A stretch of DNA of 64,000 bases, taken from NCBI GenBank assembly GCA_023819375.1, contig JAMWDI010000004.1:163088-227087 (forward strand), in the 5' to 3' direction. The position numbers and the translations under genes are program-made. Each line of letters starts with the position of its first letter. Position 1 is the stretch's first letter. The notes below the pieces were generated by a model. It had not been told where the DNA came from, made no database searches, and saw nothing but the letters and a program-made list of their open reading frames with translations. This DNA comes from Candidatus Omnitrophota bacterium. GTDB lineage: Bacteria > Ratteibacteria > UBA8468 > B48-G9 > JAFGKM01. Of the stretch, positions 1 through 64,000 are shown piece by piece.

Positions 1-1
1 A

Positions 2-2122
2 AAAAGTTATAAAATAAAATGTCAAATAAAAGATGAAGACAAAATCAAAGGCGAAATAGAGGAAATTTATAATATCCCACCCATTCCTGAATGGTGGGAT
101 AATAAATTTGGTTATCCCGAAGTTTATGATGTAGTTCCAGAACCATGGAAACCTATGGAAAAAAAGAAAAATGGATTTAGTGTATGGAATAGAGAAATTA
201 TTTTTGATGAAATTAATGAAATAAAAAGTATAAAGAATTCTGGTAAAGAAATGCTAACAGGGCCAATAAGATTAAATTTTGAATTTTCTGATCCTTTTGA
301 ATTTGGCAGAACAGAATGTATTGAAAGCAAAAAAACAAAGATAACATATAAAAAGGAATTTAAAAATGAAAAGCTAAAAGGGAAAATAATTCTTGAAAAT
401 GAATTTGATGGATTTATGAAATATACACTTCTAATTGAACCCAAAGAAAAAATTGAGATAAAAAATCTTTTATTTGAAATACCATTAAAAAGGGAAATTG
501 CTGAATATTACCAGAGAGGAAGCGTTGGGACACCATCTTCCTATCATGAAAGTTTAAAAGATCATAAAGATTATGGAAAAATACCAGAAAAAGGATTTAA
601 GTTGCCTTTTGTTGAAGAAATATGGATAGGTAATGAAGAAATGGGAATAGAATATGTATGTGAAACAGATCAAAATTTTTCAAATTTAAATGATAAAGAA
701 GTGGTTGAAGTTAAAGTTGATGGGAAAAATGTTATTTTAAAAATAAATTTTGTTAATAAACCAAAAGTTATAGAAAAACCTATTACATATCAATGGGCAA
801 TAATACCTACACCTGTAAAACCCATGAACAAAGAGTTTTTGCATAATCTATATTTAACCCAATCTGGATTTTCAATAGAAAAAACTCTTGATAAAATACC
901 GGAAACTACTTTTAGATTTATTGATGCAATTGTTGAGGGGGGAGCAAATGCTTTTTGTCAATGGGCCTGGAATAATCCTGAAAGTGTTTGGAATATAGAT
1001 TTTGGTGCACCTGGATATAGGCCAACCGAAGAGAATAAGAAAAGAGAAAAGTTGTTTAGAGAAATTATTGACTATGCCCACAAGAAAGGAATTAAATGGG
1101 TTATAATTTATGCAATATGGAATACATATCCTGATTGGCCAAATTTAAAAAATTATTGGGAAGAAACTGCTTTATATCCACTTTTACCAGGTTTTGGCGC
1201 TTATATGTATTGTCCTCAAAAGCCATTTAGCGATTGGTATATTTATACTTTAAAAGAAACAATTGAAAAATTAAATATAGATGGTGTATATCTTGATAGT
1301 TCTGCACATCCAAGATTATGCACAAATATCCATCATGGTTGTGGATACATAGATGAAGATGGTAAAGTTCATGGAACATATCCAATATTTGCAACAAGAG
1401 AATTTCATAAAAGGATTTATTTTTTATTTCATGGTGGATTGAAAAAAAATGGACTTGTATATGCTCACAATTCTCATTTTATTTATGCCTGTATTGAATC
1501 ATTTGTAGATGTTCATCATTGTGGAGAAGGTTCAACATTAACAAGAGATATTTTAATTCCAAAATTTTATGGATATCCTTTTGGAATACCTGTAAGTTTT
1601 ACAAGATGGAATAATCCTGTCTATCCTGAGACAAGAATGAATTCCTGGAGGTTTGTTTTACAATGTGATTCAACGATCAAAAGTCATCCTTCAATGATAA
1701 TAAGTAAGAATATTTTTCCTGAGTATAAAGGTTTTGGTAGGGAATACTATATTAAACTTGGTTATGACACAAAAGGGGAGGTTGTTTATAAAATATGGCA
1801 ACTTTACAAAAAATTTGATTTTGAAAATTCTATATGGATACCAAATTGGAAAATTGAGAAATATGCGAAAGTGGAAGATCCTGATATATGGATATGTATG
1901 CATTTAAATAAAGGTAAGGAAGCGATAGTTGTTGTATCTTCTTTTAAAGATGAAAATTTTGATGGATTTATTGAATTTAACTGGAAAGAGATGGGATTTG
2001 AATATCCAAAATTTAAAATAATTGACTGGATAATAGACCAGGAAATAAAACCAGAGGAAAAGGGTGTAAAATTAAATGTAAAAGAAAAACTGTTTAGAGT
2101 ATTTTATATATCAAAAGATTGA
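2..2122 (+). CDS. GH123/DUF6067-like glycoside hydrolase domain protein, 5' truncated by window edge
   Basis: The reading frame is open from base 2, so the ATG at 155 is internal and the gene enters from the left; 706 residues are visible. The upstream part encodes a Trp/Pro-rich stretch (PPIPEWWDNKFGYPEVYD) that continues smoothly into the rest. An N-terminal beta-rich half includes a segment around a GNEEMGIEYVCETD motif, followed by a line ending in TPVKPM. This pattern is known to me from the DUF6067/GH123 N-terminal family. The C-terminal half looks like a TIM barrel with KWVIIYAIWNTYPDWP and DGVYLDSSAHP; the Asp of the latter is a candidate active-site residue. A small C-terminal beta domain follows. 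It is convergent with the FAD oxidoreductase, 9 bp away. Substrate unknown; the family assignment rests on eye-recognised motifs. Confidence 0.7.
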   Translation, partial: KSYKIKCQIKDEDKIKGEIEEIYNIPPIPEWWDNKFGYPEVYDVVPEPWKPMEKKKNGFSVWNREIIFDEINEIKSIKNSGKEMLTGPIRLNFEFSDPFEFGRTECIESKKTKITYKKEFKNEKLKGKIILENEFDGFMKYTLLIEPKEKIEIKNLLFEIPLKREIAEYYQRGSVGTPSSYHESLKDHKDYGKIPEKGFKLPFVEEIWIGNEEMGIEYVCETDQNFSNLNDKEVVEVKVDGKNVILKINFVNKPKVIEKPITYQWAIIPTPVKPMNKEFLHNLYLTQSGFSIEKTLDKIPETTFRFIDAIVEGGANAFCQWAWNNPESVWNIDFGAPGYRPTEENKKREKLFREIIDYAHKKGIKWVIIYAIWNTYPDWPNLKNYWEETALYPLLPGFGAYMYCPQKPFSDWYIYTLKETIEKLNIDGVYLDSSAHPRLCTNIHHGCGYIDEDGKVHGTYPIFATREFHKRIYFLFHGGLKKNGLVYAHNSHFIYACIESFVDVHHCGEGSTLTRDILIPKFYGYPFGIPVSFTRWNNPVYPETRMNSWRFVLQCDSTIKSHPSMIISKNIFPEYKGFGREYYIKLGYDTKGEVVYKIWQLYKKFDFENSIWIPNWKIEKYAKVEDPDIWICMHLNKGKEAIVVVSSFKDENFDGFIEFNWKEMGFEYPKFKIIDWIIDQEIKPEEKGVKLNVKEKLFRVFYISKD

Positions 2123-2131
2123 ATTTAAATT

Positions 2132-3487
2132 TCAATAATAACCTTCTTGTTCTTTAAGAATTTTTTGAATTTTTTTTACATCTATTTTATCAATTGGAAC
2201 ATCTTTATCAAGAGAAATATATCCTGCAATTCCACCTGCATGCCCAATTGCCATACAGGTAGCCATAACTCTTATTGAAGCCATTGCTTTATGTTCTGCT
2301 GAAATACATCTTCCAACAACGATTAAATTTTTTGAACCCTCAGGGATTAGACATTTATAAGGTATACTGAAATAATCATTTTCAAGAGGTCCTAATTTTC
2401 TTTTTGTAGGTAAATAATCTCTAAATTTTTCTAAAGCAATACAATATTCTTTTGTAGAACACTCTTTTGTACATAAATGGACATTATCTTTCGTTCTTCC
2501 AAGAGGACAATGTATATCTATCCAGTAGGTCCCTCTACCTATACTATCTTCTGTCTTTTTGCCCTCTATTATATCTTGTTCTGTCAGAGTATATAAGCCC
2601 TTAATTTGCCTTGTTTCTCTTGCTCCTATATTTGTTGGTAAACATGAAATATATGAATTTTCAAATCCAGTTACATTTTCTTTTAAAAATTTCCAATATT
2701 TATAAATTTGATCCCTTAAAAAGATTTCTCCATAAGTTAAATCAAAAACATCTGTTCCATCTCCACTATATCTTAATACATTGAAACTTCTTTCTCCTTT
2801 TCTAATAGTACTTCCTTTTCCTCCAAGTTCTTCATTATAAATTTTCAATTCACCTTTTTCTCTAAGTTTTCTTAATTTTTCCTTTGCTTCTTCAACAATT
2901 CTTTTCGTAATTTTATCCTCGTCAATCCCGGCAATTTTAAAAATACATCCAAGTGCCTGTGTTTTTCCATCAAAAAATCTACCTTTTACACATTTAAATC
3001 CGGATAAATAGGCAATATCAGCATCTCCTGTTGCATCAATGAATATTTTCCCTTTAATTTTCATTTTTCCACTTTTATTTACAACTTCTATTTCTTTTAT
3101 TTCACCATTTTCAACTATAGAACTACAAACAAAAGAGTGGTACAAAATTTCCACTTTTTCTTCAAGTAATAATTTTTCACAGGATATTTTTAAAATTTCA
3201 GAATCAAATGGTATTCCCCCTTTTTTATATGCAGTATCCCATTTTTCACATCCACCAAATTTATTGGTTTTTTCAATTAAAAATTTTAAAAATCCACCCA
3301 CTGCAGGTTCTCTTTCATTCAAATAATGCCCCAAAATACTTCCAACAAGCCCATTTGTTGCCATTCCTCCTAAAAATCCATATCTTTCTATAAGTAAAAC
3401 TTTTGCTCCAAGTTTAGCACAAGCCCAAGCAGAAGCCATTCCTGAAGGACCCCCTCCAACAACAATAATATCTCTTTCTATTACCAT
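2132..3487 (-). CDS. FAD-dependent oxidoreductase (FAD_oxidored family)
   Basis: 451 residues. The N-terminus carries the dinucleotide-binding fold VVGGGPSGMASAWACAKLGA (about residues 8-27) followed by the GFLGGMATNG stretch that typifies the PF12831-type FAD oxidoreductases common in PVC and Bacteroidetes carbohydrate loci. A second FAD-contact motif, IDATGDADIAYLSG, lies near residue 150, and the C-terminal NLIVVGRCISAEHKAMASIRVM block is also characteristic of this family. No signal peptide is seen, so it is probably cytoplasmic. These flavoproteins oxidise or reduce unknown, probably sugar-derived, substrates. It stands alone: 162 bp separate it from the next gene on the same strand, and that gap shows only A/T-rich sequence without a clear promoter or terminator. 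Confidence 0.85.
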   Translation of the reverse strand: MVIERDIIVVGGGPSGMASAWACAKLGAKVLLIERYGFLGGMATNGLVGSILGHYLNEREPAVGGFLKFLIEKTNKFGGCEKWDTAYKKGGIPFDSEILKISCEKLLLEEKVEILYHSFVCSSIVENGEIKEIEVVNKSGKMKIKGKIFIDATGDADIAYLSGFKCVKGRFFDGKTQALGCIFKIAGIDEDKITKRIVEEAKEKLRKLREKGELKIYNEELGGKGSTIRKGERSFNVLRYSGDGTDVFDLTYGEIFLRDQIYKYWKFLKENVTGFENSYISCLPTNIGARETRQIKGLYTLTEQDIIEGKKTEDSIGRGTYWIDIHCPLGRTKDNVHLCTKECSTKEYCIALEKFRDYLPTKRKLGPLENDYFSIPYKCLIPEGSKNLIVVGRCISAEHKAMASIRVMATCMAIGHAGGIAGYISLDKDVPIDKIDVKKIQKILKEQEGYY

Positions 3488-3649
3488 TTTTTAAAATTTT
3501 AAAATTTTTAAATGATACAACTTATTTCAAAAAAAATCAATAGAGGAAAAAAGAATTAAGAGAAATATCATAAGTATTTTAACTCTAATCCAGCATTCTT
3601 CTATAAGCACAGATTACATTTTTCTTTATTGCTTTTACCTTTTATTAAG

Positions 3650-4591
3650 TTATAAATTATATTTCCCACAATTTGAACCAATTCTGCCGAGAAGTTTTCC
3701 ATTTTCATAAATATTGACAAGTTCACAATTATTTGTGCATTTATCACAAATAGTTGTTTCTGTTGAATAATCTTTTTCTAAAAATTCATATCCTTTAAAT
3801 TTAAAATTACTATTTTCTTTCTCTAAAGATAAAATTGCAACACCAATTGCTCCTATTAAAAAACTATATTCTGGAACATAAACTTTTTCTCCAAGATAAT
3901 CTTCTATTGCTTTTACTATTGCTTTGTTTTTACTTACACCACCGCAGAAAACATAAGGTGGAAAGATAGATTTTCCTTTAGCAAGCATACTAAAATAATT
4001 TCTTACAAGGGCATAGGCAACTCCCATTAGAATATCTTCCTTTTTAAAACCAAGATTTATTTTACTAACACAACAGGATGTTCCAAAAACAGCACATTTG
4101 CCACTTATATTGGCAGGAGATTTACTTTTTAATGCATAATCTGAAAATTCTTCTACTTTTATTCCCAATCTTGCAGAAACATTTTCTATATATGCTCCAC
4201 AATTAGCAGAACATATTGTATTCATCGCAAAATCAACAAGAACACCATTTTTTATAATTAAGATTTTGCTATCTTCAAAACCCATTTCAAAACAAGTTGC
4301 ATTTTCAGGAAAATAATTCATAACTCCAATTGCTGTTGCAGTTATTTCAGTTGTTGTAATATTTGAAGAAAGCAAAATTGAACCAAGTTTTCTCCCAGCC
4401 CCTATAATTCCACAAGAGATAATAGTTACATTTTTATTTCTATCAAATAATTCCTTTAATGCTTTTTTAAGTGTTTCAATTATTCCCAAGTTTCTCGTAT
4501 AAATAAAATCAACAACTTCCTTTTTCTTATTTATTAAAACACATTTAATTGTTCCATTACCAATATCTATACCAAGTGCAAGTTTCTCCAT
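3650..4591 (-). CDS. BadF/BadG/BcrA/BcrD-type ATPase (2-hydroxyacyl-CoA dehydratase activase-like)
   Basis: 313 residues. The N-terminal ALGIDIGNGTIKCVL is the phosphate-binding loop of the ASKHA ATPases. Cys residues in the MNTICSANCGAYIENVSARLG segment (about 123-143) match the region that holds the 4Fe-4S cluster shared between the two subunits in HgdC-type activators. A CGGV motif follows near residue 220. The C-terminus has an extra Cys-rich tail (CDKCTNNC ... SNCGKYN), unlike the short activators and similar to pieces of the long fused activases. Such proteins pass electrons at very low potential to a partner at the cost of ATP. It overlaps the upstream partner gene by 25 bp, implying translational coupling; its SD AAGGAGG lies within that gene's end. 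Confidence 0.85.
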   Translation of the reverse strand: MEKLALGIDIGNGTIKCVLINKKKEVVDFIYTRNLGIIETLKKALKELFDRNKNVTIISCGIIGAGRKLGSILLSSNITTTEITATAIGVMNYFPENATCFEMGFEDSKILIIKNGVLVDFAMNTICSANCGAYIENVSARLGIKVEEFSDYALKSKSPANISGKCAVFGTSCCVSKINLGFKKEDILMGVAYALVRNYFSMLAKGKSIFPPYVFCGGVSKNKAIVKAIEDYLGEKVYVPEYSFLIGAIGVAILSLEKENSNFKFKGYEFLEKDYSTETTICDKCTNNCELVNIYENGKLLGRIGSNCGKYNL

Positions 4592-5487
4592 TTTTTCCTC
4601 CTTATTAATTCACAAAAAGCATTTATTCTGTTGTCAATATTAACCTCAGAAACATTTTCATCAAACCTTAAAACCATAAAAGGGATATTATTTTCATCAC
4701 ATATTTTTTTTATAAAAGGTTCTGCAACACATTCAGGCATACAAGTTAAGGGCATAGCCAAAATAATTCCATCATAGCCTTTTCTTATAAAATAGATTGA
4801 ATTTACAATGCTATCAAAACCATGTCCTGCAATCATTTCTCCTTTTAATAATTTTTTTGCTATTTTTCTCTCTTTCCATTTTTCAATTCTGTCAAATTTT
4901 AAGCCATGCCTAATAAATTCACTTACATTCATCCCGATATCAACTTGTGCTCCATAATTCCTTAATTTTTGAACAAGGTTAAAATTTGCACTTGGTTCAA
5001 TACAAGTATAAAATTCTCCAACTATACCAATTTTAATATCACCTTTATTATTTTCCTTATCTCTTTTTTCAACTTCTTTTATATCTTCCCATGTTTCTTT
5101 TACAATTTTAATAAGATTGAATTTATTAATTTCTGGTGCAATTTTGAAAATCCAAGAAAATAAATTCTTTGCTTTTGGAACGACCATTTTAAATTTATAT
5201 CCTAATTCCCTTAACGCCATCTCCGCCATCACATAATAACATCTATATCTACAAAATCCTTGACTATTATACATAATTAGTGTATCTGCCCCTCTTTCCA
5301 GAGCATCAATAAAAGAGGAAAGAACGACTTTATATGGAAAACACATCATTTCTGGTGAAAAAAGGACTCCCTTTTCAATTAATTTTTTCCCGACAGGATT
5401 TGGTTCTATAACTTCTAACCCTAACTTTTTGAAAAATTTGACGCCAACTTCTGTGTAAATTCCAATTCGCGGAAAAGAAATCTTCAT
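4567..5487 (-). CDS. 2-hydroxyacyl-CoA dehydratase/DUF2229-like protein, partner of the ATPase
   Basis: 306 residues, recognisable from the MKISFPRIGIYTE start, a FSPEMMCFPYKVVLSSFIDALERGAD segment with a conserved Cys, and GFCRYRCYYVMAEMALRELGY with two more. These are features of the DUF2229/HgdB-like module of acyl-CoA dehydratase activase-related proteins. Further Cys residues occur in AMPLTCMPECVAEPFIKKICDEN (about 240-262). The several Cys suggest an iron-sulfur cluster reduced by the downstream ATPase. The true substrate is unknown, and the two-gene set could equally reduce another protein or cofactor. Transcription probably starts just upstream: a TATAAT box ends 8 bp before the ATG and no Shine-Dalgarno is visible, so the message may be leaderless. 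Confidence 0.8.
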   Translation of the reverse strand: MKISFPRIGIYTEVGVKFFKKLGLEVIEPNPVGKKLIEKGVLFSPEMMCFPYKVVLSSFIDALERGADTLIMYNSQGFCRYRCYYVMAEMALRELGYKFKMVVPKAKNLFSWIFKIAPEINKFNLIKIVKETWEDIKEVEKRDKENNKGDIKIGIVGEFYTCIEPSANFNLVQKLRNYGAQVDIGMNVSEFIRHGLKFDRIEKWKERKIAKKLLKGEMIAGHGFDSIVNSIYFIRKGYDGIILAMPLTCMPECVAEPFIKKICDENNIPFMVLRFDENVSEVNIDNRINAFCELIRRKKWRNLHLV

Positions 5488-5564
5488 TTTTAAAAATTAT
5501 ACCTGTATTAATAAGGGATAGTAAATCTTAAAAAAATTATGTAATTGAGGTATAATTTTAAATA
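5488..5564. promoter_or_regulatory. Divergent promoter region with two TATAAT boxes close to the start codons
   Basis: This 77-bp gap separates divergent genes. On the plus strand TATAAT (5551-5556) is 8 bp from the ATG at 5565. On the minus strand TATAAT (5501-5496) is 8 bp from the ATG at 5487. Both sit in nearly the same context, AGGTATAATTTT followed by a few A/T and ATG. A weak -35 candidate TTAAAA (5528-5533) is 17 bp upstream of the plus-strand box. With transcription starting 6-8 bp after the -10 box, both messages would be leaderless or nearly so. Neither gene has a normally placed Shine-Dalgarno. Confidence 0.5.
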
Positions 5565-5780
5565 ATGATTGATTTTAATAGTCCTGAATGGAAAGAAAAG
5601 TTAAAGGGAAAAAGCGCTGAAGAAATTGCAAAAATTGTTGGTGAATATTATGAAGCAAAATATAAAAAAGAATATCCTGTTTTTCCCTGGAAAGTTTTAA
5701 TTGCAATAATTTTTTTCTTTCTGTTGATTATTATTATATTGATTATTTTTATGAATTATCTTAAAAAAATTGCTTTTTAA
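5565..5780 (+). CDS. Small single-span membrane protein of unknown function
   Basis: 71 residues. The N-terminal 40 residues are charged and probably helical (KEKLKGKSAEEIAKIVGEYYEAKYKKE). They are followed by one hydrophobic segment at about 44-65 (WKVLIAIIFFFLLIIIILIIF) and a short tail ending KKIAF. The predicted topology is cytoplasmic N-terminus with a single membrane helix. I do not recognise a family. It has its own promoter-like TATAAT box and lies opposite the dehydratase-like pair. Its 3' end overlaps the end of the convergent isomerase-like gene by 4 bp. Codon use resembles the neighbours, so I take it to be real, with moderate certainty. Confidence 0.55.
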   Translation: MIDFNSPEWKEKLKGKSAEEIAKIVGEYYEAKYKKEYPVFPWKVLIAIIFFFLLIIIILIIFMNYLKKIAF

Positions 5781-6637
5781 ATTTCTGAAAGAATTGATTT
5801 TATATATTCAAGATCCTGTTTCGCAAAATATTCTCTATCTCCTTCTCTTGGTGCTTCTATACAGATAGGACCTTTATAATTATTCTCTTTCAAAAGTTTT
5901 AAAAATTCTCTATTATTTATAATTCCATCGCTTAAAGGACACATTATATAATTTAGGTGTTCAATACCTTTTACAATAAAGAGATTCTTAAGATGAACAT
6001 AATATAATTTTTCTCCACATTTTTCTATTGATTCCTTTAAAGAAGTTGCATCTTTACGGAGTATAATATTTCCATAATCAAGATTTATACCAACATTTTT
6101 TTTACCTATTAAATCAACCAATTTTGTTGTACTTTCTACTGTGTCATGTAAATAACAATTATGAATTTCAAAGGCAAAGTAAAAGTCAAGTTCTTCTGCA
6201 AGTTCACCAAGTATTTTAAAACCATTCACAGCCCATTCCCAATGACAATCTTTTGCATAATTTGAACCATGTTTTTCAAAATGATGATAGGGAAATTCAG
6301 GATTTATAAGTGGCCCTGTAGTAGTATTGCAGACAGTAAGTTTAAAATATTTTGAGGCTTTTCTGTAAAAATTTACTGCATCATCAATTTCTTTCTTTCT
6401 TACATCTGGATTTTCATCCATTAAATTTGGACCAGGAGCACCAAATAAAATATATTTAAGTTTTGATTTTTCTACACTTTTTGCTAATTTCTCTAAATAT
6501 TCATCATCTTTCATATTTTTTATACTCCTTCTAAATTCAATACCATCAAAGCCAAGTTTTACTGCCTTTTCACATATTTCGTCAAATGTTTGTCCTTGTT
6601 CCATATAGTTGATATGCATAATAATAAGGTTTTCCAT
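5777..6637 (-). CDS. Sugar phosphate isomerase/epimerase family TIM barrel (xylose isomerase-like, AP_endonuc_2)
   Basis: 286 residues with the usual layout of the AP_endonuc_2 fold: an N-terminal AVKLGFDGIEFRRS strand-helix, then metal-ligand candidates in FAFEIHNCYLHD (Glu, His), INLDYGNI (Asp), YYVHLKN (His) and CIEAPREGDREYF (Glu). The length fits the family (250-300). No signal peptide, so cytoplasmic. Members interconvert ketoses or inosoles, or act on 3-keto-sugars; the substrate cannot be read from sequence. It follows the Gfo/Idh/MocA gene by 56 bp on the same strand, a common pairing of dehydrogenase and isomerase. An AAAGGAGA Shine-Dalgarno precedes the ATG. Confidence 0.85.
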   Translation of the reverse strand: MENLIIMHINYMEQGQTFDEICEKAVKLGFDGIEFRRSIKNMKDDEYLEKLAKSVEKSKLKYILFGAPGPNLMDENPDVRKKEIDDAVNFYRKASKYFKLTVCNTTTGPLINPEFPYHHFEKHGSNYAKDCHWEWAVNGFKILGELAEELDFYFAFEIHNCYLHDTVESTTKLVDLIGKKNVGINLDYGNIILRKDATSLKESIEKCGEKLYYVHLKNLFIVKGIEHLNYIMCPLSDGIINNREFLKLLKENNYKGPICIEAPREGDREYFAKQDLEYIKSILSEI

Positions 6638-6693
6638 TTTTATCTCCTTTTAAGTAAAAAAGAATTAAATCACAAATAGTTTTCAAGTCAAGT

Positions 6694-7722
6694 TTAGTAA
6701 TTTTCTAATTTAATGGGTTTTCCTTCCTTTGCTGATTGGTCAGCTTTAAAAATTATTTTATGAGTAATTGCTGCATCTTCAAGGTCTGGAAATGGTTTTT
6801 TATCATTTAAAATACAATCTACTAAATGGTTCACCTCTCCTTCAAAAGGATGATGTCTGACATCTCCACTGTCAGGTAGAATAGTTGGAATTGTAATATA
6901 ACCTATTTGACCAGGAAATTTTTCAGGAGCATATATGTTATTATTTCTTATAGTCCCTTTAGAACCAAATAGTTCAATATTAAAAATGTAGGGTGTTTTA
7001 CAATCAAGAGAAGAAGCAACTTTTCCAATTGTTCCATCTTCAAATTTAATTAACGTTACACTTGTAGGATCATACTCATATTCTTTAAAGTCAGGATTTT
7101 TACTCCTTGTTGAATAAGAAAAAACTTCAACTGCTTTTTTATTCATAAACCATAATAAAGCATCTAAAGCATGACATCCTGCTGAAAGTAATGAACTACC
7201 TCCTATATCTTTTTTTACATTCCATTGGTATTGTTTATACCAAGGCCCTATTCCATGAAAGTAATCAACTTCTGCATAATAAATTTCACCAATTATTCCA
7301 TCTTTTAAAAGTTTATCTATCGTCATCAAAAGAGGATTCCAATGTAAAACAAAACTTACAAGTGTTTTGACTTTATTCTTTTTTACAGCAGAAATCATTT
7401 TATTTAAATCCTCTTCATTTAAAGCAACTGGTTTTTCAATTAATATATGCTTTTTATATTCAGCACACATTATTGTTTCTTCAGGATGTAAATTGTTTGG
7501 AGTACAAATAGAAACAATATCAATTTCTTCCTTTTCAAGCATTTCTTTTAAATCAGTATAAATTCTTGCCTTAAATCCATATTCATTCAGTTTCTTTTCT
7601 GCTGACTCTCTTGTTCTTCCACAAACAGCAACAAGTTCACAATGTGGATTTGCTATATAAGCAGACATATGTTCACCAGATACCCACCCAGTTCCAACAA
7701 CTGCTACTTTTAATTTTTTCAT
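6694..7722 (-). CDS. Gfo/Idh/MocA family NAD(P)-dependent oxidoreductase
   Basis: 342 residues. The N-terminal Rossmann motif is KVAVVGTGWVSGEHMSAYIAN, followed by DIVSICTPNNLHPEE and the signature ILIEKPVALN (about residues 92-101) whose Lys is catalytic in the family. The C-terminal alpha/beta domain contains GGSSLLSAGCHALDALLWFM, where the His is a usual substrate or catalytic residue. It probably oxidises or reduces a sugar or cyclitol in the cytoplasm. It overlaps the upstream secreted LamG gene by 4 bp (ATGA), so the two are translationally coupled and presumably serve the same substrate. Confidence 0.9.
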   Translation of the reverse strand: MKKLKVAVVGTGWVSGEHMSAYIANPHCELVAVCGRTRESAEKKLNEYGFKARIYTDLKEMLEKEEIDIVSICTPNNLHPEETIMCAEYKKHILIEKPVALNEEDLNKMISAVKKNKVKTLVSFVLHWNPLLMTIDKLLKDGIIGEIYYAEVDYFHGIGPWYKQYQWNVKKDIGGSSLLSAGCHALDALLWFMNKKAVEVFSYSTRSKNPDFKEYEYDPTSVTLIKFEDGTIGKVASSLDCKTPYIFNIELFGSKGTIRNNNIYAPEKFPGQIGYITIPTILPDSGDVRHHPFEGEVNHLVDCILNDKKPFPDLEDAAITHKIIFKADQSAKEGKPIKLENY

Positions 7723-9686
7723 TTTGTTCCTCCTTTTTGTAAAATTGATTTAATAAATTCTTCAATTACTTTATATTTCCAATCTTCTATCCAGGATGGA
7801 GAACTTGGTGAAATATAAAGTTTTGTGAAAATCCATAAAGCACCTGCTTCCTCATATGAAATTTTAAAAGCATCTTTTAAGTATCTTTCAGTAGGTCTAT
7901 TTTCAATCCATGATGGGTGTGGAGTTAAATAAATGCATGGAATAATTATTTTATCAGGACATAACTTATAATATTGATTTATTTCTAAATGTAATGAATT
8001 AGAGGAAACCCCACAATCAGGAGTAAGACGGAAACTATGTTGATAACCCCAGAGAATTACGTCAAAATAAGGTAAATATCCTTTTTTTACAAAATTTTCC
8101 AAGTGTTCATAGTAAACGCATACACCAAACTTTAAATCTGGATTTATACTTTTTATTTTCTCATAAATTTTTTTTGTATAATCAAGTGTAAAGAAATTTA
8201 AATTTGCATCAAAATCATCTATCATTAAAATTTTTAAATTTTTTAATTCTGTAGATATTTTTGAAATTTCTTCAACCCATTTTACATAATCCATATCATA
8301 AGGAGGATATTTTCTTTCACTAATAGGTTTATACCTATTTATTGGTGCTTCACTTGGTGGAACAAGATAAACTATAACATTTATTCCTTCTTTTTCTCCT
8401 CTTCTACAAAATTCAGGTAATGCTTTTAAAACTTTTTCAGAATTTACTTGTATAACATATCCATACCATTTTATCCCTAAATTTTTAACTCTCATAATAA
8501 TTTTTTCAATTTCAGGTTCACCATTTTGATTAAATTCCATACCTCCATATAATACAACCATCTCTTCAAAAGATAGTTTTTGCATTCTTTCTTTTTTTAT
8601 CTTAATATTTTCTTGCTTTACTTTATCAATGTCTTCAACTTTTATCTTTCTTTTTATAAATAGTGTTCCATCAAGATATCCTTCAACTGTATAGTCTCCT
8701 GGTTTTGTTGGCGAAAAAGATATTTTAATTTCTTTTCTTTTATCACCCACATTTAAATTTATCTCTTTTTCTTTTTTTTCAATTATATTTTCCCCCTCTT
8801 TCAATAAAAAAATAGGATTTTTCTTTTCCTCTTTCTTCAAAATTTCACTGGATATAAGAAAATAAGAAAGTTCTATATTTTCATTTTTGCTGTATACTGT
8901 GGAAAACTCATTTTCTTTTAAAATAAACACTATGGGTATGCTTTCATTGTCAACATTTACAGTTTTTAAAGTAGGTAAGTTCCTTCCCTCTTTTGCCAAA
9001 TTATATTTTTCCTTAATTTCATCTTCTTTTAAAGGTCTTAAATAAATTTTAATTTCGTCTATAATACCTTTAAATGGCCAACCCATCCTAATTCCTTCTC
9101 CATAACAACCTATTTTTATATCTGCAAAATTATTTCCAACAAGACCCTTTTCACATTTTCCTTTAGCCATTAATTGACCATCTACATATAAAAGTAGATC
9201 TTCTCCATCTCTAACAGCAACTATGTAATGCCATTGACCGTCTGCTATATCAATCCCTTTAATTATAGTTCTTTTATTTTCAATATAATTTCCAAATTGA
9301 ATAACTCCTTCATAATATCCAATCCACCATGCTGATTCTTCTCCAGAACCTGTCCATTTAGAAATATATATTTGTGAATCTTTACTTGTATGCTTTGTCC
9401 AAAACTCTATAGAATAATCACCTGAGAAACCCAATCCAATCTTATTGCTTTCTTTACAGAATAAATAACCATTTCCTTCAAGCAAGATACCATTTCCAAT
9501 AATACCTTTTGTTTTCTTTACTTTACCATAAATAGTTAAATGATTACCTTCGCCTGAATAATCATTGACTATTCCTTCCCCTTCGTCAAAACTCCAAAAT
9601 GCAACAAGTTTCCTTTCAGGTATATTATCTGAATATGAAAAAAGCAATATGAGTAAAAAAATAAAAATTAATTTTTTAAAATTCAT
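7719..9686 (-). CDS. Secreted LamG-domain protein with C-terminal TIM-barrel-like domain
   Basis: 655 residues from the ATG at 9686, which has a GGGGGTGG Shine-Dalgarno; a GTG 6 bp earlier is inside that element. A signal peptide (KKLIFIFLLILLFSYS) is followed by a LamG/concanavalin-type fold at about 25-235 (LVAFWSFDEGEGIVNDYSGE, then DGQWHYIVAVRDGEDLLLYVDGQLM). A linker with a CARDB/Ig-like beta domain comes next, then from about 390 a region that looks like a (beta/alpha)8 glycosidase (KILMIDDFDANLNFF and GVCVYYEHL). The acidic pair in MIDDFD is the best candidate catalytic site. It probably binds and cuts an extracellular glycan. Coupled by 4-bp overlap to the downstream Gfo/Idh/MocA gene. 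Confidence 0.7.
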   Translation of the reverse strand: MNFKKLIFIFLLILLFSYSDNIPERKLVAFWSFDEGEGIVNDYSGEGNHLTIYGKVKKTKGIIGNGILLEGNGYLFCKESNKIGLGFSGDYSIEFWTKHTSKDSQIYISKWTGSGEESAWWIGYYEGVIQFGNYIENKRTIIKGIDIADGQWHYIVAVRDGEDLLLYVDGQLMAKGKCEKGLVGNNFADIKIGCYGEGIRMGWPFKGIIDEIKIYLRPLKEDEIKEKYNLAKEGRNLPTLKTVNVDNESIPIVFILKENEFSTVYSKNENIELSYFLISSEILKKEEKKNPIFLLKEGENIIEKKEKEINLNVGDKRKEIKISFSPTKPGDYTVEGYLDGTLFIKRKIKVEDIDKVKQENIKIKKERMQKLSFEEMVVLYGGMEFNQNGEPEIEKIIMRVKNLGIKWYGYVIQVNSEKVLKALPEFCRRGEKEGINVIVYLVPPSEAPINRYKPISERKYPPYDMDYVKWVEEISKISTELKNLKILMIDDFDANLNFFTLDYTKKIYEKIKSINPDLKFGVCVYYEHLENFVKKGYLPYFDVILWGYQHSFRLTPDCGVSSNSLHLEINQYYKLCPDKIIIPCIYLTPHPSWIENRPTERYLKDAFKISYEEAGALWIFTKLYISPSSPSWIEDWKYKVIEEFIKSILQKGGTK

Positions 9687-10929
9687 AACCACCCCCTTTT
9701 AGGTTCTTTAAAATTTCCTTAAAACTGTCAATCAGGACTTCTCCAACATTCTCTTTAAATGGGAAAAATGTTGTGAATAAAGGAGCAATTGTTGATGCAT
9801 ATCTTTTTTCTTTAAAATCTTCTTCGTCAGGAATATAACCAACATAATCATTTGAGTATCCAAAAAGAAAGTTATATTTAGAAAAAGACAATTTTTTTAA
9901 TTCTAAACCAAATATTGTAAAAATTTCCCCAGGAGCAACAAAAAATGAACAAATATCGCTAAAACAAATAAATTGTATCTCTGTTGGTAAAAAATCTCTG
10001 CAATTTTTATCAATTTTGTACAGAGTGATTTTTTTCCATTTTGGGAGAAATTTATCCCAATTTCTATATTCTTTTTCTCTAAATTCATTATAAAATTCCT
10101 CAACATCTTTTTTTGTAGGAATTTTTAAAGGTAAATTTATAATTTCAGTCATATTTTTAATCTTTAAATTGTCTTTATATTCCAGTTTATTTATTACTTT
10201 TAAAATTTCCTCACCTACTTTTTCTCCATAAAATTTTGCCTTTTCAAAATCTCTTTGCCATCCCTCTTTTATATTTATATCTCCACAAAATCCTTGAAAG
10301 AAAATACTCTCACAATTTAAATCATTTTTTATTTTTTCGTTTGTATAAAATGGCCAATCACAAGTAAAAAGTCTATTTTCATGACTTAAACTTATACAGT
10401 GAGCATTATAGTTGTATAAAAATATCTTTTCTTTTTTATTTTCAAAAAACATAATTCTTAAACTTTTATCATAAGGTCCATTTTGTTTTGTTCTGTTATA
10501 AGCAATATCTACTTCTGTTTCTATAAACCCAATTTTTCCTTCTGAAGAATTTAATTTTGCATTAACAGCACTTTTCAATATTTTTTCTTCAAGGACAACC
10601 ATATATCTTCTACTTATTTTTCCAAGGCCTTCAAGATATAAAGTTGCAGGGCCTGAATGTGTATGAGTGGATGAAATTGTTATATTCTGGGAAGATATGC
10701 CTATGTTGTTAGAAATTTTTTCTTTTATTCTAACAATATTTTCTCTATTTATTCCTATTAAGTCACAGGAGATAAGTAAAATCTCATTTTCTCCATCATT
10801 TAAATATATACTTTTAGCATAAAGTGGGTCATGAATTCCTTCAGATTTTCTATTTAAATAAAAGCCATAACCACCCAGTTCAACACTAAATTTGGGAGTA
10901 ATATCAATTTTACTATAACCTATTTTCAT
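9676..10929 (-). CDS. Neutral/alkaline ceramidase-like N-terminal domain protein
   Basis: 417 residues. It starts KIGYSKIDITPKFSVELGGYGF, continues with DPLYAKSIYLNDGENEILLISCDLIGI, and has ISSTHTHSGPATLY at about residue 85-98. The paired His of this last motif are zinc ligands in neutral ceramidases (PF04734 family). Those enzymes are 650-700 residues with a C-terminal Ig-like domain that is missing here. PVC genomes carry many such short versions in carbohydrate loci, where the true substrate is unknown and need not be ceramide. No signal peptide is present, so it looks cytoplasmic. It overlaps the aminotransferase by 4 bp and the LamG gene by 11 bp. Confidence 0.75.
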   Translation of the reverse strand: MKIGYSKIDITPKFSVELGGYGFYLNRKSEGIHDPLYAKSIYLNDGENEILLISCDLIGINRENIVRIKEKISNNIGISSQNITISSTHTHSGPATLYLEGLGKISRRYMVVLEEKILKSAVNAKLNSSEGKIGFIETEVDIAYNRTKQNGPYDKSLRIMFFENKKEKIFLYNYNAHCISLSHENRLFTCDWPFYTNEKIKNDLNCESIFFQGFCGDINIKEGWQRDFEKAKFYGEKVGEEILKVINKLEYKDNLKIKNMTEIINLPLKIPTKKDVEEFYNEFREKEYRNWDKFLPKWKKITLYKIDKNCRDFLPTEIQFICFSDICSFFVAPGEIFTIFGLELKKLSFSKYNFLFGYSNDYVGYIPDEEDFKEKRYASTIAPLFTTFFPFKENVGEVLIDSFKEILKNLKGGGYEF

Positions 10930-12209
10930 TTCAATTCATCTATATTTTTTCTTAATTTGTAAAAACCTTCTGCTATATCTTCCATGTCTTTTTTTGTTCC
11001 GAGAAGCAACCTATGAACAATCCATATTGTTCTTCCTTTACAAACTTCTTCTACATTTTTACATGTTTCTTTAAACTTTTCATAATCAATTGGATTTTTT
11101 CTGCCTTTCATAAATGGAGAGTCACTTGAAAAATCAAGATTTTTAAATAATGGGTTATGATAAAGAGGATATAAATAACCAGATGATAAAGGGATTCCTT
11201 CTGCTTCCATTGCTTTTAATATTTTTTCAAGTGGAATATTATCCCATTCTTCAGGGAAATACCTTAAAATTGCAAGATGATGAGAGAATGTCTTTTGTTT
11301 TGGATTTAGTTTTATAGGTTTTATTCCAGGAAGGTCTTTTAATAATTCAACAAGATAGTTGTAATTTTTCATTCTTATCTCTGTTTGTTTTTTCAATCTC
11401 TTTAATTGAGTAAGTAATAATGCTCCTTGGAATTCACTCATCCTTAAATTCCATCCCAATCTTACATGTTCATACCATAAGCCATTTTTTTCTCTTCCAT
11501 AATGTCTTAAAGACCAAGAAAGTTCTGCAAGTTTGTCGTCATTTGTTGTTATTGCTCCTCCTTCTCCTGCAGTTAAATTTTTTGACTGTTGGAAACTAAA
11601 AATTCCCATATCTCCAATTCCACCTGCACTTCTTCCGTCTTTATAAAATACATAATGTGCATGTGCTGCATCTTCAATTACTTTCAAATTATACTTTTTG
11701 CTTATCTCCATTATCTTATCCATATCTGGCATATTGCCACTAAAATGTACAGGTATAATTGCTTTTGTCCTTTCTGTTATTGCTTCCTCAATTTTATTTG
11801 CATCTATTTGATATGTTTCAGGATCAATATCAACAAAAACAGGTAAAGCATAATGATTTAAGACACACATAACAGTTGCAATAAATGTATAAGGAGTTGT
11901 TATTACTTCATCTCCAGGGCCAATCCCAAGTGCACGAACACATATTTCAAGAGCAGAAGAACCACTATTTACAGCAATACAATGTTTTACTTTTTGAACT
12001 TCTGCAAATTTCCTTTCAAATTTTTCAACATATGATAATCCTTTAACTTTTCCTGAAGCAAATTCTATTGGAGAATATGCATACATCCACCATTTTCCAC
12101 TTCTTAAGACTTTCAAAATTTCTCTTTCTTCTTCTTTTCCAAATATAGGCCAACCTGGAAATGGTTTTTTTCTTACTGGTTTCCCTCCATTTATCGCAAG
12201 TTTAGCCAT
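10926..12209 (-). CDS. DegT/DnrJ/EryC1/StrS family PLP-dependent aminotransferase-like protein
   Basis: 427 residues, slightly longer than the usual 370-400. Family hallmarks are visible: AVNSGSSALEICVRALGIGPGDEVI (about 78-102), VIEDAAHAHYVF with the Asp that contacts the pyridine nitrogen of PLP, and FSFQQSKNLTAGEGG, in which the Lys forms the Schiff base. These enzymes transfer an amino group to keto-sugars or act as sugar dehydratases. In operons like this, with Gfo/Idh/MocA partners (as in 3-amino-3-deoxy-inositol or -sugar metabolism), a role in amino-sugar or aminocyclitol conversion is plausible but inferred. SD AAAGGAGGA precedes the ATG. Confidence 0.9.
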   Translation of the reverse strand: MAKLAINGGKPVRKKPFPGWPIFGKEEEREILKVLRSGKWWMYAYSPIEFASGKVKGLSYVEKFERKFAEVQKVKHCIAVNSGSSALEICVRALGIGPGDEVITTPYTFIATVMCVLNHYALPVFVDIDPETYQIDANKIEEAITERTKAIIPVHFSGNMPDMDKIMEISKKYNLKVIEDAAHAHYVFYKDGRSAGGIGDMGIFSFQQSKNLTAGEGGAITTNDDKLAELSWSLRHYGREKNGLWYEHVRLGWNLRMSEFQGALLLTQLKRLKKQTEIRMKNYNYLVELLKDLPGIKPIKLNPKQKTFSHHLAILRYFPEEWDNIPLEKILKAMEAEGIPLSSGYLYPLYHNPLFKNLDFSSDSPFMKGRKNPIDYEKFKETCKNVEEVCKGRTIWIVHRLLLGTKKDMEDIAEGFYKLRKNIDELK

Positions 12210-12226
12210 ACTTATTCCTCCTTTTT

Positions 12227-13189
12227 TTATAATCTTTCGTAATAGATCTTTTCAATAAGTTCCATAGTTTTTAGAGCATCAGTAAGATTTGTTAAAGGTT
12301 GTTTCTTTTGTTTTAAACAATCAATAAAATGTCGATTTTCATTATAGAAGCCTGCAATTTTATAAAAATCAGTACTTCCAACAATTTCTTCACTTTTTAA
12401 AGATATACATTCTTCTTTGCCATTCATAAAAATAGTTGCAATTTTTTCTGGTTCAACATATGCAGTTATGCCTTTGGCATGAAGTTCTATACTGAAAATT
12501 CTTTTTCCTCCTATATAATTAGAAACTAAAAGACCTGTTGCTCCTGATTCAAATTCTAAAATTGCGTTGAAATTATTTTCATAATTTTTGTACCATTTTT
12601 TAATTAATGAAGAAACTTTTTTTACTTCTCCTCCTATCCATCTTAAACAATCTACTGCATGAATTATGTCACTTGTTAAAAGATCAATAGCACCTCTAAA
12701 ATATGGTGTCTCATCGTTAAAAAATTTTATAAAACGAACAATACATAAAATTACAGGGCCATTTCTTTCAACCAATTCCTTCACTTTAAGAGTTAATGGG
12801 CTAAATCTTCTTTGGAAACCTACCATAGTAATACATCCAAATTTTTCAGATTTTAAAGCCATCTGTCTTGTTTGTTCTTTACATATTCCAGGGGGTTTTT
12901 CAATAAAAATATTTAATTTTCTTTCTAAACAATCTATTGCAGGATCAAAAATAATGTGGGGAGGTAAAGCAATGTAGACTGCATCTAGTGCTAATTTTTC
13001 TATCATTTCTTTATAATTATTAAAAGTATTTACAATTTTATATTTTTCTTTTATCTCTACAAGTTTGTTTTCATCAATATCACAAACTCCACATATTTCA
13101 ACATCTTCAAAAGACGATAAAGATGGCAAATGTGCTAATTTTACAATGTTACCACACCCTATAATTCCAATTTTGACTTTGTTATTCAT
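12227..13189 (-). CDS. Gfo/Idh/MocA family NAD(P)-dependent oxidoreductase
   Basis: 320 residues, at the short end for the family. Rossmann motif KIGIIGCGNIVKLAHLPSL at the start; the catalytic-Lys motif is IFIEKPPGICKEQ, a PPG variant of the usual EKP loop. The second domain has TSDIIHAVDCLRWIGGE with the conserved His/Asp region. Cytoplasmic; substrate unknown. It lies 1 bp downstream of the prepilin-like gene and 17 bp upstream of the DegT-type gene, so it is the second gene of that transcription unit. A dehydrogenase followed by an aminotransferase suggests oxidation then transamination of a sugar or cyclitol hydroxyl. Confidence 0.88.
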   Translation of the reverse strand: MNNKVKIGIIGCGNIVKLAHLPSLSSFEDVEICGVCDIDENKLVEIKEKYKIVNTFNNYKEMIEKLALDAVYIALPPHIIFDPAIDCLERKLNIFIEKPPGICKEQTRQMALKSEKFGCITMVGFQRRFSPLTLKVKELVERNGPVILCIVRFIKFFNDETPYFRGAIDLLTSDIIHAVDCLRWIGGEVKKVSSLIKKWYKNYENNFNAILEFESGATGLLVSNYIGGKRIFSIELHAKGITAYVEPEKIATIFMNGKEECISLKSEEIVGSTDFYKIAGFYNENRHFIDCLKQKKQPLTNLTDALKTMELIEKIYYERL

Positions 13190-13190
13190 C

Positions 13191-13934
13191 CTAAAAAGTA
13201 AAAACTTTCATATTAACAGTTATTCCATAATTTACACCAGGATTTAAACTTCCACTTGCATTTCTTGAACCCTTTAGACACGCCCTTAATCTTGATGGCT
13301 CACATGCTTCTACATGTCCATCTGAAAAGAGTGTGTTACACTTTCCCATATGTCTAAAATGAAATGTGTGATAATCTACAGGAGATGAAGTATCAAATAC
13401 ATAATTTAAACATAATCCATATTGGCTATTTCTTGAAAGATAAAGTGAATCAGCAAGAAGAATAAAATTTGATGGTTTTGTAATTTTTGGGAAATAAATA
13501 TAAAATACATATCCTCCTGGAACAGGACGCATATAAAATGTCCCAACATCATCAGGTGGGGCTGTTATACTTGAAACATATTGATTTACTCCATAAACAT
13601 ATTGCCATCCCTTGTAAACTTTTGGCTCAGCAGATGGACAGACTAATATTGTAGGTTTACCTACTTTAGGTTCAGGAAGATAAGAACTTATAGGTCCTGT
13701 TAACCATATATTCCAATATTGAATAGGTGAACTTCTGTAAACAGTCCAGTATCCATCGTAATCGTTTGCATACATTAAAATTGCTTGTCCTATTTGCTTT
13801 AAGTTATTGAAGCATACTGCCTGTCTTGCTCTTTCACGTGCTTTTGATAAAGCAGGTAGCAACATCGCTGCTAAAATTGCTATGATTGCCACCACAACAA
13901 GCAACTCTATTAATGTAAAACCTCTTCTTTTCAT
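13191..13934 (-). CDS. Prepilin-type N-terminal cleavage/methylation protein with DGHV C-terminal motif (cassette P1)
   Basis: 247 residues from the ATG at 13934; a GTG 9 bp upstream lies inside the GGGGGGTGAT Shine-Dalgarno. The leader MKRRG is followed by the prepilin segment [19 protein letters not shown], with the conserved Glu at position +5 of the mature protein. The inner-membrane peptidase should cut after Gly5. After the helix come [21 protein letters not shown], the motif LVCPSAEP, and near the C-terminus [12 protein letters not shown]. This DUF1559-like architecture is common in PVC bacteria. It is the only one of the seven whose next gene is a cytoplasmic Gfo/Idh/MocA enzyme rather than a secreted protein. 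It follows the ROK regulator by 54 bp. Confidence 0.92.
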
Positions 13935-13988
13935 TTTTATCACCCCCCTTTCTTATTTTATTTTTTATTTCTAAACAATACCTTTCCA

Positions 13989-15182
13989 TTATTCTTCACC
14001 TCCTTTTATTATTCGGTTTTTAAATATGTCTGCAATACATAAATTTGTCCCTTTTAAGATTCCTTCATTTTCATCAATATTAGAAAATTCAATTTTTAAA
14101 TCTTCAAGAAGTAGTGGTAATGCCTCTTTTAATATTGAATTTTTAATTATTGAAAGAAGGAAATCACCTGCTTTTATAAGAGGACCACCAAAAACAATTA
14201 CATCAGGATTAAAAATGTTGACTAACATTGCGCTCACTTTTCCTATATACTTTCCAGCATTTTCTATTACTTCAATACACAATTTATCTCTTCTATTTAT
14301 GCATTCCACTATATCTTCAATTTTTATTTTCTCTATATTGCCATTTACAATCTTTTCTATCTCTGAATGAACCCCCTCTTTTAAGCCATTTTTTATTTTT
14401 TCAATTATAGAACTTATGTTTGCAAATTTCTCAAGACATCCATAATTCCCACAATAACATCTCTCCCCATCTTTTTCTACAATTATATGTCCTATTTCTC
14501 CACAGTTTCCACTACTTCCATAAAATATTTTTCCATTTAGAATTATTCCAAGTCCAATTCCTTCTCCAAGATATATGTATAGAAGATTTTTTGTATTTTC
14601 ATTTTTCCTTATTTCAAATTCCATCCTTGCAAGAACATCAGGATTATCAAAAAGAAAAATATCTTTTTTAAATTCTTCTTCTAAAATTTTTCTCAAATTA
14701 ATTCTTTCCCATTTTTTCCAACCACATAATCCTAAAACTTCCCCTGTTTTTATATCTATGGCTCCAAGTAAAGATATTCCTATATTTTTCCATTTCGCTT
14801 CATCTAATTTAGAATTTTCTTTTAAGTTTTTTATAAATGATATCATTCTTGAAATAAAAAGTTCCTCATCCTTTTCTGAAAATTCTTTATCCTCTTTGAA
14901 AATTATTTTATTCCCATAATTTGTCACTCCACCTATTATTTTATTTCCATCATAAGATATAATTATTGAATGATAAAAGTCTGGATTTATTCTGTAAAAA
15001 CTTAGTCTTCTTCCTCTCCCTCTGATAATTTTTCCGTCTTTTACAATTTTCCCTTCATTAATTAGAATTTTTATAATTTTGCTAACTGTTATATTTCCAA
15101 TACCTGATTTTTCTACAATTTCTTTTCTTGATAAAGGTTCTTTTTCTAAAATTAATTTTAAAATTAAATTTTTTTTCTTCAT
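13989..15182 (-). CDS. ROK family transcriptional regulator with N-terminal winged helix
   Basis: 397 residues, the length of NagC/XylR-type ROK repressors. Residues 5-60 form a winged-helix DNA-binding domain (SRKEIVEKSGIGNITVSKIIKIL). The ROK domain follows, with YLGEGIGLGIILNG and the zinc site His232, Cys242, Cys244, Cys249 (GHIIVEKDGERCYCGNYGCLE). The loop that is normally ENDAN in active ROK kinases reads DNPDV (179-183); by eye the catalytic Asp is replaced by Pro181, so sugar kinase activity is unlikely. It probably senses a sugar and controls the operon that begins with the prepilin gene 54 bp downstream, and perhaps its own promoter at 15196-15230. Confidence 0.9.
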   Translation of the reverse strand: MKKKNLILKLILEKEPLSRKEIVEKSGIGNITVSKIIKILINEGKIVKDGKIIRGRGRRLSFYRINPDFYHSIIISYDGNKIIGGVTNYGNKIIFKEDKEFSEKDEELFISRMISFIKNLKENSKLDEAKWKNIGISLLGAIDIKTGEVLGLCGWKKWERINLRKILEEEFKKDIFLFDNPDVLARMEFEIRKNENTKNLLYIYLGEGIGLGIILNGKIFYGSSGNCGEIGHIIVEKDGERCYCGNYGCLEKFANISSIIEKIKNGLKEGVHSEIEKIVNGNIEKIKIEDIVECINRRDKLCIEVIENAGKYIGKVSAMLVNIFNPDVIVFGGPLIKAGDFLLSIIKNSILKEALPLLLEDLKIEFSNIDENEGILKGTNLCIADIFKNRIIKGGEE

Positions 15183-15497
15183 TTTTCTTTTCTTTTTTTA
15201 TATTTTTAAACATAATTTTATTTTTGTCAAATTTTTTTATTTCAAAAGTAAAATGTTTTGCATTTTTTTTGTTTAAAATATGTAAAAATGTTTAAGAATT
15301 AAATAAAATTTCAAAATAACAATTTTTTATTTTATAAAGGTTAACAAGAGCAGCATGTAAAGGAAGAATTTAAAAATTTTACTTTATAGGTCTAATAAGT
15401 TGGTTAATTTGTTAGTAGTGGTTTATTAATAAAATTGATTTAATCACAGAAAAAAACTGGAAGTGTACTTTTCTGGATTTAAAATTTAGTTCTTAAT
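15183..15497. other. 315-bp intergenic region between ROK gene and BaiN-like gene
   Basis: No open reading frame of note. It holds the ROK promoter candidate (15196-15230). Upstream of that, on the minus strand, are two TTAAACA elements about 19 bp apart (within 15271-15296) that could be operator sites. Near 15450-15478, beyond the 3' end of the BaiN-like gene, a weak hairpin (CAGAAAA ... TTTTCTG, 15-base loop) could act as a terminator. The rest is simple A/T-rich sequence. Confidence 0.4.
15196..15230 (-). promoter_or_regulatory. Putative promoter/operator of the ROK regulator gene
   Basis: On the minus strand a perfect TTGACA box (15230-15225) is followed after 11 bp by two 9-bp units, ATGTTTAAA and AATATAAAA (15213-15196). 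This is a degenerate version of the TTGACA plus ATGTATAAA-repeat arrangement in front of three prepilin operons in this window. The spacing to a single best -10 hexamer is ambiguous. TTTAAACA-like elements also occur further upstream at 15271-15296. Confidence 0.4.
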
Positions 15498-16733
15498 TCA
15501 TGCGTTTATTCCTGCAACATAACCAGTAGAAAAACACATTTGTAAATTGTAACCGCCTGTTTTCCCATCTACATCTATTACTTCACCTGCAAAATAAATA
15601 TTATTTACAATTTTAGATTCCATAGTTTTTGGATTTATTTCGTCAACACAAATTCCTCCTCTTGTAACCATACTATCATAAAAAGGACGTGGTTTTTTTA
15701 CTGTTAATTGGAAATTTAGAAGTTTTTCTATAATTATATTTCTCTCCTGTTTTGTTAACTGATTGACTTTCTTATATGGATCAAGTGATGCTAAAAGTAA
15801 AAATTCATAAATTAAACCAGATGGCAAAAGATTTTTCATAAAATTTTTTAAAATTTTGTTTTGATTTTCTTTTATTTCTTTTTGTAATCTTTTATCAAGA
15901 ATTTCTTTATTTAAGGCAGGTTTGAAATTTATTATTAATTTTATCTCGCCTTTTTCAAAGTTTTCAGAAATGTCTCCACTTATATTTAAAATTGCAGGTC
16001 CACTTACTCCATAATGAGTAAACAAAACTTCTCCAAATTCTTCTCCTATTTTTTTATTACTTAAAAAAGCACTTACTTTTACATTTTTTAAAGTTATTCC
16101 TTGCCAATTTTTTAAGAATTTTTCTTTAATTTCAATTCCACATAAAGCAGGACATGGTTTTATAATTTTATGACCAAACTTTTCAGCAAAAATAAAACCA
16201 TCTCCTTCAGAGCCAGTTTTAGGAAAACTTTTACCCCCTGTGGCAATAACAATTTTCTTACTTTTTAGAATTCTTTTGTCAGTAATAACCTTAAACTCAT
16301 CCTTTAAATTTTCAATATCAATGACTTTCTCTTTCAAAAAAAGTTTAACTTTGTTTCTATCTAACATTTTTCTTATTGTTTTGACTACATCTTCTGCGTT
16401 TTCACTTTCTGGATAAACTCTTTTGCCTGTATCAATTTTTAATTTAAGACCATTTTTTTCAAAAAACTCATAAAGGTCTTGATTAGAAAACTGATAAAAG
16501 ACATTTATTAAAAATTTTCCATTTTTATATTTTGAAAGATATTCATCATTTATTTCATTCATATTTGTTAAGTTGCATTTTCCTTTGCCTGTTAAAAGTA
16601 GTTTTTTACATATTTGATTATTTTTATCAATTATTGCAGTTTTTCTTTTTCTTTCAGATGAAAAAATACCTGCAAAACTTCCTGCTGGTCCCCCTCCAAC
16701 TATAACTACATCAAATTCTTCAATGTTATTCAT
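15498..16733 (-). CDS. BaiN/HI0933 (YhiN) family FAD-dependent oxidoreductase
   Basis: 411 residues. The N-terminus has VVIVGGGPAGSFAGIFSSERK, then the family signature LLLTGKGKCNLTN at about residues 46-58. The middle holds KIVIATGGKSFPKTGSEGDG and the C-terminus MVTRGGICVDEINPKTMESK with NIYFAGEVIDVDGKTGGYNLQ. These are the diagnostic blocks of the HI0933-like flavoproteins. The biochemical role of most members is unknown; BaiN reduces bile-acid intermediates. It overlaps the upstream radical SAM gene by 4 bp (ATGA), so the pair is one transcription unit that seems separate from the glycan operons. Confidence 0.92.
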   Translation of the reverse strand: MNNIEEFDVVIVGGGPAGSFAGIFSSERKRKTAIIDKNNQICKKLLLTGKGKCNLTNMNEINDEYLSKYKNGKFLINVFYQFSNQDLYEFFEKNGLKLKIDTGKRVYPESENAEDVVKTIRKMLDRNKVKLFLKEKVIDIENLKDEFKVITDKRILKSKKIVIATGGKSFPKTGSEGDGFIFAEKFGHKIIKPCPALCGIEIKEKFLKNWQGITLKNVKVSAFLSNKKIGEEFGEVLFTHYGVSGPAILNISGDISENFEKGEIKLIINFKPALNKEILDKRLQKEIKENQNKILKNFMKNLLPSGLIYEFLLLASLDPYKKVNQLTKQERNIIIEKLLNFQLTVKKPRPFYDSMVTRGGICVDEINPKTMESKIVNNIYFAGEVIDVDGKTGGYNLQMCFSTGYVAGINA

Positions 16734-17662
16734 TTTCGCCTGTAATATTTTTCTTTTTTATATATAACTTCAACAATATCACCTCTATTAATTAGATTTT
16801 TAAGCACGTCAAAAGAACCGCCATTTTCATTTAGAAATTTTTTAATTTCATTTTCGCTCATAGGATGAACAGATATAATACTTAAAATATCCTTAATTAA
16901 ATCGCCGGTGAAACCAAATTTACCTCCTTTTTTTTCTTCAATAATTTTCACATTTAAGTTCATACTTTTAAGAATAATATAAGCAAGATCAATTTTTTCT
17001 TTTTCAGGTATTTCTACCCATTTTTCTGCCGGTGGTCTTGTTGGATAACCAATATAGGCAATTACTGGTTTTATCTTTTTTAAGAATATCCCTATTTTTT
17101 CTATCTCTTCTTTCTTATCATTTATTTTTTTTACTAACAGAGTCTCTGTTAATAACTCACCTTTAAATTCCTTTGCAAAAATTTCAATCCCTTTCAGTAT
17201 ATTTTCAAATTTAATATTTGAAATTGGTCTATTTATTTTTTTCCAAGTTGTTTTATTAACTGTATCTATCTTTAATGATACACAATCTGCTTTTTTTAAA
17301 TCATTTCTTACATCTTCTCTCCATATCAAAGAAGCATTTGTAATAACAGCAATTTTAATCCCAAAATCTTTTAAAACTTCTATTTCTTCTCCAAGGTTTA
17401 CGTCAAGAGTTGGTTCACCATCAGGAACAAAAGAAATATAATCAATTTTTTTGTCTTTTAAGTTTTCAATTGCTTCCTTTACTTGTCTTTTTATTTCTTC
17501 AGGTTTATAAAATTCTTTTCTTTCCTTATAATAAAATTCAGTTTTTCCAATTTGACAGTAAATACAGGAATAACTACATTTTTTAGGGAAAGAAATATTG
17601 TTAATTCCTAAACTTTGTCCAAAACGTCTTGAAGGCACAGGGCCAAAAACTATTCTTTCCAT
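16730..17662 (-). CDS. Radical SAM protein (COG0731-like)
   Basis: 310 residues. The N-terminal FGPVPSRRFGQSLGI is typical of this COG0731-like group. The cluster motif is CSYSCIYC (Cys29, Cys33, Cys36), with a CxxxCxxC spacing. A DGEPTLDVNLGEEI segment matches the SAM-binding GEP region, and TNASLIWREDV follows. A C-terminal extension from about 235 (ILSIISVHPMSENEIKKFLNENGG) looks like a small winged helix. Function unresolved; relatives are annotated as tRNA wyosine-synthesis-like but lack proof in bacteria. A TATAAT box lies 7 bp before the ATG and no Shine-Dalgarno is visible. Confidence 0.88.
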   Translation of the reverse strand: MERIVFGPVPSRRFGQSLGINNISFPKKCSYSCIYCQIGKTEFYYKERKEFYKPEEIKRQVKEAIENLKDKKIDYISFVPDGEPTLDVNLGEEIEVLKDFGIKIAVITNASLIWREDVRNDLKKADCVSLKIDTVNKTTWKKINRPISNIKFENILKGIEIFAKEFKGELLTETLLVKKINDKKEEIEKIGIFLKKIKPVIAYIGYPTRPPAEKWVEIPEKEKIDLAYIILKSMNLNVKIIEEKKGGKFGFTGDLIKDILSIISVHPMSENEIKKFLNENGGSFDVLKNLINRGDIVEVIYKKEKYYRRK

Positions 17663-17669
17663 ATAAAAA

Positions 17670-17675
17670 ATTATA
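17670..17675 (-). promoter_or_regulatory. -10 box of the radical SAM/BaiN operon, possible leaderless start
   Basis: TATAAT on the minus strand ends 7 bp before the ATG at 17662. The sequence between is TTTTTAT with no purine-rich ribosome site. The arrangement matches the two boxes in the 5488-5564 region. No convincing -35 hexamer is seen 16-18 bp further upstream. Confidence 0.4.
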
Positions 17676-17719
17676 CTTCTTTTTTATATTTTGACGAATG
17701 TTTATAAAGTTTTTCATAT

Positions 17720-17866
17720 ATGTTCAGGATTTTGAAGATAATCTGTCTGGAAAGAATTAATCATTGCAAGGAAAGAAATATAGAAGATGACTTAAATGAA
17801 TTACAAAGGAGAGGGCAAATAGATGTGAAAAAATTGTTTAGAATTCTTTATAATATCAAATTTTAA
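17720..17866 (+). CDS. Possible 48-residue protein of unknown function, doubtful
   Basis: A short open frame starting MFRILKIICLERIN and rich in charged residues (KERNIEDDLNELQRRGQ) fills most of the 200-bp gap between the radical SAM gene and the UroD-like gene. Its stop codon overlaps the 3' end of the convergent UroD-like gene by 4 bp. There is no ribosome site and no family is recognised. It may be a relic of a longer gene or chance. Confidence 0.15.
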   Translation: MFRILKIICLERINHCKERNIEDDLNELQRRGQIDVKKLFRILYNIKF

Positions 17867-18876
17867 AACCTTTGTGATGTAAACATTTCTACTATTGTAA
17901 TTATGTTTTCAAGTGGAGTTTCAGGTCTTATAGGTTTTGCACATCCAAGAATATAACCCCCACCTTTTCCCATTTCTTTACATAACCTTTCTATTTCTTT
18001 TTTTAGTTGTTCTGGTTTTCCAAAAGGTATTATACTCTGACTTCCAAGTCCTCCCCAGAAAGTAATTTTATCTCCATATCTTCTTTTTAAATTATAAGGG
18101 TTCATATTCCTTGCTTCTGGTTGTACAGATTGTAAAACATCAAGACCAATTTCAACAATATCATCCATAATGTCATAAATAGAACCGCAACAGTGGCTTA
18201 AAACAACTTTTCCACTTTTTTTAACCTTTTCATATAATTTTGCAACTTTTCCCTTTATAAACTTTCTCCATCTTTCAGGCCCAAGTATAACTCCTCTTTG
18301 ATCCCCCCAGTCATCTGAAAACATAACTCCATCAATTGGTAATTCAAGACAGATGTCAAGAAAACTGTTTTGTAATTTGTAAATTTTATTCAACAGTTCT
18401 TCATAAAAATCTGGTTTTGTAACTGACCAGATTAAAGCGTTTTCAAAACCGCAAATTGTCCATGTTCTTTCAAATAATCCAAATCCAATTCTTGCTACAA
18501 TAAATTTATCTTTATTTTCTTCTATAAATCTTTTAACTTCACAAATTCTTTCTTCTTCAATAAATTCTTCTATATCAGGGAATCTATAATTTTTAAAATC
18601 AGGTTGGGTTAATCCTGGTTTTTCAAGATGCATTGGTTTTAAATCTATCCTCCATATACTTCCATAAATATCAATAACATAATTTTTGTCCATCTCTTTC
18701 CTTTTTTCAGTATCAATTGGGCTTACACTTAAAATATAATTCTTTATTTTCTCTTTCCAAATATCATAAAATTTCTTATATTTCTCAATTGTTTCTTCTT
18801 CAAAATCAATAGTATAAGGAATAAAATCTGTTTGCTTATGATTAATCACTTCATAGACAAGTTCTTTCTGAGTCAT
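17863..18876 (-). CDS. UroD-fold methyltransferase (MtaA/CmuA-like uroporphyrinogen decarboxylase family)
   Basis: 337 residues with the UroD-family frame (PIDGVMFSDDWGDQRGVILGPERW, GDKITFWGGLGSQ). The zinc signature known from methylcobamide:thiol methyltransferases, His-x-Cys then a distant Cys, is present: His228-x-Cys230 in LSHCCGS and Cys312 in ILGCAKPIRPETP. True UroD enzymes lack this set and their haem-pathway neighbours. It is therefore more likely to move methyl groups to or from a corrinoid than to make haem. It ends the long operon that also encodes an MttB-type methyltransferase; no corrinoid protein is seen in the window. It starts 2 bp after the MGH1-like gene ends. Confidence 0.85.
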   Translation of the reverse strand: MTQKELVYEVINHKQTDFIPYTIDFEEETIEKYKKFYDIWKEKIKNYILSVSPIDTEKRKEMDKNYVIDIYGSIWRIDLKPMHLEKPGLTQPDFKNYRFPDIEEFIEEERICEVKRFIEENKDKFIVARIGFGLFERTWTICGFENALIWSVTKPDFYEELLNKIYKLQNSFLDICLELPIDGVMFSDDWGDQRGVILGPERWRKFIKGKVAKLYEKVKKSGKVVLSHCCGSIYDIMDDIVEIGLDVLQSVQPEARNMNPYNLKRRYGDKITFWGGLGSQSIIPFGKPEQLKKEIERLCKEMGKGGGYILGCAKPIRPETPLENIITIVEMFTSQRF

Positions 18877-18878
18877 TT

Positions 18879-21056
18879 TTACAAATCAAGAAAATGGAAG
18901 ACTTTTTCTAAACTAAAAGTAAATTTTCCATCTATAGTTTTCCCTATTTTTGCATTTTTACAATAAATACATTTTAACCTTTCTTCTGCTTTTATTTTAA
19001 ATTTTATGGATTTATCTTTCTTTTCACATTCTATATCAAAAGGTATATCTCTTAAAGTAATATTTCTAATTTCAAAATTTTTAAGTTCAGAATACCAAAA
19101 TGGAGCAAAAAATATTATATTATTTCTCCCATCTATCTGTATTCCACAAACTCTTCTTATTAAAATATCGTTAAAAATACCACCCCATCCATAATTAAAA
19201 ATATTATGTGTTGAATAGGGAAAACCAGTAAAAGGATTGTAATTTTCATAACAGTTTGGTTCTCCTGTGGCAATACATAAATTTATCGTTTTTTCAATCA
19301 ATTCTTTGCCTGTTTCTAAAAAATTATTTCTTATAAGTGATTCAATAATCAACCAGTTTATATTTGGCCAAACCCTTCCGTTCCAGTAACTTTGATATTC
19401 GTCAAGAGAGTTAAAATAAGGATCATCAAGAGAAAGAGTTGGAATAGGATAATTTGTCCAGAATTCTTTTGGATTTAAAAGGTGTTTCAAAATTTTCTTT
19501 TTTTTATTTTCATCAGGAATAAAACCAAGCATCGGGATCATTCCGCCTGGTGTTTTAACAAAGATTTTTTCTTCATCTATATACATATCTAAATAAAGCC
19601 CTATATTTTCATCCCACATTTTTTCTATTTCTTTTTTTAATACTTTTTCTCTTTTTTCATATTCTTTCAAAATATCTTCGCAATTTAATTCCTTTGCCAT
19701 TTTCTTTATTAAATATCTGCCAAGATAAATATATAAATTAAAATCTGGTGAAAAAATGTATCTATTTTCTTTAATAAGTGGAGAATTTCTCTGAATAAAT
19801 GGTGGTTCTGGAATGTATCTTCTTGAATTATCCCATCCACTTTCTCCTGGAACTTTTAAATAAACAAGTCCTTTCTCCATTCTGTATTTTTCCAAGTATC
19901 TATCAAATCTTATAAGTGCAGGTAAGAATTCTTTCAAAATTTCTTTACTTCCTTTTTTTAAATATATATCCCATATTGCAATAGGCAAAATAAATGGTTG
20001 AACAAGTTCTTTTGTTATAATCTCATCAATCGCAAGAGTAAATGGTAAATGTCCTTCACTTGATTGATTTTGAATTATGTTTCTCAAAGAAGAAATTGAA
20101 ATTTCAGTATTAATATATTTTTCATAAATTGAATGAAAAGCAGAATCCCAGAACCATTGAGGAAGTAGTCTAAATTTTGAAGGACATGTAAATGGATTTT
20201 TAAAATTTCCTTCTTTAAAATCATAGATATTGCTATAAGACACATAATTACAGAAATAATAAATTTTATTTAATTTTAAAGAATTTGAATTAAAATATGG
20301 GACTTTCTTAATAAAAAACTCATTTAAAAATTTTTTCCTTTCTTCAAAGAAAAATTCAGGGTTTTCTATTGCTTTTTTAACTTTTTTTATTCCTTCATCC
20401 TTATTTTTGGAATAAGAAACTGCAAAAACAATTTTTTCCCATTCTGCATGAATAGAAAAAAGAGTGGATTTCAGTTTAATTGGTATTTCAAGATAAAATT
20501 TATCGTTTTCTTTTTTAAGGGTGAAATTTTTGTTAAAAGAAAAGATTTTATAGAAATTTCTATGTACACCATCTTTTTCAAACAGATAAAAAATATTATC
20601 AATTAAATTAAATTCATAATCAAATTTTTCTTTTTCTACATAATTTTCATCAAAAAACAGATCTTTTTTTTCAAACAAAATTCTCGGAACTATTTCACAA
20701 ACGATTTTAAAATTGCAGTCAACCTCATTTGATAAAAAAATTAAATCTACAAAAACATCATCCCATATAGTCTTTCTTTCCTTTATGTAAGTTCTTCTGT
20801 AGCCTATATATTCCGCTTTAATTTCAAAAGGATTCCATGAATAATTGGTAATATAAACACCTTTTCTTCCTTCTGGAGAAATAATATAAATATTAGCGTC
20901 AGACCCATCCAGAGGGCTACAATGATCAAAATTTTTACCTTTCCCATCCCATATGTTTAAACTGCCACCACCTAAAAATGAAGTATATGAAGTCAAAAAT
21001 TTATCTGAAATTTCAAATTTATCTTTTCTTTTCAATAGATTTTCAATATCAATCAT
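18879..21056 (-). CDS. MGH1-like (GH63-type) (alpha/alpha)6-barrel glycoside hydrolase
   Basis: 725 residues, no signal peptide, so probably cytoplasmic. An N-terminal beta-sandwich (about 1-260) precedes an (alpha/alpha)6 barrel. Barrel motifs are PQWFWDSAFHSIYEKYI, SGWDNSRRYIP (the Asp is the likely catalytic acid, as in GH63/GH37 enzymes), YQSYWNGRVWPNINWLI and ENYNPFTG. A small C-terminal beta domain ends the protein. Related enzymes cut alpha-glucosides, mannosylglycerate and similar short substrates by inversion. It overlaps the amidohydrolase gene by 4 bp and precedes the UroD-like gene, so an imported glycoside is probably opened here. Confidence 0.85.
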   Translation of the reverse strand: MIDIENLLKRKDKFEISDKFLTSYTSFLGGGSLNIWDGKGKNFDHCSPLDGSDANIYIISPEGRKGVYITNYSWNPFEIKAEYIGYRRTYIKERKTIWDDVFVDLIFLSNEVDCNFKIVCEIVPRILFEKKDLFFDENYVEKEKFDYEFNLIDNIFYLFEKDGVHRNFYKIFSFNKNFTLKKENDKFYLEIPIKLKSTLFSIHAEWEKIVFAVSYSKNKDEGIKKVKKAIENPEFFFEERKKFLNEFFIKKVPYFNSNSLKLNKIYYFCNYVSYSNIYDFKEGNFKNPFTCPSKFRLLPQWFWDSAFHSIYEKYINTEISISSLRNIIQNQSSEGHLPFTLAIDEIITKELVQPFILPIAIWDIYLKKGSKEILKEFLPALIRFDRYLEKYRMEKGLVYLKVPGESGWDNSRRYIPEPPFIQRNSPLIKENRYIFSPDFNLYIYLGRYLIKKMAKELNCEDILKEYEKREKVLKKEIEKMWDENIGLYLDMYIDEEKIFVKTPGGMIPMLGFIPDENKKKKILKHLLNPKEFWTNYPIPTLSLDDPYFNSLDEYQSYWNGRVWPNINWLIIESLIRNNFLETGKELIEKTINLCIATGEPNCYENYNPFTGFPYSTHNIFNYGWGGIFNDILIRRVCGIQIDGRNNIIFFAPFWYSELKNFEIRNITLRDIPFDIECEKKDKSIKFKIKAEERLKCIYCKNAKIGKTIDGKFTFSLEKVFHFLDL

Positions 21057-21859
21057 ATAATTCCTCCCCTTTTTAATATACTATAACCAACTTCATAAAA
21101 AAACTTTTCAAGATAATCTTTACAACCAATCCTTTCAAAAAATTTTTTAATATCATTTATATAAGCAGGAATTCTATCATAATAAATATCTGAACCAAAT
21201 AAAATTTTCCCTTTTTTTATTATGCTGTTTTCACCAAGAACTTTATTATCTATCCAGAAAATCTCTTTAAAAAATTCATAATTTCGTGAATAAATACATG
21301 GCCCTGACAGATCAAAATAAATATTTGGGTTTACTCTTGCAACTTCAACTGCTTCTTCATACCAAGGATAACCAAGGTGTGCTCCAATTATTATAAGTTT
21401 TGGAAAATTTCTTGAAATTGTTTCAAGATACACAGGTCTCATTCTAGAAGAAGATATGTTTTCTTGCTTGTTTTCTGCAGTTTTTCTTGAAACAATTCCT
21501 GTATGAAATAAACAAATTAAATTTTCTTTTTCTGCTTTCTCATAAATAGGAAAATATTCTTCATCATCATAATTTTTTAACGGCCCTATAAATTTTAAAC
21601 CTTTAAATCCAATTTTTAAAAATTTGTCTATTCTTTCTTTTTTGTCAATTCCAAGACGAAAATGGGCAAAAGGTATAACAAAGGAAGGATATTTTTTATA
21701 AATTTTAATAACTTCCTCATTTCCCAAAATATATTCCCAATAGTTTCCCTCAATACCAGCCAGAACAATTTTTTCACATTTTATTTTTTTAATAATCTCC
21801 TTTAATTTTTCTTCTACTTTCTCAATTTTATATAAATGTGAATGAATATCTATTATCAT
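21053..21859 (-). CDS. Amidohydrolase family protein (amidohydrolase_2, TIM barrel)
   Basis: 268 residues. MIIDIHSHLYK gives the HxH metal motif; further ligand candidates are LFHTGI (His), IIGAHLGYPW (His) and LFGSDIYYDR (Asp near the C-terminus). This is the pattern of the ACMSD/lactone-hydrolase-like amidohydrolase_2 group, which hydrolyses lactones or decarboxylates small acids. In a sugar operon a lactonase acting on the product of the Gfo/Idh/MocA dehydrogenase is an attractive idea, but this is inference. Starts 2 bp after the MttB-like gene and overlaps the MGH1-like gene by 4 bp. Confidence 0.85.
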   Translation of the reverse strand: MIIDIHSHLYKIEKVEEKLKEIIKKIKCEKIVLAGIEGNYWEYILGNEEVIKIYKKYPSFVIPFAHFRLGIDKKERIDKFLKIGFKGLKFIGPLKNYDDEEYFPIYEKAEKENLICLFHTGIVSRKTAENKQENISSSRMRPVYLETISRNFPKLIIIGAHLGYPWYEEAVEVARVNPNIYFDLSGPCIYSRNYEFFKEIFWIDNKVLGENSIIKKGKILFGSDIYYDRIPAYINDIKKFFERIGCKDYLEKFFYEVGYSILKRGGII

Positions 21860-21861
21860 TT

Positions 21862-23238
21862 TTATTTTAGTTTTTTTACTGCTTTTTCCCAGATTTTATT
21901 AAGTTCTTCTGACTGTTTTTCATCTCTTTTAAAGTTATGCTTATTTAAAATTTCAATTGCTTTTTCTCTTGCTTTTTGCCATATTGATTTCTTTCCATTC
22001 TTTTCCCATATGTTGAATGTTTCATTTGAAAATATTTCAGAAACAAATAAATTCCTTTTATAATTTTGAAGTGTTTCAGGATGAGTGAGAAAAGTATTTT
22101 CTTTTAAAATACATTCTTCCATTAATTCTATATTCATTTTATTCTCATCAAATTCAACACCTTCTAACAAACTTAAACAACTTTTTAAAATTTCATACTG
22201 AATTATTACCTGTTCAATAGAAGCAATTTCATCTATACAACACATTCCTGCCCAACCAAACATTTTAAAGCCCATAAGTAAAGACAATATAACTCCTGCA
22301 GAGGAAAATCCTACTTGTGCATCTCCTGGATATTTTCCCATAGTATTGAAAACTTTTGCCATAATTTCTATTCCGTAAAATTTTCCTATCTGATATAGTA
22401 ATAAATTTAACTTTATAAAATCTGGTCCCCCAAATACTATACTTCCATATTTCATGTCAAATGGATAAACAAATGGAGAAAAATATACTTCATTATTAGG
22501 AGATAAAATTTTTAAAATTGAGGCCCCTCCTATAACTTCTGCTATACTCTGGGCAATTGAAGAAAAGAAATCAACAGGGGAGGTTGCCCCAATCATAGGC
22601 ATTGTTCCAACCGAAAAAGTTGTTTTTTTATCAAAATATCTTGAAGCATTTTCAATTAAGAATTTATCAAAAGCCATAGGACTTATCATATGCATACCAA
22701 TTTCATATTTCCCTTCTATAAGACAAATAATTTCCTGAACTATATCAAAAACATAATTATCACTAAAAATGCCAGCCCCATATATTCTATCTGAAACATC
22801 AAGGCAAAACTTATAAGTTGCAATTTCTGCTAATTTTTGGGGTAAATCTGATGGAAATACAAGAGCACAACCATAAGCACCAAGAGTATGAGCAATTTTT
22901 GTAAAAATAATTAAATCATTTAAAGTTGGCTTCCTTATCTCACCTGTATATAGGTCATAACATCTTAATGAATATCCAGAAACGTAAAATTTAATTTCCT
23001 TATTTTGTTCTTTTTGTTTTTTTGGGAATGGCCCAAATAATTCTTCAATTTTTTCTGGTTTTATGTAAACTCTATTATTCTTTATAAAAATATTTTTATC
23101 CTGTGGTATCATTTTTAAAATATTTTCAGAAGGAATGAGAATTCCAATTTTTTCAATCAATCTTAAGGCAAAATCATGTATTTTTTTTATTTCTTCATCT
23201 GTAAGACCACCTTTTAATTCCCACGTTATCTTTCTCAT
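21862..23238 (-). CDS. MttB-family (trimethylamine methyltransferase-like) protein, non-pyrrolysine
   Basis: 458 residues. Recognisable from the start IHDFALRLIEKIGILIPSENILKMI, the DLIIFTKIAHTLGAYG region and the end LKENTFLTHPETLQNYKRNLFVSEIF typical of COG5598. The frame is free of in-frame TAG, so it is not a pyrrolysine enzyme. Characterised non-Pyl members demethylate glycine betaine, proline betaine, carnitine or gamma-butyrobetaine and pass the methyl to a corrinoid protein. The acceptor corrinoid protein is not in the window. It overlaps the isomerase-like gene by 4 bp and shares the operon with a creatinase-fold protein and a UroD/MtaA-like protein, which supports a demethylation role. 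Confidence 0.85.
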   Translation of the reverse strand: MRKITWELKGGLTDEEIKKIHDFALRLIEKIGILIPSENILKMIPQDKNIFIKNNRVYIKPEKIEELFGPFPKKQKEQNKEIKFYVSGYSLRCYDLYTGEIRKPTLNDLIIFTKIAHTLGAYGCALVFPSDLPQKLAEIATYKFCLDVSDRIYGAGIFSDNYVFDIVQEIICLIEGKYEIGMHMISPMAFDKFLIENASRYFDKKTTFSVGTMPMIGATSPVDFFSSIAQSIAEVIGGASILKILSPNNEVYFSPFVYPFDMKYGSIVFGGPDFIKLNLLLYQIGKFYGIEIMAKVFNTMGKYPGDAQVGFSSAGVILSLLMGFKMFGWAGMCCIDEIASIEQVIIQYEILKSCLSLLEGVEFDENKMNIELMEECILKENTFLTHPETLQNYKRNLFVSEIFSNETFNIWEKNGKKSIWQKAREKAIEILNKHNFKRDEKQSEELNKIWEKAVKKLK

Positions 23239-24062
23239 TTTTTAAATGTTCCCAAAATTATATCAACTTTAATTGAAATTAAATAAATATCTTCTACAGG
23301 ATAAAAAATATGAGGGTTTTTTTCAACTATTAAATATCCTGAATAATTTATTTCATTAAGTGTTTTTTTAAATTTTGCCCAGTCAACGTCTCCATCTAAA
23401 ATTGGAACAAAAATATTTTCTTTTTCTTTAAAATCTTTTAAATGTATTTGAATAATATAATCCTTAAGAATTCTTAACCAACTATCTGGATATCCATAGC
23501 CGATAACATTTCCTGTATCAAAATAGATTTTAATATATTGACTTCCAACCTTTTCTATAAAATCTAAAAAACTCAAAGGTGTCAATAAAAATTTATTTCT
23601 TACATTTTCAATTCCAATATAGATTTTATATTCTTCAGCAATTTTAGAAATTTCTCTAAAAAAATTCAAAGCATTTTGATAACCGGTTAAATAATCAATA
23701 TTTTCATTTATCCATCCTTCACATATAAGAACAACTTTGCAGTCCAATTCTTTTGCAATTTCAATACTTTTTTCAGTAAGTTTTAACAATCTTTTTCTTT
23801 TGTTTAAAGAAGTAGTTGGTAACAATCTGTAAGTTTCAACACATAATAAAGAAGGAATTTCTAATTTAAAATTTTTTGCTATATCTTTAATCTCTTTAAT
23901 AAAACTCTTTGATGACTTAATATTTAATCTCCCACCTTCACTAAAGAAGTTTAATTCTATTCCATAAAATCCTGCTTTTTTTCCTATATCAAATATTTTC
24001 TCGTAGTTAAGTTTTTCTGGAAATGCACTTTCATTTATTCCTTTTTTAATATTCATCTGCAT
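23235..24062 (-). CDS. Sugar phosphate isomerase/epimerase family TIM barrel
   Basis: 275 residues; a second ATG 6 bp downstream (24056) is an equally good start (MNIKKGINESAFP). It has the AP_endonuc_2 fold: IGKKAGFYGIELNFFSEGG near the start, YKIYIGIENVRNKFLLTP (Glu ligand), IKIYFDTGNVIGYGYP (Asp), IIQIHLKDFKEKEN (His, Asp) and YLIVEKNPHIFYP (Glu). It is probably a cytoplasmic keto-sugar isomerase or epimerase. It overlaps the creatinase-fold gene by 17 bp and the MttB-like gene by 4 bp. Closest in style to the protein at 5777-6637 but clearly diverged. Confidence 0.85.
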   Translation of the reverse strand: MQMNIKKGINESAFPEKLNYEKIFDIGKKAGFYGIELNFFSEGGRLNIKSSKSFIKEIKDIAKNFKLEIPSLLCVETYRLLPTTSLNKRKRLLKLTEKSIEIAKELDCKVVLICEGWINENIDYLTGYQNALNFFREISKIAEEYKIYIGIENVRNKFLLTPLSFLDFIEKVGSQYIKIYFDTGNVIGYGYPDSWLRILKDYIIQIHLKDFKEKENIFVPILDGDVDWAKFKKTLNEINYSGYLIVEKNPHIFYPVEDIYLISIKVDIILGTFKK

Positions 24063-25416
24063 TTCCTACAAGTTTTTGAACATTGTAAGGAAGTTTATTT
24101 AATTCTTCAACTTTTTTTCCAAATTTTCCACAAGTATTCTCTATAACCACAAAATCCATATCAGGTATAATAACATCATTCCAATAATCCCCAATTCCTC
24201 TTACTGCTACATCAAGCATTATAACTATTTGATTACCAAGAGGTTGTGTTGAATTCAATGTTATTGCTCCATAAAATTCCTGACACTCAGTATATCCTGC
24301 ATTATGAGTTCCTGTATATGGTTTCAATTTTTCAAGTTCAATTTTTTTACCATAAATTTTACTTACTTCATCTGATTTTGATCTGAAAAAGTCTACAAGT
24401 GCCTTTTCCTGTAAATATGCAGGTAAATTTTCTTCACTTATTTTTTTCAACCAGAAAAGCCCTACTTTATATGCTTCTTCAATAAAACTAAACCAATATT
24501 TCTGATTTTCAGTTAATTTTTTTGGATTTTTAACTGCAATGACAGACCTTCTCACACAACTATTTAAACCATCTCTTTTTGGAGCAACTCCAAGATGAAC
24601 ATAGTCACCCTCATTTATAACTCTATTTAATGCCTTTCCTATTAAAGTTCTATTTGCTGTGTTGGCTCCAACCATTATGTCCCACCCAAATTCTTCTGCA
24701 CCAAGTTCTTTTGCAACAAGATATCCCCATCCTGCAACCTGAGTTTCAAGCATTCCAGGTTTTAAAACTGCAAGCATACATCTTAAAACAGTATCTCCAA
24801 TCATACAGGAATCTCTGATAAGCCGCATTTCATTATCACTTTTTTCATATTTAATTTTGTAATAAATTTCCTGTGCATCAACAACATTTTCTTTCCCATA
24901 AACTTTTTCAAGATATTCAACAATACTTGCAGGAATGACTTGGCGAGGTGTTAAAAGAGCAATTGTTTTTGCCTTTCCATTGTTTGCCTCTTCAATAACA
25001 TCTTCAATTTTTTCTGCTTTAATAGGATACTCTTCATCTGCAAGTTTTAGCATTTCAACTTTATGAACTTTTGCTTTTGCTCTTTCTGCAAGTTGTTCTG
25101 CAATATAACCACCTTCAAGTCCAGCAATTATATGAAAACCTGTTTTTCCAATTACTCCTGCAACCTGTTCAATTTGTATGTTTGTATTTCCACCAAGATA
25201 TGCAACGTCTCCATCATAATGTTCGTCAGAAAAAACAAATCCAACATCAAATCCATTTTCACTTAAAGCATTATAAACCTTTTTTTGCCTTTCTATAAAC
25301 TCTTCTGTTGGTATTGAAAAAAATTTATCAATTGTTGGACAGTTTGAGAGAATTTTTTCAATTAATTTAAATTCTTTTTTAAATTCTTTTATTCTTATTT
25401 CACCGATACCCTTCAT
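24046..25416 (-). CDS. M24/creatinase-fold protein with altered metal site
   Basis: 456 residues. An N-terminal creatinase-like domain (about 35-190) is followed by the pita-bread fold (about 195-430). Where M24 metalloproteases have the two Asp of a D-x-G ... S-D motif, this protein reads VHLGVAPKRDGLNSC, giving His274 and Cys287. His371 in THNAGYTECQE is retained, but the two later Glu ligands appear as Asp402 and Asn413. The alignment is by eye. Loss of the metal set is known from creatinase, a metal-free amidinohydrolase that splits creatine to sarcosine and urea. Some M24 relatives hydrolyse ectoine. A non-peptidase role on an N-methylated or cyclic amide compound is suggested by the MttB neighbour. 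Confidence 0.75.
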   Translation of the reverse strand: MKGIGEIRIKEFKKEFKLIEKILSNCPTIDKFFSIPTEEFIERQKKVYNALSENGFDVGFVFSDEHYDGDVAYLGGNTNIQIEQVAGVIGKTGFHIIAGLEGGYIAEQLAERAKAKVHKVEMLKLADEEYPIKAEKIEDVIEEANNGKAKTIALLTPRQVIPASIVEYLEKVYGKENVVDAQEIYYKIKYEKSDNEMRLIRDSCMIGDTVLRCMLAVLKPGMLETQVAGWGYLVAKELGAEEFGWDIMVGANTANRTLIGKALNRVINEGDYVHLGVAPKRDGLNSCVRRSVIAVKNPKKLTENQKYWFSFIEEAYKVGLFWLKKISEENLPAYLQEKALVDFFRSKSDEVSKIYGKKIELEKLKPYTGTHNAGYTECQEFYGAITLNSTQPLGNQIVIMLDVAVRGIGDYWNDVIIPDMDFVVIENTCGKFGKKVEELNKLPYNVQKLVGNADEY

Positions 25417-26405
25417 TTCTCCTCCTTTTTTCTATAAACTTCCTGGAGTATTTTAACTGATTTTATATTCTCCTCAATAGTTATACCTTTTACTTCCTCA
25501 TCAAAATTCCCCTCTATTGCTTTTTTAAATTTATCAAGAGTCCATAGAAGAGAATCCTTAAATTCTTCCTTAGGAATATTTAAATATTCAATTCTATCTG
25601 ATTCTACTGGAGAATTTTTTCCATAAACGTAAAAAACTTTTCCATCTCTCAAATAGAGGACTCCATTTTCACCCTCTATCGTCCAGTAACCGGTCCAATC
25701 AGTTTGAATTCCTTTGCCTATCCACGTTGCATAATAATCAATAAAAATATCATCAAAAATCATATTTATAGAAACACACGCATTTCCCTTATAAGGACTA
25801 TATGAGGGATTAAATGAGTAAAATGATATTACTTTTTTTATCTCCTTTTCAAGAACATATCTTAAATCATCAAAATGGTGTATACTCATGTCATCCAAAA
25901 CAGGCTCTTTTATCTCTTCTCTCCAATCATATGTTCTCATAATTCTTGAAAAATATATTGAAACATATGAAATTTTGCCCAATCTACCACTTTTTATAAT
26001 CTCTCTCATAACTTTTAATTGTGGTGTACTTCTTTGATTCTGATTAACTAAAAAGACTACATTTTTTTCATTCTTTAATTTTAAAATCTCGGGTATTTCT
26101 TCAAAATTTAAAGTAAGTGGCTTTTCACATAAAATATTCATATTTTTAGATATTGCTTCCTTTGCAATCTTTAAATGGGTATCTGGAGGAGTAACAATAA
26201 TGCATCCATCAATTTTTTCTTTTATTTCATTAAGTTCAGAATAAATAGGGAAATTTCTATATTTTTCATTATCTCTTAATTCTTTCCTTACTTTTTCAGA
26301 TACTTCAACAATACCTCCTATTTCCCAATCTTTCTCTTCAATAATATAATCAATCCACCTTCTTCCAAGTTTACCGGCACCAACAATAACAACTTTTTTT
26401 CTCAT
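25413..26405 (-). CDS. Gfo/Idh/MocA family NAD(P)-dependent oxidoreductase
   Basis: 330 residues. Rossmann motif VVIVGAGKLGRRWIDYI, DGCIIVTPPDTH, and the catalytic-Lys loop NILCEKPLTLN. The second domain has LDDMSIHHFDDLRYVLEK, where paired His replace the more usual single His, and a beta-sheet region YATWIGKGIQTDWTGYW. Cytoplasmic sugar or cyclitol dehydrogenase of unknown substrate. It joins its neighbours by 4-bp overlaps on both sides, coupling it to the secreted TIM-barrel protein upstream and the creatinase-fold protein downstream. Confidence 0.88.
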   Translation of the reverse strand: MRKKVVIVGAGKLGRRWIDYIIEEKDWEIGGIVEVSEKVRKELRDNEKYRNFPIYSELNEIKEKIDGCIIVTPPDTHLKIAKEAISKNMNILCEKPLTLNFEEIPEILKLKNEKNVVFLVNQNQRSTPQLKVMREIIKSGRLGKISYVSIYFSRIMRTYDWREEIKEPVLDDMSIHHFDDLRYVLEKEIKKVISFYSFNPSYSPYKGNACVSINMIFDDIFIDYYATWIGKGIQTDWTGYWTIEGENGVLYLRDGKVFYVYGKNSPVESDRIEYLNIPKEEFKDSLLWTLDKFKKAIEGNFDEEVKGITIEENIKSVKILQEVYRKKEEK

Positions 26406-28282
26406 TCTTTCACCTCTTCTTTTGCTCTCTTAATACTATTAAAGAAACTTTCAGGTTTACCTTCAAGTAAATTTGGAACAAAGGGTTTAATTTCTCCTTT
26501 TTTTATTTTCTCTTCCATTTCCTCTCTTTTCTTTTTATCCATCCAATAATATTCATACCAACCATATCCAGGTGTATAACTTTGCCAATAAATCCAAACA
26601 TAGTCAGAATAACTTTCTCTTAAAAGTGGAATAAGTTTTTCGTACATACCACCGTCTTCTCTTTCTCTGCCTGGTGCTTCATATGTATTTGCTCTTCCAC
26701 CAACTCCACTATTTAAAAATAATTTTTCAGGTTCAACCTTTATATCAAAATTTTCCTTTAAAAATGGCATAACTTCAACAAAAAACTTTGTATTGTAGTA
26801 AGGTCCTTTAATTGTATCTCCTATATGTGGTGAATATTCTCCATCTATAATCTTTGTCTTTCCTTTACTTCCAGAAATCATCCCTGAGAGAAAAGAATAG
26901 AATAATCTATGTTTCATATCAGGATATAAATAACCAGGAGAAACAGATGATTTTTCTAAATTTCCCCAATGACATTGAAAAATACTTCTTCCAAGTCCAA
27001 CCATTCTTGAACCATCAACACTTATAACAACTATATCTGGTTTTTCTTCTTGTAAAATTTCAATAATTTCTTTACCCTTTTCAAAGGCTCTTTTTGCGCA
27101 ATCTTCAAAATTATATTTTTCTTTATAATATCCATGATAAGTAAAAATATGTGTTTTTTTACCAGGTGTTTCACAGTCAAGAAATATTCCTTTACAGTTT
27201 GTTTCTTTTACAATTTTACCTATTATTCTGAAATTTTCTTTAATTATTTCCCATATTTTTTCGTCAAATAACCAATCAACATTCTCTTCATTTCTTAAAT
27301 AAGCACTAACCCATAAAAAATTATCCTTCCATCTTTCAAATTTCAAATTTTTCAGTATATCAATCTGTGGTTTTAATTTTTCATAATCAATTTTAACTGT
27401 ATAAGAAAATGGCCAGAAACCACCATAAGGACAGATATTATCAATATTATCAAATCCTATTGTAATTCCATCAAAATAAAAATACTGTTCTTCAAGTTCT
27501 TTTAATCTTTCTTTCAATTGAGATACTGAAATTCTTCCCCATCCACTTTGAATTAACTTAGGATAAGTTACTGGTGGATAAACAAATGAAATTTTTTCAA
27601 TATTATCTTTATATTTTAAAGAAAAGAAACTATCTTTTTTTACTTCCTTTTTTATTAAAATTAAATTCCACCCCTTATTTATTTTAAATTTAAATTCGTC
27701 TTTCCCTTCAATTAATTCTCCATTTACAAAAAATTTAATCTCATTATCTGAACTTATAAAAAAGTTGCTTTCCTTTTCATCTGATGAAAATAACCAGAAA
27801 GAAAGATAATAAACACCTTCTTCAAATCCTTCAAATTTTAATATATCTAAAGTTGAACCAAAAAATTTCCACTCAGGTAAAGATGGTTTTATTTCTTTTT
27901 CATTCAACTTCTTTTTCGCAGGCCCTTTTATTAAAAAAGTTCTTAAATATTTCTCTGTCTTTACTTCTCTTATTTCTGATTTTGCTTTTTCTCCTTCTAT
28001 TGTTTGTGATTCAACATAAAAATAAATAGTAAAATCTGAAGGAAGATATGAAATTTCAAATTTGTGTTTTTTTCTCAAGTTTTTATCAATTAAAAATGCA
28101 CAATATTGTGAATTAAGCAATGACTTAAATGGACTATAAAATAATCTTGAATCTGCTTCTTTATCTGTTTCCCATTCAATTGTTACTGAAAAGGAATTTG
28201 AATATGTTTTAAGATTTAAAATTTCTAATCCTTTGCAACTTAAAAAAGAAAAAATATAAATAATAATAAAATATCTTCTCAT
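26402..28282 (-). CDS. Secreted TIM-barrel protein of an unnamed family (D-x-E type), with N-terminal FN3-like and PA14-like domains
   Basis: 626 residues. A signal peptide (RRYFIIIYIFSFLSC) may end in a weak lipobox at Cys16. An FN3-like segment (about 20-115) contains VTIEWETDKEADSRLFYS, then a beta domain (about 140-250) with FWLFSSDEKESNFFISSDNEIKFFVNGE as in PA14-type binding modules. From about 265 comes a barrel whose core matches two other proteins here (38854-40506 and 49917-50993): W-DE-W spacing, GIFLDCETPG, FTYHGYY and RAFEKGKEIIEIL, and near the end SDYVWIYWQSYTPGYGWYEYYW. Asp and Glu of LDCET are candidate catalytic residues. It follows prepilin P2 by 11 bp. Confidence 0.65.
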   Translation of the reverse strand: MRRYFIIIYIFSFLSCKGLEILNLKTYSNSFSVTIEWETDKEADSRLFYSPFKSLLNSQYCAFLIDKNLRKKHKFEISYLPSDFTIYFYVESQTIEGEKAKSEIREVKTEKYLRTFLIKGPAKKKLNEKEIKPSLPEWKFFGSTLDILKFEGFEEGVYYLSFWLFSSDEKESNFFISSDNEIKFFVNGELIEGKDEFKFKINKGWNLILIKKEVKKDSFFSLKYKDNIEKISFVYPPVTYPKLIQSGWGRISVSQLKERLKELEEQYFYFDGITIGFDNIDNICPYGGFWPFSYTVKIDYEKLKPQIDILKNLKFERWKDNFLWVSAYLRNEENVDWLFDEKIWEIIKENFRIIGKIVKETNCKGIFLDCETPGKKTHIFTYHGYYKEKYNFEDCAKRAFEKGKEIIEILQEEKPDIVVISVDGSRMVGLGRSIFQCHWGNLEKSSVSPGYLYPDMKHRLFYSFLSGMISGSKGKTKIIDGEYSPHIGDTIKGPYYNTKFFVEVMPFLKENFDIKVEPEKLFLNSGVGGRANTYEAPGREREDGGMYEKLIPLLRESYSDYVWIYWQSYTPGYGWYEYYWMDKKKREEMEEKIKKGEIKPFVPNLLEGKPESFFNSIKRAKEEVKE

Positions 28283-28293
28283 TTTTTATTTTT

Positions 28294-29004
28294 TTATTCA
28301 TAAAAAGCACTCCAGACAGCATATTTTACATGAAAAGTACTCCAGTCAATAAGTTTTACACTTCCATCACAGAATAAAACATTATAGCCTATTAAATGAG
28401 GTTGAGGAACTCTTAGTCTTTCTCCATTATAATCATAAAATCCATTACAAGCAGGTGTCATAACCCTTATTCCACCTAAAGCAGAAGCATCTGTTACCGG
28501 AAAACAAACCATATAATAAAAGTTTCTTGGTTTTGTTTCTGTTAAAAGTATTTGTGTTGATGGCTTTTTAATTTTACTTATTTTATAATTACCTGCCCAT
28601 CTGCCCTCAAAAAGAGTCATTCCATAATCAGAAAAATAAGTTCTACCACATCCCCAACCTCCTCCCGGATCGTAATTCCATCTATTGAATTTTAAAATTG
28701 ATGGGCATTTTAGTAATTTCGTATCTTTTAAATATCCTCTATCTATAAATCTGTTATACCAAAAAGCCTCTGAATTAGGAGTATTTAAGAAAACAGTTGA
28801 TTCAATAAATTTTGGTAAATAATCATCATAATCAATTGTATACATGGCAAAAGCAAGTCCTAATTGTCTTAAATTATTCATACAACTTGCCTGTCTTGCT
28901 CTCTCCCTTGCTTTTGAAAGAGCTGGTAGCAACATTGCAGCAAGGATAGCAATTATCGCAACTACAACAAGTAATTCTATTAATGTAAATCCCTTCCTTT
29001 TCAT
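28294..29004 (-). CDS. Prepilin-type N-terminal cleavage/methylation protein (cassette P2)
   Basis: 236 residues from the ATG at 29004, preceded by GGGAGGTGAG; the GTG at 29013 lies inside that ribosome site. Leader MKRKG, then [19 protein letters not shown]. After the helix: [30 protein letters not shown], and the late motif [14 protein letters not shown] Gly-rich stretch ([13 protein letters not shown]) in the middle adds two further Cys. Expected in the inner membrane or a pseudopilus after cleavage at Gly5. It is the first gene of the nine-gene operon to 17863 and has a TTGACA/9-bp-repeat promoter directly upstream. Confidence 0.92.
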
Positions 29005-29023
29005 ATTTCTCACCTCCCTTCAT

Positions 29024-29059
29024 TTTATATATATTATACATTAGTTTTTATTTTGTCAA
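29024..29059 (-). promoter_or_regulatory. Promoter with tandem 9-bp repeats upstream of prepilin P2
   Basis: On the minus strand: TTGACA (29059-29054), a 12-bp spacer, then ATGTATAAT (29041-29033) and ATATATAAA (29032-29024) in perfect 9-bp phase, then ATG of an adjoining third partial unit. TATAAT is 15 bp from TTGACA. The Shine-Dalgarno GGGAGG follows. The layout matches the regions at 41328-41367 and 51673-51707. Confidence 0.6.
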
Positions 29060-29109
29060 ATTCTTTCCTCTTTTGAATTCGGAGGACGGGGCTTGTCTTT
29101 ATATAAAAA

Positions 29110-32100
29110 TTAATTAAAATCAAGAGTTGCTTTTTCATACAGATTTGCTTTTTTTCTCATTTCTATTGTTTTTATCAGTCCTGCTTCTTTTAATCTGCCA
29201 TATGGAAGATAGCCATGAAAAATATATTTATTTTCAAGTAATTTCAATAATTCAAGTATAAATTTTTCTCTTTCTTCTGGACTTTTACCTGAAATAATTA
29301 ATGAATTCTCTTTTATATATATACCAGTTTTACCAAAATCACCTATCAAGATACCTTTATCTGTCTTAAATTCTTTTTTTCTTATTATTGGCATATTTAT
29401 CTCATATCTTTTATCAAGTGCTTCACTATACCAAACCCTAAAAAATGCATATATTCTTTTCCCTGCTCTTTCATCAATAAAATCATAATTATCTGGAATA
29501 ACTATAGGTAAACCATTTAGATTTTCATCAATATATTTAAAATTGATAATTTCAGCCTTTGATGATAAAAAAATTTCTGATTGGAATTCAATTTTTATAT
29601 TTAAATTTTTAGTTTTTGGCAAAAGGAATCTTCCTGTTTTTTTATCAACTATTTCAAATTTGGTTGGCTTTTCATTTATAACTACATTTTCTACTTTATG
29701 ATTGTCAGGGATTAGAAATTCACAGATAATATTTTCAGGTAACTTTTCAAAATTTAAATAACCACTTATTTGTTTTCCATAATCTTTTTCTTCCATTTTA
29801 AAACTACCTTTACCTTTATTTTCTTTTAAATCTTTAATCTTCATAATTACAAGAAATATATCTGCATCCCACCTTTTTAATTCATAAGAAAATTCTGAAA
29901 AATCTTTATTGAAATTTAATTCAACCGGTAAACCAAAATATTCACAGATTAAGAAAACACCATCGCCAAATATATTATTTTCAATTTTAAATTTAAATCT
30001 TTTCTTTTCTGGATAAGTATTTCCAATAGATAAAATACTTCCAATACCATCTCCAAATCTTGAACATATTACCATTTCATCTTCACATCTTAATCCAGAA
30101 ATAGGTCTATATCCTGATAAGTTTTCTTTTTCTGGTATGTCAGATACTTTAATCATTTCAGGAACTCCCATAACATCATCAACACTAAAAGTAGTGCCAA
30201 AACATAAAGCACCAATCTTTGTAAAACCAAACATCTTTCTATAAATATCTCTTAAAAATTCAGATGAAAATTTCTCAATATCAATCCTATAAGGAACTTG
30301 TCTATCTCCCCAGTGTGTGCAATGTAAACTTATTGGTTTTGTTCCAAGTCTTATTCTGTTTATAAATTGTGCATAAATTGGGTTATCTACATTCCCCCCA
30401 AATGAACCTCCTTCTAATAAAAATACATCTGTATTCATACATGTGGGCCATGTATTTGAAGCATCACTTGCTACTGCCAATCTGTATCCTCTTTTATCTT
30501 TTGGTAAATTCCTTATTGCGTTAAATAACTGAGAGATACCAATACCTTCATCTACATATAAACCTTTTTCGTCAAATGATAAACCTTCTGTCTTTGATAA
30601 TACTTTTTCACCTCTATATTTAAAGCCACCATTTCCTCTTATATTGTCCATACATATTGCTGATAAAGAAATTTCTTCTCTAATTTTTTCAAAATCCTTT
30701 AAAGTATCTTCCCCAAATTTTGTATACCACCAATACATTCTTGGTCCACCATTATTTCTTCCTAATGGGCCATAATTATAAATACAATGTGGTAAGCCCT
30801 CTTTTATATCTTCATCTTTATAGATTTTATTTGCAAGTTCTTCTTCACAGAAATTGCATAAATAAAATCCAACTGCACATCCAGAATTTATGACCTTACC
30901 TGCCCAAATATTTTTTCTCCAGTTGTGAAATTTATCATAATCTTCAAGATATTCCCAGTAAGGTGTCTTTTTCCATCCTTCTTCTTGTTTATATCCAGAA
31001 AAATATTCTTTTTTACCATACCAATCCCCAAGGCGTTTATATCCTCCAAATTTCCAGTACCATCCTTGTCCAAATCTTCTAAATAATTCAAGTGACAAAA
31101 TATCATTATCTTTCTCTCTTAAGTTTCTATATCCAAAATATTCAGGACTCATAGATTCACCCTTATATAAATTCGGGTCAATATCTTTATTTGGCTTAAA
31201 TGCATCTGGAAATAATTTCTGATATAAATCAAGACATGAAAAAAATCTGTAAGATGAGGGGACTGAACCCAAAACAAAACTTATTTTATAATTTTCTTTT
31301 GGTCTTATAGCAATCCTTAGTAAATAACTCAAAATTCCTGTGTTTTTATTTAAATATTTGAAAGATGTTTTTTCATATGAAAAATATTGATATGGGTCTC
31401 TTCCAAGAATTATTCCAGAATTTTCATCGTATAAGGCAATAAATGGAATCTGATATGGATATAAAGCCCCATAAATTGTTGGTTCATAGATTCTTTCTAC
31501 ATAATCTTGAGGATTTTTATAAAATTCACATCCATCATAATAAAAAAACTCCTCATTTAAATTACAGGGAAGGTTAAATTTTATCTCAAGTTTTTGAACT
31601 TTATCTTTTTTATTTTCAATAAATATATGCCAAAATATTGCATCTTTTTCTGGTTTTATTTTATTTTCAATTTTTATTTCCTCATTACTCTTTTTTGATA
31701 TTAAGGAGTTTTTATTTAAATATAAATTTTCTGTTTTTAATGCAACTTCTTTAAAATCTTTGTTTCCATCGAAAACAATAATTGGTTCAATTTTAGTCTT
31801 TTGTTTCTCTTTTCTTATAAAATTTTCAATTTCAAGGATTTCAAGTTCTTTATTTAATGAAAGTTTTAAATTGCCTCCTTTAATAAAGACCATATCTTTT
31901 TTTATTTCTATAGAAGGTTTTAAATCTGAAACTTTATATAATGGTAAATTCCAGTTGTTTCCAAGTTTATATTCCTTCCACGTTGTAAGAAATTTTTCAA
32001 TACTTGGTAAAATATACTCATCTAAAGAAACTTCATGTAAATCATCCCATATAAATGCAAATTCTCCTTCTGATTGTGTTTGCATATAATATCTTATTTT

Positions 32101-32727
32101 TTTTATATTTCTTGGATCACCTTCTCCTTTTGTTAGTCCCCCTCTATAAGGAGAAGCAGGATTTACATTGAATGAAAATTCAAGGGGATCGCCTAAACTT
32201 CCCCACATTCCTAAAGTTGCTACATGCCACCAACATACCCAATTATGTCTTGCAACAAGTTTATTATTTATATCATAAAATTCTATTCCAAAATTTGCAT
32301 GTTTTGTTCCACCTATTATATCAGGTCCTTCCCATTGTCCTTTTATCGGTCTTATCCAGAATTTAAAATTTTTGCCTTCAAAATTCATAACTTTGTATTC
32401 TTTTTCTACCCATATCATAGGGAATTTACTTTCTTTTATTTTCTTAACTTTCCATTCAATAAGTAATGAACCTTCTCCCTCTTTTTTTAAACCTTTCTCA
32501 ATATATATTTTTGCATCACTAATCCCTTCTTCATATCCAATCTTAAATCCGTCTATTTTGTCAAAACTCTCTTTAAATAATTCTTCTGAATTTAAACCAA
32601 AAGAAATTAAGAATAAAAATAATAAAAAATTTATTAATTTTTCTCCTCCTTTTGCTCTTTTAATTACTGTTAGATAAGTAATCAGATAAACAAGAAGTTC
32701 TATTAATATAAATTCTCTACTTTTCAT
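29110..32727 (-). CDS. Giant secreted glycosidase-like protein with a degenerate prepilin leader at its N-terminus
   Basis: 1205 residues as an open frame. The first 30 (MKSREFILIELLVYL...) are a decayed prepilin leader lacking the Gly before the cleavage site. Next come a strong ribosome-site-like AAAGGAGGAG, whose bases also encode Lys-Gly-Gly, and a normal signal peptide LINFLLFLFLISFGLNS (31-47). Residues about 48-240 are a beta-sandwich binding domain (FIWDDLHEV). The rest resembles the protein at 43664-46393: NKDIDPNLYKG, YWWYTKFGE, ICMDNIRG with a candidate acidic site, and a C-terminal FFRVWYSEALDKRYE ... LIISGKSPEEREKF module. Where translation really starts is uncertain; no ATG, GTG or TTG lies between the ribosome-site-like sequence and the signal peptide. 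Overlaps the upstream gene by 11 bp. Confidence 0.7.
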   Translation of the reverse strand: MKSREFILIELLVYLITYLTVIKRAKGGEKLINFLLFLFLISFGLNSEELFKESFDKIDGFKIGYEEGISDAKIYIEKGLKKEGEGSLLIEWKVKKIKESKFPMIWVEKEYKVMNFEGKNFKFWIRPIKGQWEGPDIIGGTKHANFGIEFYDINNKLVARHNWVCWWHVATLGMWGSLGDPLEFSFNVNPASPYRGGLTKGEGDPRNIKKIRYYMQTQSEGEFAFIWDDLHEVSLDEYILPSIEKFLTTWKEYKLGNNWNLPLYKVSDLKPSIEIKKDMVFIKGGNLKLSLNKELEILEIENFIRKEKQKTKIEPIIVFDGNKDFKEVALKTENLYLNKNSLISKKSNEEIKIENKIKPEKDAIFWHIFIENKKDKVQKLEIKFNLPCNLNEEFFYYDGCEFYKNPQDYVERIYEPTIYGALYPYQIPFIALYDENSGIILGRDPYQYFSYEKTSFKYLNKNTGILSYLLRIAIRPKENYKISFVLGSVPSSYRFFSCLDLYQKLFPDAFKPNKDIDPNLYKGESMSPEYFGYRNLREKDNDILSLELFRRFGQGWYWKFGGYKRLGDWYGKKEYFSGYKQEEGWKKTPYWEYLEDYDKFHNWRKNIWAGKVINSGCAVGFYLCNFCEEELANKIYKDEDIKEGLPHCIYNYGPLGRNNGGPRMYWWYTKFGEDTLKDFEKIREEISLSAICMDNIRGNGGFKYRGEKVLSKTEGLSFDEKGLYVDEGIGISQLFNAIRNLPKDKRGYRLAVASDASNTWPTCMNTDVFLLEGGSFGGNVDNPIYAQFINRIRLGTKPISLHCTHWGDRQVPYRIDIEKFSSEFLRDIYRKMFGFTKIGALCFGTTFSVDDVMGVPEMIKVSDIPEKENLSGYRPISGLRCEDEMVICSRFGDGIGSILSIGNTYPEKKRFKFKIENNIFGDGVFLICEYFGLPVELNFNKDFSEFSYELKRWDADIFLVIMKIKDLKENKGKGSFKMEEKDYGKQISGYLNFEKLPENIICEFLIPDNHKVENVVINEKPTKFEIVDKKTGRFLLPKTKNLNIKIEFQSEIFLSSKAEIINFKYIDENLNGLPIVIPDNYDFIDERAGKRIYAFFRVWYSEALDKRYEINMPIIRKKEFKTDKGILIGDFGKTGIYIKENSLIISGKSPEEREKFILELLKLLENKYIFHGYLPYGRLKEAGLIKTIEMRKKANLYEKATLDFN
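32641..32727 (-). pseudogene. Relic of a prepilin 5' end fused to the downstream enzyme gene
   Basis: Codons 1-29 of the 1205-residue frame read MKSREFILIELLV then a shortened run to KRAKGGE. They match the start of the seven intact prepilins ([13 protein letters not shown] ... KARERA) in amino acids and largely in bases. Gly at -1 is Glu5, so the prepilin peptidase should not cut. Glu at +5 is kept. About twenty residues of helix and the whole C-terminal domain are missing. I infer an internal deletion that joined an ancestral prepilin start to the next gene. Confidence 0.65.
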
Positions 32728-33781
32728 ATTTTCTCCTCTTTTTTAAATAATTTTCAAGAGCAATTATTCCAAAAAATGTAGATATATCTCTTTGAAAAGG
32801 AACCCATTTATTATCTTTAAACAATTTTGAATGGTAAAATTGACCATCTTGCAGTTGATTGTCAAGAATAAATCTTAGACATCTTAAACCTGATTCAAGA
32901 TATCTTTTTTCATTAAATAATAAATATGTTTCCAACAATATGATAGCACACATAGCAGTTGCAGTTCCATCATTTCCTTCGCGGTTTTCTAATCTCCATG
33001 AACCATCTGTTTCAATTCCTGCTGGTATACTTCCATCCCATAATTGTAATCTTAAAATTCTATCAACTGCTCTTATAAGTGGTGGTATTAAATATTTTTC
33101 TCTTAAAAATTTATATGCCATTAAAATTGGATAAGTGAACCAATATAATGTTCTACCAGAAGATGGTTTTATTTCTTTAAAATAGTAATGACCACAATAC
33201 CAATTACCTTCTAAATCTTGATTTTTAATTAAATAATCAATCTGGTCTTTAAAAACTTTTAAATATTTTTCTTCTTTTGTTTCTTCATATAACATCAAAA
33301 AACTTGCATCATCATGTATTGGTAAAGGATTTATATGTTCCCATTTCTCTATATCAAATAACTGTCCTATTACTCCAGGTGAATGAAGATTTTTAATTAT
33401 CCAGTCAGCAGCAAGTTTTGCACTTTTTAAATATTTTTCTTCTTTTGTTTCTTTATAAATTTCTATTATTCCAGAAAGACATTCAAAGATATCACTTGGA
33501 GCAATTTGATTTTTTGATGTATATGCAGGTGTCTCATATGCACCATATAAGGGAGAATTTTTATTAAGATACTGTAAACTTAAAATAAAATCAGCACATC
33601 TCTTTGCTCTCTCAATTAGTATATGTTCTTTTGTCCTTCTGTAAATTGATAAAAGTGCTCTAATGCCTTCTCCATCATGCCATATGAAATCTCCATGAAA
33701 ACAGCCATTTTCTTTCTGTAAGTTCAATACCCATTTTTTTGCTTTTTCAATTGCATTAATAATTTCTTCTTTTTTAATCAT
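32717..33781 (-). CDS. (alpha/alpha)-barrel protein, six-hairpin glycosidase-like
   Basis: 354 residues, no signal peptide. Repeated helical hairpins are visible: AKKWVLNLQKENGCFHGDF, AKRCADFILSLQYLN, AKLAADWIIKNL, QIDYLIKNQDLEGNWYCG, AVDRILRLQLWDGSIPAG, GLRCLRFILDNQLQDGQFYH. Recurrent Gln-x(n)-Gly-x-(F/W) ends resemble unsaturated glucuronyl hydrolases and pectate lyase or terpene-cyclase-type toroids. DGTATAMCAIILLE and HDDASFLMLYEE contain acidic residues that could be catalytic. The exact family is not certain. It overlaps the MttB-like gene by 4 bp (ATGA) and the giant secreted protein by 11 bp, and so shares the P4 operon. Confidence 0.65.
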   Translation of the reverse strand: MIKKEEIINAIEKAKKWVLNLQKENGCFHGDFIWHDGEGIRALLSIYRRTKEHILIERAKRCADFILSLQYLNKNSPLYGAYETPAYTSKNQIAPSDIFECLSGIIEIYKETKEEKYLKSAKLAADWIIKNLHSPGVIGQLFDIEKWEHINPLPIHDDASFLMLYEETKEEKYLKVFKDQIDYLIKNQDLEGNWYCGHYYFKEIKPSSGRTLYWFTYPILMAYKFLREKYLIPPLIRAVDRILRLQLWDGSIPAGIETDGSWRLENREGNDGTATAMCAIILLETYLLFNEKRYLESGLRCLRFILDNQLQDGQFYHSKLFKDNKWVPFQRDISTFFGIIALENYLKKRRKYEK

Positions 33782-35175
33782 ATTTCTTTTTTTAAACCAG
33801 TAAATTCTCTTGCTATTTTAAATATTTCTCTCTCTTTCTCCTCTGATAAGTTATGAAATGGCTCTTTTTCCAAAAGTTTTTTTGTCTTTTCTTTTGCAAT
33901 TTCAAGTTCAAAACCAAATTTTATTTTATCAAAATTAACTATATTAAAAATTTCTGGAAAATACATCTGACTTCTCATATTTTCAACTGTTTCTTTAAGT
34001 TCTAAAAAACTGCCTCCTATACCAACTTTTTCTATTAATTCATAAGAAATTTTCTCTTCATTAACTTCTATACCTTTAAAAAATTGATTTAACATCTCAC
34101 ATATTTCCGCATCTATAACCATTTGTTCAAGACAGCCACAACTTCCAGCAGGTCCTAAAACACCAATTCTAAAACTTACTTTTTTTGTATCATTGACCAT
34201 TAAAGAAATCAGAGATGTAAAAACTCTCTGAGATGCTGCCATAATCCCTGGAGTAGGTGCATCTGTATCTCCTAAATGTCCTCCTTCTGGAATAAGTCCA
34301 TAAAATCTACAAAAATCAGATATCGCTGCATTCATAATAACTGTTTTTGGATTTGCATAATTTCCGCAACCAGTCCTCATATCCATACAAATTGGATTCC
34401 CGCCATAACTTCTTATTGGTTGGTTGAAAATATAATTTAATATCCAGCCAGAAATAACTTCTGCATTACATAATGTTAATGTTCCTGCAAGAAAAAGTGG
34501 ACCTGTTCCACCAGCAACTGTCATTGGAGTACCAAAATTTACTGTTAGACCCATATTTAATGCTTCATATGCTATCTCAAGAGCATCTTCTGGATATCTT
34601 AAAGGAGAAGAGATAAAACATTGATATCCTGGCTTTTCTCTTCCTGCTATTTCACACATTTCAACAATTGGTTTTAAACTTTCTTTTTTTAATATAGGTG
34701 CACTTGATGGTTTTATACTTCTTGTTAAAGAAATTGCCCAGCCCCAGATATCCTCATATGGAAAGCAATCCATAGGAAGGAATAGAATACTATTATTATA
34801 TACCTGAGAAAGTTGATTTCCTATCCTTAATGCTTTTTCAGCATCTTGTAATGTCGGTTTTCTTCTTCCCTTTTCTAAATCATAAATATTCGGAGTAAAT
34901 CCACCAACAACACCTTTAATTTCAATTTTTTCAGATATATTTATTTCCCTCTTTGTCTTTCTTATATTTTCAATAACTTCATCAATCAAATCTATAGGAA
35001 ATTTTACTATCTGATTATTAAAGTCAACATTGCATCTTGAACTTAAAAATTTTAAAAATTTCTCATTTGGGATTTTGACACCAATTTCGGAAAGAATCTT
35101 CACTGAGTAATAATGAATTTTTTCAATTTCTTTTTTACTTAACACTTTATATTCTGCTTTTGGATTGAAAAACAT
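33778..35175 (-). CDS. Second MttB-family methyltransferase-like protein, non-pyrrolysine
   Basis: 465 residues. Blocks typical of COG5598 include IHYYSVKILSEIGVKIPNEKF, VNFGTPMTVAGGTGPLFLAGTL, PEGGHLGDTDAPTPGI and the end GIGGSFLELKETVENMRSQMYFP. The frame has no internal TAG. It keeps the Gly-rich barrel loops better than the homologue at 21862-23238 and is only distantly similar to it, so the two probably act on different substrates. No corrinoid protein is adjacent. It sits between a secreted binding protein (1-bp overlap) and the helical-barrel protein (4-bp overlap), which is an odd place for a methylamine enzyme and suggests that methylated glycan constituents are processed here. Confidence 0.85.
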   Translation of the reverse strand: MFFNPKAEYKVLSKKEIEKIHYYSVKILSEIGVKIPNEKFLKFLSSRCNVDFNNQIVKFPIDLIDEVIENIRKTKREINISEKIEIKGVVGGFTPNIYDLEKGRRKPTLQDAEKALRIGNQLSQVYNNSILFLPMDCFPYEDIWGWAISLTRSIKPSSAPILKKESLKPIVEMCEIAGREKPGYQCFISSPLRYPEDALEIAYEALNMGLTVNFGTPMTVAGGTGPLFLAGTLTLCNAEVISGWILNYIFNQPIRSYGGNPICMDMRTGCGNYANPKTVIMNAAISDFCRFYGLIPEGGHLGDTDAPTPGIMAASQRVFTSLISLMVNDTKKVSFRIGVLGPAGSCGCLEQMVIDAEICEMLNQFFKGIEVNEEKISYELIEKVGIGGSFLELKETVENMRSQMYFPEIFNIVNFDKIKFGFELEIAKEKTKKLLEKEPFHNLSEEKEREIFKIAREFTGLKKEI

Positions 35176-35885
35176 TATTCTTCCTTTAATTTAACATTAT
35201 CAACAATCCAGTTTGTTGTATCATAAATATAATTTAAAAATCCAACTTCAAATATTTCAATTTTCTCTGGAATTTCTGGTTTTCCTTCTATATTTAATGA
35301 ATCTTTTAAATCAAATTCAAAATCAAACCATATGTTTTGTTTTAAATCCCATGAACCTGTCTGAACATTTTTTCCAATCCATGATAAAAATGTATAATTA
35401 TTAGGTATTATTCCTTCAAATGCATTTAACCTTTCTTTTTCATTATCCCATCCCCAAACTTTTTTTGCTTCCTTTATCAAATTAAATTCTTTTTCTCCAG
35501 AATGGATAATAAAATAATAAAATCTATAAACTGGTTTTTCTTTTTCAATCGGTTTTCCTTTTAAATAAAATGAAACAAAATATCCATTATATCTTTGTAA
35601 AAATTTAATTGAAAAACTCACTTTTAATGATTTTTTTGTATCCCATATTATATCCGGATTTATTTTTATCCCAGGAGAAAAGTATTTTGCTTCCTTGGCA
35701 GAAATATTTAAAGCATATTTCCCATCCCTTGCATCTTCAACTATTTTATATTCACATCTTCCATCAATCTTCTCCCATCCTGTTAACTTTCCTTCTTCAA
35801 AACTACCATAAATATTCAAAATTTCACACTCTTTAGAAAAAATTAAAGTTAAAAGTATAAAAAGAAAAATTAAAATTTTTCTCAT
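35175..35885 (-). CDS. Secreted beta-sandwich (carbohydrate-binding-like) protein
   Basis: 236 residues. Signal peptide RKILIFLFILLTLIFSK, then EILNIYGSFEEGKLTGWEKIDG, the usual opening of galactose-binding-like jelly-roll modules (SFE-x-G-x-x-x-GW). Further beta strands follow (GKYALNISAKEAKYFSPGIKI; LKVSFSIKFLQRYNGYFVSFYL), and it ends with EIFEVGFLNYIYDTTNWIVDNVKL, a typical final strand of CBM4/CBM11-like domains. No catalytic domain is present, so it may bind glycan for the neighbouring enzymes. It overlaps the upstream CBM9-like enzyme by 4 bp. Family assignment is by fold-level pattern only. Confidence 0.6.
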   Translation of the reverse strand: MRKILIFLFILLTLIFSKECEILNIYGSFEEGKLTGWEKIDGRCEYKIVEDARDGKYALNISAKEAKYFSPGIKINPDIIWDTKKSLKVSFSIKFLQRYNGYFVSFYLKGKPIEKEKPVYRFYYFIIHSGEKEFNLIKEAKKVWGWDNEKERLNAFEGIIPNNYTFLSWIGKNVQTGSWDLKQNIWFDFEFDLKDSLNIEGKPEIPEKIEIFEVGFLNYIYDTTNWIVDNVKLKEE

Positions 35886-38155
35886 ATTTCTGCCTCCATT
35901 TTTATTGACTTTAAGTAAAAATTTGTATCATAAATTGTTTCAAAAACATTCTCTCTTTCAAAATAAGATATTTCGATTATATTTCCTTCTTTTTTAATGT
36001 ATGAGATAGGTATTTCCCATCTGTTTTTTATATATTCTTTTTCCCATTTTTTTCTTTCCATTTCTATCCCATTTATCTTAACAATTAATATTCCTCCTTC
36101 TGGATTGAAAGGCATTTTCCCTTCAATTTCTATATTTAATTTTTTTATTTTTGAAAAATTTGGAATGTCAAACTTATATTCTGCTTTTGTTCCATTATAT
36201 ACGAGATCACATTCAAGTTTTTCATAACCATTGAGTTTCTTTTCAATTATCATTTTATTTTCTTTTGTTTCAATTTTACATTCTGGGTCTGAAATATAAT
36301 ATGGAACTCCTGAATTCTTAAGCCAATCATTTTTCGTTCTTTCTTTTATCTTCTCCATCAATTTATCTATTTTTAAAATATAATTTTTATCAGGTCTTTC
36401 ATTTTCTATCTTTTTAATTATTCCCTCTTCATATATTTTTTCATTTGCTTTTTTAAAATATTCCCAGTAAGGTAAATGGTTTTCCCATATGTTTTTTCCT
36501 CTCTCTGGATTATTCTCACCATAAAGCCATGCTCCTGGTCCTGTTCTTAAAAGATAATAATATTCTTCACCTGCTTTTTCAGGACTATATTGTGGATAAC
36601 GAGGATATGTTATATAATCAATACTTGTTAAAAATATTCCTTCATATCCAAGTTTTTCTCTTAAAAATTTCTGTCCTTTTTCCGGCAATTTTTGATTTCC
36701 AGTAAAACCAGTCCAGTAACAGTTATCATCCCAGACAAAAAATGGAATTTCTTTTTTCCCAAGTCCTTTACATATTCCTACCTGCCACCAACTATCTTCT
36801 GGTTTTATATACCAATCATTAAATGGATAAAGTGCAAAAAAAATTTCTTTTTCTTTATGAATTTTATCTCTAAATTTTGAAAGTATTTCTGCTAAATAAT
36901 CTTCTAAAAAAATTTTATATTCATCAAGCAATTTCTTTTTTAATAAAAATATTTTCCTTTTCTTTAAATCAACTTTTTCATCTATCCCTCTCCTTTTTAA
37001 AAACTCATAAAATACAATATCTGAAAAATCAATTCCTCCTCTATAAGGTTCAAGATCTATCATGACTCCATCAAAAATGTCAATATTTTCTTTTTTTTCA
37101 AAATCAATCAACTCTTTTATTACTTTATAAAATCTATCTTCCCAAAAATTCTCATCAAATAAAGATGGTAAGTTTCTACTCCAATAACTTCTTATATCTC
37201 CATTCTCATCAATCCACCAATTATATTCTCCAGTTTCAATATTTCCTATATATCCAAGATGTGCACAAACTTTAAGCCCTTTCTTTTTTGCATATAACAT
37301 TGCGAGTAAACTTTCCCCATTTAATGAAGGACTTTTTTTATAGGGATAATATCTTAAAACAATCAGATTAAATTTACATTCATCTATCTTATCAATTACT
37401 TGATAAATATTATGTTTATATTCTGGCCTTCTTTCTATATTTGTTAGCCATCCGCAATAACCTCTTATCCTTTCTTCTTTAATCCAATTTAATTTTTTTG
37501 ATATATCCATTAATTTATTTATATCGTAAGTATAAACAGAAATTGGAAAGATAGGATTTGGTTTAATTTCTGATAATTTAATTTCTGATAAATCAAATTC
37601 TTCCCATTCTTCCTCTTTATGATACCAGCCACAAAATGTATAATATTGTAAAACTGTTTTTCTATTTCTACATAAATTTATTTTCCATTTATTTTTCTCT
37701 GGATTGAATTTTAAACTACTTATTGGTAATTTAACTTCAATTACATATCCATCATTTTTAATATCTGTTTTAACTTCACATTTTGAATTCCATTCTGCTA
37801 TACTTGGAGATAGAAATTTATCATATATCTTTCCTAATGTATTTACTATAATCTGAAAATATTCTCCCTTTTTATCTATTTCTGGTTTTATAAATATTTC
37901 AACTGAGTCGTCATTCCATATCTCTGTATCATTTTCTTTTTTTTCACATTTTATATCTTTAATATTTGGCTCTTTACAATCAAATATAAAATATAAACTT
38001 TCTCCATCTGAATAAATCTTTGCTTTTGTTTCAACTGGTTCTCCTTCTCCTTGCTTTTTTGTAAGATTTAAAATCAAAGGACTATTTATCTTAATTTTTA
38101 ATTGGGCATTTATAAAAAAACTAATTAAAAAAAATATTATTAAAAATTTTTTCAT
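35882..38155 (-). CDS. Secreted CBM9-like + TIM-barrel glycosidase-like protein
   Basis: 757 residues from the ATG at 38155, 1 bp after the prepilin stop; an ATG 12 bp upstream, overlapping it, is possible. Signal peptide KKFLIIFFLISFFINAQ. Residues about 20-190 match the CBM9-like/DOMON pattern (AKIYSDGESLYFIFDCKEPN, IWNDDSVEIFIKPE, YFQIIVNTLGKIYD, VEVKLPISSLKF). A large barrel follows with LIVLRYYPY, VCAHLGYIGNIETGEYNWW and DGVMIDLEPYRGGIDFSD; the Asp/Glu of IDLEP are candidate catalytic residues. A C-terminal beta module (about 615-757) has KLNIEIEGKMPFNP and IKNRWEIPISYIKKEGNIIEI. Substrate unknown. Confidence 0.7.
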   Translation of the reverse strand: MKKFLIIFFLISFFINAQLKIKINSPLILNLTKKQGEGEPVETKAKIYSDGESLYFIFDCKEPNIKDIKCEKKENDTEIWNDDSVEIFIKPEIDKKGEYFQIIVNTLGKIYDKFLSPSIAEWNSKCEVKTDIKNDGYVIEVKLPISSLKFNPEKNKWKINLCRNRKTVLQYYTFCGWYHKEEEWEEFDLSEIKLSEIKPNPIFPISVYTYDINKLMDISKKLNWIKEERIRGYCGWLTNIERRPEYKHNIYQVIDKIDECKFNLIVLRYYPYKKSPSLNGESLLAMLYAKKKGLKVCAHLGYIGNIETGEYNWWIDENGDIRSYWSRNLPSLFDENFWEDRFYKVIKELIDFEKKENIDIFDGVMIDLEPYRGGIDFSDIVFYEFLKRRGIDEKVDLKKRKIFLLKKKLLDEYKIFLEDYLAEILSKFRDKIHKEKEIFFALYPFNDWYIKPEDSWWQVGICKGLGKKEIPFFVWDDNCYWTGFTGNQKLPEKGQKFLREKLGYEGIFLTSIDYITYPRYPQYSPEKAGEEYYYLLRTGPGAWLYGENNPERGKNIWENHLPYWEYFKKANEKIYEEGIIKKIENERPDKNYILKIDKLMEKIKERTKNDWLKNSGVPYYISDPECKIETKENKMIIEKKLNGYEKLECDLVYNGTKAEYKFDIPNFSKIKKLNIEIEGKMPFNPEGGILIVKINGIEMERKKWEKEYIKNRWEIPISYIKKEGNIIEISYFERENVFETIYDTNFYLKSIKMEAEI

Positions 38156-38156
38156 T

Positions 38157-38849
38157 TTATGGCTCATGTGTATAATCTCTTTTACTCATATCATAGTAGT
38201 AATATTGAGGGTCTGGTCTTCCATCTGTATTAGGTGATACTTTTACCCAATCCCTTGTCTCCCATACTCTTACACTTCCATCAGCCCAAACAGCATTTAT
38301 TCTTTTCCCTCTTGGAAGTTCTCTGTAATCACTATATGGTTTACCTGGCTCATGAAATTGACCATATTCATAAAGTATAATTGTTTTACTTGGAAATTTT
38401 AATCTTTGAATGGGAACCTGTTGCCAGTCTTGTGTAAGTCTTGCATTTACATACTGGCATGTCCCCATATATGAATAATAATAAGCATAGGATTTCCCTA
38501 AACCTGCTAAATAAGGACTTTTTCTCCATGAAGGACAAAGCCACACATCATTTGGATATTTTTTACCAACATATGGGTCAATTCCTGTAAAATAAATCCT
38601 TCCCAGTGCCTTAAAATGAAAAACACTGTATTGACCACTTTTATAATAATAACAACTTGGTAAATATCCATTATAGTCCTCTGCATACTGTAAAATAGCA
38701 AGTCCAAGTTGTTTTAAATTGCTCATACAAACTGCTTGTCTTGCTCTTTCACGTGCTATACTTAAAGCAGAAAATAGCATCGCAGCAAGAATAGCGATTA
38801 CAGCAATCACTACCAACAACTCTATTAACGTAAACCCTTTCCTTCTCAT
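38157..38849 (-). CDS. Prepilin-type N-terminal cleavage/methylation protein (cassette P3)
   Basis: 230 residues with a GGAGGTGAT ribosome site. Leader MRRKG, then [19 protein letters not shown]. The next segment is [12 protein letters not shown], which departs from the [12 protein letters not shown] seen in the other cassettes. Then [30 protein letters not shown], and near the end [13 protein letters not shown]. Its C-terminal body is Tyr-rich ([17 protein letters not shown]). It lies only 4 bp after the secreted enzyme at 38854-40506, so it is an internal gene of the operon that starts with P4, and it precedes the CBM9-like enzyme. Confidence 0.92.
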
Positions 38850-38853
38850 AATA

Positions 38854-40506
38854 TCACCTCCTTTCTTTAAAAATTTTTATCTTCTGCCATATACCACCAT
38901 AATTTGAACTATCAAATACTTTAATCACTATCTTATTTTTCCCTTCTCTAAGTTTTCCAGTTATATCTATTTTAAAAGGTATATTCCATCCAGTTTCTCC
39001 AATATCATGTTCTCCTACAAAAATACCATTTATCCATACTTTACAACTTTCATCAACAGCACCAAATACAAGATATAAATTTTTATCTAAAATATCTTTG
39101 TTTACTTCAAATTCTCCTCTATACCATGCATATCCATCATAGTTTATTCCAAAATCTTCCCACCATTGCGCTATTTTTATATCTCTCCAGTTTTTATCAT
39201 CAAAATCCTCTTTAAAATATCCTTCCTTCTCTCCTTTATTCTCTTTATCAGTAATGAATTTCCATCCATCAATTGGCAAATCCATTATAAATTCAAATTT
39301 ATTATAATATTCCTTAAAAACATTCTCTTCTTTGTATCTTGGATTCCTATTTATATACTCTTCTGTTTTTAAAGTTGGTTCCCACTTACCTATTAAATAT
39401 TGTTTTTCTCTTTTTACTTCTTTCTCTTTCCAGTTTTTCCTCTTTACATTTCTAAAAGCATTTAAATATTCTTCAGGTATATTTGGACTTCTAAAAAATT
39501 TTGCTTTCTGTGAATATATCCATACATACTCATCTGCATATTTTAAAGCATATCCAAGAGAGTTCTCCCATTCTTCTGGTGTAAAGTAGTTATTTTCAAA
39601 ATCCTTTGTATCCCATACACTTCTATTATCAATCCATAAACCATATCCCATCTTTACTTGTTTTTTAAATTTATCTGGATATTTTGTTATCTTAATTCCT
39701 TCTTCAATTACCATTTTTTTTGCCTCTTTAAAACTTGCTTCATTTTTGTATCCATAACTTGGTTCATATCCATTATAAAAAATTGTCCTTCTATCAGATG
39801 CAGATAACATTCCTTCAAGATATGGAAAGAGTAACCCATAAAAAGCGTTTTTTAAATCACCTTTGTATTTCTTCATCTCATTTAAAATACATTCCCAACT
39901 GTAATAAAAATAAATCTTTATATTTGGAAAAATCTTATTTATTCTTTTTATTGTTTCTTGGCCCCTTTCAAATGCTTTTTGACAATACTCTTCCCAACTT
40001 TTATCAAGATATTTTTCTTTATGAAATGGATAATGAAATAGATTATAATTATATGCTTCAAAATCAATTATTAAACCAACTGCTTTTATTTCTTTTGCTA
40101 TCTTTGTAATAACTTCAATATTATTCAAAAATATATCCCATCTTTCATCATCAAACCAGGTAAGCCCTTCTGAATATCCACAATTTGGTTGAATTGTTAA
40201 AAATATATCCTTTAAGTTCTTAAATTTTACATCCTTCATATCTTCTATCGCTTCTTTGAAATCTTCAAATTTAAACTTTCTCTTTCCCCCTAAGTTCCAA
40301 CCCAAATCATTTCCTGTATATATAGGACCCTTTCTATCTATAGTAATTCTTAAACTGAACCCATCAATTGGAACTTTATCCATCTCTTTCCAGTTTTCTT
40401 TCACAAATTCAGTTGTTGGGCTATCCCATCCAGAATATATTATTTTTTTATCATAAGAAAATAGAAAAATAACCCACATTATTAAAAATAAAATTGCTTT
40501 TTTCAT
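38854..40506 (-). CDS. Secreted TIM-barrel protein (D-x-E family) with C-terminal galactose-binding-like domain
   Basis: 550 residues from the ATG at 40506, which has AGGAGG 6 bp upstream; a longer frame reads through that site and is not the true start. Signal peptide [16 protein letters not shown]. The barrel (about 20-360) carries [64 protein letters not shown] and [13 protein letters not shown]. This set recurs in the protein at 49917-50993. The C-terminal part (about 410-550) is a GH2-type sugar-binding sandwich ([51 protein letters not shown]). Candidate catalytic Asp/Glu in IIDFEA. Function not established. It is the first gene after prepilin P4. Confidence 0.65.
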
Positions 40507-40520
40507 TGTTTCCCTCCTTT

Positions 40521-41309
40521 TTAATTTCCACACCAGGCTTGATTATACCAGTTGCCATAAATTGGATTGTTTGTTGCTTTAGGTAAATCTCTATCTCTTA
40601 TGTATTCAGCATGTCCATCACAGTAAAGCCAGTTATTTCCTCCAACAGGTGAATTCTGAGGAAATGATAAAATTCTAATAATATTTGGATTATTATGTGT
40701 TCCAAAATAAACAAATCTAACACCAGGGTCATTTTGTGGACCTGCATAACAACCTGAATAATATCTATCTGTTATATCTGCTCTTCCAGTTTCTGCAAGT
40801 AATATTGTCCTTGAAGGATTTTTAACAAGAGAAAGTTTTTTCTTACTTCCCAATCCCCATGTACTTAAATATGCATTTATAGCATAATCCCTTGCGCCAA
40901 CATATTTTCCATATAGCCATTCATTACTTACTCCCCTTCTTTTTTCAATATAACTTGGGCAAATAAACATCTTCACATTTTTCACATATCCATTGTAATA
41001 TAACCTTGCACTCCATGTTGGATATGTATTATTTGGTCCTGCATTTGGTGCTGGTGGTCCTCCCCATCCACTTAAAGTTAAACAATTGTCTGGAAAATAA
41101 TCATCATAATCCTGAACATACATCAGAATTGAAAGTCCAATCTGCTTTAAATTATTCAAACAACTTGTTTGCCTTGCTCTCTCTCTTGTTCTTGAAAGCA
41201 CAGGTAAAAGCATAGAAGCAAGGATGGCAATTATAGCAACTACAACAAGCAATTCTATCAGTGTGAAACCATGTAGTTTTGAAAAACTCTTTGAAAATTT
41301 GTTCTTCAT
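40521..41309 (-). CDS. Prepilin-type N-terminal cleavage/methylation protein (cassette P4)
   Basis: 262 residues from the ATG at 41309. An open frame reaches 15 codons further upstream, but those codons are a translation of the ATGTATAAA promoter repeats and I reject them; a G-rich ribosome site (GAGGGGGGG) lies just before the chosen start. The leader is unusually long, [14 protein letters not shown] before [19 protein letters not shown]. Then [30 protein letters not shown] and [14 protein letters not shown]. It opens the operon that extends to 29110. Confidence 0.92.
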
Positions 41310-41327
41310 AATACCCCCCCTCTTATT

Positions 41328-41367
41328 TTTATACATATTATACATTTTATACATTATTTTTTGTCAA
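41328..41367 (-). promoter_or_regulatory. Promoter with three tandem 9-bp repeats upstream of prepilin P4
   Basis: On the minus strand: TTGACA (41367-41362), whose TGA is also the stop codon of the upstream gene, a 7-bp spacer, then ATGTATAAA (41354-41346), ATGTATAAT (41345-41337) and ATGTATAAA (41336-41328), directly abutting. The TATAAT of the middle unit is 19 bp from TTGACA. The ribosome site and start codon follow within 20 bp. Confidence 0.65.
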
Positions 41368-43667
41368 GTTTCTTTAAGCAATATATAATTTCCTTTTAAA
41401 ATCTTCAGTTTATCACCTTTCTTATAAATTTTATCCGTGAAAAAATCAATCCCTTCAATATTTAAAATTATCTCAATATCATTTTGATAATCTGTATTGT
41501 TAAGCAAATGATATATCTCTCCATTTTCATCTTTGTAAATATATGTTTTTATTTTTTCATTATCAAGTTGAAGGTTTAAAAACTTTAAATTTTCTTTTAT
41601 TTTATTAAGTTTAATTTTTATAAGATTTTCCTTTGGTAAATTTTCCCATTCCTTTATCTTTTCTCCATCAGGATATATTGGTATTTCATCAAATGTATAA
41701 AATATTTTTCCTCCTTTATTTACAAAATTTTTTAAATTTTCAAATTCCTCACAGTTTAAAACAGGTCTTTTTGGAGCATATAAAACAGGGATATCTTTTT
41801 CAACATTTTTAAAATTATTTGTTATTCCATAGTCAATATTGATTTTAAAAAGATATTCATAAATTTCCTTCCATCTACCAGATTCTTCATTATCATAATT
41901 AACAAGGTCATTAAAAACAATTGAAGTAGGAAGCCATATATAAACAGGTGGAACATGTTTTAATATTGTTGTTGCATGTGTTAATCTTGAAGAATAATAA
42001 ACCATTTTCATCCAATTTATTCTATCTTTTGAAATCATCAATTTATAAAAACTCCAAGGACATACTTTATCATTCAATGCACTTATTGCTGAAATTGTTG
42101 TTGTCAAATCTTTTTCAGGAGGTCCAAGATAAATTGGAGGCCAAATATAACTTTTTCCATTATATTCTTCTGCAATTTTTATTATTTCTGCAGTTGCCTT
42201 TGAAGAAGATGGTGAATTATATGACCAACTTGCTGAAATAAAATTGTTTTTTGCAATATAAACAGGAAAATAACAACTATGATTCATTGTTTCTGGTCCT
42301 ATATCTCCATTTCCAGGCATAACTGGTATTTTCTCTAATGGTGTATCTTTTATTGCTTTTTTTACTAATAAAGGAACAGTATTTAATCTAAAGATATAAA
42401 AATAATAAAAATTCCAACTATATGATGGTTCAGGTATTCCATTTTCTTTAACTTTTTCTGCAATATCATTCTTACCAATTTCTTTCAAATAATTTATAAA
42501 TTCTCTTTTTGCTGTCTCACTATAATCACCAATCCCTCCTGAATACCAACATCCTCTTGGTTCATCTATCATGAAAAATTCTGCGTTTTTACCTGTTTCT
42601 TTATAAATTTCCTTCCATTCATCATTTAAAATCCTTATTGCTTCAGGACAACAATTGCTCCATACATTCTTTATTGTAAAAAATTCTCCATTTTTCTTTC
42701 TTATCAAATTCAATGTAACTTTCTCATTTAATCTTATATTTTCTGCATGTCCACTTATTGCATATTTCAATCTATGTTTTCTTATTTCATTTATTGAAAC
42801 AGAGTATATGTCGCTTCCACCAACAAATCCATCTACTCCCATTTCTTTAAAACAATTCACAATTTTTTCTGTGTTTATATTTTTTGCCTTTTCAATTAAC
42901 CTATCTATTCTTCCAAGTCCACCAGAAGGGAAATATTCTCTATAATTTCTGTATTTCTTCTTTATCTTTTCAAATTTTTTATCCCAGTATTCAAAATCAA
43001 CCCCTTCTTTTTTTAATTCTTCTTTTGCTATTTGCCAATCAGATATAAAATTTTTTTCAAATCTTTCCCAATTTTTCCTATAGTCATCCTCTGTAACCTT
43101 TTCAGGTATAACTTTAATTTGAATTGGTATATCTTTATCTGTTTTTTCACATATTATTCCAGAAATGTAAGGTAATTGATTTTCTGACTTTAATTTAATT
43201 TCAATTTTATCTTCAGAATCTATTGAGAATGTATAAATTTTTAATGTTCCACCCTCTGTAGATTCATTCTTAATTATCTCTTTTTCATTTACAAAAATAT
43301 TAAATCCAAATCTGCTTTCTCCCGGTGAAAGATCTCCAATTATTATTGTAATTTTATATCTCCCTGGGATAACTTTGAATAAAAATGGTATATTGTTTAT
43401 AGGTACTATACCATCACAATATAAATTGTAAAATGAATCTTTCTCCTCTGCTTTGTAATAAAAAGGATTTAAATAATCATCTCTTACCACTTCACTATTT
43501 ACATTTCCTTTCCATCCATAACCAATTTTTTCATCATATTTTGTATCTTTTGTTATCTTTACAAAACCATACTCTAAAGGACTTTCTCTACTACCAAAAT
43601 CAAATTTGTATATTTGAGAAAAAGTAAAATTAAAAATAAAAAGTAAAAAAATAAATATTTTTTTCAT
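41364..43667 (-). CDS. Secreted glycosidase-like protein with N-terminal binding module and GH42-like C-terminal architecture
   Basis: 767 residues. Signal peptide KKIFIFLLFIFNFTFSQ, then IYKFDFGSRESPLEYGFVKIT and YGWKGN, the opening of the galactose-binding-like module found before rhamnogalacturonan acetylesterases and agarases (residues about 18-175). The middle is a probable TIM barrel with MGVDGFVGGSDIYS, RLKYAISGHAEN and AEFFMIDEPRGCWYSG, where Asp/Glu of IDEP are catalytic candidates. Toward the end a flavodoxin-like segment (DIPVLYAPKRPVLNCEEFENLKNFVNKGGKIFYTFDE) resembles the trimerisation domain of GH42 beta-galactosidases. A short beta tail closes it. It is the last gene of the P6/P5 operon and overlaps its upstream neighbour by 4 bp. 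Confidence 0.7.
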   Translation of the reverse strand: MKKIFIFLLFIFNFTFSQIYKFDFGSRESPLEYGFVKITKDTKYDEKIGYGWKGNVNSEVVRDDYLNPFYYKAEEKDSFYNLYCDGIVPINNIPFLFKVIPGRYKITIIIGDLSPGESRFGFNIFVNEKEIIKNESTEGGTLKIYTFSIDSEDKIEIKLKSENQLPYISGIICEKTDKDIPIQIKVIPEKVTEDDYRKNWERFEKNFISDWQIAKEELKKEGVDFEYWDKKFEKIKKKYRNYREYFPSGGLGRIDRLIEKAKNINTEKIVNCFKEMGVDGFVGGSDIYSVSINEIRKHRLKYAISGHAENIRLNEKVTLNLIRKKNGEFFTIKNVWSNCCPEAIRILNDEWKEIYKETGKNAEFFMIDEPRGCWYSGGIGDYSETAKREFINYLKEIGKNDIAEKVKENGIPEPSYSWNFYYFYIFRLNTVPLLVKKAIKDTPLEKIPVMPGNGDIGPETMNHSCYFPVYIAKNNFISASWSYNSPSSSKATAEIIKIAEEYNGKSYIWPPIYLGPPEKDLTTTISAISALNDKVCPWSFYKLMISKDRINWMKMVYYSSRLTHATTILKHVPPVYIWLPTSIVFNDLVNYDNEESGRWKEIYEYLFKINIDYGITNNFKNVEKDIPVLYAPKRPVLNCEEFENLKNFVNKGGKIFYTFDEIPIYPDGEKIKEWENLPKENLIKIKLNKIKENLKFLNLQLDNEKIKTYIYKDENGEIYHLLNNTDYQNDIEIILNIEGIDFFTDKIYKKGDKLKILKGNYILLKET

Positions 43668-46393
43668 TTTTTAATCTCTCCTAAACTGAATGTTGAATCG
43701 TAAACTCCAATATATTTAAGCATCTCTATTGTTTCTAAATTTTTCTCTCTTGGCTCGTCCCAATAATACCATAATGTATCTGCAACATGGAATTTGCCAT
43801 AATAGACATATTTTTTGTCAAGTAAATAAAGCAACTTCTTTATAGTCTCTTTCAATTCCTCGTTGGTTCCTTTTATTATCAAACTATTGCCCTCTATTCT
43901 TATCTCTGGAATTTTATCTTCTTTTATTATTATCTTATATTCATTCTCAATTTTCTCATCTTCTATATTTTTTACAGGAATTATCAATTCTTTCCGATAT
44001 TCACTACCGTATTTATACCAGAACCTAAAATATTCAACTATCCTCTCAGCAAAATTCTTTAACCCTCTCTCTACAAAAATTACACTTTTATCATATGGGA
44101 AATTTAATATCTCCTCTTCTCTTGATTTTATCACTTCTGAAACAAACTTAATCTTAACTATATCATTGACTTTAGGCTTAATCCCATAATTTAAATCCCT
44201 TAAATTTATCTTCTTCTCATTTATTTTTATCTCATTTAATTCATATCCATCTGGTTGATATAAAATAAATTTGTGATTTCTTCCCTTTACATCTAATAAT
44301 TCTAAAATTAATTCAATAGAATCTGCTCTTTTTATCTCCTTAGTTTTTACTCTTATACCGTCCCCTTTATATCCACAGATTGATTTGAAAACTAAAAACT
44401 CTCTTGGCAAAATCTCTATGTCAAAAATTGTATTTTTATTGATATCAAATATATATTCTTTCCCAAACCAATTAGTTAAAATAGGAGAAAATCCTTCAAA
44501 ATATTTTCCTAAAATTTCAACTTTCCCATTTATTCTATCTTTTGTGGAATTACTAAATGTAAAATACTTAACTTTTTTGCCAAATCTTGAAATAAGTAAA
44601 TTTTCAGGTCCTTTACATCCTGTCAATGGTTCCCAGCCAGTATCTTTTATTTCAATAAGTAATGGTAATATTTCAAACATCTCTGGTATTCCTCTTATTA
44701 AGTCAGGATATGGCAAAATTCCCCAGTATAAACAACCAATTATCATATGTTTCCATAAGCCTCTATATGTATCAAGTATTTCCTCTTTTTTAAAATCTCT
44801 CCAGTTTATTCTCTCTGCAAATTTATCCCCTCTTAATGTTGAATGCATACCAATCACTTTTCTACCCATAAGTAATCTGTAAATGTTTAAAAGTTCTTTT
44901 GTATTTTTATCATATGTATTTATCCATCGCCATTCAATCATTCCTCTATCACTTCTAAAAACTATCATATATGGAATAGGATGTTCTCCCCCTGGATTTA
45001 TCCATATACCTACTTTATATTTTCCATCTTTTGTTCTCAATGAATGAATAAAATCAAAATTTTTAGCAATACCCACTCCTTCAAGGATATAAATACCTTT
45101 TTCATCCCATGCCTTTGGTAAATCAAGAATTTCTATTAGTTTTCCATAATATTTTCTATTTCCCATTCCACCAGAAGAATCATAAGCAATACCTGTAACT
45201 CCATCTATCTCTTTGAAAATTCTTTTTAAACCATCTTCAAAAAATTCGCCAAACTTGCCTCCATAGGGAAACATCCAGTATGCTGTTTCATAATAGTATG
45301 ACATAAATGATGGTTTATCAGTTATCTTTGATTCTGGAAATTTCTCATCTGCTAAGGAACTTTCACAACCATTCCAAATATAAAAACATCCTCCTACGTC
45401 ATATTCTTTAACAAGTTTAAATCTCTCCTCCCTATATTTCCTATATTCTTCCGCAGTTTTTTGCCATTGAATTGACTTTTTGGCTACTTCTTCATTTGCA
45501 GGTTTATAATCCCAATACTCATCCCTACAATACCAATCTCCTTCTCTCTTCCATGGACCGTAACACCAACAAGTAGTTGCTCTTATCCTTCTTAAAATTT
45601 CAGGGCTCATACCAGAATAATAATAGCCAAAAGGAAATCCTGCAGTATCTACTCCTTCTACTATCTTTGGGTCTATTTCTTTATTATGTATGAAAAATTC
45701 GGAGAATGTATCATAATATTTCTGAATGAAATTTCTCCATCCAAAATCACTTTCACAAGCAAATATTAAAAACCTTATTTTCTCTTTATCTCTACTTTTT
45801 AAATATAATCTTGTTGAATATTGAAAATTCTTATTTTTATCAAACTTGCTACATAAATATGAAATTAACTGTTCAGGAGTTATACCAATAGCAACTCCAG
45901 AATTTTCATCATAAACACATGAAAGGGGAAATGTTGAATTTATATCATCTCTTTTAATTTCATTTTTTATTTCTAAATGCTCATATCTACCATCAAAAAA
46001 TTTCCATCTCCCTTCAATTAAAGGTAAATTTATTCCAATTTCAATCCTTTTTTCTTTATCTTCAAGATTTTTTATATAAATATTCCAGATAATCAAATTA
46101 TTTATTTTTTCAAAAGAATTATCTAACTCCATTGTTTCATCTTCGCTTTGCCATAAAAATCCATCTTTCCTTTCTTTTATTACTCGCCCTTTCTTTAAAA
46201 TAATATCTTTCTCTTTATCATAAATACAAAAATAACCATTTTCTTTCAAAAATTTCTTCCCTAAAAAATAAATATTAATTATCTCTCCAGTTTTCTTATC
46301 AAAAATAATCTCTGTATTTCCATTTTTTACTTGTATTTTTGCCTCAATTGATAAAATTAGAATAGAGAAGAAGATGAGTAATTTTTTTAACAA
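43664..46393 (-). CDS. Large secreted glycosidase-like protein, homologous to the 1205-residue protein at 29110-32727
   Basis: 909 residues from a TTG start at 46393 with an ideal AAGGAGG 5 bp upstream; the frame opens 9 codons earlier within the preceding gene but without a ribosome site. Signal peptide KKLLIFFSILILSIEA. Beta-rich N-terminal half (NGNTEIIFDKKTGEIINIYFLGKKF), then NKEIDPKIVEGVD, YWMFPYGGKFGEFFEDGL, GVTGIAYDSSGGMG (candidate catalytic Asp) and RSDRGMIEWRWINTYD. The C-terminus YFRFWYKYGSEYRKELIIPV ... SLIIKGTNEELKETIKKLL matches the end of the giant protein at 29110. It lacks that protein's N-terminal binding domain, which is encoded by the adjacent upstream gene instead. Confidence 0.7.
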   Translation of the reverse strand: MLKKLLIFFSILILSIEAKIQVKNGNTEIIFDKKTGEIINIYFLGKKFLKENGYFCIYDKEKDIILKKGRVIKERKDGFLWQSEDETMELDNSFEKINNLIIWNIYIKNLEDKEKRIEIGINLPLIEGRWKFFDGRYEHLEIKNEIKRDDINSTFPLSCVYDENSGVAIGITPEQLISYLCSKFDKNKNFQYSTRLYLKSRDKEKIRFLIFACESDFGWRNFIQKYYDTFSEFFIHNKEIDPKIVEGVDTAGFPFGYYYSGMSPEILRRIRATTCWCYGPWKREGDWYCRDEYWDYKPANEEVAKKSIQWQKTAEEYRKYREERFKLVKEYDVGGCFYIWNGCESSLADEKFPESKITDKPSFMSYYYETAYWMFPYGGKFGEFFEDGLKRIFKEIDGVTGIAYDSSGGMGNRKYYGKLIEILDLPKAWDEKGIYILEGVGIAKNFDFIHSLRTKDGKYKVGIWINPGGEHPIPYMIVFRSDRGMIEWRWINTYDKNTKELLNIYRLLMGRKVIGMHSTLRGDKFAERINWRDFKKEEILDTYRGLWKHMIIGCLYWGILPYPDLIRGIPEMFEILPLLIEIKDTGWEPLTGCKGPENLLISRFGKKVKYFTFSNSTKDRINGKVEILGKYFEGFSPILTNWFGKEYIFDINKNTIFDIEILPREFLVFKSICGYKGDGIRVKTKEIKRADSIELILELLDVKGRNHKFILYQPDGYELNEIKINEKKINLRDLNYGIKPKVNDIVKIKFVSEVIKSREEEILNFPYDKSVIFVERGLKNFAERIVEYFRFWYKYGSEYRKELIIPVKNIEDEKIENEYKIIIKEDKIPEIRIEGNSLIIKGTNEELKETIKKLLYLLDKKYVYYGKFHVADTLWYYWDEPREKNLETIEMLKYIGVYDSTFSLGEIKK

Positions 46394-46406
46394 ATTTACC
46401 TCCTTG

Positions 46407-46970
46407 TTAAGGTATATCAATAATATCTTTTATACTTTTCACTTCTTTAAATCCATCATAAATTACAATCGCTTCTTTTTCTGCCTCTTTACTATTAAAA
46501 TAAAAATGTATCCTATTTATTTTTTTAAAATCATCCTTACTTTTTTCAAAATAATTTGAATCTCCTTTTTCTCCAACTTTTATTATTATCTTATTCCAAT
46601 CACCAATTTTTATATTATGCCAAGCATTCATACTTACTCTTCCATCTTTATCATATAAGGCAAAAAAGAAAGTAGGAATAACATTTTCTACCGGTTTTAT
46701 CCATATTGTAAATGTTTTCCCTGTAAGGTTGCTTTCAGGAATAATTTTTTCAATCCCTCCACTACCAATTCCATTTTCCATACCTTTCCATATTACTTTC
46801 ACACTTCCTTTTCCTTCTTTAAAATCATCTTTTATCACCTCAAGTTTTATCTCCTTACACTTATATCCTTTATATGGTTTTATATTTTCAGTATTATCAA
46901 ATTTTTCATCAATATACTCTCCAAAAACAAAATTCAAAAGTATAAAAATTAGAAGCAAAAATTTCTTCAT
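46407..46970 (-). CDS. Secreted beta-sandwich (binding-domain) protein
   Basis: 187 residues: signal peptide KKFLLLIFILLNFVFG, then a single jelly-roll-like domain (YIDEKFDNTENIKPYKGYKCKE; GKGSVKVIWKG; GKTFTIWIKPVENVIPTFFFALYDKDG; EAIVIYDGFKEVKS). The strand order and the closing 'VIYDGFKEV' resemble residues 48-240 of the 1205-residue protein (FIWDDLHEV), which suggests the same module as a stand-alone subunit. It has no catalytic domain. It lies 3 bp after prepilin P5 and 13 bp before the TTG of the large enzyme it presumably serves. Confidence 0.65.
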   Translation of the reverse strand: MKKFLLLIFILLNFVFGEYIDEKFDNTENIKPYKGYKCKEIKLEVIKDDFKEGKGSVKVIWKGMENGIGSGGIEKIIPESNLTGKTFTIWIKPVENVIPTFFFALYDKDGRVSMNAWHNIKIGDWNKIIIKVGEKGDSNYFEKSKDDFKKINRIHFYFNSKEAEKEAIVIYDGFKEVKSIKDIIDIP

Positions 46971-46973
46971 AAT

Positions 46974-47630
46974 TCATCTCCCTATCCATTCCCAATAATT
47001 ATACGGAAATGGCCATTTTCTCCAGTTAACATGACCATCTAAATACAAATAATTTGCTCCATTGGAATGGCGGGTTGCTGAAAGATACTTTGTTGGAGAA
47101 ATATCTGGCTTATCAGGAGTATCAATTCCAGGTTCATTCCCAGGTATTCCATCATTTCCATAAACAGTATAGTAACTAAAATAAAGATAATGAGCATCTG
47201 CGCACAAAATGGTAAGAGAGGGTTTTTTAAATGAAGCATATTTTATTTTATATCCTGGTGGTTGACCATTAGTTGCATCAAAATTTACACCAATTGAGCA
47301 TCTATCCGTCCCTTCCCATGAATCTCTCTTGGAAGCAGAAGGGCACCGAACTATTTTGCCAAAATCTTCTGCATATTTTTTTGTAAGATATGGAATCAAC
47401 ATACGATAATATGGGCCAAGTCCTCCAACATCATATTCAAAATACATATATTCATGATCCTGTACATACATTAAAGTGGCAAGTCCAATCTGTTTTAAAT
47501 TATTCATACATACTGCTTGCCTTGCCCTCTCTCGCGCTTTAGATAATGCAGGCAACAACATTGCTGCCAAAATAACAATTATTGCCACCACCACAAGAAG
47601 TTCTATTAAAGTGAAACCAACCTTTTTCAT
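46974..47630 (-). CDS. Prepilin-type N-terminal cleavage/methylation protein (cassette P5)
   Basis: 218 residues, one of the two shortest of the set. Leader [24 protein letters not shown], then [52 protein letters not shown]. The last block is the clearest copy of the H-x(9)-DG pattern known from DUF1559-type proteins. It follows the Gfo/Idh/MocA gene by only 11 bp, so it is internal to the operon begun by P6, and it precedes the split pair of binding protein and large enzyme. Confidence 0.92.
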
Positions 47631-47641
47631 TTCTTCCTTTT

Positions 47642-48778
47642 TTAAATTTTAATCTCTCCTTTTTCAAGTTTATTCAATATTTCTTCATATTCATCTCTAT
47701 CAATAGGTATTTTAATCGGCATCCTTTTTATTGATGAAAGAACAAAAGCATTTGAAATCTCAAGTGAATATATCCCCTCTTTTCCTGAACATAATGGTTT
47801 ATCAATACCTCTTACTGCTTTTATAAACTTTTCAAGCAATACATCCCTATTTTTAAACTCAATAACTTCTTCTTCAAAAACATTTTTTACATAAGAAACA
47901 TCTTTCATTCCTCTTTCACAATTTTTTATCCAATCAGGAATAGAAGTTGTAAATTTTAATATTTCTGTTTTTTTAATTTGTCTATTTGGATTATCCTGAC
48001 ACATTTCAATTTTCTGCAAAATATTTCCTTTTGTTCCTCTTATTTCTAAATAAAAGGTATGAGGACAATCAGTTATACTTAAACTTACAACACCATTTGT
48101 TCCATTTTCAAACTCAATTATTCCATTTACCAAGGTATCAACAGGAACATTGTGAAAAAGATTTTTTATTTTCCCATAAACTTCTTTTGGTTTTCCAAAA
48201 TACCAGTATAACAAATCAAAATAATGGACCATCTGATTTATAACACACCCCCCACCTGATAATTGCCAATTTCCTCTCCATTTTTTTGAAAAATAGGCAT
48301 TTGTTCTAAATTTAACATCTTCGAGTATAAATCTTATAGGAAAACCAATTTCTCCCTTTTCTATAATTTCTTTAATCTGTGAATGAAATTTAAGACCTCT
48401 TGACTGAAAACCAACAGCAAGAATAAGATTTTTTTCTTCTGCAATTTTTATAATTTCATCTGCTTCTTTAACAGTTTTTGCTATTGGTTTTTCAACAAGA
48501 ACGTGTTTTCCTCTCAGAAGTGCTTCAATGGCTACAGGATAGTGAAGATAGTGGGGTAGAGCAATATAAACTGCTTCAATATCGTCTCTTTTAAGTAATT
48601 CTTTATAGTCAAGATAACCATCAACTTTATATTTTTCTTTACACCCTTCAACAAGTTTTTCATTTATATCACAAACAGCAATAAGTTCTGTATTTGGTGT
48701 TTTATAAATAACATCTGGATAACCTAATTCAACATCAGCTATTCCTATAACTCCAAATCTTACTGGTTCAATTTTCAT
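47642..48778 (-). CDS. Gfo/Idh/MocA family NAD(P)-dependent oxidoreductase
   Basis: 378 residues. The start is [19 protein letters not shown], an altered Rossmann loop (GxxxxE) compared with the GxGxxG/A of its paralogues, so cofactor binding may differ. Then [36 protein letters not shown] with the catalytic Lys, and [23 protein letters not shown] with the conserved His. Cytoplasmic. Its start overlaps the stop of the epimerase-like gene by 1 bp, and prepilin P5 follows 11 bp later. Confidence 0.9.
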
Positions 48779-49920
48779 TATTCAACTTCAATTTCATTTA
48801 ACAAATAAAAATCCTCTATTAATTTATTATTTTTCATAATCTTGAAATACCATCTGTAATTTCCTTTATTTGCCAAACCGTCAATTTCTCCTTTTGTTTT
48901 ATATATTTTTTCTGGACTTAATATGTCAACAAAAACTCCTTTAAAATTCTCTCCAATCCCAAAATTTATTTTTAAATTCTCAATTCTCTGTGGAGATGTA
49001 ATTTCTAAATAATAAGGTATCTTTTCATCTACTTTAACCTTATTTTTTGATTCAAGATTTAATGCAATATTTTCTGATAAATAGGATATATTGTTTAAAC
49101 CAGAAATAGAGACAAGATAAATTTTAAATTCATTTTCATTTTCAGGATAGATGACTTCTAAGGTTATACCCCTTTTTTCTCTTTCGTCTTCTAAATTTCC
49201 ATTCCACGAATAAAATATAACTTTTTTATCAATAAATTTTTTCTCAATTACAATACCACCAACCAATTTTTTATTTCTATCAACAATACAAAACCAGTTC
49301 TGTTTGGGTAAATAAAAATAACTTCCTACTTCTGGATGAAAAATTTTTATTCCATCTTTATCTATTATTTCTGTTATATTCCTTACCCTTTCAGTTGTTT
49401 TTGCAACAGGTATAATTAAAAAATCATCCTTATCAAACTCTCCACCTACGCAAAACATAGGATGAAACCAATAACTTTTTTTATCAAAATTACCTTTTAC
49501 GTCTATTTCAACAATACTGCTGTTCTTGAAAACATTTACTTTCCTTTCTATCCCACTTATATTTTTTAGATTTATAACAACTTTTTCTTTGCTATTTTCT
49601 AAAATTTCATATTCATATTTTTCTTTTTTTAAATTTCCTCCGCCAGGCCATATCCAATCACTAATACCAGCAAAATTTGGTATTTCATATGTTAGACTTC
49701 CTGGGTAAAATTCTTTTTTAATTAATTTAAAAGGGAAAACTATTGGATTTTCTAAAAATTCATATTTTGAAATAACACCACCATATTGAGGGATTATTTC
49801 AAGTTCAATATAATCATTTTTAACAAAAATTTTGTCAAATTTATCTTTTATTATTTTCAGTTCACATTCACAGAAAGAAATTAAACTTATCAATAAAAAA
49901 TTGAAATAAATCTTTTTCAT
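48778..49920 (-). CDS. Secreted galactose-mutarotase-like beta-sandwich protein
   Basis: 380 residues. Signal peptide KKIYFNFLLISLISFCEC; the Cys suggest a lipoprotein is possible, but the lipobox is poor. Residues about 25-250 look like the aldose 1-epimerase/galactose-mutarotase superfamily (NDYIELEIIPQYGGVISKYEFL, DWIWPGGGNLKKEKYEYEIL, YWFHPMFCVGGEFD, KQNWFCIVDRNKKLVGGIVIE), as in DUF4380-type proteins. A C-terminal Ig-like strand region follows. The position between a secreted barrel protein (4-bp overlap) and a dehydrogenase suggests handling of a released sugar or recognition of a glycan. Catalytic residues cannot be assigned. Confidence 0.6.
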   Translation of the reverse strand: MKKIYFNFLLISLISFCECELKIIKDKFDKIFVKNDYIELEIIPQYGGVISKYEFLENPIVFPFKLIKKEFYPGSLTYEIPNFAGISDWIWPGGGNLKKEKYEYEILENSKEKVVINLKNISGIERKVNVFKNSSIVEIDVKGNFDKKSYWFHPMFCVGGEFDKDDFLIIPVAKTTERVRNITEIIDKDGIKIFHPEVGSYFYLPKQNWFCIVDRNKKLVGGIVIEKKFIDKKVIFYSWNGNLEDEREKRGITLEVIYPENENEFKIYLVSISGLNNISYLSENIALNLESKNKVKVDEKIPYYLEITSPQRIENLKINFGIGENFKGVFVDILSPEKIYKTKGEIDGLANKGNYRWYFKIMKNNKLIEDFYLLNEIEVE

Positions 49921-50993
49921 TCTTCCTTTTTTACTTTCTTAATTGCTTTTAAATATTCCTCTGGTAAATTTGGTGGAAAAAATTTTACTTGTTGTGAATA
50001 AATCCATACATATTCATCGCTTATTTCAAGAGCATATTCAAGGGATTTTTGAAATTCTTCTGGTTTGAAATAATTTTTTGAAAAATCCTCATTGTTCCAT
50101 TTATTTCCATTGTCAATCCAGAGTCCAAATCCTACTTTAATTTTTTTTCTATATTTTTCTGGATTAATTGAAAATTTACTCGCTTTATTTATGATAGAAT
50201 GATAACTTTCAAGAAATTGAATTTTTTCTTTAAAACCATATGCAAATTCACATATGTCAAAAATTCTCATTCTTTCATCACTTTCATCTATAAAGCCATC
50301 TACAAAATATGGCAATAGTCCATATGAATTTATTTCAGGCTCTTTTAGTTTTTCAGAAGGATGTAAAACAAGATAGGAATGTGTCCAGAAAAATAAAATT
50401 GTTATATCTGGATATATTTCTTTTGTTATTTTCATTAATTCTTTTCCTCTTTCATAAACTTTCATTTTGTATTCTTCAAATGGTCTATTCACCCTTTCTC
50501 TCATAGTAGGATAGTGAAAAAAATAAGCACCATAATGTTCTGGATCAATAATTATTCCTTTTAAATTTCCCTCTTTTGCTATTCTTATATATGTTTTCCA
50601 ATTATTTTTAATTATTCTCCATCTTTCTTCATCAAACCAGTTAAAATTTTGATCCTGAGCAGTTGAACATATACATGCAGGTAAAAAATTGTCTTTGAAT
50701 TTTTTCCATTGCGGAATTTTTAAATCCTCCACTGCTTCCTTGAAATTATCATATTTAAATTCTCTTTTGCTAAATAAATGCCATCCAAGAATATTACCAG
50801 TATCTACAGGCCCTTTTTTTCTATCAATGCAAATATTTATTCCTATTCCATCAAAAGGCATTTCTTCCATTTTTTCCCAGTTTTCTCTTATATACATTGT
50901 GTCTCTTGTTCCCCATCCATAATATATAATCTTTTTTGAGACTTCACTAAATAATAAATTTGAAAAAAGAAATAAAATTAATAATTTTTTCAT
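49917..50993 (-). CDS. Secreted TIM-barrel protein of the unnamed D-x-E family
   Basis: 358 residues: signal peptide KKLLILFLFSNLLFS and a single barrel. It aligns by eye over its whole length with the barrel of 38854-40506: KIIYYGWGTRDTMYIRENW, NWFDEERWRII, KGIIIDPEHYGAYFFHYPTM, KVYERGKELMKITKEIYPDI, VGFGLWIDNGNKWNNEDFS and [15 protein letters not shown]. The conserved Asp and Glu/His of IIDPEH and the Asp of WIDN are the best active-site candidates. It lacks the C-terminal binding sandwich of its paralogue. It directly follows prepilin P6 (12 bp). I cannot place it in a named CAZy family. Confidence 0.65.
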   Translation of the reverse strand: MKKLLILFLFSNLLFSEVSKKIIYYGWGTRDTMYIRENWEKMEEMPFDGIGINICIDRKKGPVDTGNILGWHLFSKREFKYDNFKEAVEDLKIPQWKKFKDNFLPACICSTAQDQNFNWFDEERWRIIKNNWKTYIRIAKEGNLKGIIIDPEHYGAYFFHYPTMRERVNRPFEEYKMKVYERGKELMKITKEIYPDITILFFWTHSYLVLHPSEKLKEPEINSYGLLPYFVDGFIDESDERMRIFDICEFAYGFKEKIQFLESYHSIINKASKFSINPEKYRKKIKVGFGLWIDNGNKWNNEDFSKNYFKPEEFQKSLEYALEISDEYVWIYSQQVKFFPPNLPEEYLKAIKKVKKEE

Positions 50994-51005
50994 TCTACCT
51001 CCTTT

Positions 51006-51662
51006 TTACCAACCGTGAATCCAACCAAGTGTTGGGTCATAACATATATAATCAGAAGTATTAAAACTTGCCCATATTACTGAACCATCTCCTCTTAATT
51101 GATTTTGCCCAACTGGTTTTTTCAAAAACCTTCCATGATTATGGTAAGCTGTATTTGTCGTGTATGTTTCATCGACAAAAATTATTCTTTCTGAAGTGAA
51201 ATCTCTTGATTTTAACTGGAATAAATATTTTAAGTCAGTTCTATCTGATTTGCCTGTATATCCATAGAAAGCAACTCTATAACTCCATTGATCTCTAAAC
51301 GGTAAGTAATCCGTTCTTTTTGGCCATCTTAGAGAGGGACTTGGACAGTAAAAAACGTTATAATTCTTATCATTTATATATGATGGAACAAGTGTATCCG
51401 CAAAAAATTGTTTAACTCCATTTATATAAGTTCCACCAGGCCATTTAACCTGCCAAGTTGAGAGATAATCTAAATACCACAATCTTCCATAATCTTCATA
51501 ATACATAAACATAGCAAGTCCAATTTGTCTTAAATTATTCATACAAACTGCTCTTCTTGCTCTCTCCCTTGCCTTTGATAAAGCAGGTAAAAGCATACTG
51601 GCCAGAATTGCAATTATTGCCACCACAACTAACAATTCTATTAGTGTAAATCCTTTTTTCAT
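51006..51662 (-). CDS. Prepilin-type N-terminal cleavage/methylation protein (cassette P6)
   Basis: 218 residues from the ATG at 51662, with GGGGAG just upstream. An ATG 30 bp earlier lies in the promoter repeats and would add a spurious [10 protein letters not shown]. Leader [23 protein letters not shown]; then [29 protein letters not shown] and [13 protein letters not shown]. The DG motif is the most divergent of the set. It heads the operon running to 41364, with a second prepilin (P5) inside it. Confidence 0.92.
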
Positions 51663-51672
51663 TTCTCCCCTT

Positions 51673-51707
51673 TTTATACATTTTATACACAATTATTAAA
51701 TTGTCAA
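51673..51707 (-). promoter_or_regulatory. Promoter with two tandem 9-bp repeats upstream of prepilin P6
   Basis: On the minus strand: TTGACA (51707-51702), 11-bp spacer, then GTGTATAAA (51690-51682) and ATGTATAAA (51681-51673), directly abutting. The first TATAAA is 14 bp and the second 23 bp from TTGACA. The ribosome site begins 2 bp after the second unit. Confidence 0.6.
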
Positions 51708-51757
51708 ATTTAATTTTCTTTTTAGGGTGTAAAGTAAATAATTAAGATTTAAAAAAT

Positions 51758-51786
51758 TTGAAAAAAAGAAAAAGGAAGTGTATAAT
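51758..51786 (+). promoter_or_regulatory. Sigma-70-type promoter of the acyl-CoA synthetase operon
   Basis: TTGAAA (51758-51763), exactly 17 bp, then TATAAT (51781-51786). An AAAAAGGAG ribosome site precedes the ATG at 51814. This is a textbook spacing without the 9-bp repeats seen on the opposite strand of the same gap, so the two divergent units are probably controlled differently. Confidence 0.7.
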
Positions 51787-51813
51787 TACAATTTAAATTA
51801 AAAAAGGAGCAAA

Positions 51814-53901
51814 ATGAAATATTTCTTCAAACCTGAGAGTGTTGCTTTAATTGGAGCCTCAACAAATCCTGAAAAACTTGGATTTAAAATTTTGAAAAAT
51901 TTGATTGAAGGAGGATTTAAAGGGAAAATATACCCCGTAAATCCCAAAGGTGAAAATATATTAAATCTTAAATGTTATAAAAGTATCTCTGAAATCCCTT
52001 ATTTTGTAGAACTTGCAATAATTGTTGTTCCGGCAGAGTTTGTTTGTGATATTGCAGAAGAATGTGGAAAAAAGGGTGTTAAAGGATTGATAGTAATTTC
52101 AGCAGGATTTAAAGAAATAGGAGAGGAAGGGAAAAAAAGAGAAGAAAAATTAAAAGAGATTATTAAAAAATATGGTGTGCGTCTTATTGGTCCAAATTGT
52201 CTGGGAATTATTGATACAAGGAATAAATTAAATGCTTCTTTTGCTTTTGAAATGCCTCCCGAGGGTAAAATTTCTTTTATAACTCAATCAGGAGCCCTTG
52301 GAACTGCTATTCTTGATTGGGCAATTAAAGAAAATGTGGGACTTTCAAAATTTGTAAGTTTTGGAAACAAAGCAGATGTGAATGAAATAGATTTAATTGA
52401 AGAACTAAAAGATGATGAGGATACAAACGTTATTCTTTTATATTTAGAAGGAGTAAGTGAAGGAAGAAAGTTAATTGAAGTTGCAAGAAAAACAATTAGT
52501 AAAAAACCGATAATTATTGTAAAAGCAGGAAAAACCGAAAGTGGAGCAAAATCAGCGAGTTCCCATACTGGCTCTCTTGCAGGTTCTGATATTGCTTTTA
52601 ATTCTGCTGTAAAACAATCTGGTATTATAAGAGCAAATACAGTTGAAGAACTTTTTGATTATGCTTTAATTTTTTCTTATCAACCAATTTTAAAAGGTAA
52701 TAGAATTGCCATAATAACAAATGCTGGGGGACCTTCTGTTATGGCTGTTGATATGATTGAAGAAAAAGGGCTTTTACTTTCTCGGTTTTCAGAAAAGACA
52801 ATAAATTTATTAAAAAAATATTTACCACCTGTTTCAAGTATAAATAATCCAGTTGATATTCTTGGAGATGCAAAAGCGGATAGATATGAAAAGGCAGTTG
52901 AAGCAGTTTTATCAGATGAAAATGTAGATGGAATAATTGTAATACTAACGCCTCAAATAGTAACTCAACCCTATGAAACAGCACAAAGTATTGTTAGAAC
53001 ATCAAAAAAATATGAAAAATGTGTAATTTCTTGTTTTATGGGCGGAAAAAGAGTAGAGGAAGGAATAAAAATTTTAAAAGAAAATGGAATTCCAAATTAT
53101 CCAACACCAGAAAGAGCAGTTATTGCTTTGAAAGGGATGGATGACTACAGAAGATTTAGAGAATCAAATCTCAAAGGTAGGTTTATTGAATTTGACGTTA
53201 ATAAAGAAAAAGTAAGAGAAAAAATTGAAAACTTAAAAAGGAGTAAGACGAAAATTATAGGAGATATTGAAGGAAGAGAAATTCTTTTTTTATATGGAAT
53301 AAATGTTGTTTCCTCTTTTATTGCAAAAAATGAAGAAGAATGCGAGAATTTTTTGAAGAGGAATGAAGGGAAGTTTGTTATGAAACTTATTTCACCTGAT
53401 ATAATTCATAAAACCGAGGCAGGTGGTGTAAAAATTGGGATTAAAAGTCCAGAGGAAGCAAAAAAGGCATTTAAGGAAATAATAGACTCAGCCAGAAAAT
53501 ATAAACCTGATGCAAAAATTGTTGGTGTTCAAATACAAAAAATGATTGAGAAGGGGATTGAAGTAATCATAGGTGTAAGTAAAGATGTTCAATTTGGTCA
53601 TTTGATTATGTTTGGTCTTGGAGGAATATATGTGGAAATTTTAAAAGATGTATCTTTTAGAATTGCTCCTTTAACCGATATAGATGCGGATGAAATGGTG
53701 AATGAAATTAAATCTGCTAAGATTTTAAAAGGATATAGAAATATACCTGAATGTAATACAGAAAAAATAAAAGAAACAATTTTAAAAATATCTCAACTTG
53801 TTTGTGATTTCCCTGAAATAAAAGAAATGGATATAAATCCTCTTATTGTGAACGAAAGGGATGCAATTGCAGTAGATGTAAGATTTGTTTTTGAATTTTG
53901 A
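51814..53901 (+). CDS. ADP-forming acyl-CoA (acetate-CoA) ligase, fused alpha-beta form
   Basis: 695 residues, the usual length of the single-chain enzyme. The CoA-binding domain begins FFKPESVALIGASTNPEKLG. The ligase domains include GPNCLGIIDTRNKLN, SFITQSGALGTAILDWA and KSASSHTGSLAGSD, whose His251 is the expected phospho-histidine. The C-terminal third is the ATP-grasp subunit (KLISPDIIHKTEAGGVKIGI; GLGGIYVEILKDVSFRIAPL; EMDINPLIVNERDAIAVDVR). It converts acyl-CoA, ADP and phosphate to the acid plus ATP, the energy-yielding end step in many fermenters. It opens a three-gene plus-strand operon with its own good promoter. Confidence 0.93.
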   Translation: MKYFFKPESVALIGASTNPEKLGFKILKNLIEGGFKGKIYPVNPKGENILNLKCYKSISEIPYFVELAIIVVPAEFVCDIAEECGKKGVKGLIVISAGFKEIGEEGKKREEKLKEIIKKYGVRLIGPNCLGIIDTRNKLNASFAFEMPPEGKISFITQSGALGTAILDWAIKENVGLSKFVSFGNKADVNEIDLIEELKDDEDTNVILLYLEGVSEGRKLIEVARKTISKKPIIIVKAGKTESGAKSASSHTGSLAGSDIAFNSAVKQSGIIRANTVEELFDYALIFSYQPILKGNRIAIITNAGGPSVMAVDMIEEKGLLLSRFSEKTINLLKKYLPPVSSINNPVDILGDAKADRYEKAVEAVLSDENVDGIIVILTPQIVTQPYETAQSIVRTSKKYEKCVISCFMGGKRVEEGIKILKENGIPNYPTPERAVIALKGMDDYRRFRESNLKGRFIEFDVNKEKVREKIENLKRSKTKIIGDIEGREILFLYGINVVSSFIAKNEEECENFLKRNEGKFVMKLISPDIIHKTEAGGVKIGIKSPEEAKKAFKEIIDSARKYKPDAKIVGVQIQKMIEKGIEVIIGVSKDVQFGHLIMFGLGGIYVEILKDVSFRIAPLTDIDADEMVNEIKSAKILKGYRNIPECNTEKIKETILKISQLVCDFPEIKEMDINPLIVNERDAIAVDVRFVFEF

Positions 53902-53914
53902 ATTGGGAATTGAT

Positions 53915-54238
53915 ATGATAGAAGGGAAAATTGTAAAGGTAAGATTTAAAAAGTTTTTTCCAGAACAAAAACTTTGGGTGTTTATAGGCAGGGTTTTAAA
54001 ATTTACAGAAAATTGGATTATGATTGAAGGGAAGGGTATTGTTGTAATAAAAGGGCAAGTAAGTCCTGTAGATATTGACAAAGAGAAAAGAACAATTTTA
54101 ATCCCAAGAGATAATATTTCTCATATAAGGATTTTACCGGATGATTTTGATATAGATAAAATAGAAATTGTTGAAAAAGGATTGAGGATATTTGTGAAAG
54201 TTAAAGGAGGGCCAGATACAAGTATAAGTGAAGTATAA
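53915..54238 (+). CDS. Small beta-rich protein of unknown function
   Basis: 107 residues from the ATG at 53915, 13 bp after the previous stop. An upstream TTG overlapping the synthetase gene is a less likely start, although the ribosome site here (GGGAA) is weak. Sequence is alternating strands: EGKIVKVRFKKFF, KLWVFIGRVLKFTENWIMIEGKGIVVIKGQ, RTILIPRDNISHIRILPDDFD, GLRIFVKVKGGPDTSISE. The pattern suggests a small barrel like Sm/SH3-type folds, perhaps binding nucleic acid or a partner protein. I have an impression of similar proteins in PVC-type genomes but know no assigned function. Lies between the synthetase and a dehydrogenase in one operon. Confidence 0.75.
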   Translation: MIEGKIVKVRFKKFFPEQKLWVFIGRVLKFTENWIMIEGKGIVVIKGQVSPVDIDKEKRTILIPRDNISHIRILPDDFDIDKIEIVEKGLRIFVKVKGGPDTSISEV

Positions 54239-54252
54239 AAGGAGGGAAAAAC

Positions 54253-55305
54253 ATGAAGGATGGAAAATATTTTGTTGGAATTGCTGGATTTGGAGGCATA
54301 GCAAGATTTGCTCATTATAATGGATGGAAAAAATTAAATGATGTTGAAATTTTGGCGATTGCAGATCCATCAGAAGAAGCAAGAGAAATTGCAAAAAATG
54401 AGTATGGTATAAAATATGTTTTTAGTGATTATAAAGAAATGTTGAAAATTGAAGAGATAGATATTATTGATGTTTGTACTCCAAACAAATTACATTATCC
54501 AGTTGTAATTGATTCTTTAAAGGTAGGAAAACATGTCCTTTGTGAAAAACCACTTGCTGTTAGTGCAAAAGAAGTTGAAGATATGATTTTATGGTCTAAA
54601 AAACAAAAGAAGAAACTTATGGCAGCACAACATTTAAGATTTAAAAGAGAATCAGTTGTATTGAAAAAATATATAGATGAGGGAGAACTTGGCGAAATTT
54701 ATTTTGCAATTGCTCATGCTTTAAGGAGAAGATTTTTGCCAGTAACTAATACCTTCATAGATAAAAATCTTTCGGGTGGCGGGCCAATGTTTGACATAGG
54801 TGTTCATATACTTGATTTGACTTACTGGTTTATGGGTTGTCCTGAAGTTCATTCAGTTACAGGGATAACAATGACAAAACTTGCTAAAAGGAAAGATATA
54901 AAGGGGCTATGGGGTGAATGGGATAGAGAAAAGTATAATGTTGAAGATTTTGCTGCTGGATTTGTGAAATTTAAAGATAATAGAGGATTGAATCTTGTAT
55001 GCAGTTTTCTTGCGAATATGGAAAAACTTGATGATTTTTCAACAACATTGTTTGGAACAGAAGGTGGTATAAAATGGCCTAACGGGAAACTTGCAAAAGA
55101 GAAAAATGGAGTATTACAAGATATAGAATTGAGATTTGATGTTCTTCCAGATAACCCACCTCATCATGAGGAAATAAGAGTTTTTTTTGAATGTGTAAGG
55201 GATGACAAAGAAGTTCCTGTGAAACCAGAAGAATCTCTTCAAGTTATCAAAATTCTTGAAAGTATTTACATAAGTTCTGAAACAGGTAAAGAAATAATAT
55301 TTTAA
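54253..55305 (+). CDS. Gfo/Idh/MocA family NAD(P)-dependent oxidoreductase
   Basis: 350 residues with AAAGGAGGG before the ATG. FVGIAGFGGIARFAHYNGWKK is the Rossmann loop; IDVCTPNKLHYPVVI and HVLCEKPLAVS (catalytic Lys) follow, then GGGPMFDIGVHILDLTYWFMG with the conserved Asp/His pair. It is the only Gfo/Idh/MocA enzyme on the plus strand here. It is 14 bp downstream of the small beta-rich protein and ends 3 bp from the convergent MBL-fold gene, leaving no room for a terminator. Substrate unknown; probably a sugar acid or inositol-type compound. Confidence 0.9.
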   Translation: MKDGKYFVGIAGFGGIARFAHYNGWKKLNDVEILAIADPSEEAREIAKNEYGIKYVFSDYKEMLKIEEIDIIDVCTPNKLHYPVVIDSLKVGKHVLCEKPLAVSAKEVEDMILWSKKQKKKLMAAQHLRFKRESVVLKKYIDEGELGEIYFAIAHALRRRFLPVTNTFIDKNLSGGGPMFDIGVHILDLTYWFMGCPEVHSVTGITMTKLAKRKDIKGLWGEWDREKYNVEDFAAGFVKFKDNRGLNLVCSFLANMEKLDDFSTTLFGTEGGIKWPNGKLAKEKNGVLQDIELRFDVLPDNPPHHEEIRVFFECVRDDKEVPVKPEESLQVIKILESIYISSETGKEIIF

Positions 55306-55308
55306 AAA

Positions 55309-55938
55309 TTACTTTTCTACTTTTAAAATTTCAACTTTTGCATTTAGAACAAAAGAAGAAAAAAGTTTTGCATCTTTTTCAGAACCAACAATATCACCAT
55401 AATGATATGGAATTGCTATTTGTGGTTTTATTGTATTTACTGCATTTGCTGCCTCTTCGCTTGTCATTGTATATGTCCCTCCAACCGGTAAAATAACTAC
55501 ATCTGCTTTTATTTCTTTCATTTCTGGTATAAAATCTGTATCTCCTGCAATATAAATTTTTTTACCTTCAATTTCAATTAAATATCCTAACCATTTATTG
55601 TTTTTAGGATGAAATTGCTTGTTTAGATTATATGCTGGAATGCCTTTGATTTTTATCCATTTTAAATCAATTTCCTCTCCCGGAATTAATGTTTTTTTAA
55701 TTCCAATTTTTAATCTCATAATATCAGAAGGTCCTACTATTACTGTATCATTAGTACTTATTCTATTTATGTCATCAGGGCTAAAATGATCGTAATGTGG
55801 ATGTGTTATTAAAATTAAATCTGCTTTCGGTTGTTCTTTAACAAGCTTCCAAGGGTCTACATAAATATTTTTCCCACCAATTGAAATTAAAATAGAAGCA
55901 TGTCCCAACCACTTAATATTTTCAATCATTTTTCTCAC
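55309..55938 (-). CDS. MBL-fold metal-dependent hydrolase (UPF0173-like)
   Basis: 209 residues, the typical size of UPF0173 family members. IKWLGHASILISIGGKNIYVDP is the standard opening and LITHPHYDHFSPDDI the HxHxDH metal motif (about residues 41-46 in THPHYDH). GDTDFIPEMKEIKADVVILPVGGTYTM gives the bridging Asp, and IPYHYGDIVGS the last His. Cytoplasmic; the natural substrate of this group is generally unknown. A strong AAGGAGGTGAG ribosome site precedes the ATG. It lies 45 bp after the GH36-like gene and probably ends the P7 operon. Confidence 0.92.
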   Translation of the reverse strand: MRKMIENIKWLGHASILISIGGKNIYVDPWKLVKEQPKADLILITHPHYDHFSPDDINRISTNDTVIVGPSDIMRLKIGIKKTLIPGEEIDLKWIKIKGIPAYNLNKQFHPKNNKWLGYLIEIEGKKIYIAGDTDFIPEMKEIKADVVILPVGGTYTMTSEEAANAVNTIKPQIAIPYHYGDIVGSEKDAKLFSSFVLNAKVEILKVEK

Positions 55939-55983
55939 CTCCTTTCAATAAAAGAATAACATTATTAAAAATTTATGTAAAGT

Positions 55984-57996
55984 TTAATAAATTTTACTTT
56001 TCAAAAGAGCAAAAGAATTGGGTTTTTCAAGGTTTATTTTAAGAAAATTTTTATAAAAAGAAAAATCACATTTACATGAAGAATATAAAATAGAAAAATC
56101 ACTCTTTTCAATGAAATCTATATAAAACTCATAAATTTTGGAGGGATGATTTTCTCTAAAAATTAAGATATAAAAATTTTTTACATTTTTCCAGGGATAT
56201 GAAATAAATCCAGTCCAGTTATATCCATTTGGAACATTTCCAATTGGAAGTATATATGAAGAAAAAATTTCATATCTACATTTTTTATGTAATTTAATCA
56301 AGGGTTTTAAAATTTTTAATGAATCTTCGGGAAATTGAGAAATTTCTCCCCAAAATAAAGGATTTGAAAAGAATGTTATTGCAAAACAATAGTCCCATGA
56401 GTAATTAAACGGAGCAAGTATATCATTTTCAGGATATTGATTTTTATTTAACGAAATATTTAAAATTTCTATTTGCAATTTTTGAGGTAAAACATATTTA
56501 GCAAGTTGCCAAAGATTTCTTAATGTTTTATATGGATAATATTTTTTCTCTATAACATCATTTCTTATGTTTGTATATCTGTTTTCAAGAAAAATATTTC
56601 CATATTCAAGGAGATAGAAATAACCTGGTCTTCTGTCTATACTTCCTGTTACATCAAAATTGAAAATAATTTTGCCTTTTGATTTTTTATAAATTTCTTT
56701 CAAAAATAATTCAAAATTCTCTTCTGCATCCTTTGTTTGTATATTAATTGCATCAAGTTTGAAGACCTTAATCCCAAATTTTTTATAAAAATCAAGGATT
56801 ATTTCTGTATCCTTTAAATATTCTTTATACTGACAGTTTCTATCTGGAATAAACCATAGACCGAGAGTAATACCAAGTTCTTTGGCTTTCTGACTTATTT
56901 TATAAAATGAATTTGGAAAAATTTTTTCATTTATTTTCCAGAAATCTTTGTTAATTCTTTTATTAGTTAAAACGTCTATTGCTTTGCCACCCTTTTGCCA
57001 TCCATCATCAATTTGATAATGTGTAATTCCAAATTTATGGCAACTTTCAATTTCTTTTAAAACAAAATTTTCACATAAATTCTTATAAACATTTCCATCT
57101 CCCCATGGATTTGCCATAATCATATAGTCTCTTTTAGGTACAAAATTGTATTTTGCCATTTGATATTCTTTTAGTTTTAAAATTCCATTTGGTTCTTCTT
57201 TCCCTTTATAGAAGCCAATAGCAATCTTATAACTCTTTCTCCATTTTAAATTTCCCAGTTCTTCAGGTCTTATCCCCCAGCCCATTACTTTTAATTCATT
57301 ATGATTAATTTCAAAGTCGCTTTTAACTTCCAATCTTAAATCAGAACTTACAAAATATTCTTTCAAAATAAAAATACCACAATCATCTTTTTTATCATTT
57401 AAAAAAATAAGATTCCCTCTTAAGTATAATGGATTGTCTGAATAATGAAGAAATTCCTCTTTAACAAGTTGATTGGTTATATCTGTTCTTGTAAAAAATT
57501 CAACTACTCTTCCTTTATAGCATATTTCTTTTTTTATATTTAACCTTTCTAATACGTTTTCTCTTTCTTTATAAAAATCGCCTGCAGGATAATTTGAACT
57601 TAAAATTTCAGATTGAATAACTATAATAGATAATTGTGGATAAATTATGTAAATTCTTTTTATCTCAGTTTTTGAATTTGTTTCTATTAAATGGAATATA
57701 ATCTTGAAGACCTCTTTTCCAAATTCTTTTTCTATTTTTGTTTTGAAATTTTTTAAAAGAAGTGCTTGAAAGGATAATCCAAGCATATTAAATTCTGTTA
57801 AATTTTCATATGAAAAATCTACAAAAATTTTTTTAAAATTTTTGTTTTCAATCCATTCTTTTTTGTTTTCTTTATCGTAAAAACTGATCGTATAAAAACT
57901 ACCATTTTCTATAAGAATTTTTCTCTCAATTTTACTATTTCCAAAGATAAAAACTTTACCTTCTTTCTTAAAATAACAATCTTTAAATTTTTCCAT
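55984..57996 (-). CDS. GH36-like (alpha-galactosidase clan) glycoside hydrolase
   Basis: 670 residues, no signal peptide. An N-terminal beta-sandwich (about 1-270) precedes a barrel with HYQIDDGWQKGG (Asp330/331), ITLGLWFIPDRNCQY and KVFKLDAIN, where Asp415 is the probable nucleophile as in the KxD motif of GH27/GH36. The later strand GNIFLENRYTN holds a candidate acid/base residue (Glu471), but GH36 enzymes use Asp there, so this is unsure. A C-terminal beta domain completes the clan-D layout. The enzyme probably removes alpha-linked galactose or a related sugar in the cytoplasm. Starts 2 bp after the M28-GNAT gene ends. Confidence 0.8.
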   Translation of the reverse strand: MEKFKDCYFKKEGKVFIFGNSKIERKILIENGSFYTISFYDKENKKEWIENKNFKKIFVDFSYENLTEFNMLGLSFQALLLKNFKTKIEKEFGKEVFKIIFHLIETNSKTEIKRIYIIYPQLSIIVIQSEILSSNYPAGDFYKERENVLERLNIKKEICYKGRVVEFFTRTDITNQLVKEEFLHYSDNPLYLRGNLIFLNDKKDDCGIFILKEYFVSSDLRLEVKSDFEINHNELKVMGWGIRPEELGNLKWRKSYKIAIGFYKGKEEPNGILKLKEYQMAKYNFVPKRDYMIMANPWGDGNVYKNLCENFVLKEIESCHKFGITHYQIDDGWQKGGKAIDVLTNKRINKDFWKINEKIFPNSFYKISQKAKELGITLGLWFIPDRNCQYKEYLKDTEIILDFYKKFGIKVFKLDAINIQTKDAEENFELFLKEIYKKSKGKIIFNFDVTGSIDRRPGYFYLLEYGNIFLENRYTNIRNDVIEKKYYPYKTLRNLWQLAKYVLPQKLQIEILNISLNKNQYPENDILAPFNYSWDYCFAITFFSNPLFWGEISQFPEDSLKILKPLIKLHKKCRYEIFSSYILPIGNVPNGYNWTGFISYPWKNVKNFYILIFRENHPSKIYEFYIDFIEKSDFSILYSSCKCDFSFYKNFLKINLEKPNSFALLKSKIY

Positions 57997-57998
57997 TT

Positions 57999-59654
57999 TT
58001 AAAGTTTTTTTGAATAAAGGATTGACTTAAAAAATTCTTCAAAACCACATTTTTCATACATCTTCCTTGCTGGCAAATGTCCTTCATTAAGTCCTGTTAA
58101 AACTTCTGCTATTTCCATACCTTCCCTTTTCATTAATTCAATAACTTTGTTTATTTGATAAGTTCCTATTCCTAAACCCGAATATTCAGGATTTACGCCA
58201 TTATACCCAACAGTCCCAATTTTCCTTACTTTATCAATTCTATAAGAGCAAAAACCAACAATTTTCCCATTTGTTTCTGTTACAAATTTTCTTGTTTCTT
58301 TTTCTTTTAAATAACTTTTTATACTTTCCCATACCCATTCATCCCAACTTTTTCTACCAATAATTCCATACTTTTCTTCTCTTAATTTATCAACTCCCAT
58401 TGTCCATATTTTTTTTACTATTTTTTCTACTTCTTTTAAGTCATCTTGTCGCATTTTCCTAAACTTAATTTTTGGCATTTCCTTTTCCAGTTCAATTTTT
58501 AACAATTTTTCAAAAGTATCAAATATTATTTCAGAAATTTTTTCAAGTTTATTAAAATCAATTATTTTTAAATTATCTTCTGGAGAATGGATGTAAAAAT
58601 ATTTTGAAGAGATTTCATTATAATCAGTAAACCAGATGTTTGGGATGTCATTATCGTTGAAGATATTGTTATCACTTCCTGGTCTGTAATCATAAACTTC
58701 AATATTATAATCAGATATAAGATTTTTCAAAATATTTTTTATATAATTTGATTTCCCAACATAACAACAGACATTTCCAATATAAACACCCAAACTATCA
58801 AGACATCCCATTAATAAAATTTTTTCTTTTTTATGTTTTTTGAAATACTCATATCCACCAAGTCCATAGCCATATCCTCCATATTCTTCACCACCAAAAG
58901 CAACAAAATCAACTGAATAATTTATATTTTTATCTTTTAAATATCTTGCAAGTTCAATTAAAATAGAAACACCGCTTCCATTATCCCAGGCACCGGGACA
59001 ATTAGGAGAAGTATCGTAATGAGCACCTATAACAATTTTTTTATCTATCTTTCCCTGATATTTTGCAACTATATTATAGGAATTAAAAGTAAAATTTTTT
59101 CCCTCTATTTTCAAACAGAATTCCTTATCAAGGTTTTTGCATATTTCTCTTGCTGTACTTTTGCTTACTGTTAGAATACCTATTTTTTTTAAATTTGGTT
59201 CTCTTACTATTTTTGTTGAACATGTATTTTCATATGGACTTACAATTACTAATGCATTTGCACCATATTCTTCAAGAAATTTTGAGATTCTGCCTGCTTT
59301 ATTAACATCATTAATATCTTCAAAAATAATACATATTTTCCCTTTTAAATCTTTATTATAACTTTCAATATACTTTGGATTGATAGGGAAAAGTTTACCT
59401 TTGACATTACAAGAATTTGAATAAAAACACGGAAAACAGGAAAAATATTTTTTATCTGTTTTTAAAAAATAATTATTATATTTCCAGCCAGGTGCAGGAA
59501 AACTCTCTCTTATTACCTGATATCCAATCTCTTTAAAACTTTTCTCTATATATTCCTGTGCTCTTTTTTCACCTTCTGACCCAAGATGCCTTTCTTTTAA
59601 ATTACATAAAAAATTTAAATGTTCCTTCAGATTCTTCATCAGAAGTTTTTTCAT
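57999..59654 (-). CDS. M28 family metallopeptidase fused to a C-terminal GNAT acetyltransferase domain
   Basis: 551 residues, no signal peptide. Residues 1-70 and 190-390 form the M28 fold, with a PA-like insert between them (about 80-190; KICIIFEDINDVNKAGRISKF). Zinc ligand candidates are His212 and Asp224 (GAHYDTSPNCPGAWDNGSG), Glu257 (FGGEEYGG), Asp286 and His356 (YIHSPED). From about residue 397 a GNAT domain begins (KFRKMRQDDLKEVEKIV) with its acetyl-CoA loop at 489-501 (PEYSGLGIGTYQI). Aminopeptidase plus N-acyltransferase in one chain is unusual. The role in this glycan operon is unknown. The upstream gene ends 24 bp before the start; the ribosome site is weak (GATGAG). Confidence 0.88.
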   Translation of the reverse strand: MKKLLMKNLKEHLNFLCNLKERHLGSEGEKRAQEYIEKSFKEIGYQVIRESFPAPGWKYNNYFLKTDKKYFSCFPCFYSNSCNVKGKLFPINPKYIESYNKDLKGKICIIFEDINDVNKAGRISKFLEEYGANALVIVSPYENTCSTKIVREPNLKKIGILTVSKSTAREICKNLDKEFCLKIEGKNFTFNSYNIVAKYQGKIDKKIVIGAHYDTSPNCPGAWDNGSGVSILIELARYLKDKNINYSVDFVAFGGEEYGGYGYGLGGYEYFKKHKKEKILLMGCLDSLGVYIGNVCCYVGKSNYIKNILKNLISDYNIEVYDYRPGSDNNIFNDNDIPNIWFTDYNEISSKYFYIHSPEDNLKIIDFNKLEKISEIIFDTFEKLLKIELEKEMPKIKFRKMRQDDLKEVEKIVKKIWTMGVDKLREEKYGIIGRKSWDEWVWESIKSYLKEKETRKFVTETNGKIVGFCSYRIDKVRKIGTVGYNGVNPEYSGLGIGTYQINKVIELMKREGMEIAEVLTGLNEGHLPARKMYEKCGFEEFFKSILYSKKL

Positions 59655-59678
59655 ATTTTCTCATCAAAAAGAGGTTTT

Positions 59679-62600
59679 TTAATTTCCTCGACTTAAAAAT
59701 TTGATATCTTTTAAATATCCATCTTCAAAAAGTTTTATCAACTTAATTTTTTCTTTAAACTCATAAGTTTTATTTTTTTGTTCAATTTCTTCAGATAAAA
59801 CTTTTTTATCATTTACATCAATAAAGATAAGTTTTGTTTTTTTATCTTTTTTGAAATCTTTTATTTCTAAATTAATTTTACCCTCAATTTCTTTTATTTC
59901 AATTCTTTTAGGAAATTTGCCAATACATGCTGTTTCTTCATTCCTTACTTTTTTTATTTTAACAATGTTTTTATCCCCCTGTTTTAAAACTTTCAATTCT
60001 TCCATATTTATTAAATCTACATAATGAAAATCCGGTTCGTCATCCACTTCAAAAATAACTTCTTGAGTATATCCTGTACTATTAAATATCGTAATTATTT
60101 CTTTTATTCCATCTGAAAATAGATTTGCATATATATCTTTCTTCAATGTAGGGATTAATGGTTTAAGTATATTTCCATTAAAAGCATCGCTATTTTCTTT
60201 TAATATTTCAAATTTTCTGTCGTCATAAAAATAAAGAGGAGGATCTACTTTCCAGGGATGTTTGCCAAGTGTTCCACCTATTGCCATTCCATTGAAAAAA
60301 GATAATTCTTTAATTAATTTTCTTTCTTTTAAATCGTTTGATACTTGGGAACTCCATTCTATTTGTTTACACTCAGGGAAATAAAATCTGAAAAGATTAA
60401 CAGGAATTGATTTTATACCAACTCCAAAATATCCTGGAAGTAAACATCTTCTTATATAATAACAAAGTGCACCATCAAGATTACTTGCCAAATAATCGTT
60501 TCCTACAAATTCAGCAGTTAATATCGTATCCTTATTTATTCTATCTATTTTTTCTCTCACTTTCTTTGCCAAAAATGATTGTCCTTGAAATCCTATATCT
60601 TCTCCCAGATATTTAGCAAATATATGAGTATGTTTGTCTGACCAACAGGAATTTGGTTTTCTATTGCCAGCATATCCAAGTTCGTCCAATCTAACACTAT
60701 CAATTTTTGTATCTCTAACAATTCTTTCAATTATTGAAGAAAAATATTCTGCCCAAAAATCATTATCACAACACATATTATATTCCAAATCTGCTACATA
60801 TTCCTTTGGTGCTTCTTCAAGATAAAAAACACCTGCTAATTTCTTTTTGTCTTTTTCACTTATTGGATTTATTATTCCATATTTTTCTCCATATTTTTTT
60901 CCTGTTTCACTTGAACTTATTACTAAATTATAGTCTGTATAAAGAGCAGTAATAATTCCTTTCTTTTTTATATCTTCAATATATTTTCTAAATGATTCAA
61001 GACCTCCCCATGCCTTTCTATATTCATAATCACCTCTATTAAGATTATAAACCCATTCTCCAGTTTCAGGGTCTTTTTCCCAAGCATATGGTAATCTTTT
61101 TTTTAATGTCTCATATTTAGGATTTTCCATTATTTCTTTTACCGGTATACCCCATGGACCTTCCTTAGAAGGATTCCACCATAAACCAATTTCAATCATA
61201 TCTACCTTATCTTTATATTTTTCCCATTCACTATAAAAGATTTTTTCATGTTTATCATAATCATAAAAGGGGTGCAGAGTAAAATAATGATAGACATCTT
61301 TCAATTTTTTAGGTCCTATCCATTTCCATACATTATGAGCCCATTGAGAATATTTTTCCATTGCTTTATGCCAATCATCTTCATGAACCTCTATTATTAC
61401 ATCATCAATTTTATAATTTTCTTTAGGTTTAAGTATATACATTTGATAACCAAATCCAATATTTATATACTCACTATCTTTAAATAATTCTTCTACTTCA
61501 TGCCAAACATACTCTGTTGGATTTCTTTTTTCATCGGTTCTAATTCTTTTAATTTCAGGATACATTCCTTTCGTTAAAAATATGTTTTTATATTTGCCTT
61601 CTGTATCTGTGCTTCTCATTAAGATGCCATATCCTTTTTCTGGGCTAAATATATCTATCATTTGCCACCAACACTCTTCTGCGCCATAAATTAATGAGAA
61701 CATAACATTTTTGTTTGAGATAAAACCACCATATAGTGGGTATAAATACCAGTTTTCTTTTTCAATTTCTGATAAAGTTATTCCACCAAGATGAGGGAAA
61801 CAGACCTTTAGTTTTATGTCTTTTGTCCCTTTATTTCTAAACTCTAAATTCCATATAAACTCAGGATTATTTCTTTTCAATTCTAAAGTTAATTTTGCTT
61901 CAAGTAGATACTCATCAAGTGTTAAAATTAAAGTTGTTCTTTCTTTTTCTATTATTATGTCCTTTATTTGAAAATCTTTTGCTTGTATCAATTTTTCGTT
62001 ATTATCTATTTTCACTACAAAGATTTTGCTATCCTTTGATGATTTTATAATATTCTCACCGTATAAGGTTTCAAATTGTTTCAGTTCTAAATAAGGTTTT
62101 ATTTTAAAAATTATGTTGTAATATTCGTTTTTCAAAGTTATTTCTTCTTCTTTTTTGCCTATTCTAACGCCAAATCCCATATTCTTTTTCATTGGTTTTT
62201 CCAATTTATACCACATACTTATTTGTTCTTGTTTGGGTAAATATCCGGCAAAATATTTTATTCTTATTAAATCTGTTGTAAATTCAGGATTATTAATAAC
62301 AAGAGAAAAAGGCAAATCTCTTTCAATTTTTAAAACGTTCCCTTTCCCTATTTCTTTTCCATTTGTATCTTTCCAGATAATTTCACCTTTTATGCCTTCT
62401 ATTCTAATATTACTAAATGTAGATATTTTTCCCTTTTCAAATTCTAAATATAAACTTTGTCCATCATATTCTATAAACTGAACAAGGCCTTGGTCATCTT
62501 TTTTAATTATATCTTTCACTATTTCTATCTCTTTTTCTTCTTTATCCTCATATAATACCAATCTAATCATATATTCGCCAGTAGCATTTACTAAATTTAA

Positions 62601-63155
62601 TTTTTCATTAGTCCAAGTTTTTCCACCATCTAAACTTAAGAAACTTGTTCCTTTTTGGACTGAATTGTCTATACCAATATAAATGAAATCATCTTTTGAA
62701 TTTTCACCTTTATGAATTATTATTTTATTTTCACCATTTTTTAAGTAAGAAATTGGAATTATAAAATCAATCCATTGATAAGGAGGATAAGAACCTTTAT
62801 ATGCACCAGCAATTTTTTCTAAAGTTATCAAAGGGATTTTAATTTCATTTCCATTTATTTTTATTACCATATCTTCTGTAAAACCAGTTCTTGGTTCAGA
62901 ATAATCAACAGTTCCAAAAAATATTTGTAATCTTGCTTCTTTAATTTTATTTAAATTTATCCCTTCTATATTTAAAATTTTCATAATTTGATAATTGGGC
63001 TTATCTTGATGTGTACATCCTAATGATGCTCCTCCCCATAAATTATTATCGTTATAAATTAGATAGACATTCTCTACTTTTTTAATTTCGCCTTTAAGGT
63101 TCAAAACTAAAAAATAAAAAAATAAAAATACCATTCTCTTAACTTTCATTTTCAC
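59679..63155 (-). CDS. Giant secreted DUF6259-like glycosidase candidate
   Basis: 1158 residues; GTG start with GGAGGG 6 bp upstream, or the ATG 6 bp later. Signal peptide VKRMVFLFFYFLVLNLKG. N-terminal jelly-roll (about 25-210: ARLQIFFGTVDYSEPRTGF, NGEIKIPLI-like strands), a beta-sandwich (210-560) and a TIM-barrel-like core from about 600. The core contains DVYHYFTLHPFYDYDKH, DMIEIGLWWNPSKEGPWG, ITALYTDYNLVI, KIDSVRLDELGYAGNRKP (candidate catalytic Asp/Glu) and TILTAEFVGNDYLA. This outline matches DUF6259-type proteins related to GH36/GH101-like barrels as I recall them. Beta C-terminal tail. First gene after prepilin P7. Confidence 0.7.
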   Translation of the reverse strand: MKMKVKRMVFLFFYFLVLNLKGEIKKVENVYLIYNDNNLWGGASLGCTHQDKPNYQIMKILNIEGINLNKIKEARLQIFFGTVDYSEPRTGFTEDMVIKINGNEIKIPLITLEKIAGAYKGSYPPYQWIDFIIPISYLKNGENKIIIHKGENSKDDFIYIGIDNSVQKGTSFLSLDGGKTWTNEKLNLVNATGEYMIRLVLYEDKEEKEIEIVKDIIKKDDQGLVQFIEYDGQSLYLEFEKGKISTFSNIRIEGIKGEIIWKDTNGKEIGKGNVLKIERDLPFSLVINNPEFTTDLIRIKYFAGYLPKQEQISMWYKLEKPMKKNMGFGVRIGKKEEEITLKNEYYNIIFKIKPYLELKQFETLYGENIIKSSKDSKIFVVKIDNNEKLIQAKDFQIKDIIIEKERTTLILTLDEYLLEAKLTLELKRNNPEFIWNLEFRNKGTKDIKLKVCFPHLGGITLSEIEKENWYLYPLYGGFISNKNVMFSLIYGAEECWWQMIDIFSPEKGYGILMRSTDTEGKYKNIFLTKGMYPEIKRIRTDEKRNPTEYVWHEVEELFKDSEYINIGFGYQMYILKPKENYKIDDVIIEVHEDDWHKAMEKYSQWAHNVWKWIGPKKLKDVYHYFTLHPFYDYDKHEKIFYSEWEKYKDKVDMIEIGLWWNPSKEGPWGIPVKEIMENPKYETLKKRLPYAWEKDPETGEWVYNLNRGDYEYRKAWGGLESFRKYIEDIKKKGIITALYTDYNLVISSSETGKKYGEKYGIINPISEKDKKKLAGVFYLEEAPKEYVADLEYNMCCDNDFWAEYFSSIIERIVRDTKIDSVRLDELGYAGNRKPNSCWSDKHTHIFAKYLGEDIGFQGQSFLAKKVREKIDRINKDTILTAEFVGNDYLASNLDGALCYYIRRCLLPGYFGVGIKSIPVNLFRFYFPECKQIEWSSQVSNDLKERKLIKELSFFNGMAIGGTLGKHPWKVDPPLYFYDDRKFEILKENSDAFNGNILKPLIPTLKKDIYANLFSDGIKEIITIFNSTGYTQEVIFEVDDEPDFHYVDLINMEELKVLKQGDKNIVKIKKVRNEETACIGKFPKRIEIKEIEGKINLEIKDFKKDKKTKLIFIDVNDKKVLSEEIEQKNKTYEFKEKIKLIKLFEDGYLKDIKFLSRGN

Positions 63156-63180
63156 CTTGCCCTCCTTTTCAACATATTTT

Positions 63181-63990
63181 TTATCTACCTTTATAAACTT
63201 GCGGGAAATACCTATTTGGTAATTCTTTTATAAAAGGTCTTTGTAATAATCTTTGTTCATTTAAGGCCTCTACATGACCATCAGCAAATAACATAGTAGC
63301 AAATCCATTATGTCTTAATGCAGGAGCCCCAACTACTGGTTGTCCATATCCTAAAAGTGAAATATCTGAATCTAACCAGTAAATTTGACACCCATAATAT
63401 TGAGGTGCACTTGCCAAAACATAGCCAGTATCTCCTGCTAAAATATATTTATCTGCTATAGGTAATTTTGAAATATTTAAAAAACAAATTACATTTCCTG
63501 CATGTGTTCTATAAACATACCTATTAGCATATGGGGTTCCTTCTAACCACCTATATGCAAGTGTTATACCATAAGTTCTACTAATACCATCATTTATTCT
63601 ATACAATCCACTTGGACATACAAAAACACTTCCTTTACCATAATAAGTATAATTTGTTGGCTGGCCATTTTCTGTATAATATGGTTTTCTTGAAGATGTG
63701 ATATATCCTGGTCTCCATAAAAATTCTGTCCATGCCATTGTTTCAGTTCCTGATACTGTTCTTCCTGGTAATCTGTAAGAATATACATATGGAAAAGAAA
63801 GAACCCATCCATCATAATCTTCTCCATACATTAAAAAAGCAAGCCCTATTTGTTTTAAATTATTAATACAAGTTGCCTGTCTTGCTCTTTCACGTGCCTT
63901 ACTTAGAGCAGGTAAAAGCATTGCTGCAAGTATCGCTATGATTGCCACTACTACAAGCAATTCTATTAATGTAAAACCTTTCCTTTTCAT
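63181..63990 (-). CDS. Prepilin-type N-terminal cleavage/methylation protein (cassette P7)
   Basis: 269 residues, the longest of the seven. Ribosome site AGGTGA; ATG at 63990, 10 bp from the window edge, so the promoter is outside. Leader [24 protein letters not shown], then [30 protein letters not shown], and [24 protein letters not shown], a complete H-x(9)-DG block. The central part is Tyr- and Gly-rich ([25 protein letters not shown]). It heads the operon running to 55309 and is followed 25 bp later by the giant DUF6259-like protein. Confidence 0.92.
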
Positions 63991-64000
63991 AATTTCACCT

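Follow-up and report, generated by a model that had tools for sequence, protein, structure and literature searches.

Why would a bacterium place a prepilin gene beside the gene for a secreted protein again and again, and what might the prepilin do for its neighbor? The question arises from the window analysed here, a stretch of 64,000 nucleotides in which an earlier note had recognized seven prepilin-like genes (P1–P7), most of them followed by a gene for a putative secreted glycosidase or glycan-binding protein. To our knowledge, the very large DUF1559 prepilin family has no established function in PVC and Omnitrophota-like lineages, and polysaccharide feeding without Sus proteins is poorly known in them.

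Seven DUF1559 prepilins and their neighbors

The seven genes encode real DUF1559 (PF07596) prepilins: PF07963 (N_methyl), PF07596 and TIGR02532 (prepilin cleavage/methylation motif) all score above cut-off in seven of seven. The PF07596 scores range from 38.0 to 45.3 bits against a gathering threshold of 23.3, with the match mostly confined to the initial portion of that profile. The shared start and the CPS and DG motifs described earlier were recovered in the P1–P7 alignment, where F6-T7-L8-I9-E10, C125-P126-S127, and D237-G238 are invariant. Only P1 and P5 exceed the cut-off of TIGR04294 (H-X9-DG); P2 falls just under, P3, P4, and P7 match weakly, and P6 is unlisted. The leaders score best with GspG/PilA-type models. 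Verru_Chthon cassettes are also multi-copy gene cassettes with prepilin-like members, but the models for their proteins D and C (TIGR02596 and TIGR02599) stay far under cut-off in P1–P7 (~20 bits where 70 are required, and no more than 21 where the cut-off is 256), with weak matches from the leader only, and no A–D gene set is seen here.

A predicted structure of P7 (pLDDT 73.5, moderate confidence) has a helix at residues 8–58 and then a beta-rich body. With VIA-align, all matches listed for this model were type IV pilins, the best being PilA4 at a Z of only 5.1; Foldseek gave no significant match, and the bodies yielded no glycan-binding fold. The prepilins and neighboring genes are as follows (window coordinates).

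63181-63990, minus strand: P7, DUF1559 prepilin, 269 aa (PF07963, PF07596; pilin-like predicted fold)
59679-63149, minus strand: P7 partner, secreted, 1156 aa, DUF6259 (signal peptide, PF19773)
51006-51662, minus strand: P6, DUF1559 prepilin, 218 aa (PF07963, PF07596)
49917-50993, minus strand: P6 partner, secreted 358-aa TIM-barrel protein, glycosidase-like (AlphaFold model with eight strands; no Pfam match)
48778-49920, minus strand: P6 operon, second secreted protein, 380 aa (without Pfam match)
46974-47630, minus strand: P5, DUF1559 prepilin, 218 aa (PF07963, PF07596, H-X9-DG)
46407-46970, minus strand: P5 partner, secreted, 187 aa (signal peptide; 3 bp gap)
43664-46393, minus strand: secreted protein of the P5 operon, 909 aa
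41364-43667, minus strand: secreted protein of the P5 operon, 767 aa (weak galactose-binding-domain match under cut-off)
40521-41309, minus strand: P4, DUF1559 prepilin, 262 aa (PF07963, PF07596)
38854-40506, minus strand: P4 partner, secreted, 550 aa (C-terminal GH2 sugar-binding domain, PF02837)
38157-38849, minus strand: P3, DUF1559 prepilin, 230 aa (PF07963, PF07596)
35882-38155, minus strand: P3 partner, secreted, 757 aa, CBM9 (PF06452)
35175-35885, minus strand: P3 operon, second secreted protein (CBM_4_9 matched weakly, under cut-off)
32635-32727, minus strand: decayed prepilin leader MKSREFILIELLVY..., read from the sequence, with Glu replacing Gly before the cleavage site
29110-32634, minus strand: large secreted protein after this leader (own start codon non-standard)
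28294-29004, minus strand: P2, DUF1559 prepilin, 236 aa (PF07963, PF07596)
26402-28282, minus strand: P2 partner, secreted, 626 aa, distantly related to the P4 and P6 partners (29% identity in alignment)
13989-15182, minus strand: ROK-family-like regulator upstream of P1 (HTH start, 54 bp gap; two members of the scanned set match ROK, placed here by the gene's sequence)
13191-13934, minus strand: P1, DUF1559 prepilin, 247 aa (PF07963, PF07596, H-X9-DG)
12227-13189, minus strand: cytosolic Gfo/Idh-type oxidoreductase directly after P1 (one scanned member matches GFO_IDH_MocA, placed here by the gene's sequence)
7719-9686, minus strand: secreted LamG (concanavalin-like) protein, PF13385, four genes on from P1 within one gene run

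A signal-peptide protein as the next gene in six of seven cases, as earlier reported, is true of P2–P7; P1 is followed by the oxidoreductase, with the secreted LamG protein four genes on. The glycosidase or glycan-binding look of the partners was likewise borne out, as Pfam families among cassette partners include CBM9, DUF4838, GH67N, GH123, GH39, GH42M, NAGLU, and LamG, and the P6 partner model matched mostly glycoside hydrolases with Foldseek and VIA-align (best Z 15.3). The P7 partner yielded fragments only when searched for in relatives, and is thus not conserved. The decayed leader directly precedes a secreted protein and is probably the relic of an eighth cassette. None of the 34 paired secreted proteins of the genome carries a lipobox; if these proteins remain cell-associated, they must be retained by other means.

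Recurrence across the genome and other lineages

Our sample of the source genome covered 656 kb as stretches, including ten unselected 20-kb stretches as background. Of the prepilins with a same-strand next gene, 34/45 have a signal-peptide gene directly downstream, compared with 39/313 for other genes (p=4e-18) and 21/148 in the ten unselected stretches (p=2e-14). The gene order of the cassette is fixed, and gaps are mostly 0–40 bp. The prepilin is followed by a secreted protein in 20/27 cases against 35/76 in family f1 and in 13/20 against 34/110 in family f2; samples from families f3, f4, and f5, each taken alone, were not significant.

The cassette is also found in Lentisphaeria, including Victivallis vadensis. 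A first Lentisphaeria count was without enrichment, with a motif window too short for the longer N-terminal ends of many prepilins; the value of 16/26 against 16/76 comes from a window widened for all taxa, that is, from a method changed after the first result. Two independent checks bear on this lineage: the separately fetched V. vadensis sample, with 12/19 against 27/137, and a Pfam-based regulator count given below. The cassette is absent from the sampled Verrucomicrobiae, whose loci hold many DUF1559 genes with no enrichment of the pairing, and the pairing was absent in seven (and only seven) planctomycete cases, so the DUF1559 family has other uses. Dozens of copies are carried by the source bacterium, which is small and uncultured, and by V. 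vadensis, a cultured gut bacterium of another phylum. A 1297-aa "prepilin-enzyme fusion" at C3:2561, at first sight a sign that the two proteins are physically joined, is an artefact, as its reading frame crosses a stretch of N.

A sugar-sensing regulator as third part

Upstream of many prepilins lies a regulator, a third cassette part absent from the earlier note. Cassette regulators are of GntR/LacI type with a LacI-like sugar-binding domain, or sometimes ROK or AraC. In the source genome a regulator immediately precedes 14/46 prepilins against 4/512, a count that leans towards prepilins because its HMM was partly built from genes upstream of them; all 14 belong to full regulator–prepilin–secreted protein triads. 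The Pfam-based counts are free of this bias: 15 of the 19 PF13377 regulators in the source genome directly precede a prepilin and two more head the same gene run, and in V. vadensis a regulator lies directly upstream of 26/106 prepilins, compared with 1.3 under random placement.

Assembly machinery and Sus proteins

That no pilus or type II secretion machinery lies in the window is true inside its borders, but an ATPase/PilT/PilC/prepilin cluster is located 8–16 kb before window base 1. The genome as a whole has three secretins, three GspF/PilC genes, and one prepilin peptidase. Beyond the lack of a SusC/SusD pair noted for the window, SusD is absent from the whole genome, where PF07980 has no match (a Bacteroides control was positive). 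The single TonB-dependent receptor barrel, at C9:21 kb, lies outside the cassettes, with the closest prepilin that we located ~12 kb away.

What the cassette may do

We favor, with a probability of roughly 0.5, the reading that the cassette is a sugar-induced glycan-utilisation unit whose prepilin carries a substrate-specific body and presents it on a type IV-like fibre. The observations behind it are the recurrent gene unit with its range of lineages, the glycan families of the partners, the sugar-sensor regulators, the pilin-like predicted fold, the machinery genes, and the absence of SusD. Each cassette would be a sugar-inducible unit for one kind of glycan: the regulator, with its LacI-like domain, would sense a breakdown product and turn on the prepilin and at least one secreted glycan-active protein, the prepilin and its partners presumably being co-transcribed. 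With its near-invariant N-terminal helix (~60 codons), every copy could pass through the one prepilin peptidase and join a common type IV-like filament, whose assembly would most likely fall to the ATPase/PilC/prepilin cluster immediately beyond the window border. The variable beta-rich body would be exposed at the cell surface and would most likely capture a poly- or oligosaccharide, bringing substrate and enzyme together near the cell. A periplasmic site of action of the partners is also conceivable and would count against this reading.

On one hand, the body may bind the secreted enzyme of the adjacent gene, either exporting it or holding it on the filament, as the minor pilin TcpB and secreted TcpF of the Vibrio cholerae type IVb pilus, products of one operon, act by direct binding (PMC9565799). 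The fixed order, the short gaps, and partners that lack a lipobox would all suit this explanation, as does the conservation of body and partner together between species: in orthologous cassettes across genera the two stay together, with 45–89% body identity. However, the check on co-variation proposed in the earlier note went against a prepilin tailored to its own enzyme, since within the source genome related bodies accompany 9/37 enzyme-homologous pairs against 151/820 overall. The P4 and P6 partners belong to one family (44% identity in alignment), but the bodies of P4 and P6 are unrelated; the P7 body, in turn, has 49% identity to the body from a cassette whose enzyme is unrelated. The orthologous pair C7:1603 / G001 L091 keeps regulator and enzyme but not body, and in three genomes one conserved prepilin directly precedes a cytosolic isomerase-like protein. 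TcpB-TcpF is also a single pair in one pilus operon, whereas the cassettes form dozens of pairs across the genome, mostly away from machinery, with no sign within the genome of pair-specific co-variation. We regard export or anchoring of the enzyme by the prepilin as possible, but as less likely than glycan capture. Since the body is independent of enzyme family, glycan binding fits better than enzyme binding. The prepilin and enzyme do form a unit that is real, recurrent, and kept between species; for a one-to-one fit of the two the support is partial, as bodies do not follow enzyme family within the genome.

Conversely, the prepilin might be a general attachment protein that is merely co-expressed with hydrolases, its body unlinked to substrate or enzyme. 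Bodies beside unrelated enzymes and the exchange of leaders agree with this, but orthologous cassettes hold body and enzyme together, and the large body diversity in one genome would be needless for a generic adhesin, and we consider the explanation improbable. Least probable is that the prepilin acts as a pseudopilin adapting type II secretion to the co-expressed cargo, with no long filament formed: a second machinery cluster at C3:309-316 kb (secretins, an ATPase-like gene, GspF, short prepilins) and the best scores of the leaders with GspG/PilA-type models would allow it, but that locus has short prepilins of its own, two DUF1559 prepilins adjoin the other cluster, on C9, and we know of no case with dozens of cargo-specific pseudopilins.

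Relation to known systems

The display of glycan-capturing bodies has a possible parallel in Planctomycetes: labeled dextran binds there to pili-like fibres (PMC5394234), so that a PVC bacterium bears a polysaccharide-binding fibre, which may be linked to DUF1559. The window prepilins resemble the known DUF1559 / SBP_bac_10 (PF07596) and H-X9-DG (TIGR04294) proteins in the N-methylation motif, the DUF1559 start, the DG(H/S) end, and their high copy number within a genome; for Rhodopirellula baltica, 74 DUF1559 genes are reported (PMC2754498). The published DUF1559 accounts that we found treat the family as solute-binding or of unknown function, and none has a regulator–prepilin–secreted enzyme unit. 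The open-access literature that we searched on DUF1559, Lentisphaerae, Victivallis, and Omnitrophota pilins contained no account of the cassette, although one may exist elsewhere.

The earlier comparison to a pilin-based counterpart of the polysaccharide-utilisation locus (PUL) is a fair analogy, because the unit is recurrent and conserved, often has its own sugar-sensing regulator, and occurs in a genome that lacks SusD and has just one TonB-dependent receptor. Like the SusC/SusD PULs of Bacteroidota, the cassettes are, by gene content and order, repeated sugar-regulated units with their own regulator and secreted glycan-active enzymes; unlike in those loci, a prepilin stands in the place of SusC/SusD, with no adjacent TonB transporter. 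This suggests feeding on complex sugars via pilus proteins instead of Sus proteins. Somewhat more tentatively than the reading of the single cassette, we propose pilus-based glycan utilisation in two phyla, in which every sugar-sensing regulator would switch on a filament subunit for one glycan or one enzyme, and one assembly machine would serve a sugar-dependent repertoire of dozens of exchangeable bodies, glycan-capturing or enzyme-carrying, shuffled behind a constant leader. If the bodies bind glycans, this would be a second, filament-based answer to the problem that SusC/SusD solves. The conserved cassette in cultured V. vadensis gives DUF1559 prepilins a testable role, and the regulator and enzyme of a cassette allow a candidate substrate to be assigned to each prepilin.

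Inheritance of cassettes and leaders

Cassettes are inherited whole between species, but leaders and bodies have been shuffled. The assembly has breaks inside prepilin leaders, one of them at the end of the window. The leader had been described as held by selection, without recent duplication. Selection stands, as synonymous change dominates (18.4 synonymous against 6.2 non-synonymous codons of 45 in window pairs), and silent sites are near saturation, because codons for a shared residue agree at 0.519, with 0.486 expected. The absence of recent duplication does not: P7 DNA from -9 to about +180 is 91% shared with two prepilins outside the window, the later sequence having no DNA-level match, so that some leaders have been copied recently.

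Prepilin, secreted partner and regulator

The order of the genes, the regulators and the families of the partners together favour the view, from sequence, that a sugar-sensing regulator, a DUF1559 prepilin and a secreted glycan-active protein, here termed a cassette, would act as a sugar-induced glycan-utilisation unit. The seven minus-strand prepilins of the window (P1–P7) all scored above the cut-offs for PF07963 and PF07596 (DUF1559 prepilins). All begin with a leader containing FTLIELLVV and carry CPS and DG motifs, in line with the conserved start and motifs described in the earlier note. Its count of six secreted neighbours also held, with a same-strand signal-peptide gene directly after each of P2–P7. 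P1 precedes an oxidoreductase gene of the Gfo/Idh type, with a secreted LamG protein encoded in the same run of genes, four genes on. At 32635–32727, a decayed prepilin leader behind a Shine-Dalgarno-like stretch is in frame with a downstream secreted protein, which has apparently lost its own start codon.

The pairing extends across the source genome (1.73 Mb, 13 contigs), sampled as 656 kb surrounding PF07596 matches together with ten unselected stretches of 20 kb, with a simple codon-usage gene caller and a hydrophobicity rule for signal peptides. A same-strand next gene was found for 45 of 48 prepilin-like genes, mostly at gaps of 0–42 bp. Signal peptides occurred in 34/45 of these next genes vs 39/313 after other genes (p = 4e-18), a contrast independent of individual calls, which may err as the rule is crude. 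Against unselected stretches alone (21/148), p was 2e-14. Conversely, 26 of the 51 signal-peptide proteins of at least 400 aa in the sampled DNA directly follow a prepilin. An apparent 1297-aa prepilin ORF at C3:2561-6454 was rejected as an artefact spanning a masked run of N.

Partner domains across the source genome include CBM9 (6), DUF4838 (4), LamG (3), the GH67 N-terminus (3), DUF6259, GH123, GH42M and others. The partners of P2, P4 and P6 form one family. That of P6 has no Pfam hit and a predicted TIM-barrel fold, and glycoside hydrolases predominate among the closest solved folds to its model (Z up to 15.3; identity about 8%); it is thus glycosidase-like by predicted fold, which alone does not establish activity.

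The earlier note passed over a third part, the gene upstream of the prepilin. Among 20 scanned upstream neighbours (250–420 aa), 14 matched Peripla_BP_3 and had DNA-binding domains of the GntR or LacI type; two more were ROK and one AraC. The whole genome holds 19 PF13377 regulators: 15 stand directly before a prepilin (in one case a leader at a contig end), two head a gene run containing one, and two do neither. By HMM search, a regulator was directly upstream of 14/46 prepilins vs 4/512 other genes, and all 14 cases were complete triads. At C8:217385-219432 (L256), the gene right after a GntR/PF13377 regulator already encodes a secreted LamG-like protein; this is a cassette that either lacks or has lost its prepilin.

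Taxonomic range

PF07596 was present in all 35 searched genomes of the class. Secreted next genes were significantly enriched in the source genome's own family (20/27 prepilins vs 35/76 other genes) and in a second family, f2 (13/20 vs 34/110); pairing was not significant in families f3, f4 and f5, where samples were smaller. Beyond the class, the pairing is present in Lentisphaeria (16/26 vs 16/76), no enrichment was seen in Verrucomicrobiae (4/32 vs 27/139), and the Planctomycetes sample held seven cases only. A secreted protein follows 12 of the 19 prepilins sampled in Victivallis vadensis, a cultured type strain, vs 27/137, with GH39, LamG, beta-helix and CBM among the partner domains. There, 10 of 14 scanned upstream genes were GntR, and a PF13377 regulator ends within 600 bp upstream of 26 of the 106 listed prepilins (1.3 under random placement). 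In a Victivallis-like genome, L151:5819-6913 encodes a protein with a prepilin-like start, MLYKRHKNFTLIELFAVKTCQIYHSSLVCTRQSRE, followed by unrelated sequence, adjoining a normal prepilin.

A distinct class of DUF1559 prepilins occurs without a secreted partner, in tandem pairs or triplets, at C9:53625-55143 and as pairs in six other genomes (G003, G004, G006, G008, G025 and G017). Their bodies, the variable parts after the leader, are conserved between species (e.g., 66% for G004 vs G006), and they are perhaps main filament subunits.

Leader, body and enzyme

Silent sites in the leader are near saturation overall (0.519 vs 0.486 expected), and the leader is therefore held by selection, as the earlier note proposed, but its exclusion of recent duplication does not hold for every leader. 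P7, C10:11 and C7:1603 have 91–94% of their DNA in common between −9 and roughly +180, beyond which they no longer match, and C8:192067 and C8:197258 have 90% over almost the same span. On contig C7, regulator and leader are duplicated (95% over 1.25 kb), the second leader being cut by the contig end. The last 127 bases of C7 are identical to two other contig ends, the three stretches being:

window 63874–64000, end of contig C9, which ends with the window
C10:1-127, end of contig C10
C7:10846-10972, end of contig C7

Because three contig ends share leader sequence, the window must end where the assembly broke within a leader, and the second C7 regulator may be the upstream gene that P7 lacks here. 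Prepilin matches near contig ends were also seen in several relatives. As assembly breaks fall inside prepilin leaders, short-read MAGs may drop or mis-join cassettes.

The co-variation of prepilin and enzyme expected from the earlier note was borne out between species but lost within the genome. Orthologous cassettes retain body and enzyme together, as in C9:160246 vs its G004 counterpart (enzyme 70%, body 68%) and in a set from G016, G025 and G019 (enzymes 71–78%, bodies 56–73%). Within the genome, bodies were related in 9/37 enzyme-homologous pairs vs 151/820 pairs overall. P4 and P6 have enzymes 44% identical and unrelated bodies; the P7 body shares 49% identity with the body at C12:77416, where the enzyme is unrelated; the P1 body shares 46% with the one at C8:192067; and C7:1603 has adjacent regulator and enzyme relatives in G001, yet an unrelated body. 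With enzymes shuffled within genomes, co-occurrence across all genomes was 23 observed vs 7.4 expected (maximum 15 in 2000), and is thus real; it fits whole-cassette inheritance and does not alone demonstrate binding.

Possible mechanism and precedents

The genome encodes one detected prepilin peptidase and three machinery loci, two of them, with secretins, on C3 and C2. The third lies close to the window:

C9:147-155 kb, 8–16 kb before the window: two T2SSE-type ATPases with MshEN domains, a PilT-like ATPase, a T2SSF protein and three prepilins, two of them DUF1559

A constant leader joined to a variable body supports a model, drawn from sequence comparison, in which one assembly machine would display many bodies; with moderate confidence, the predicted model of P7 resembles a pilin. 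A minor pilin can carry a secreted protein, as TcpB-TcpF shows (PMC9565799). We favour glycan capture by the body rather than enzyme binding, since bodies fail to track enzyme families and some cassette prepilins lie directly before a cytosolic catabolic protein. For the idea of capture, Planctomycetes fibres that bind dextran offer a precedent (PMC5394234). The earlier note's comparison with polysaccharide utilisation loci would hold for how the cassette works, but not for the SusC/SusD pair that defines such loci: SusD was not found in the genome, and one TonB-dependent receptor was. High-copy DUF1559 prepilins are already known (PMC2754498, PMC4807772); we did not find the three-part cassette described in the open-access literature searched.

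Other window genes, by their look in sequence, include a 2-hydroxyacyl-CoA dehydratase activator-type gene (3650–5487), a uroporphyrinogen decarboxylase-like methyltransferase gene (17863–18876) and two MttB-like methyltransferase genes (21862–23238 and 33778–35175).
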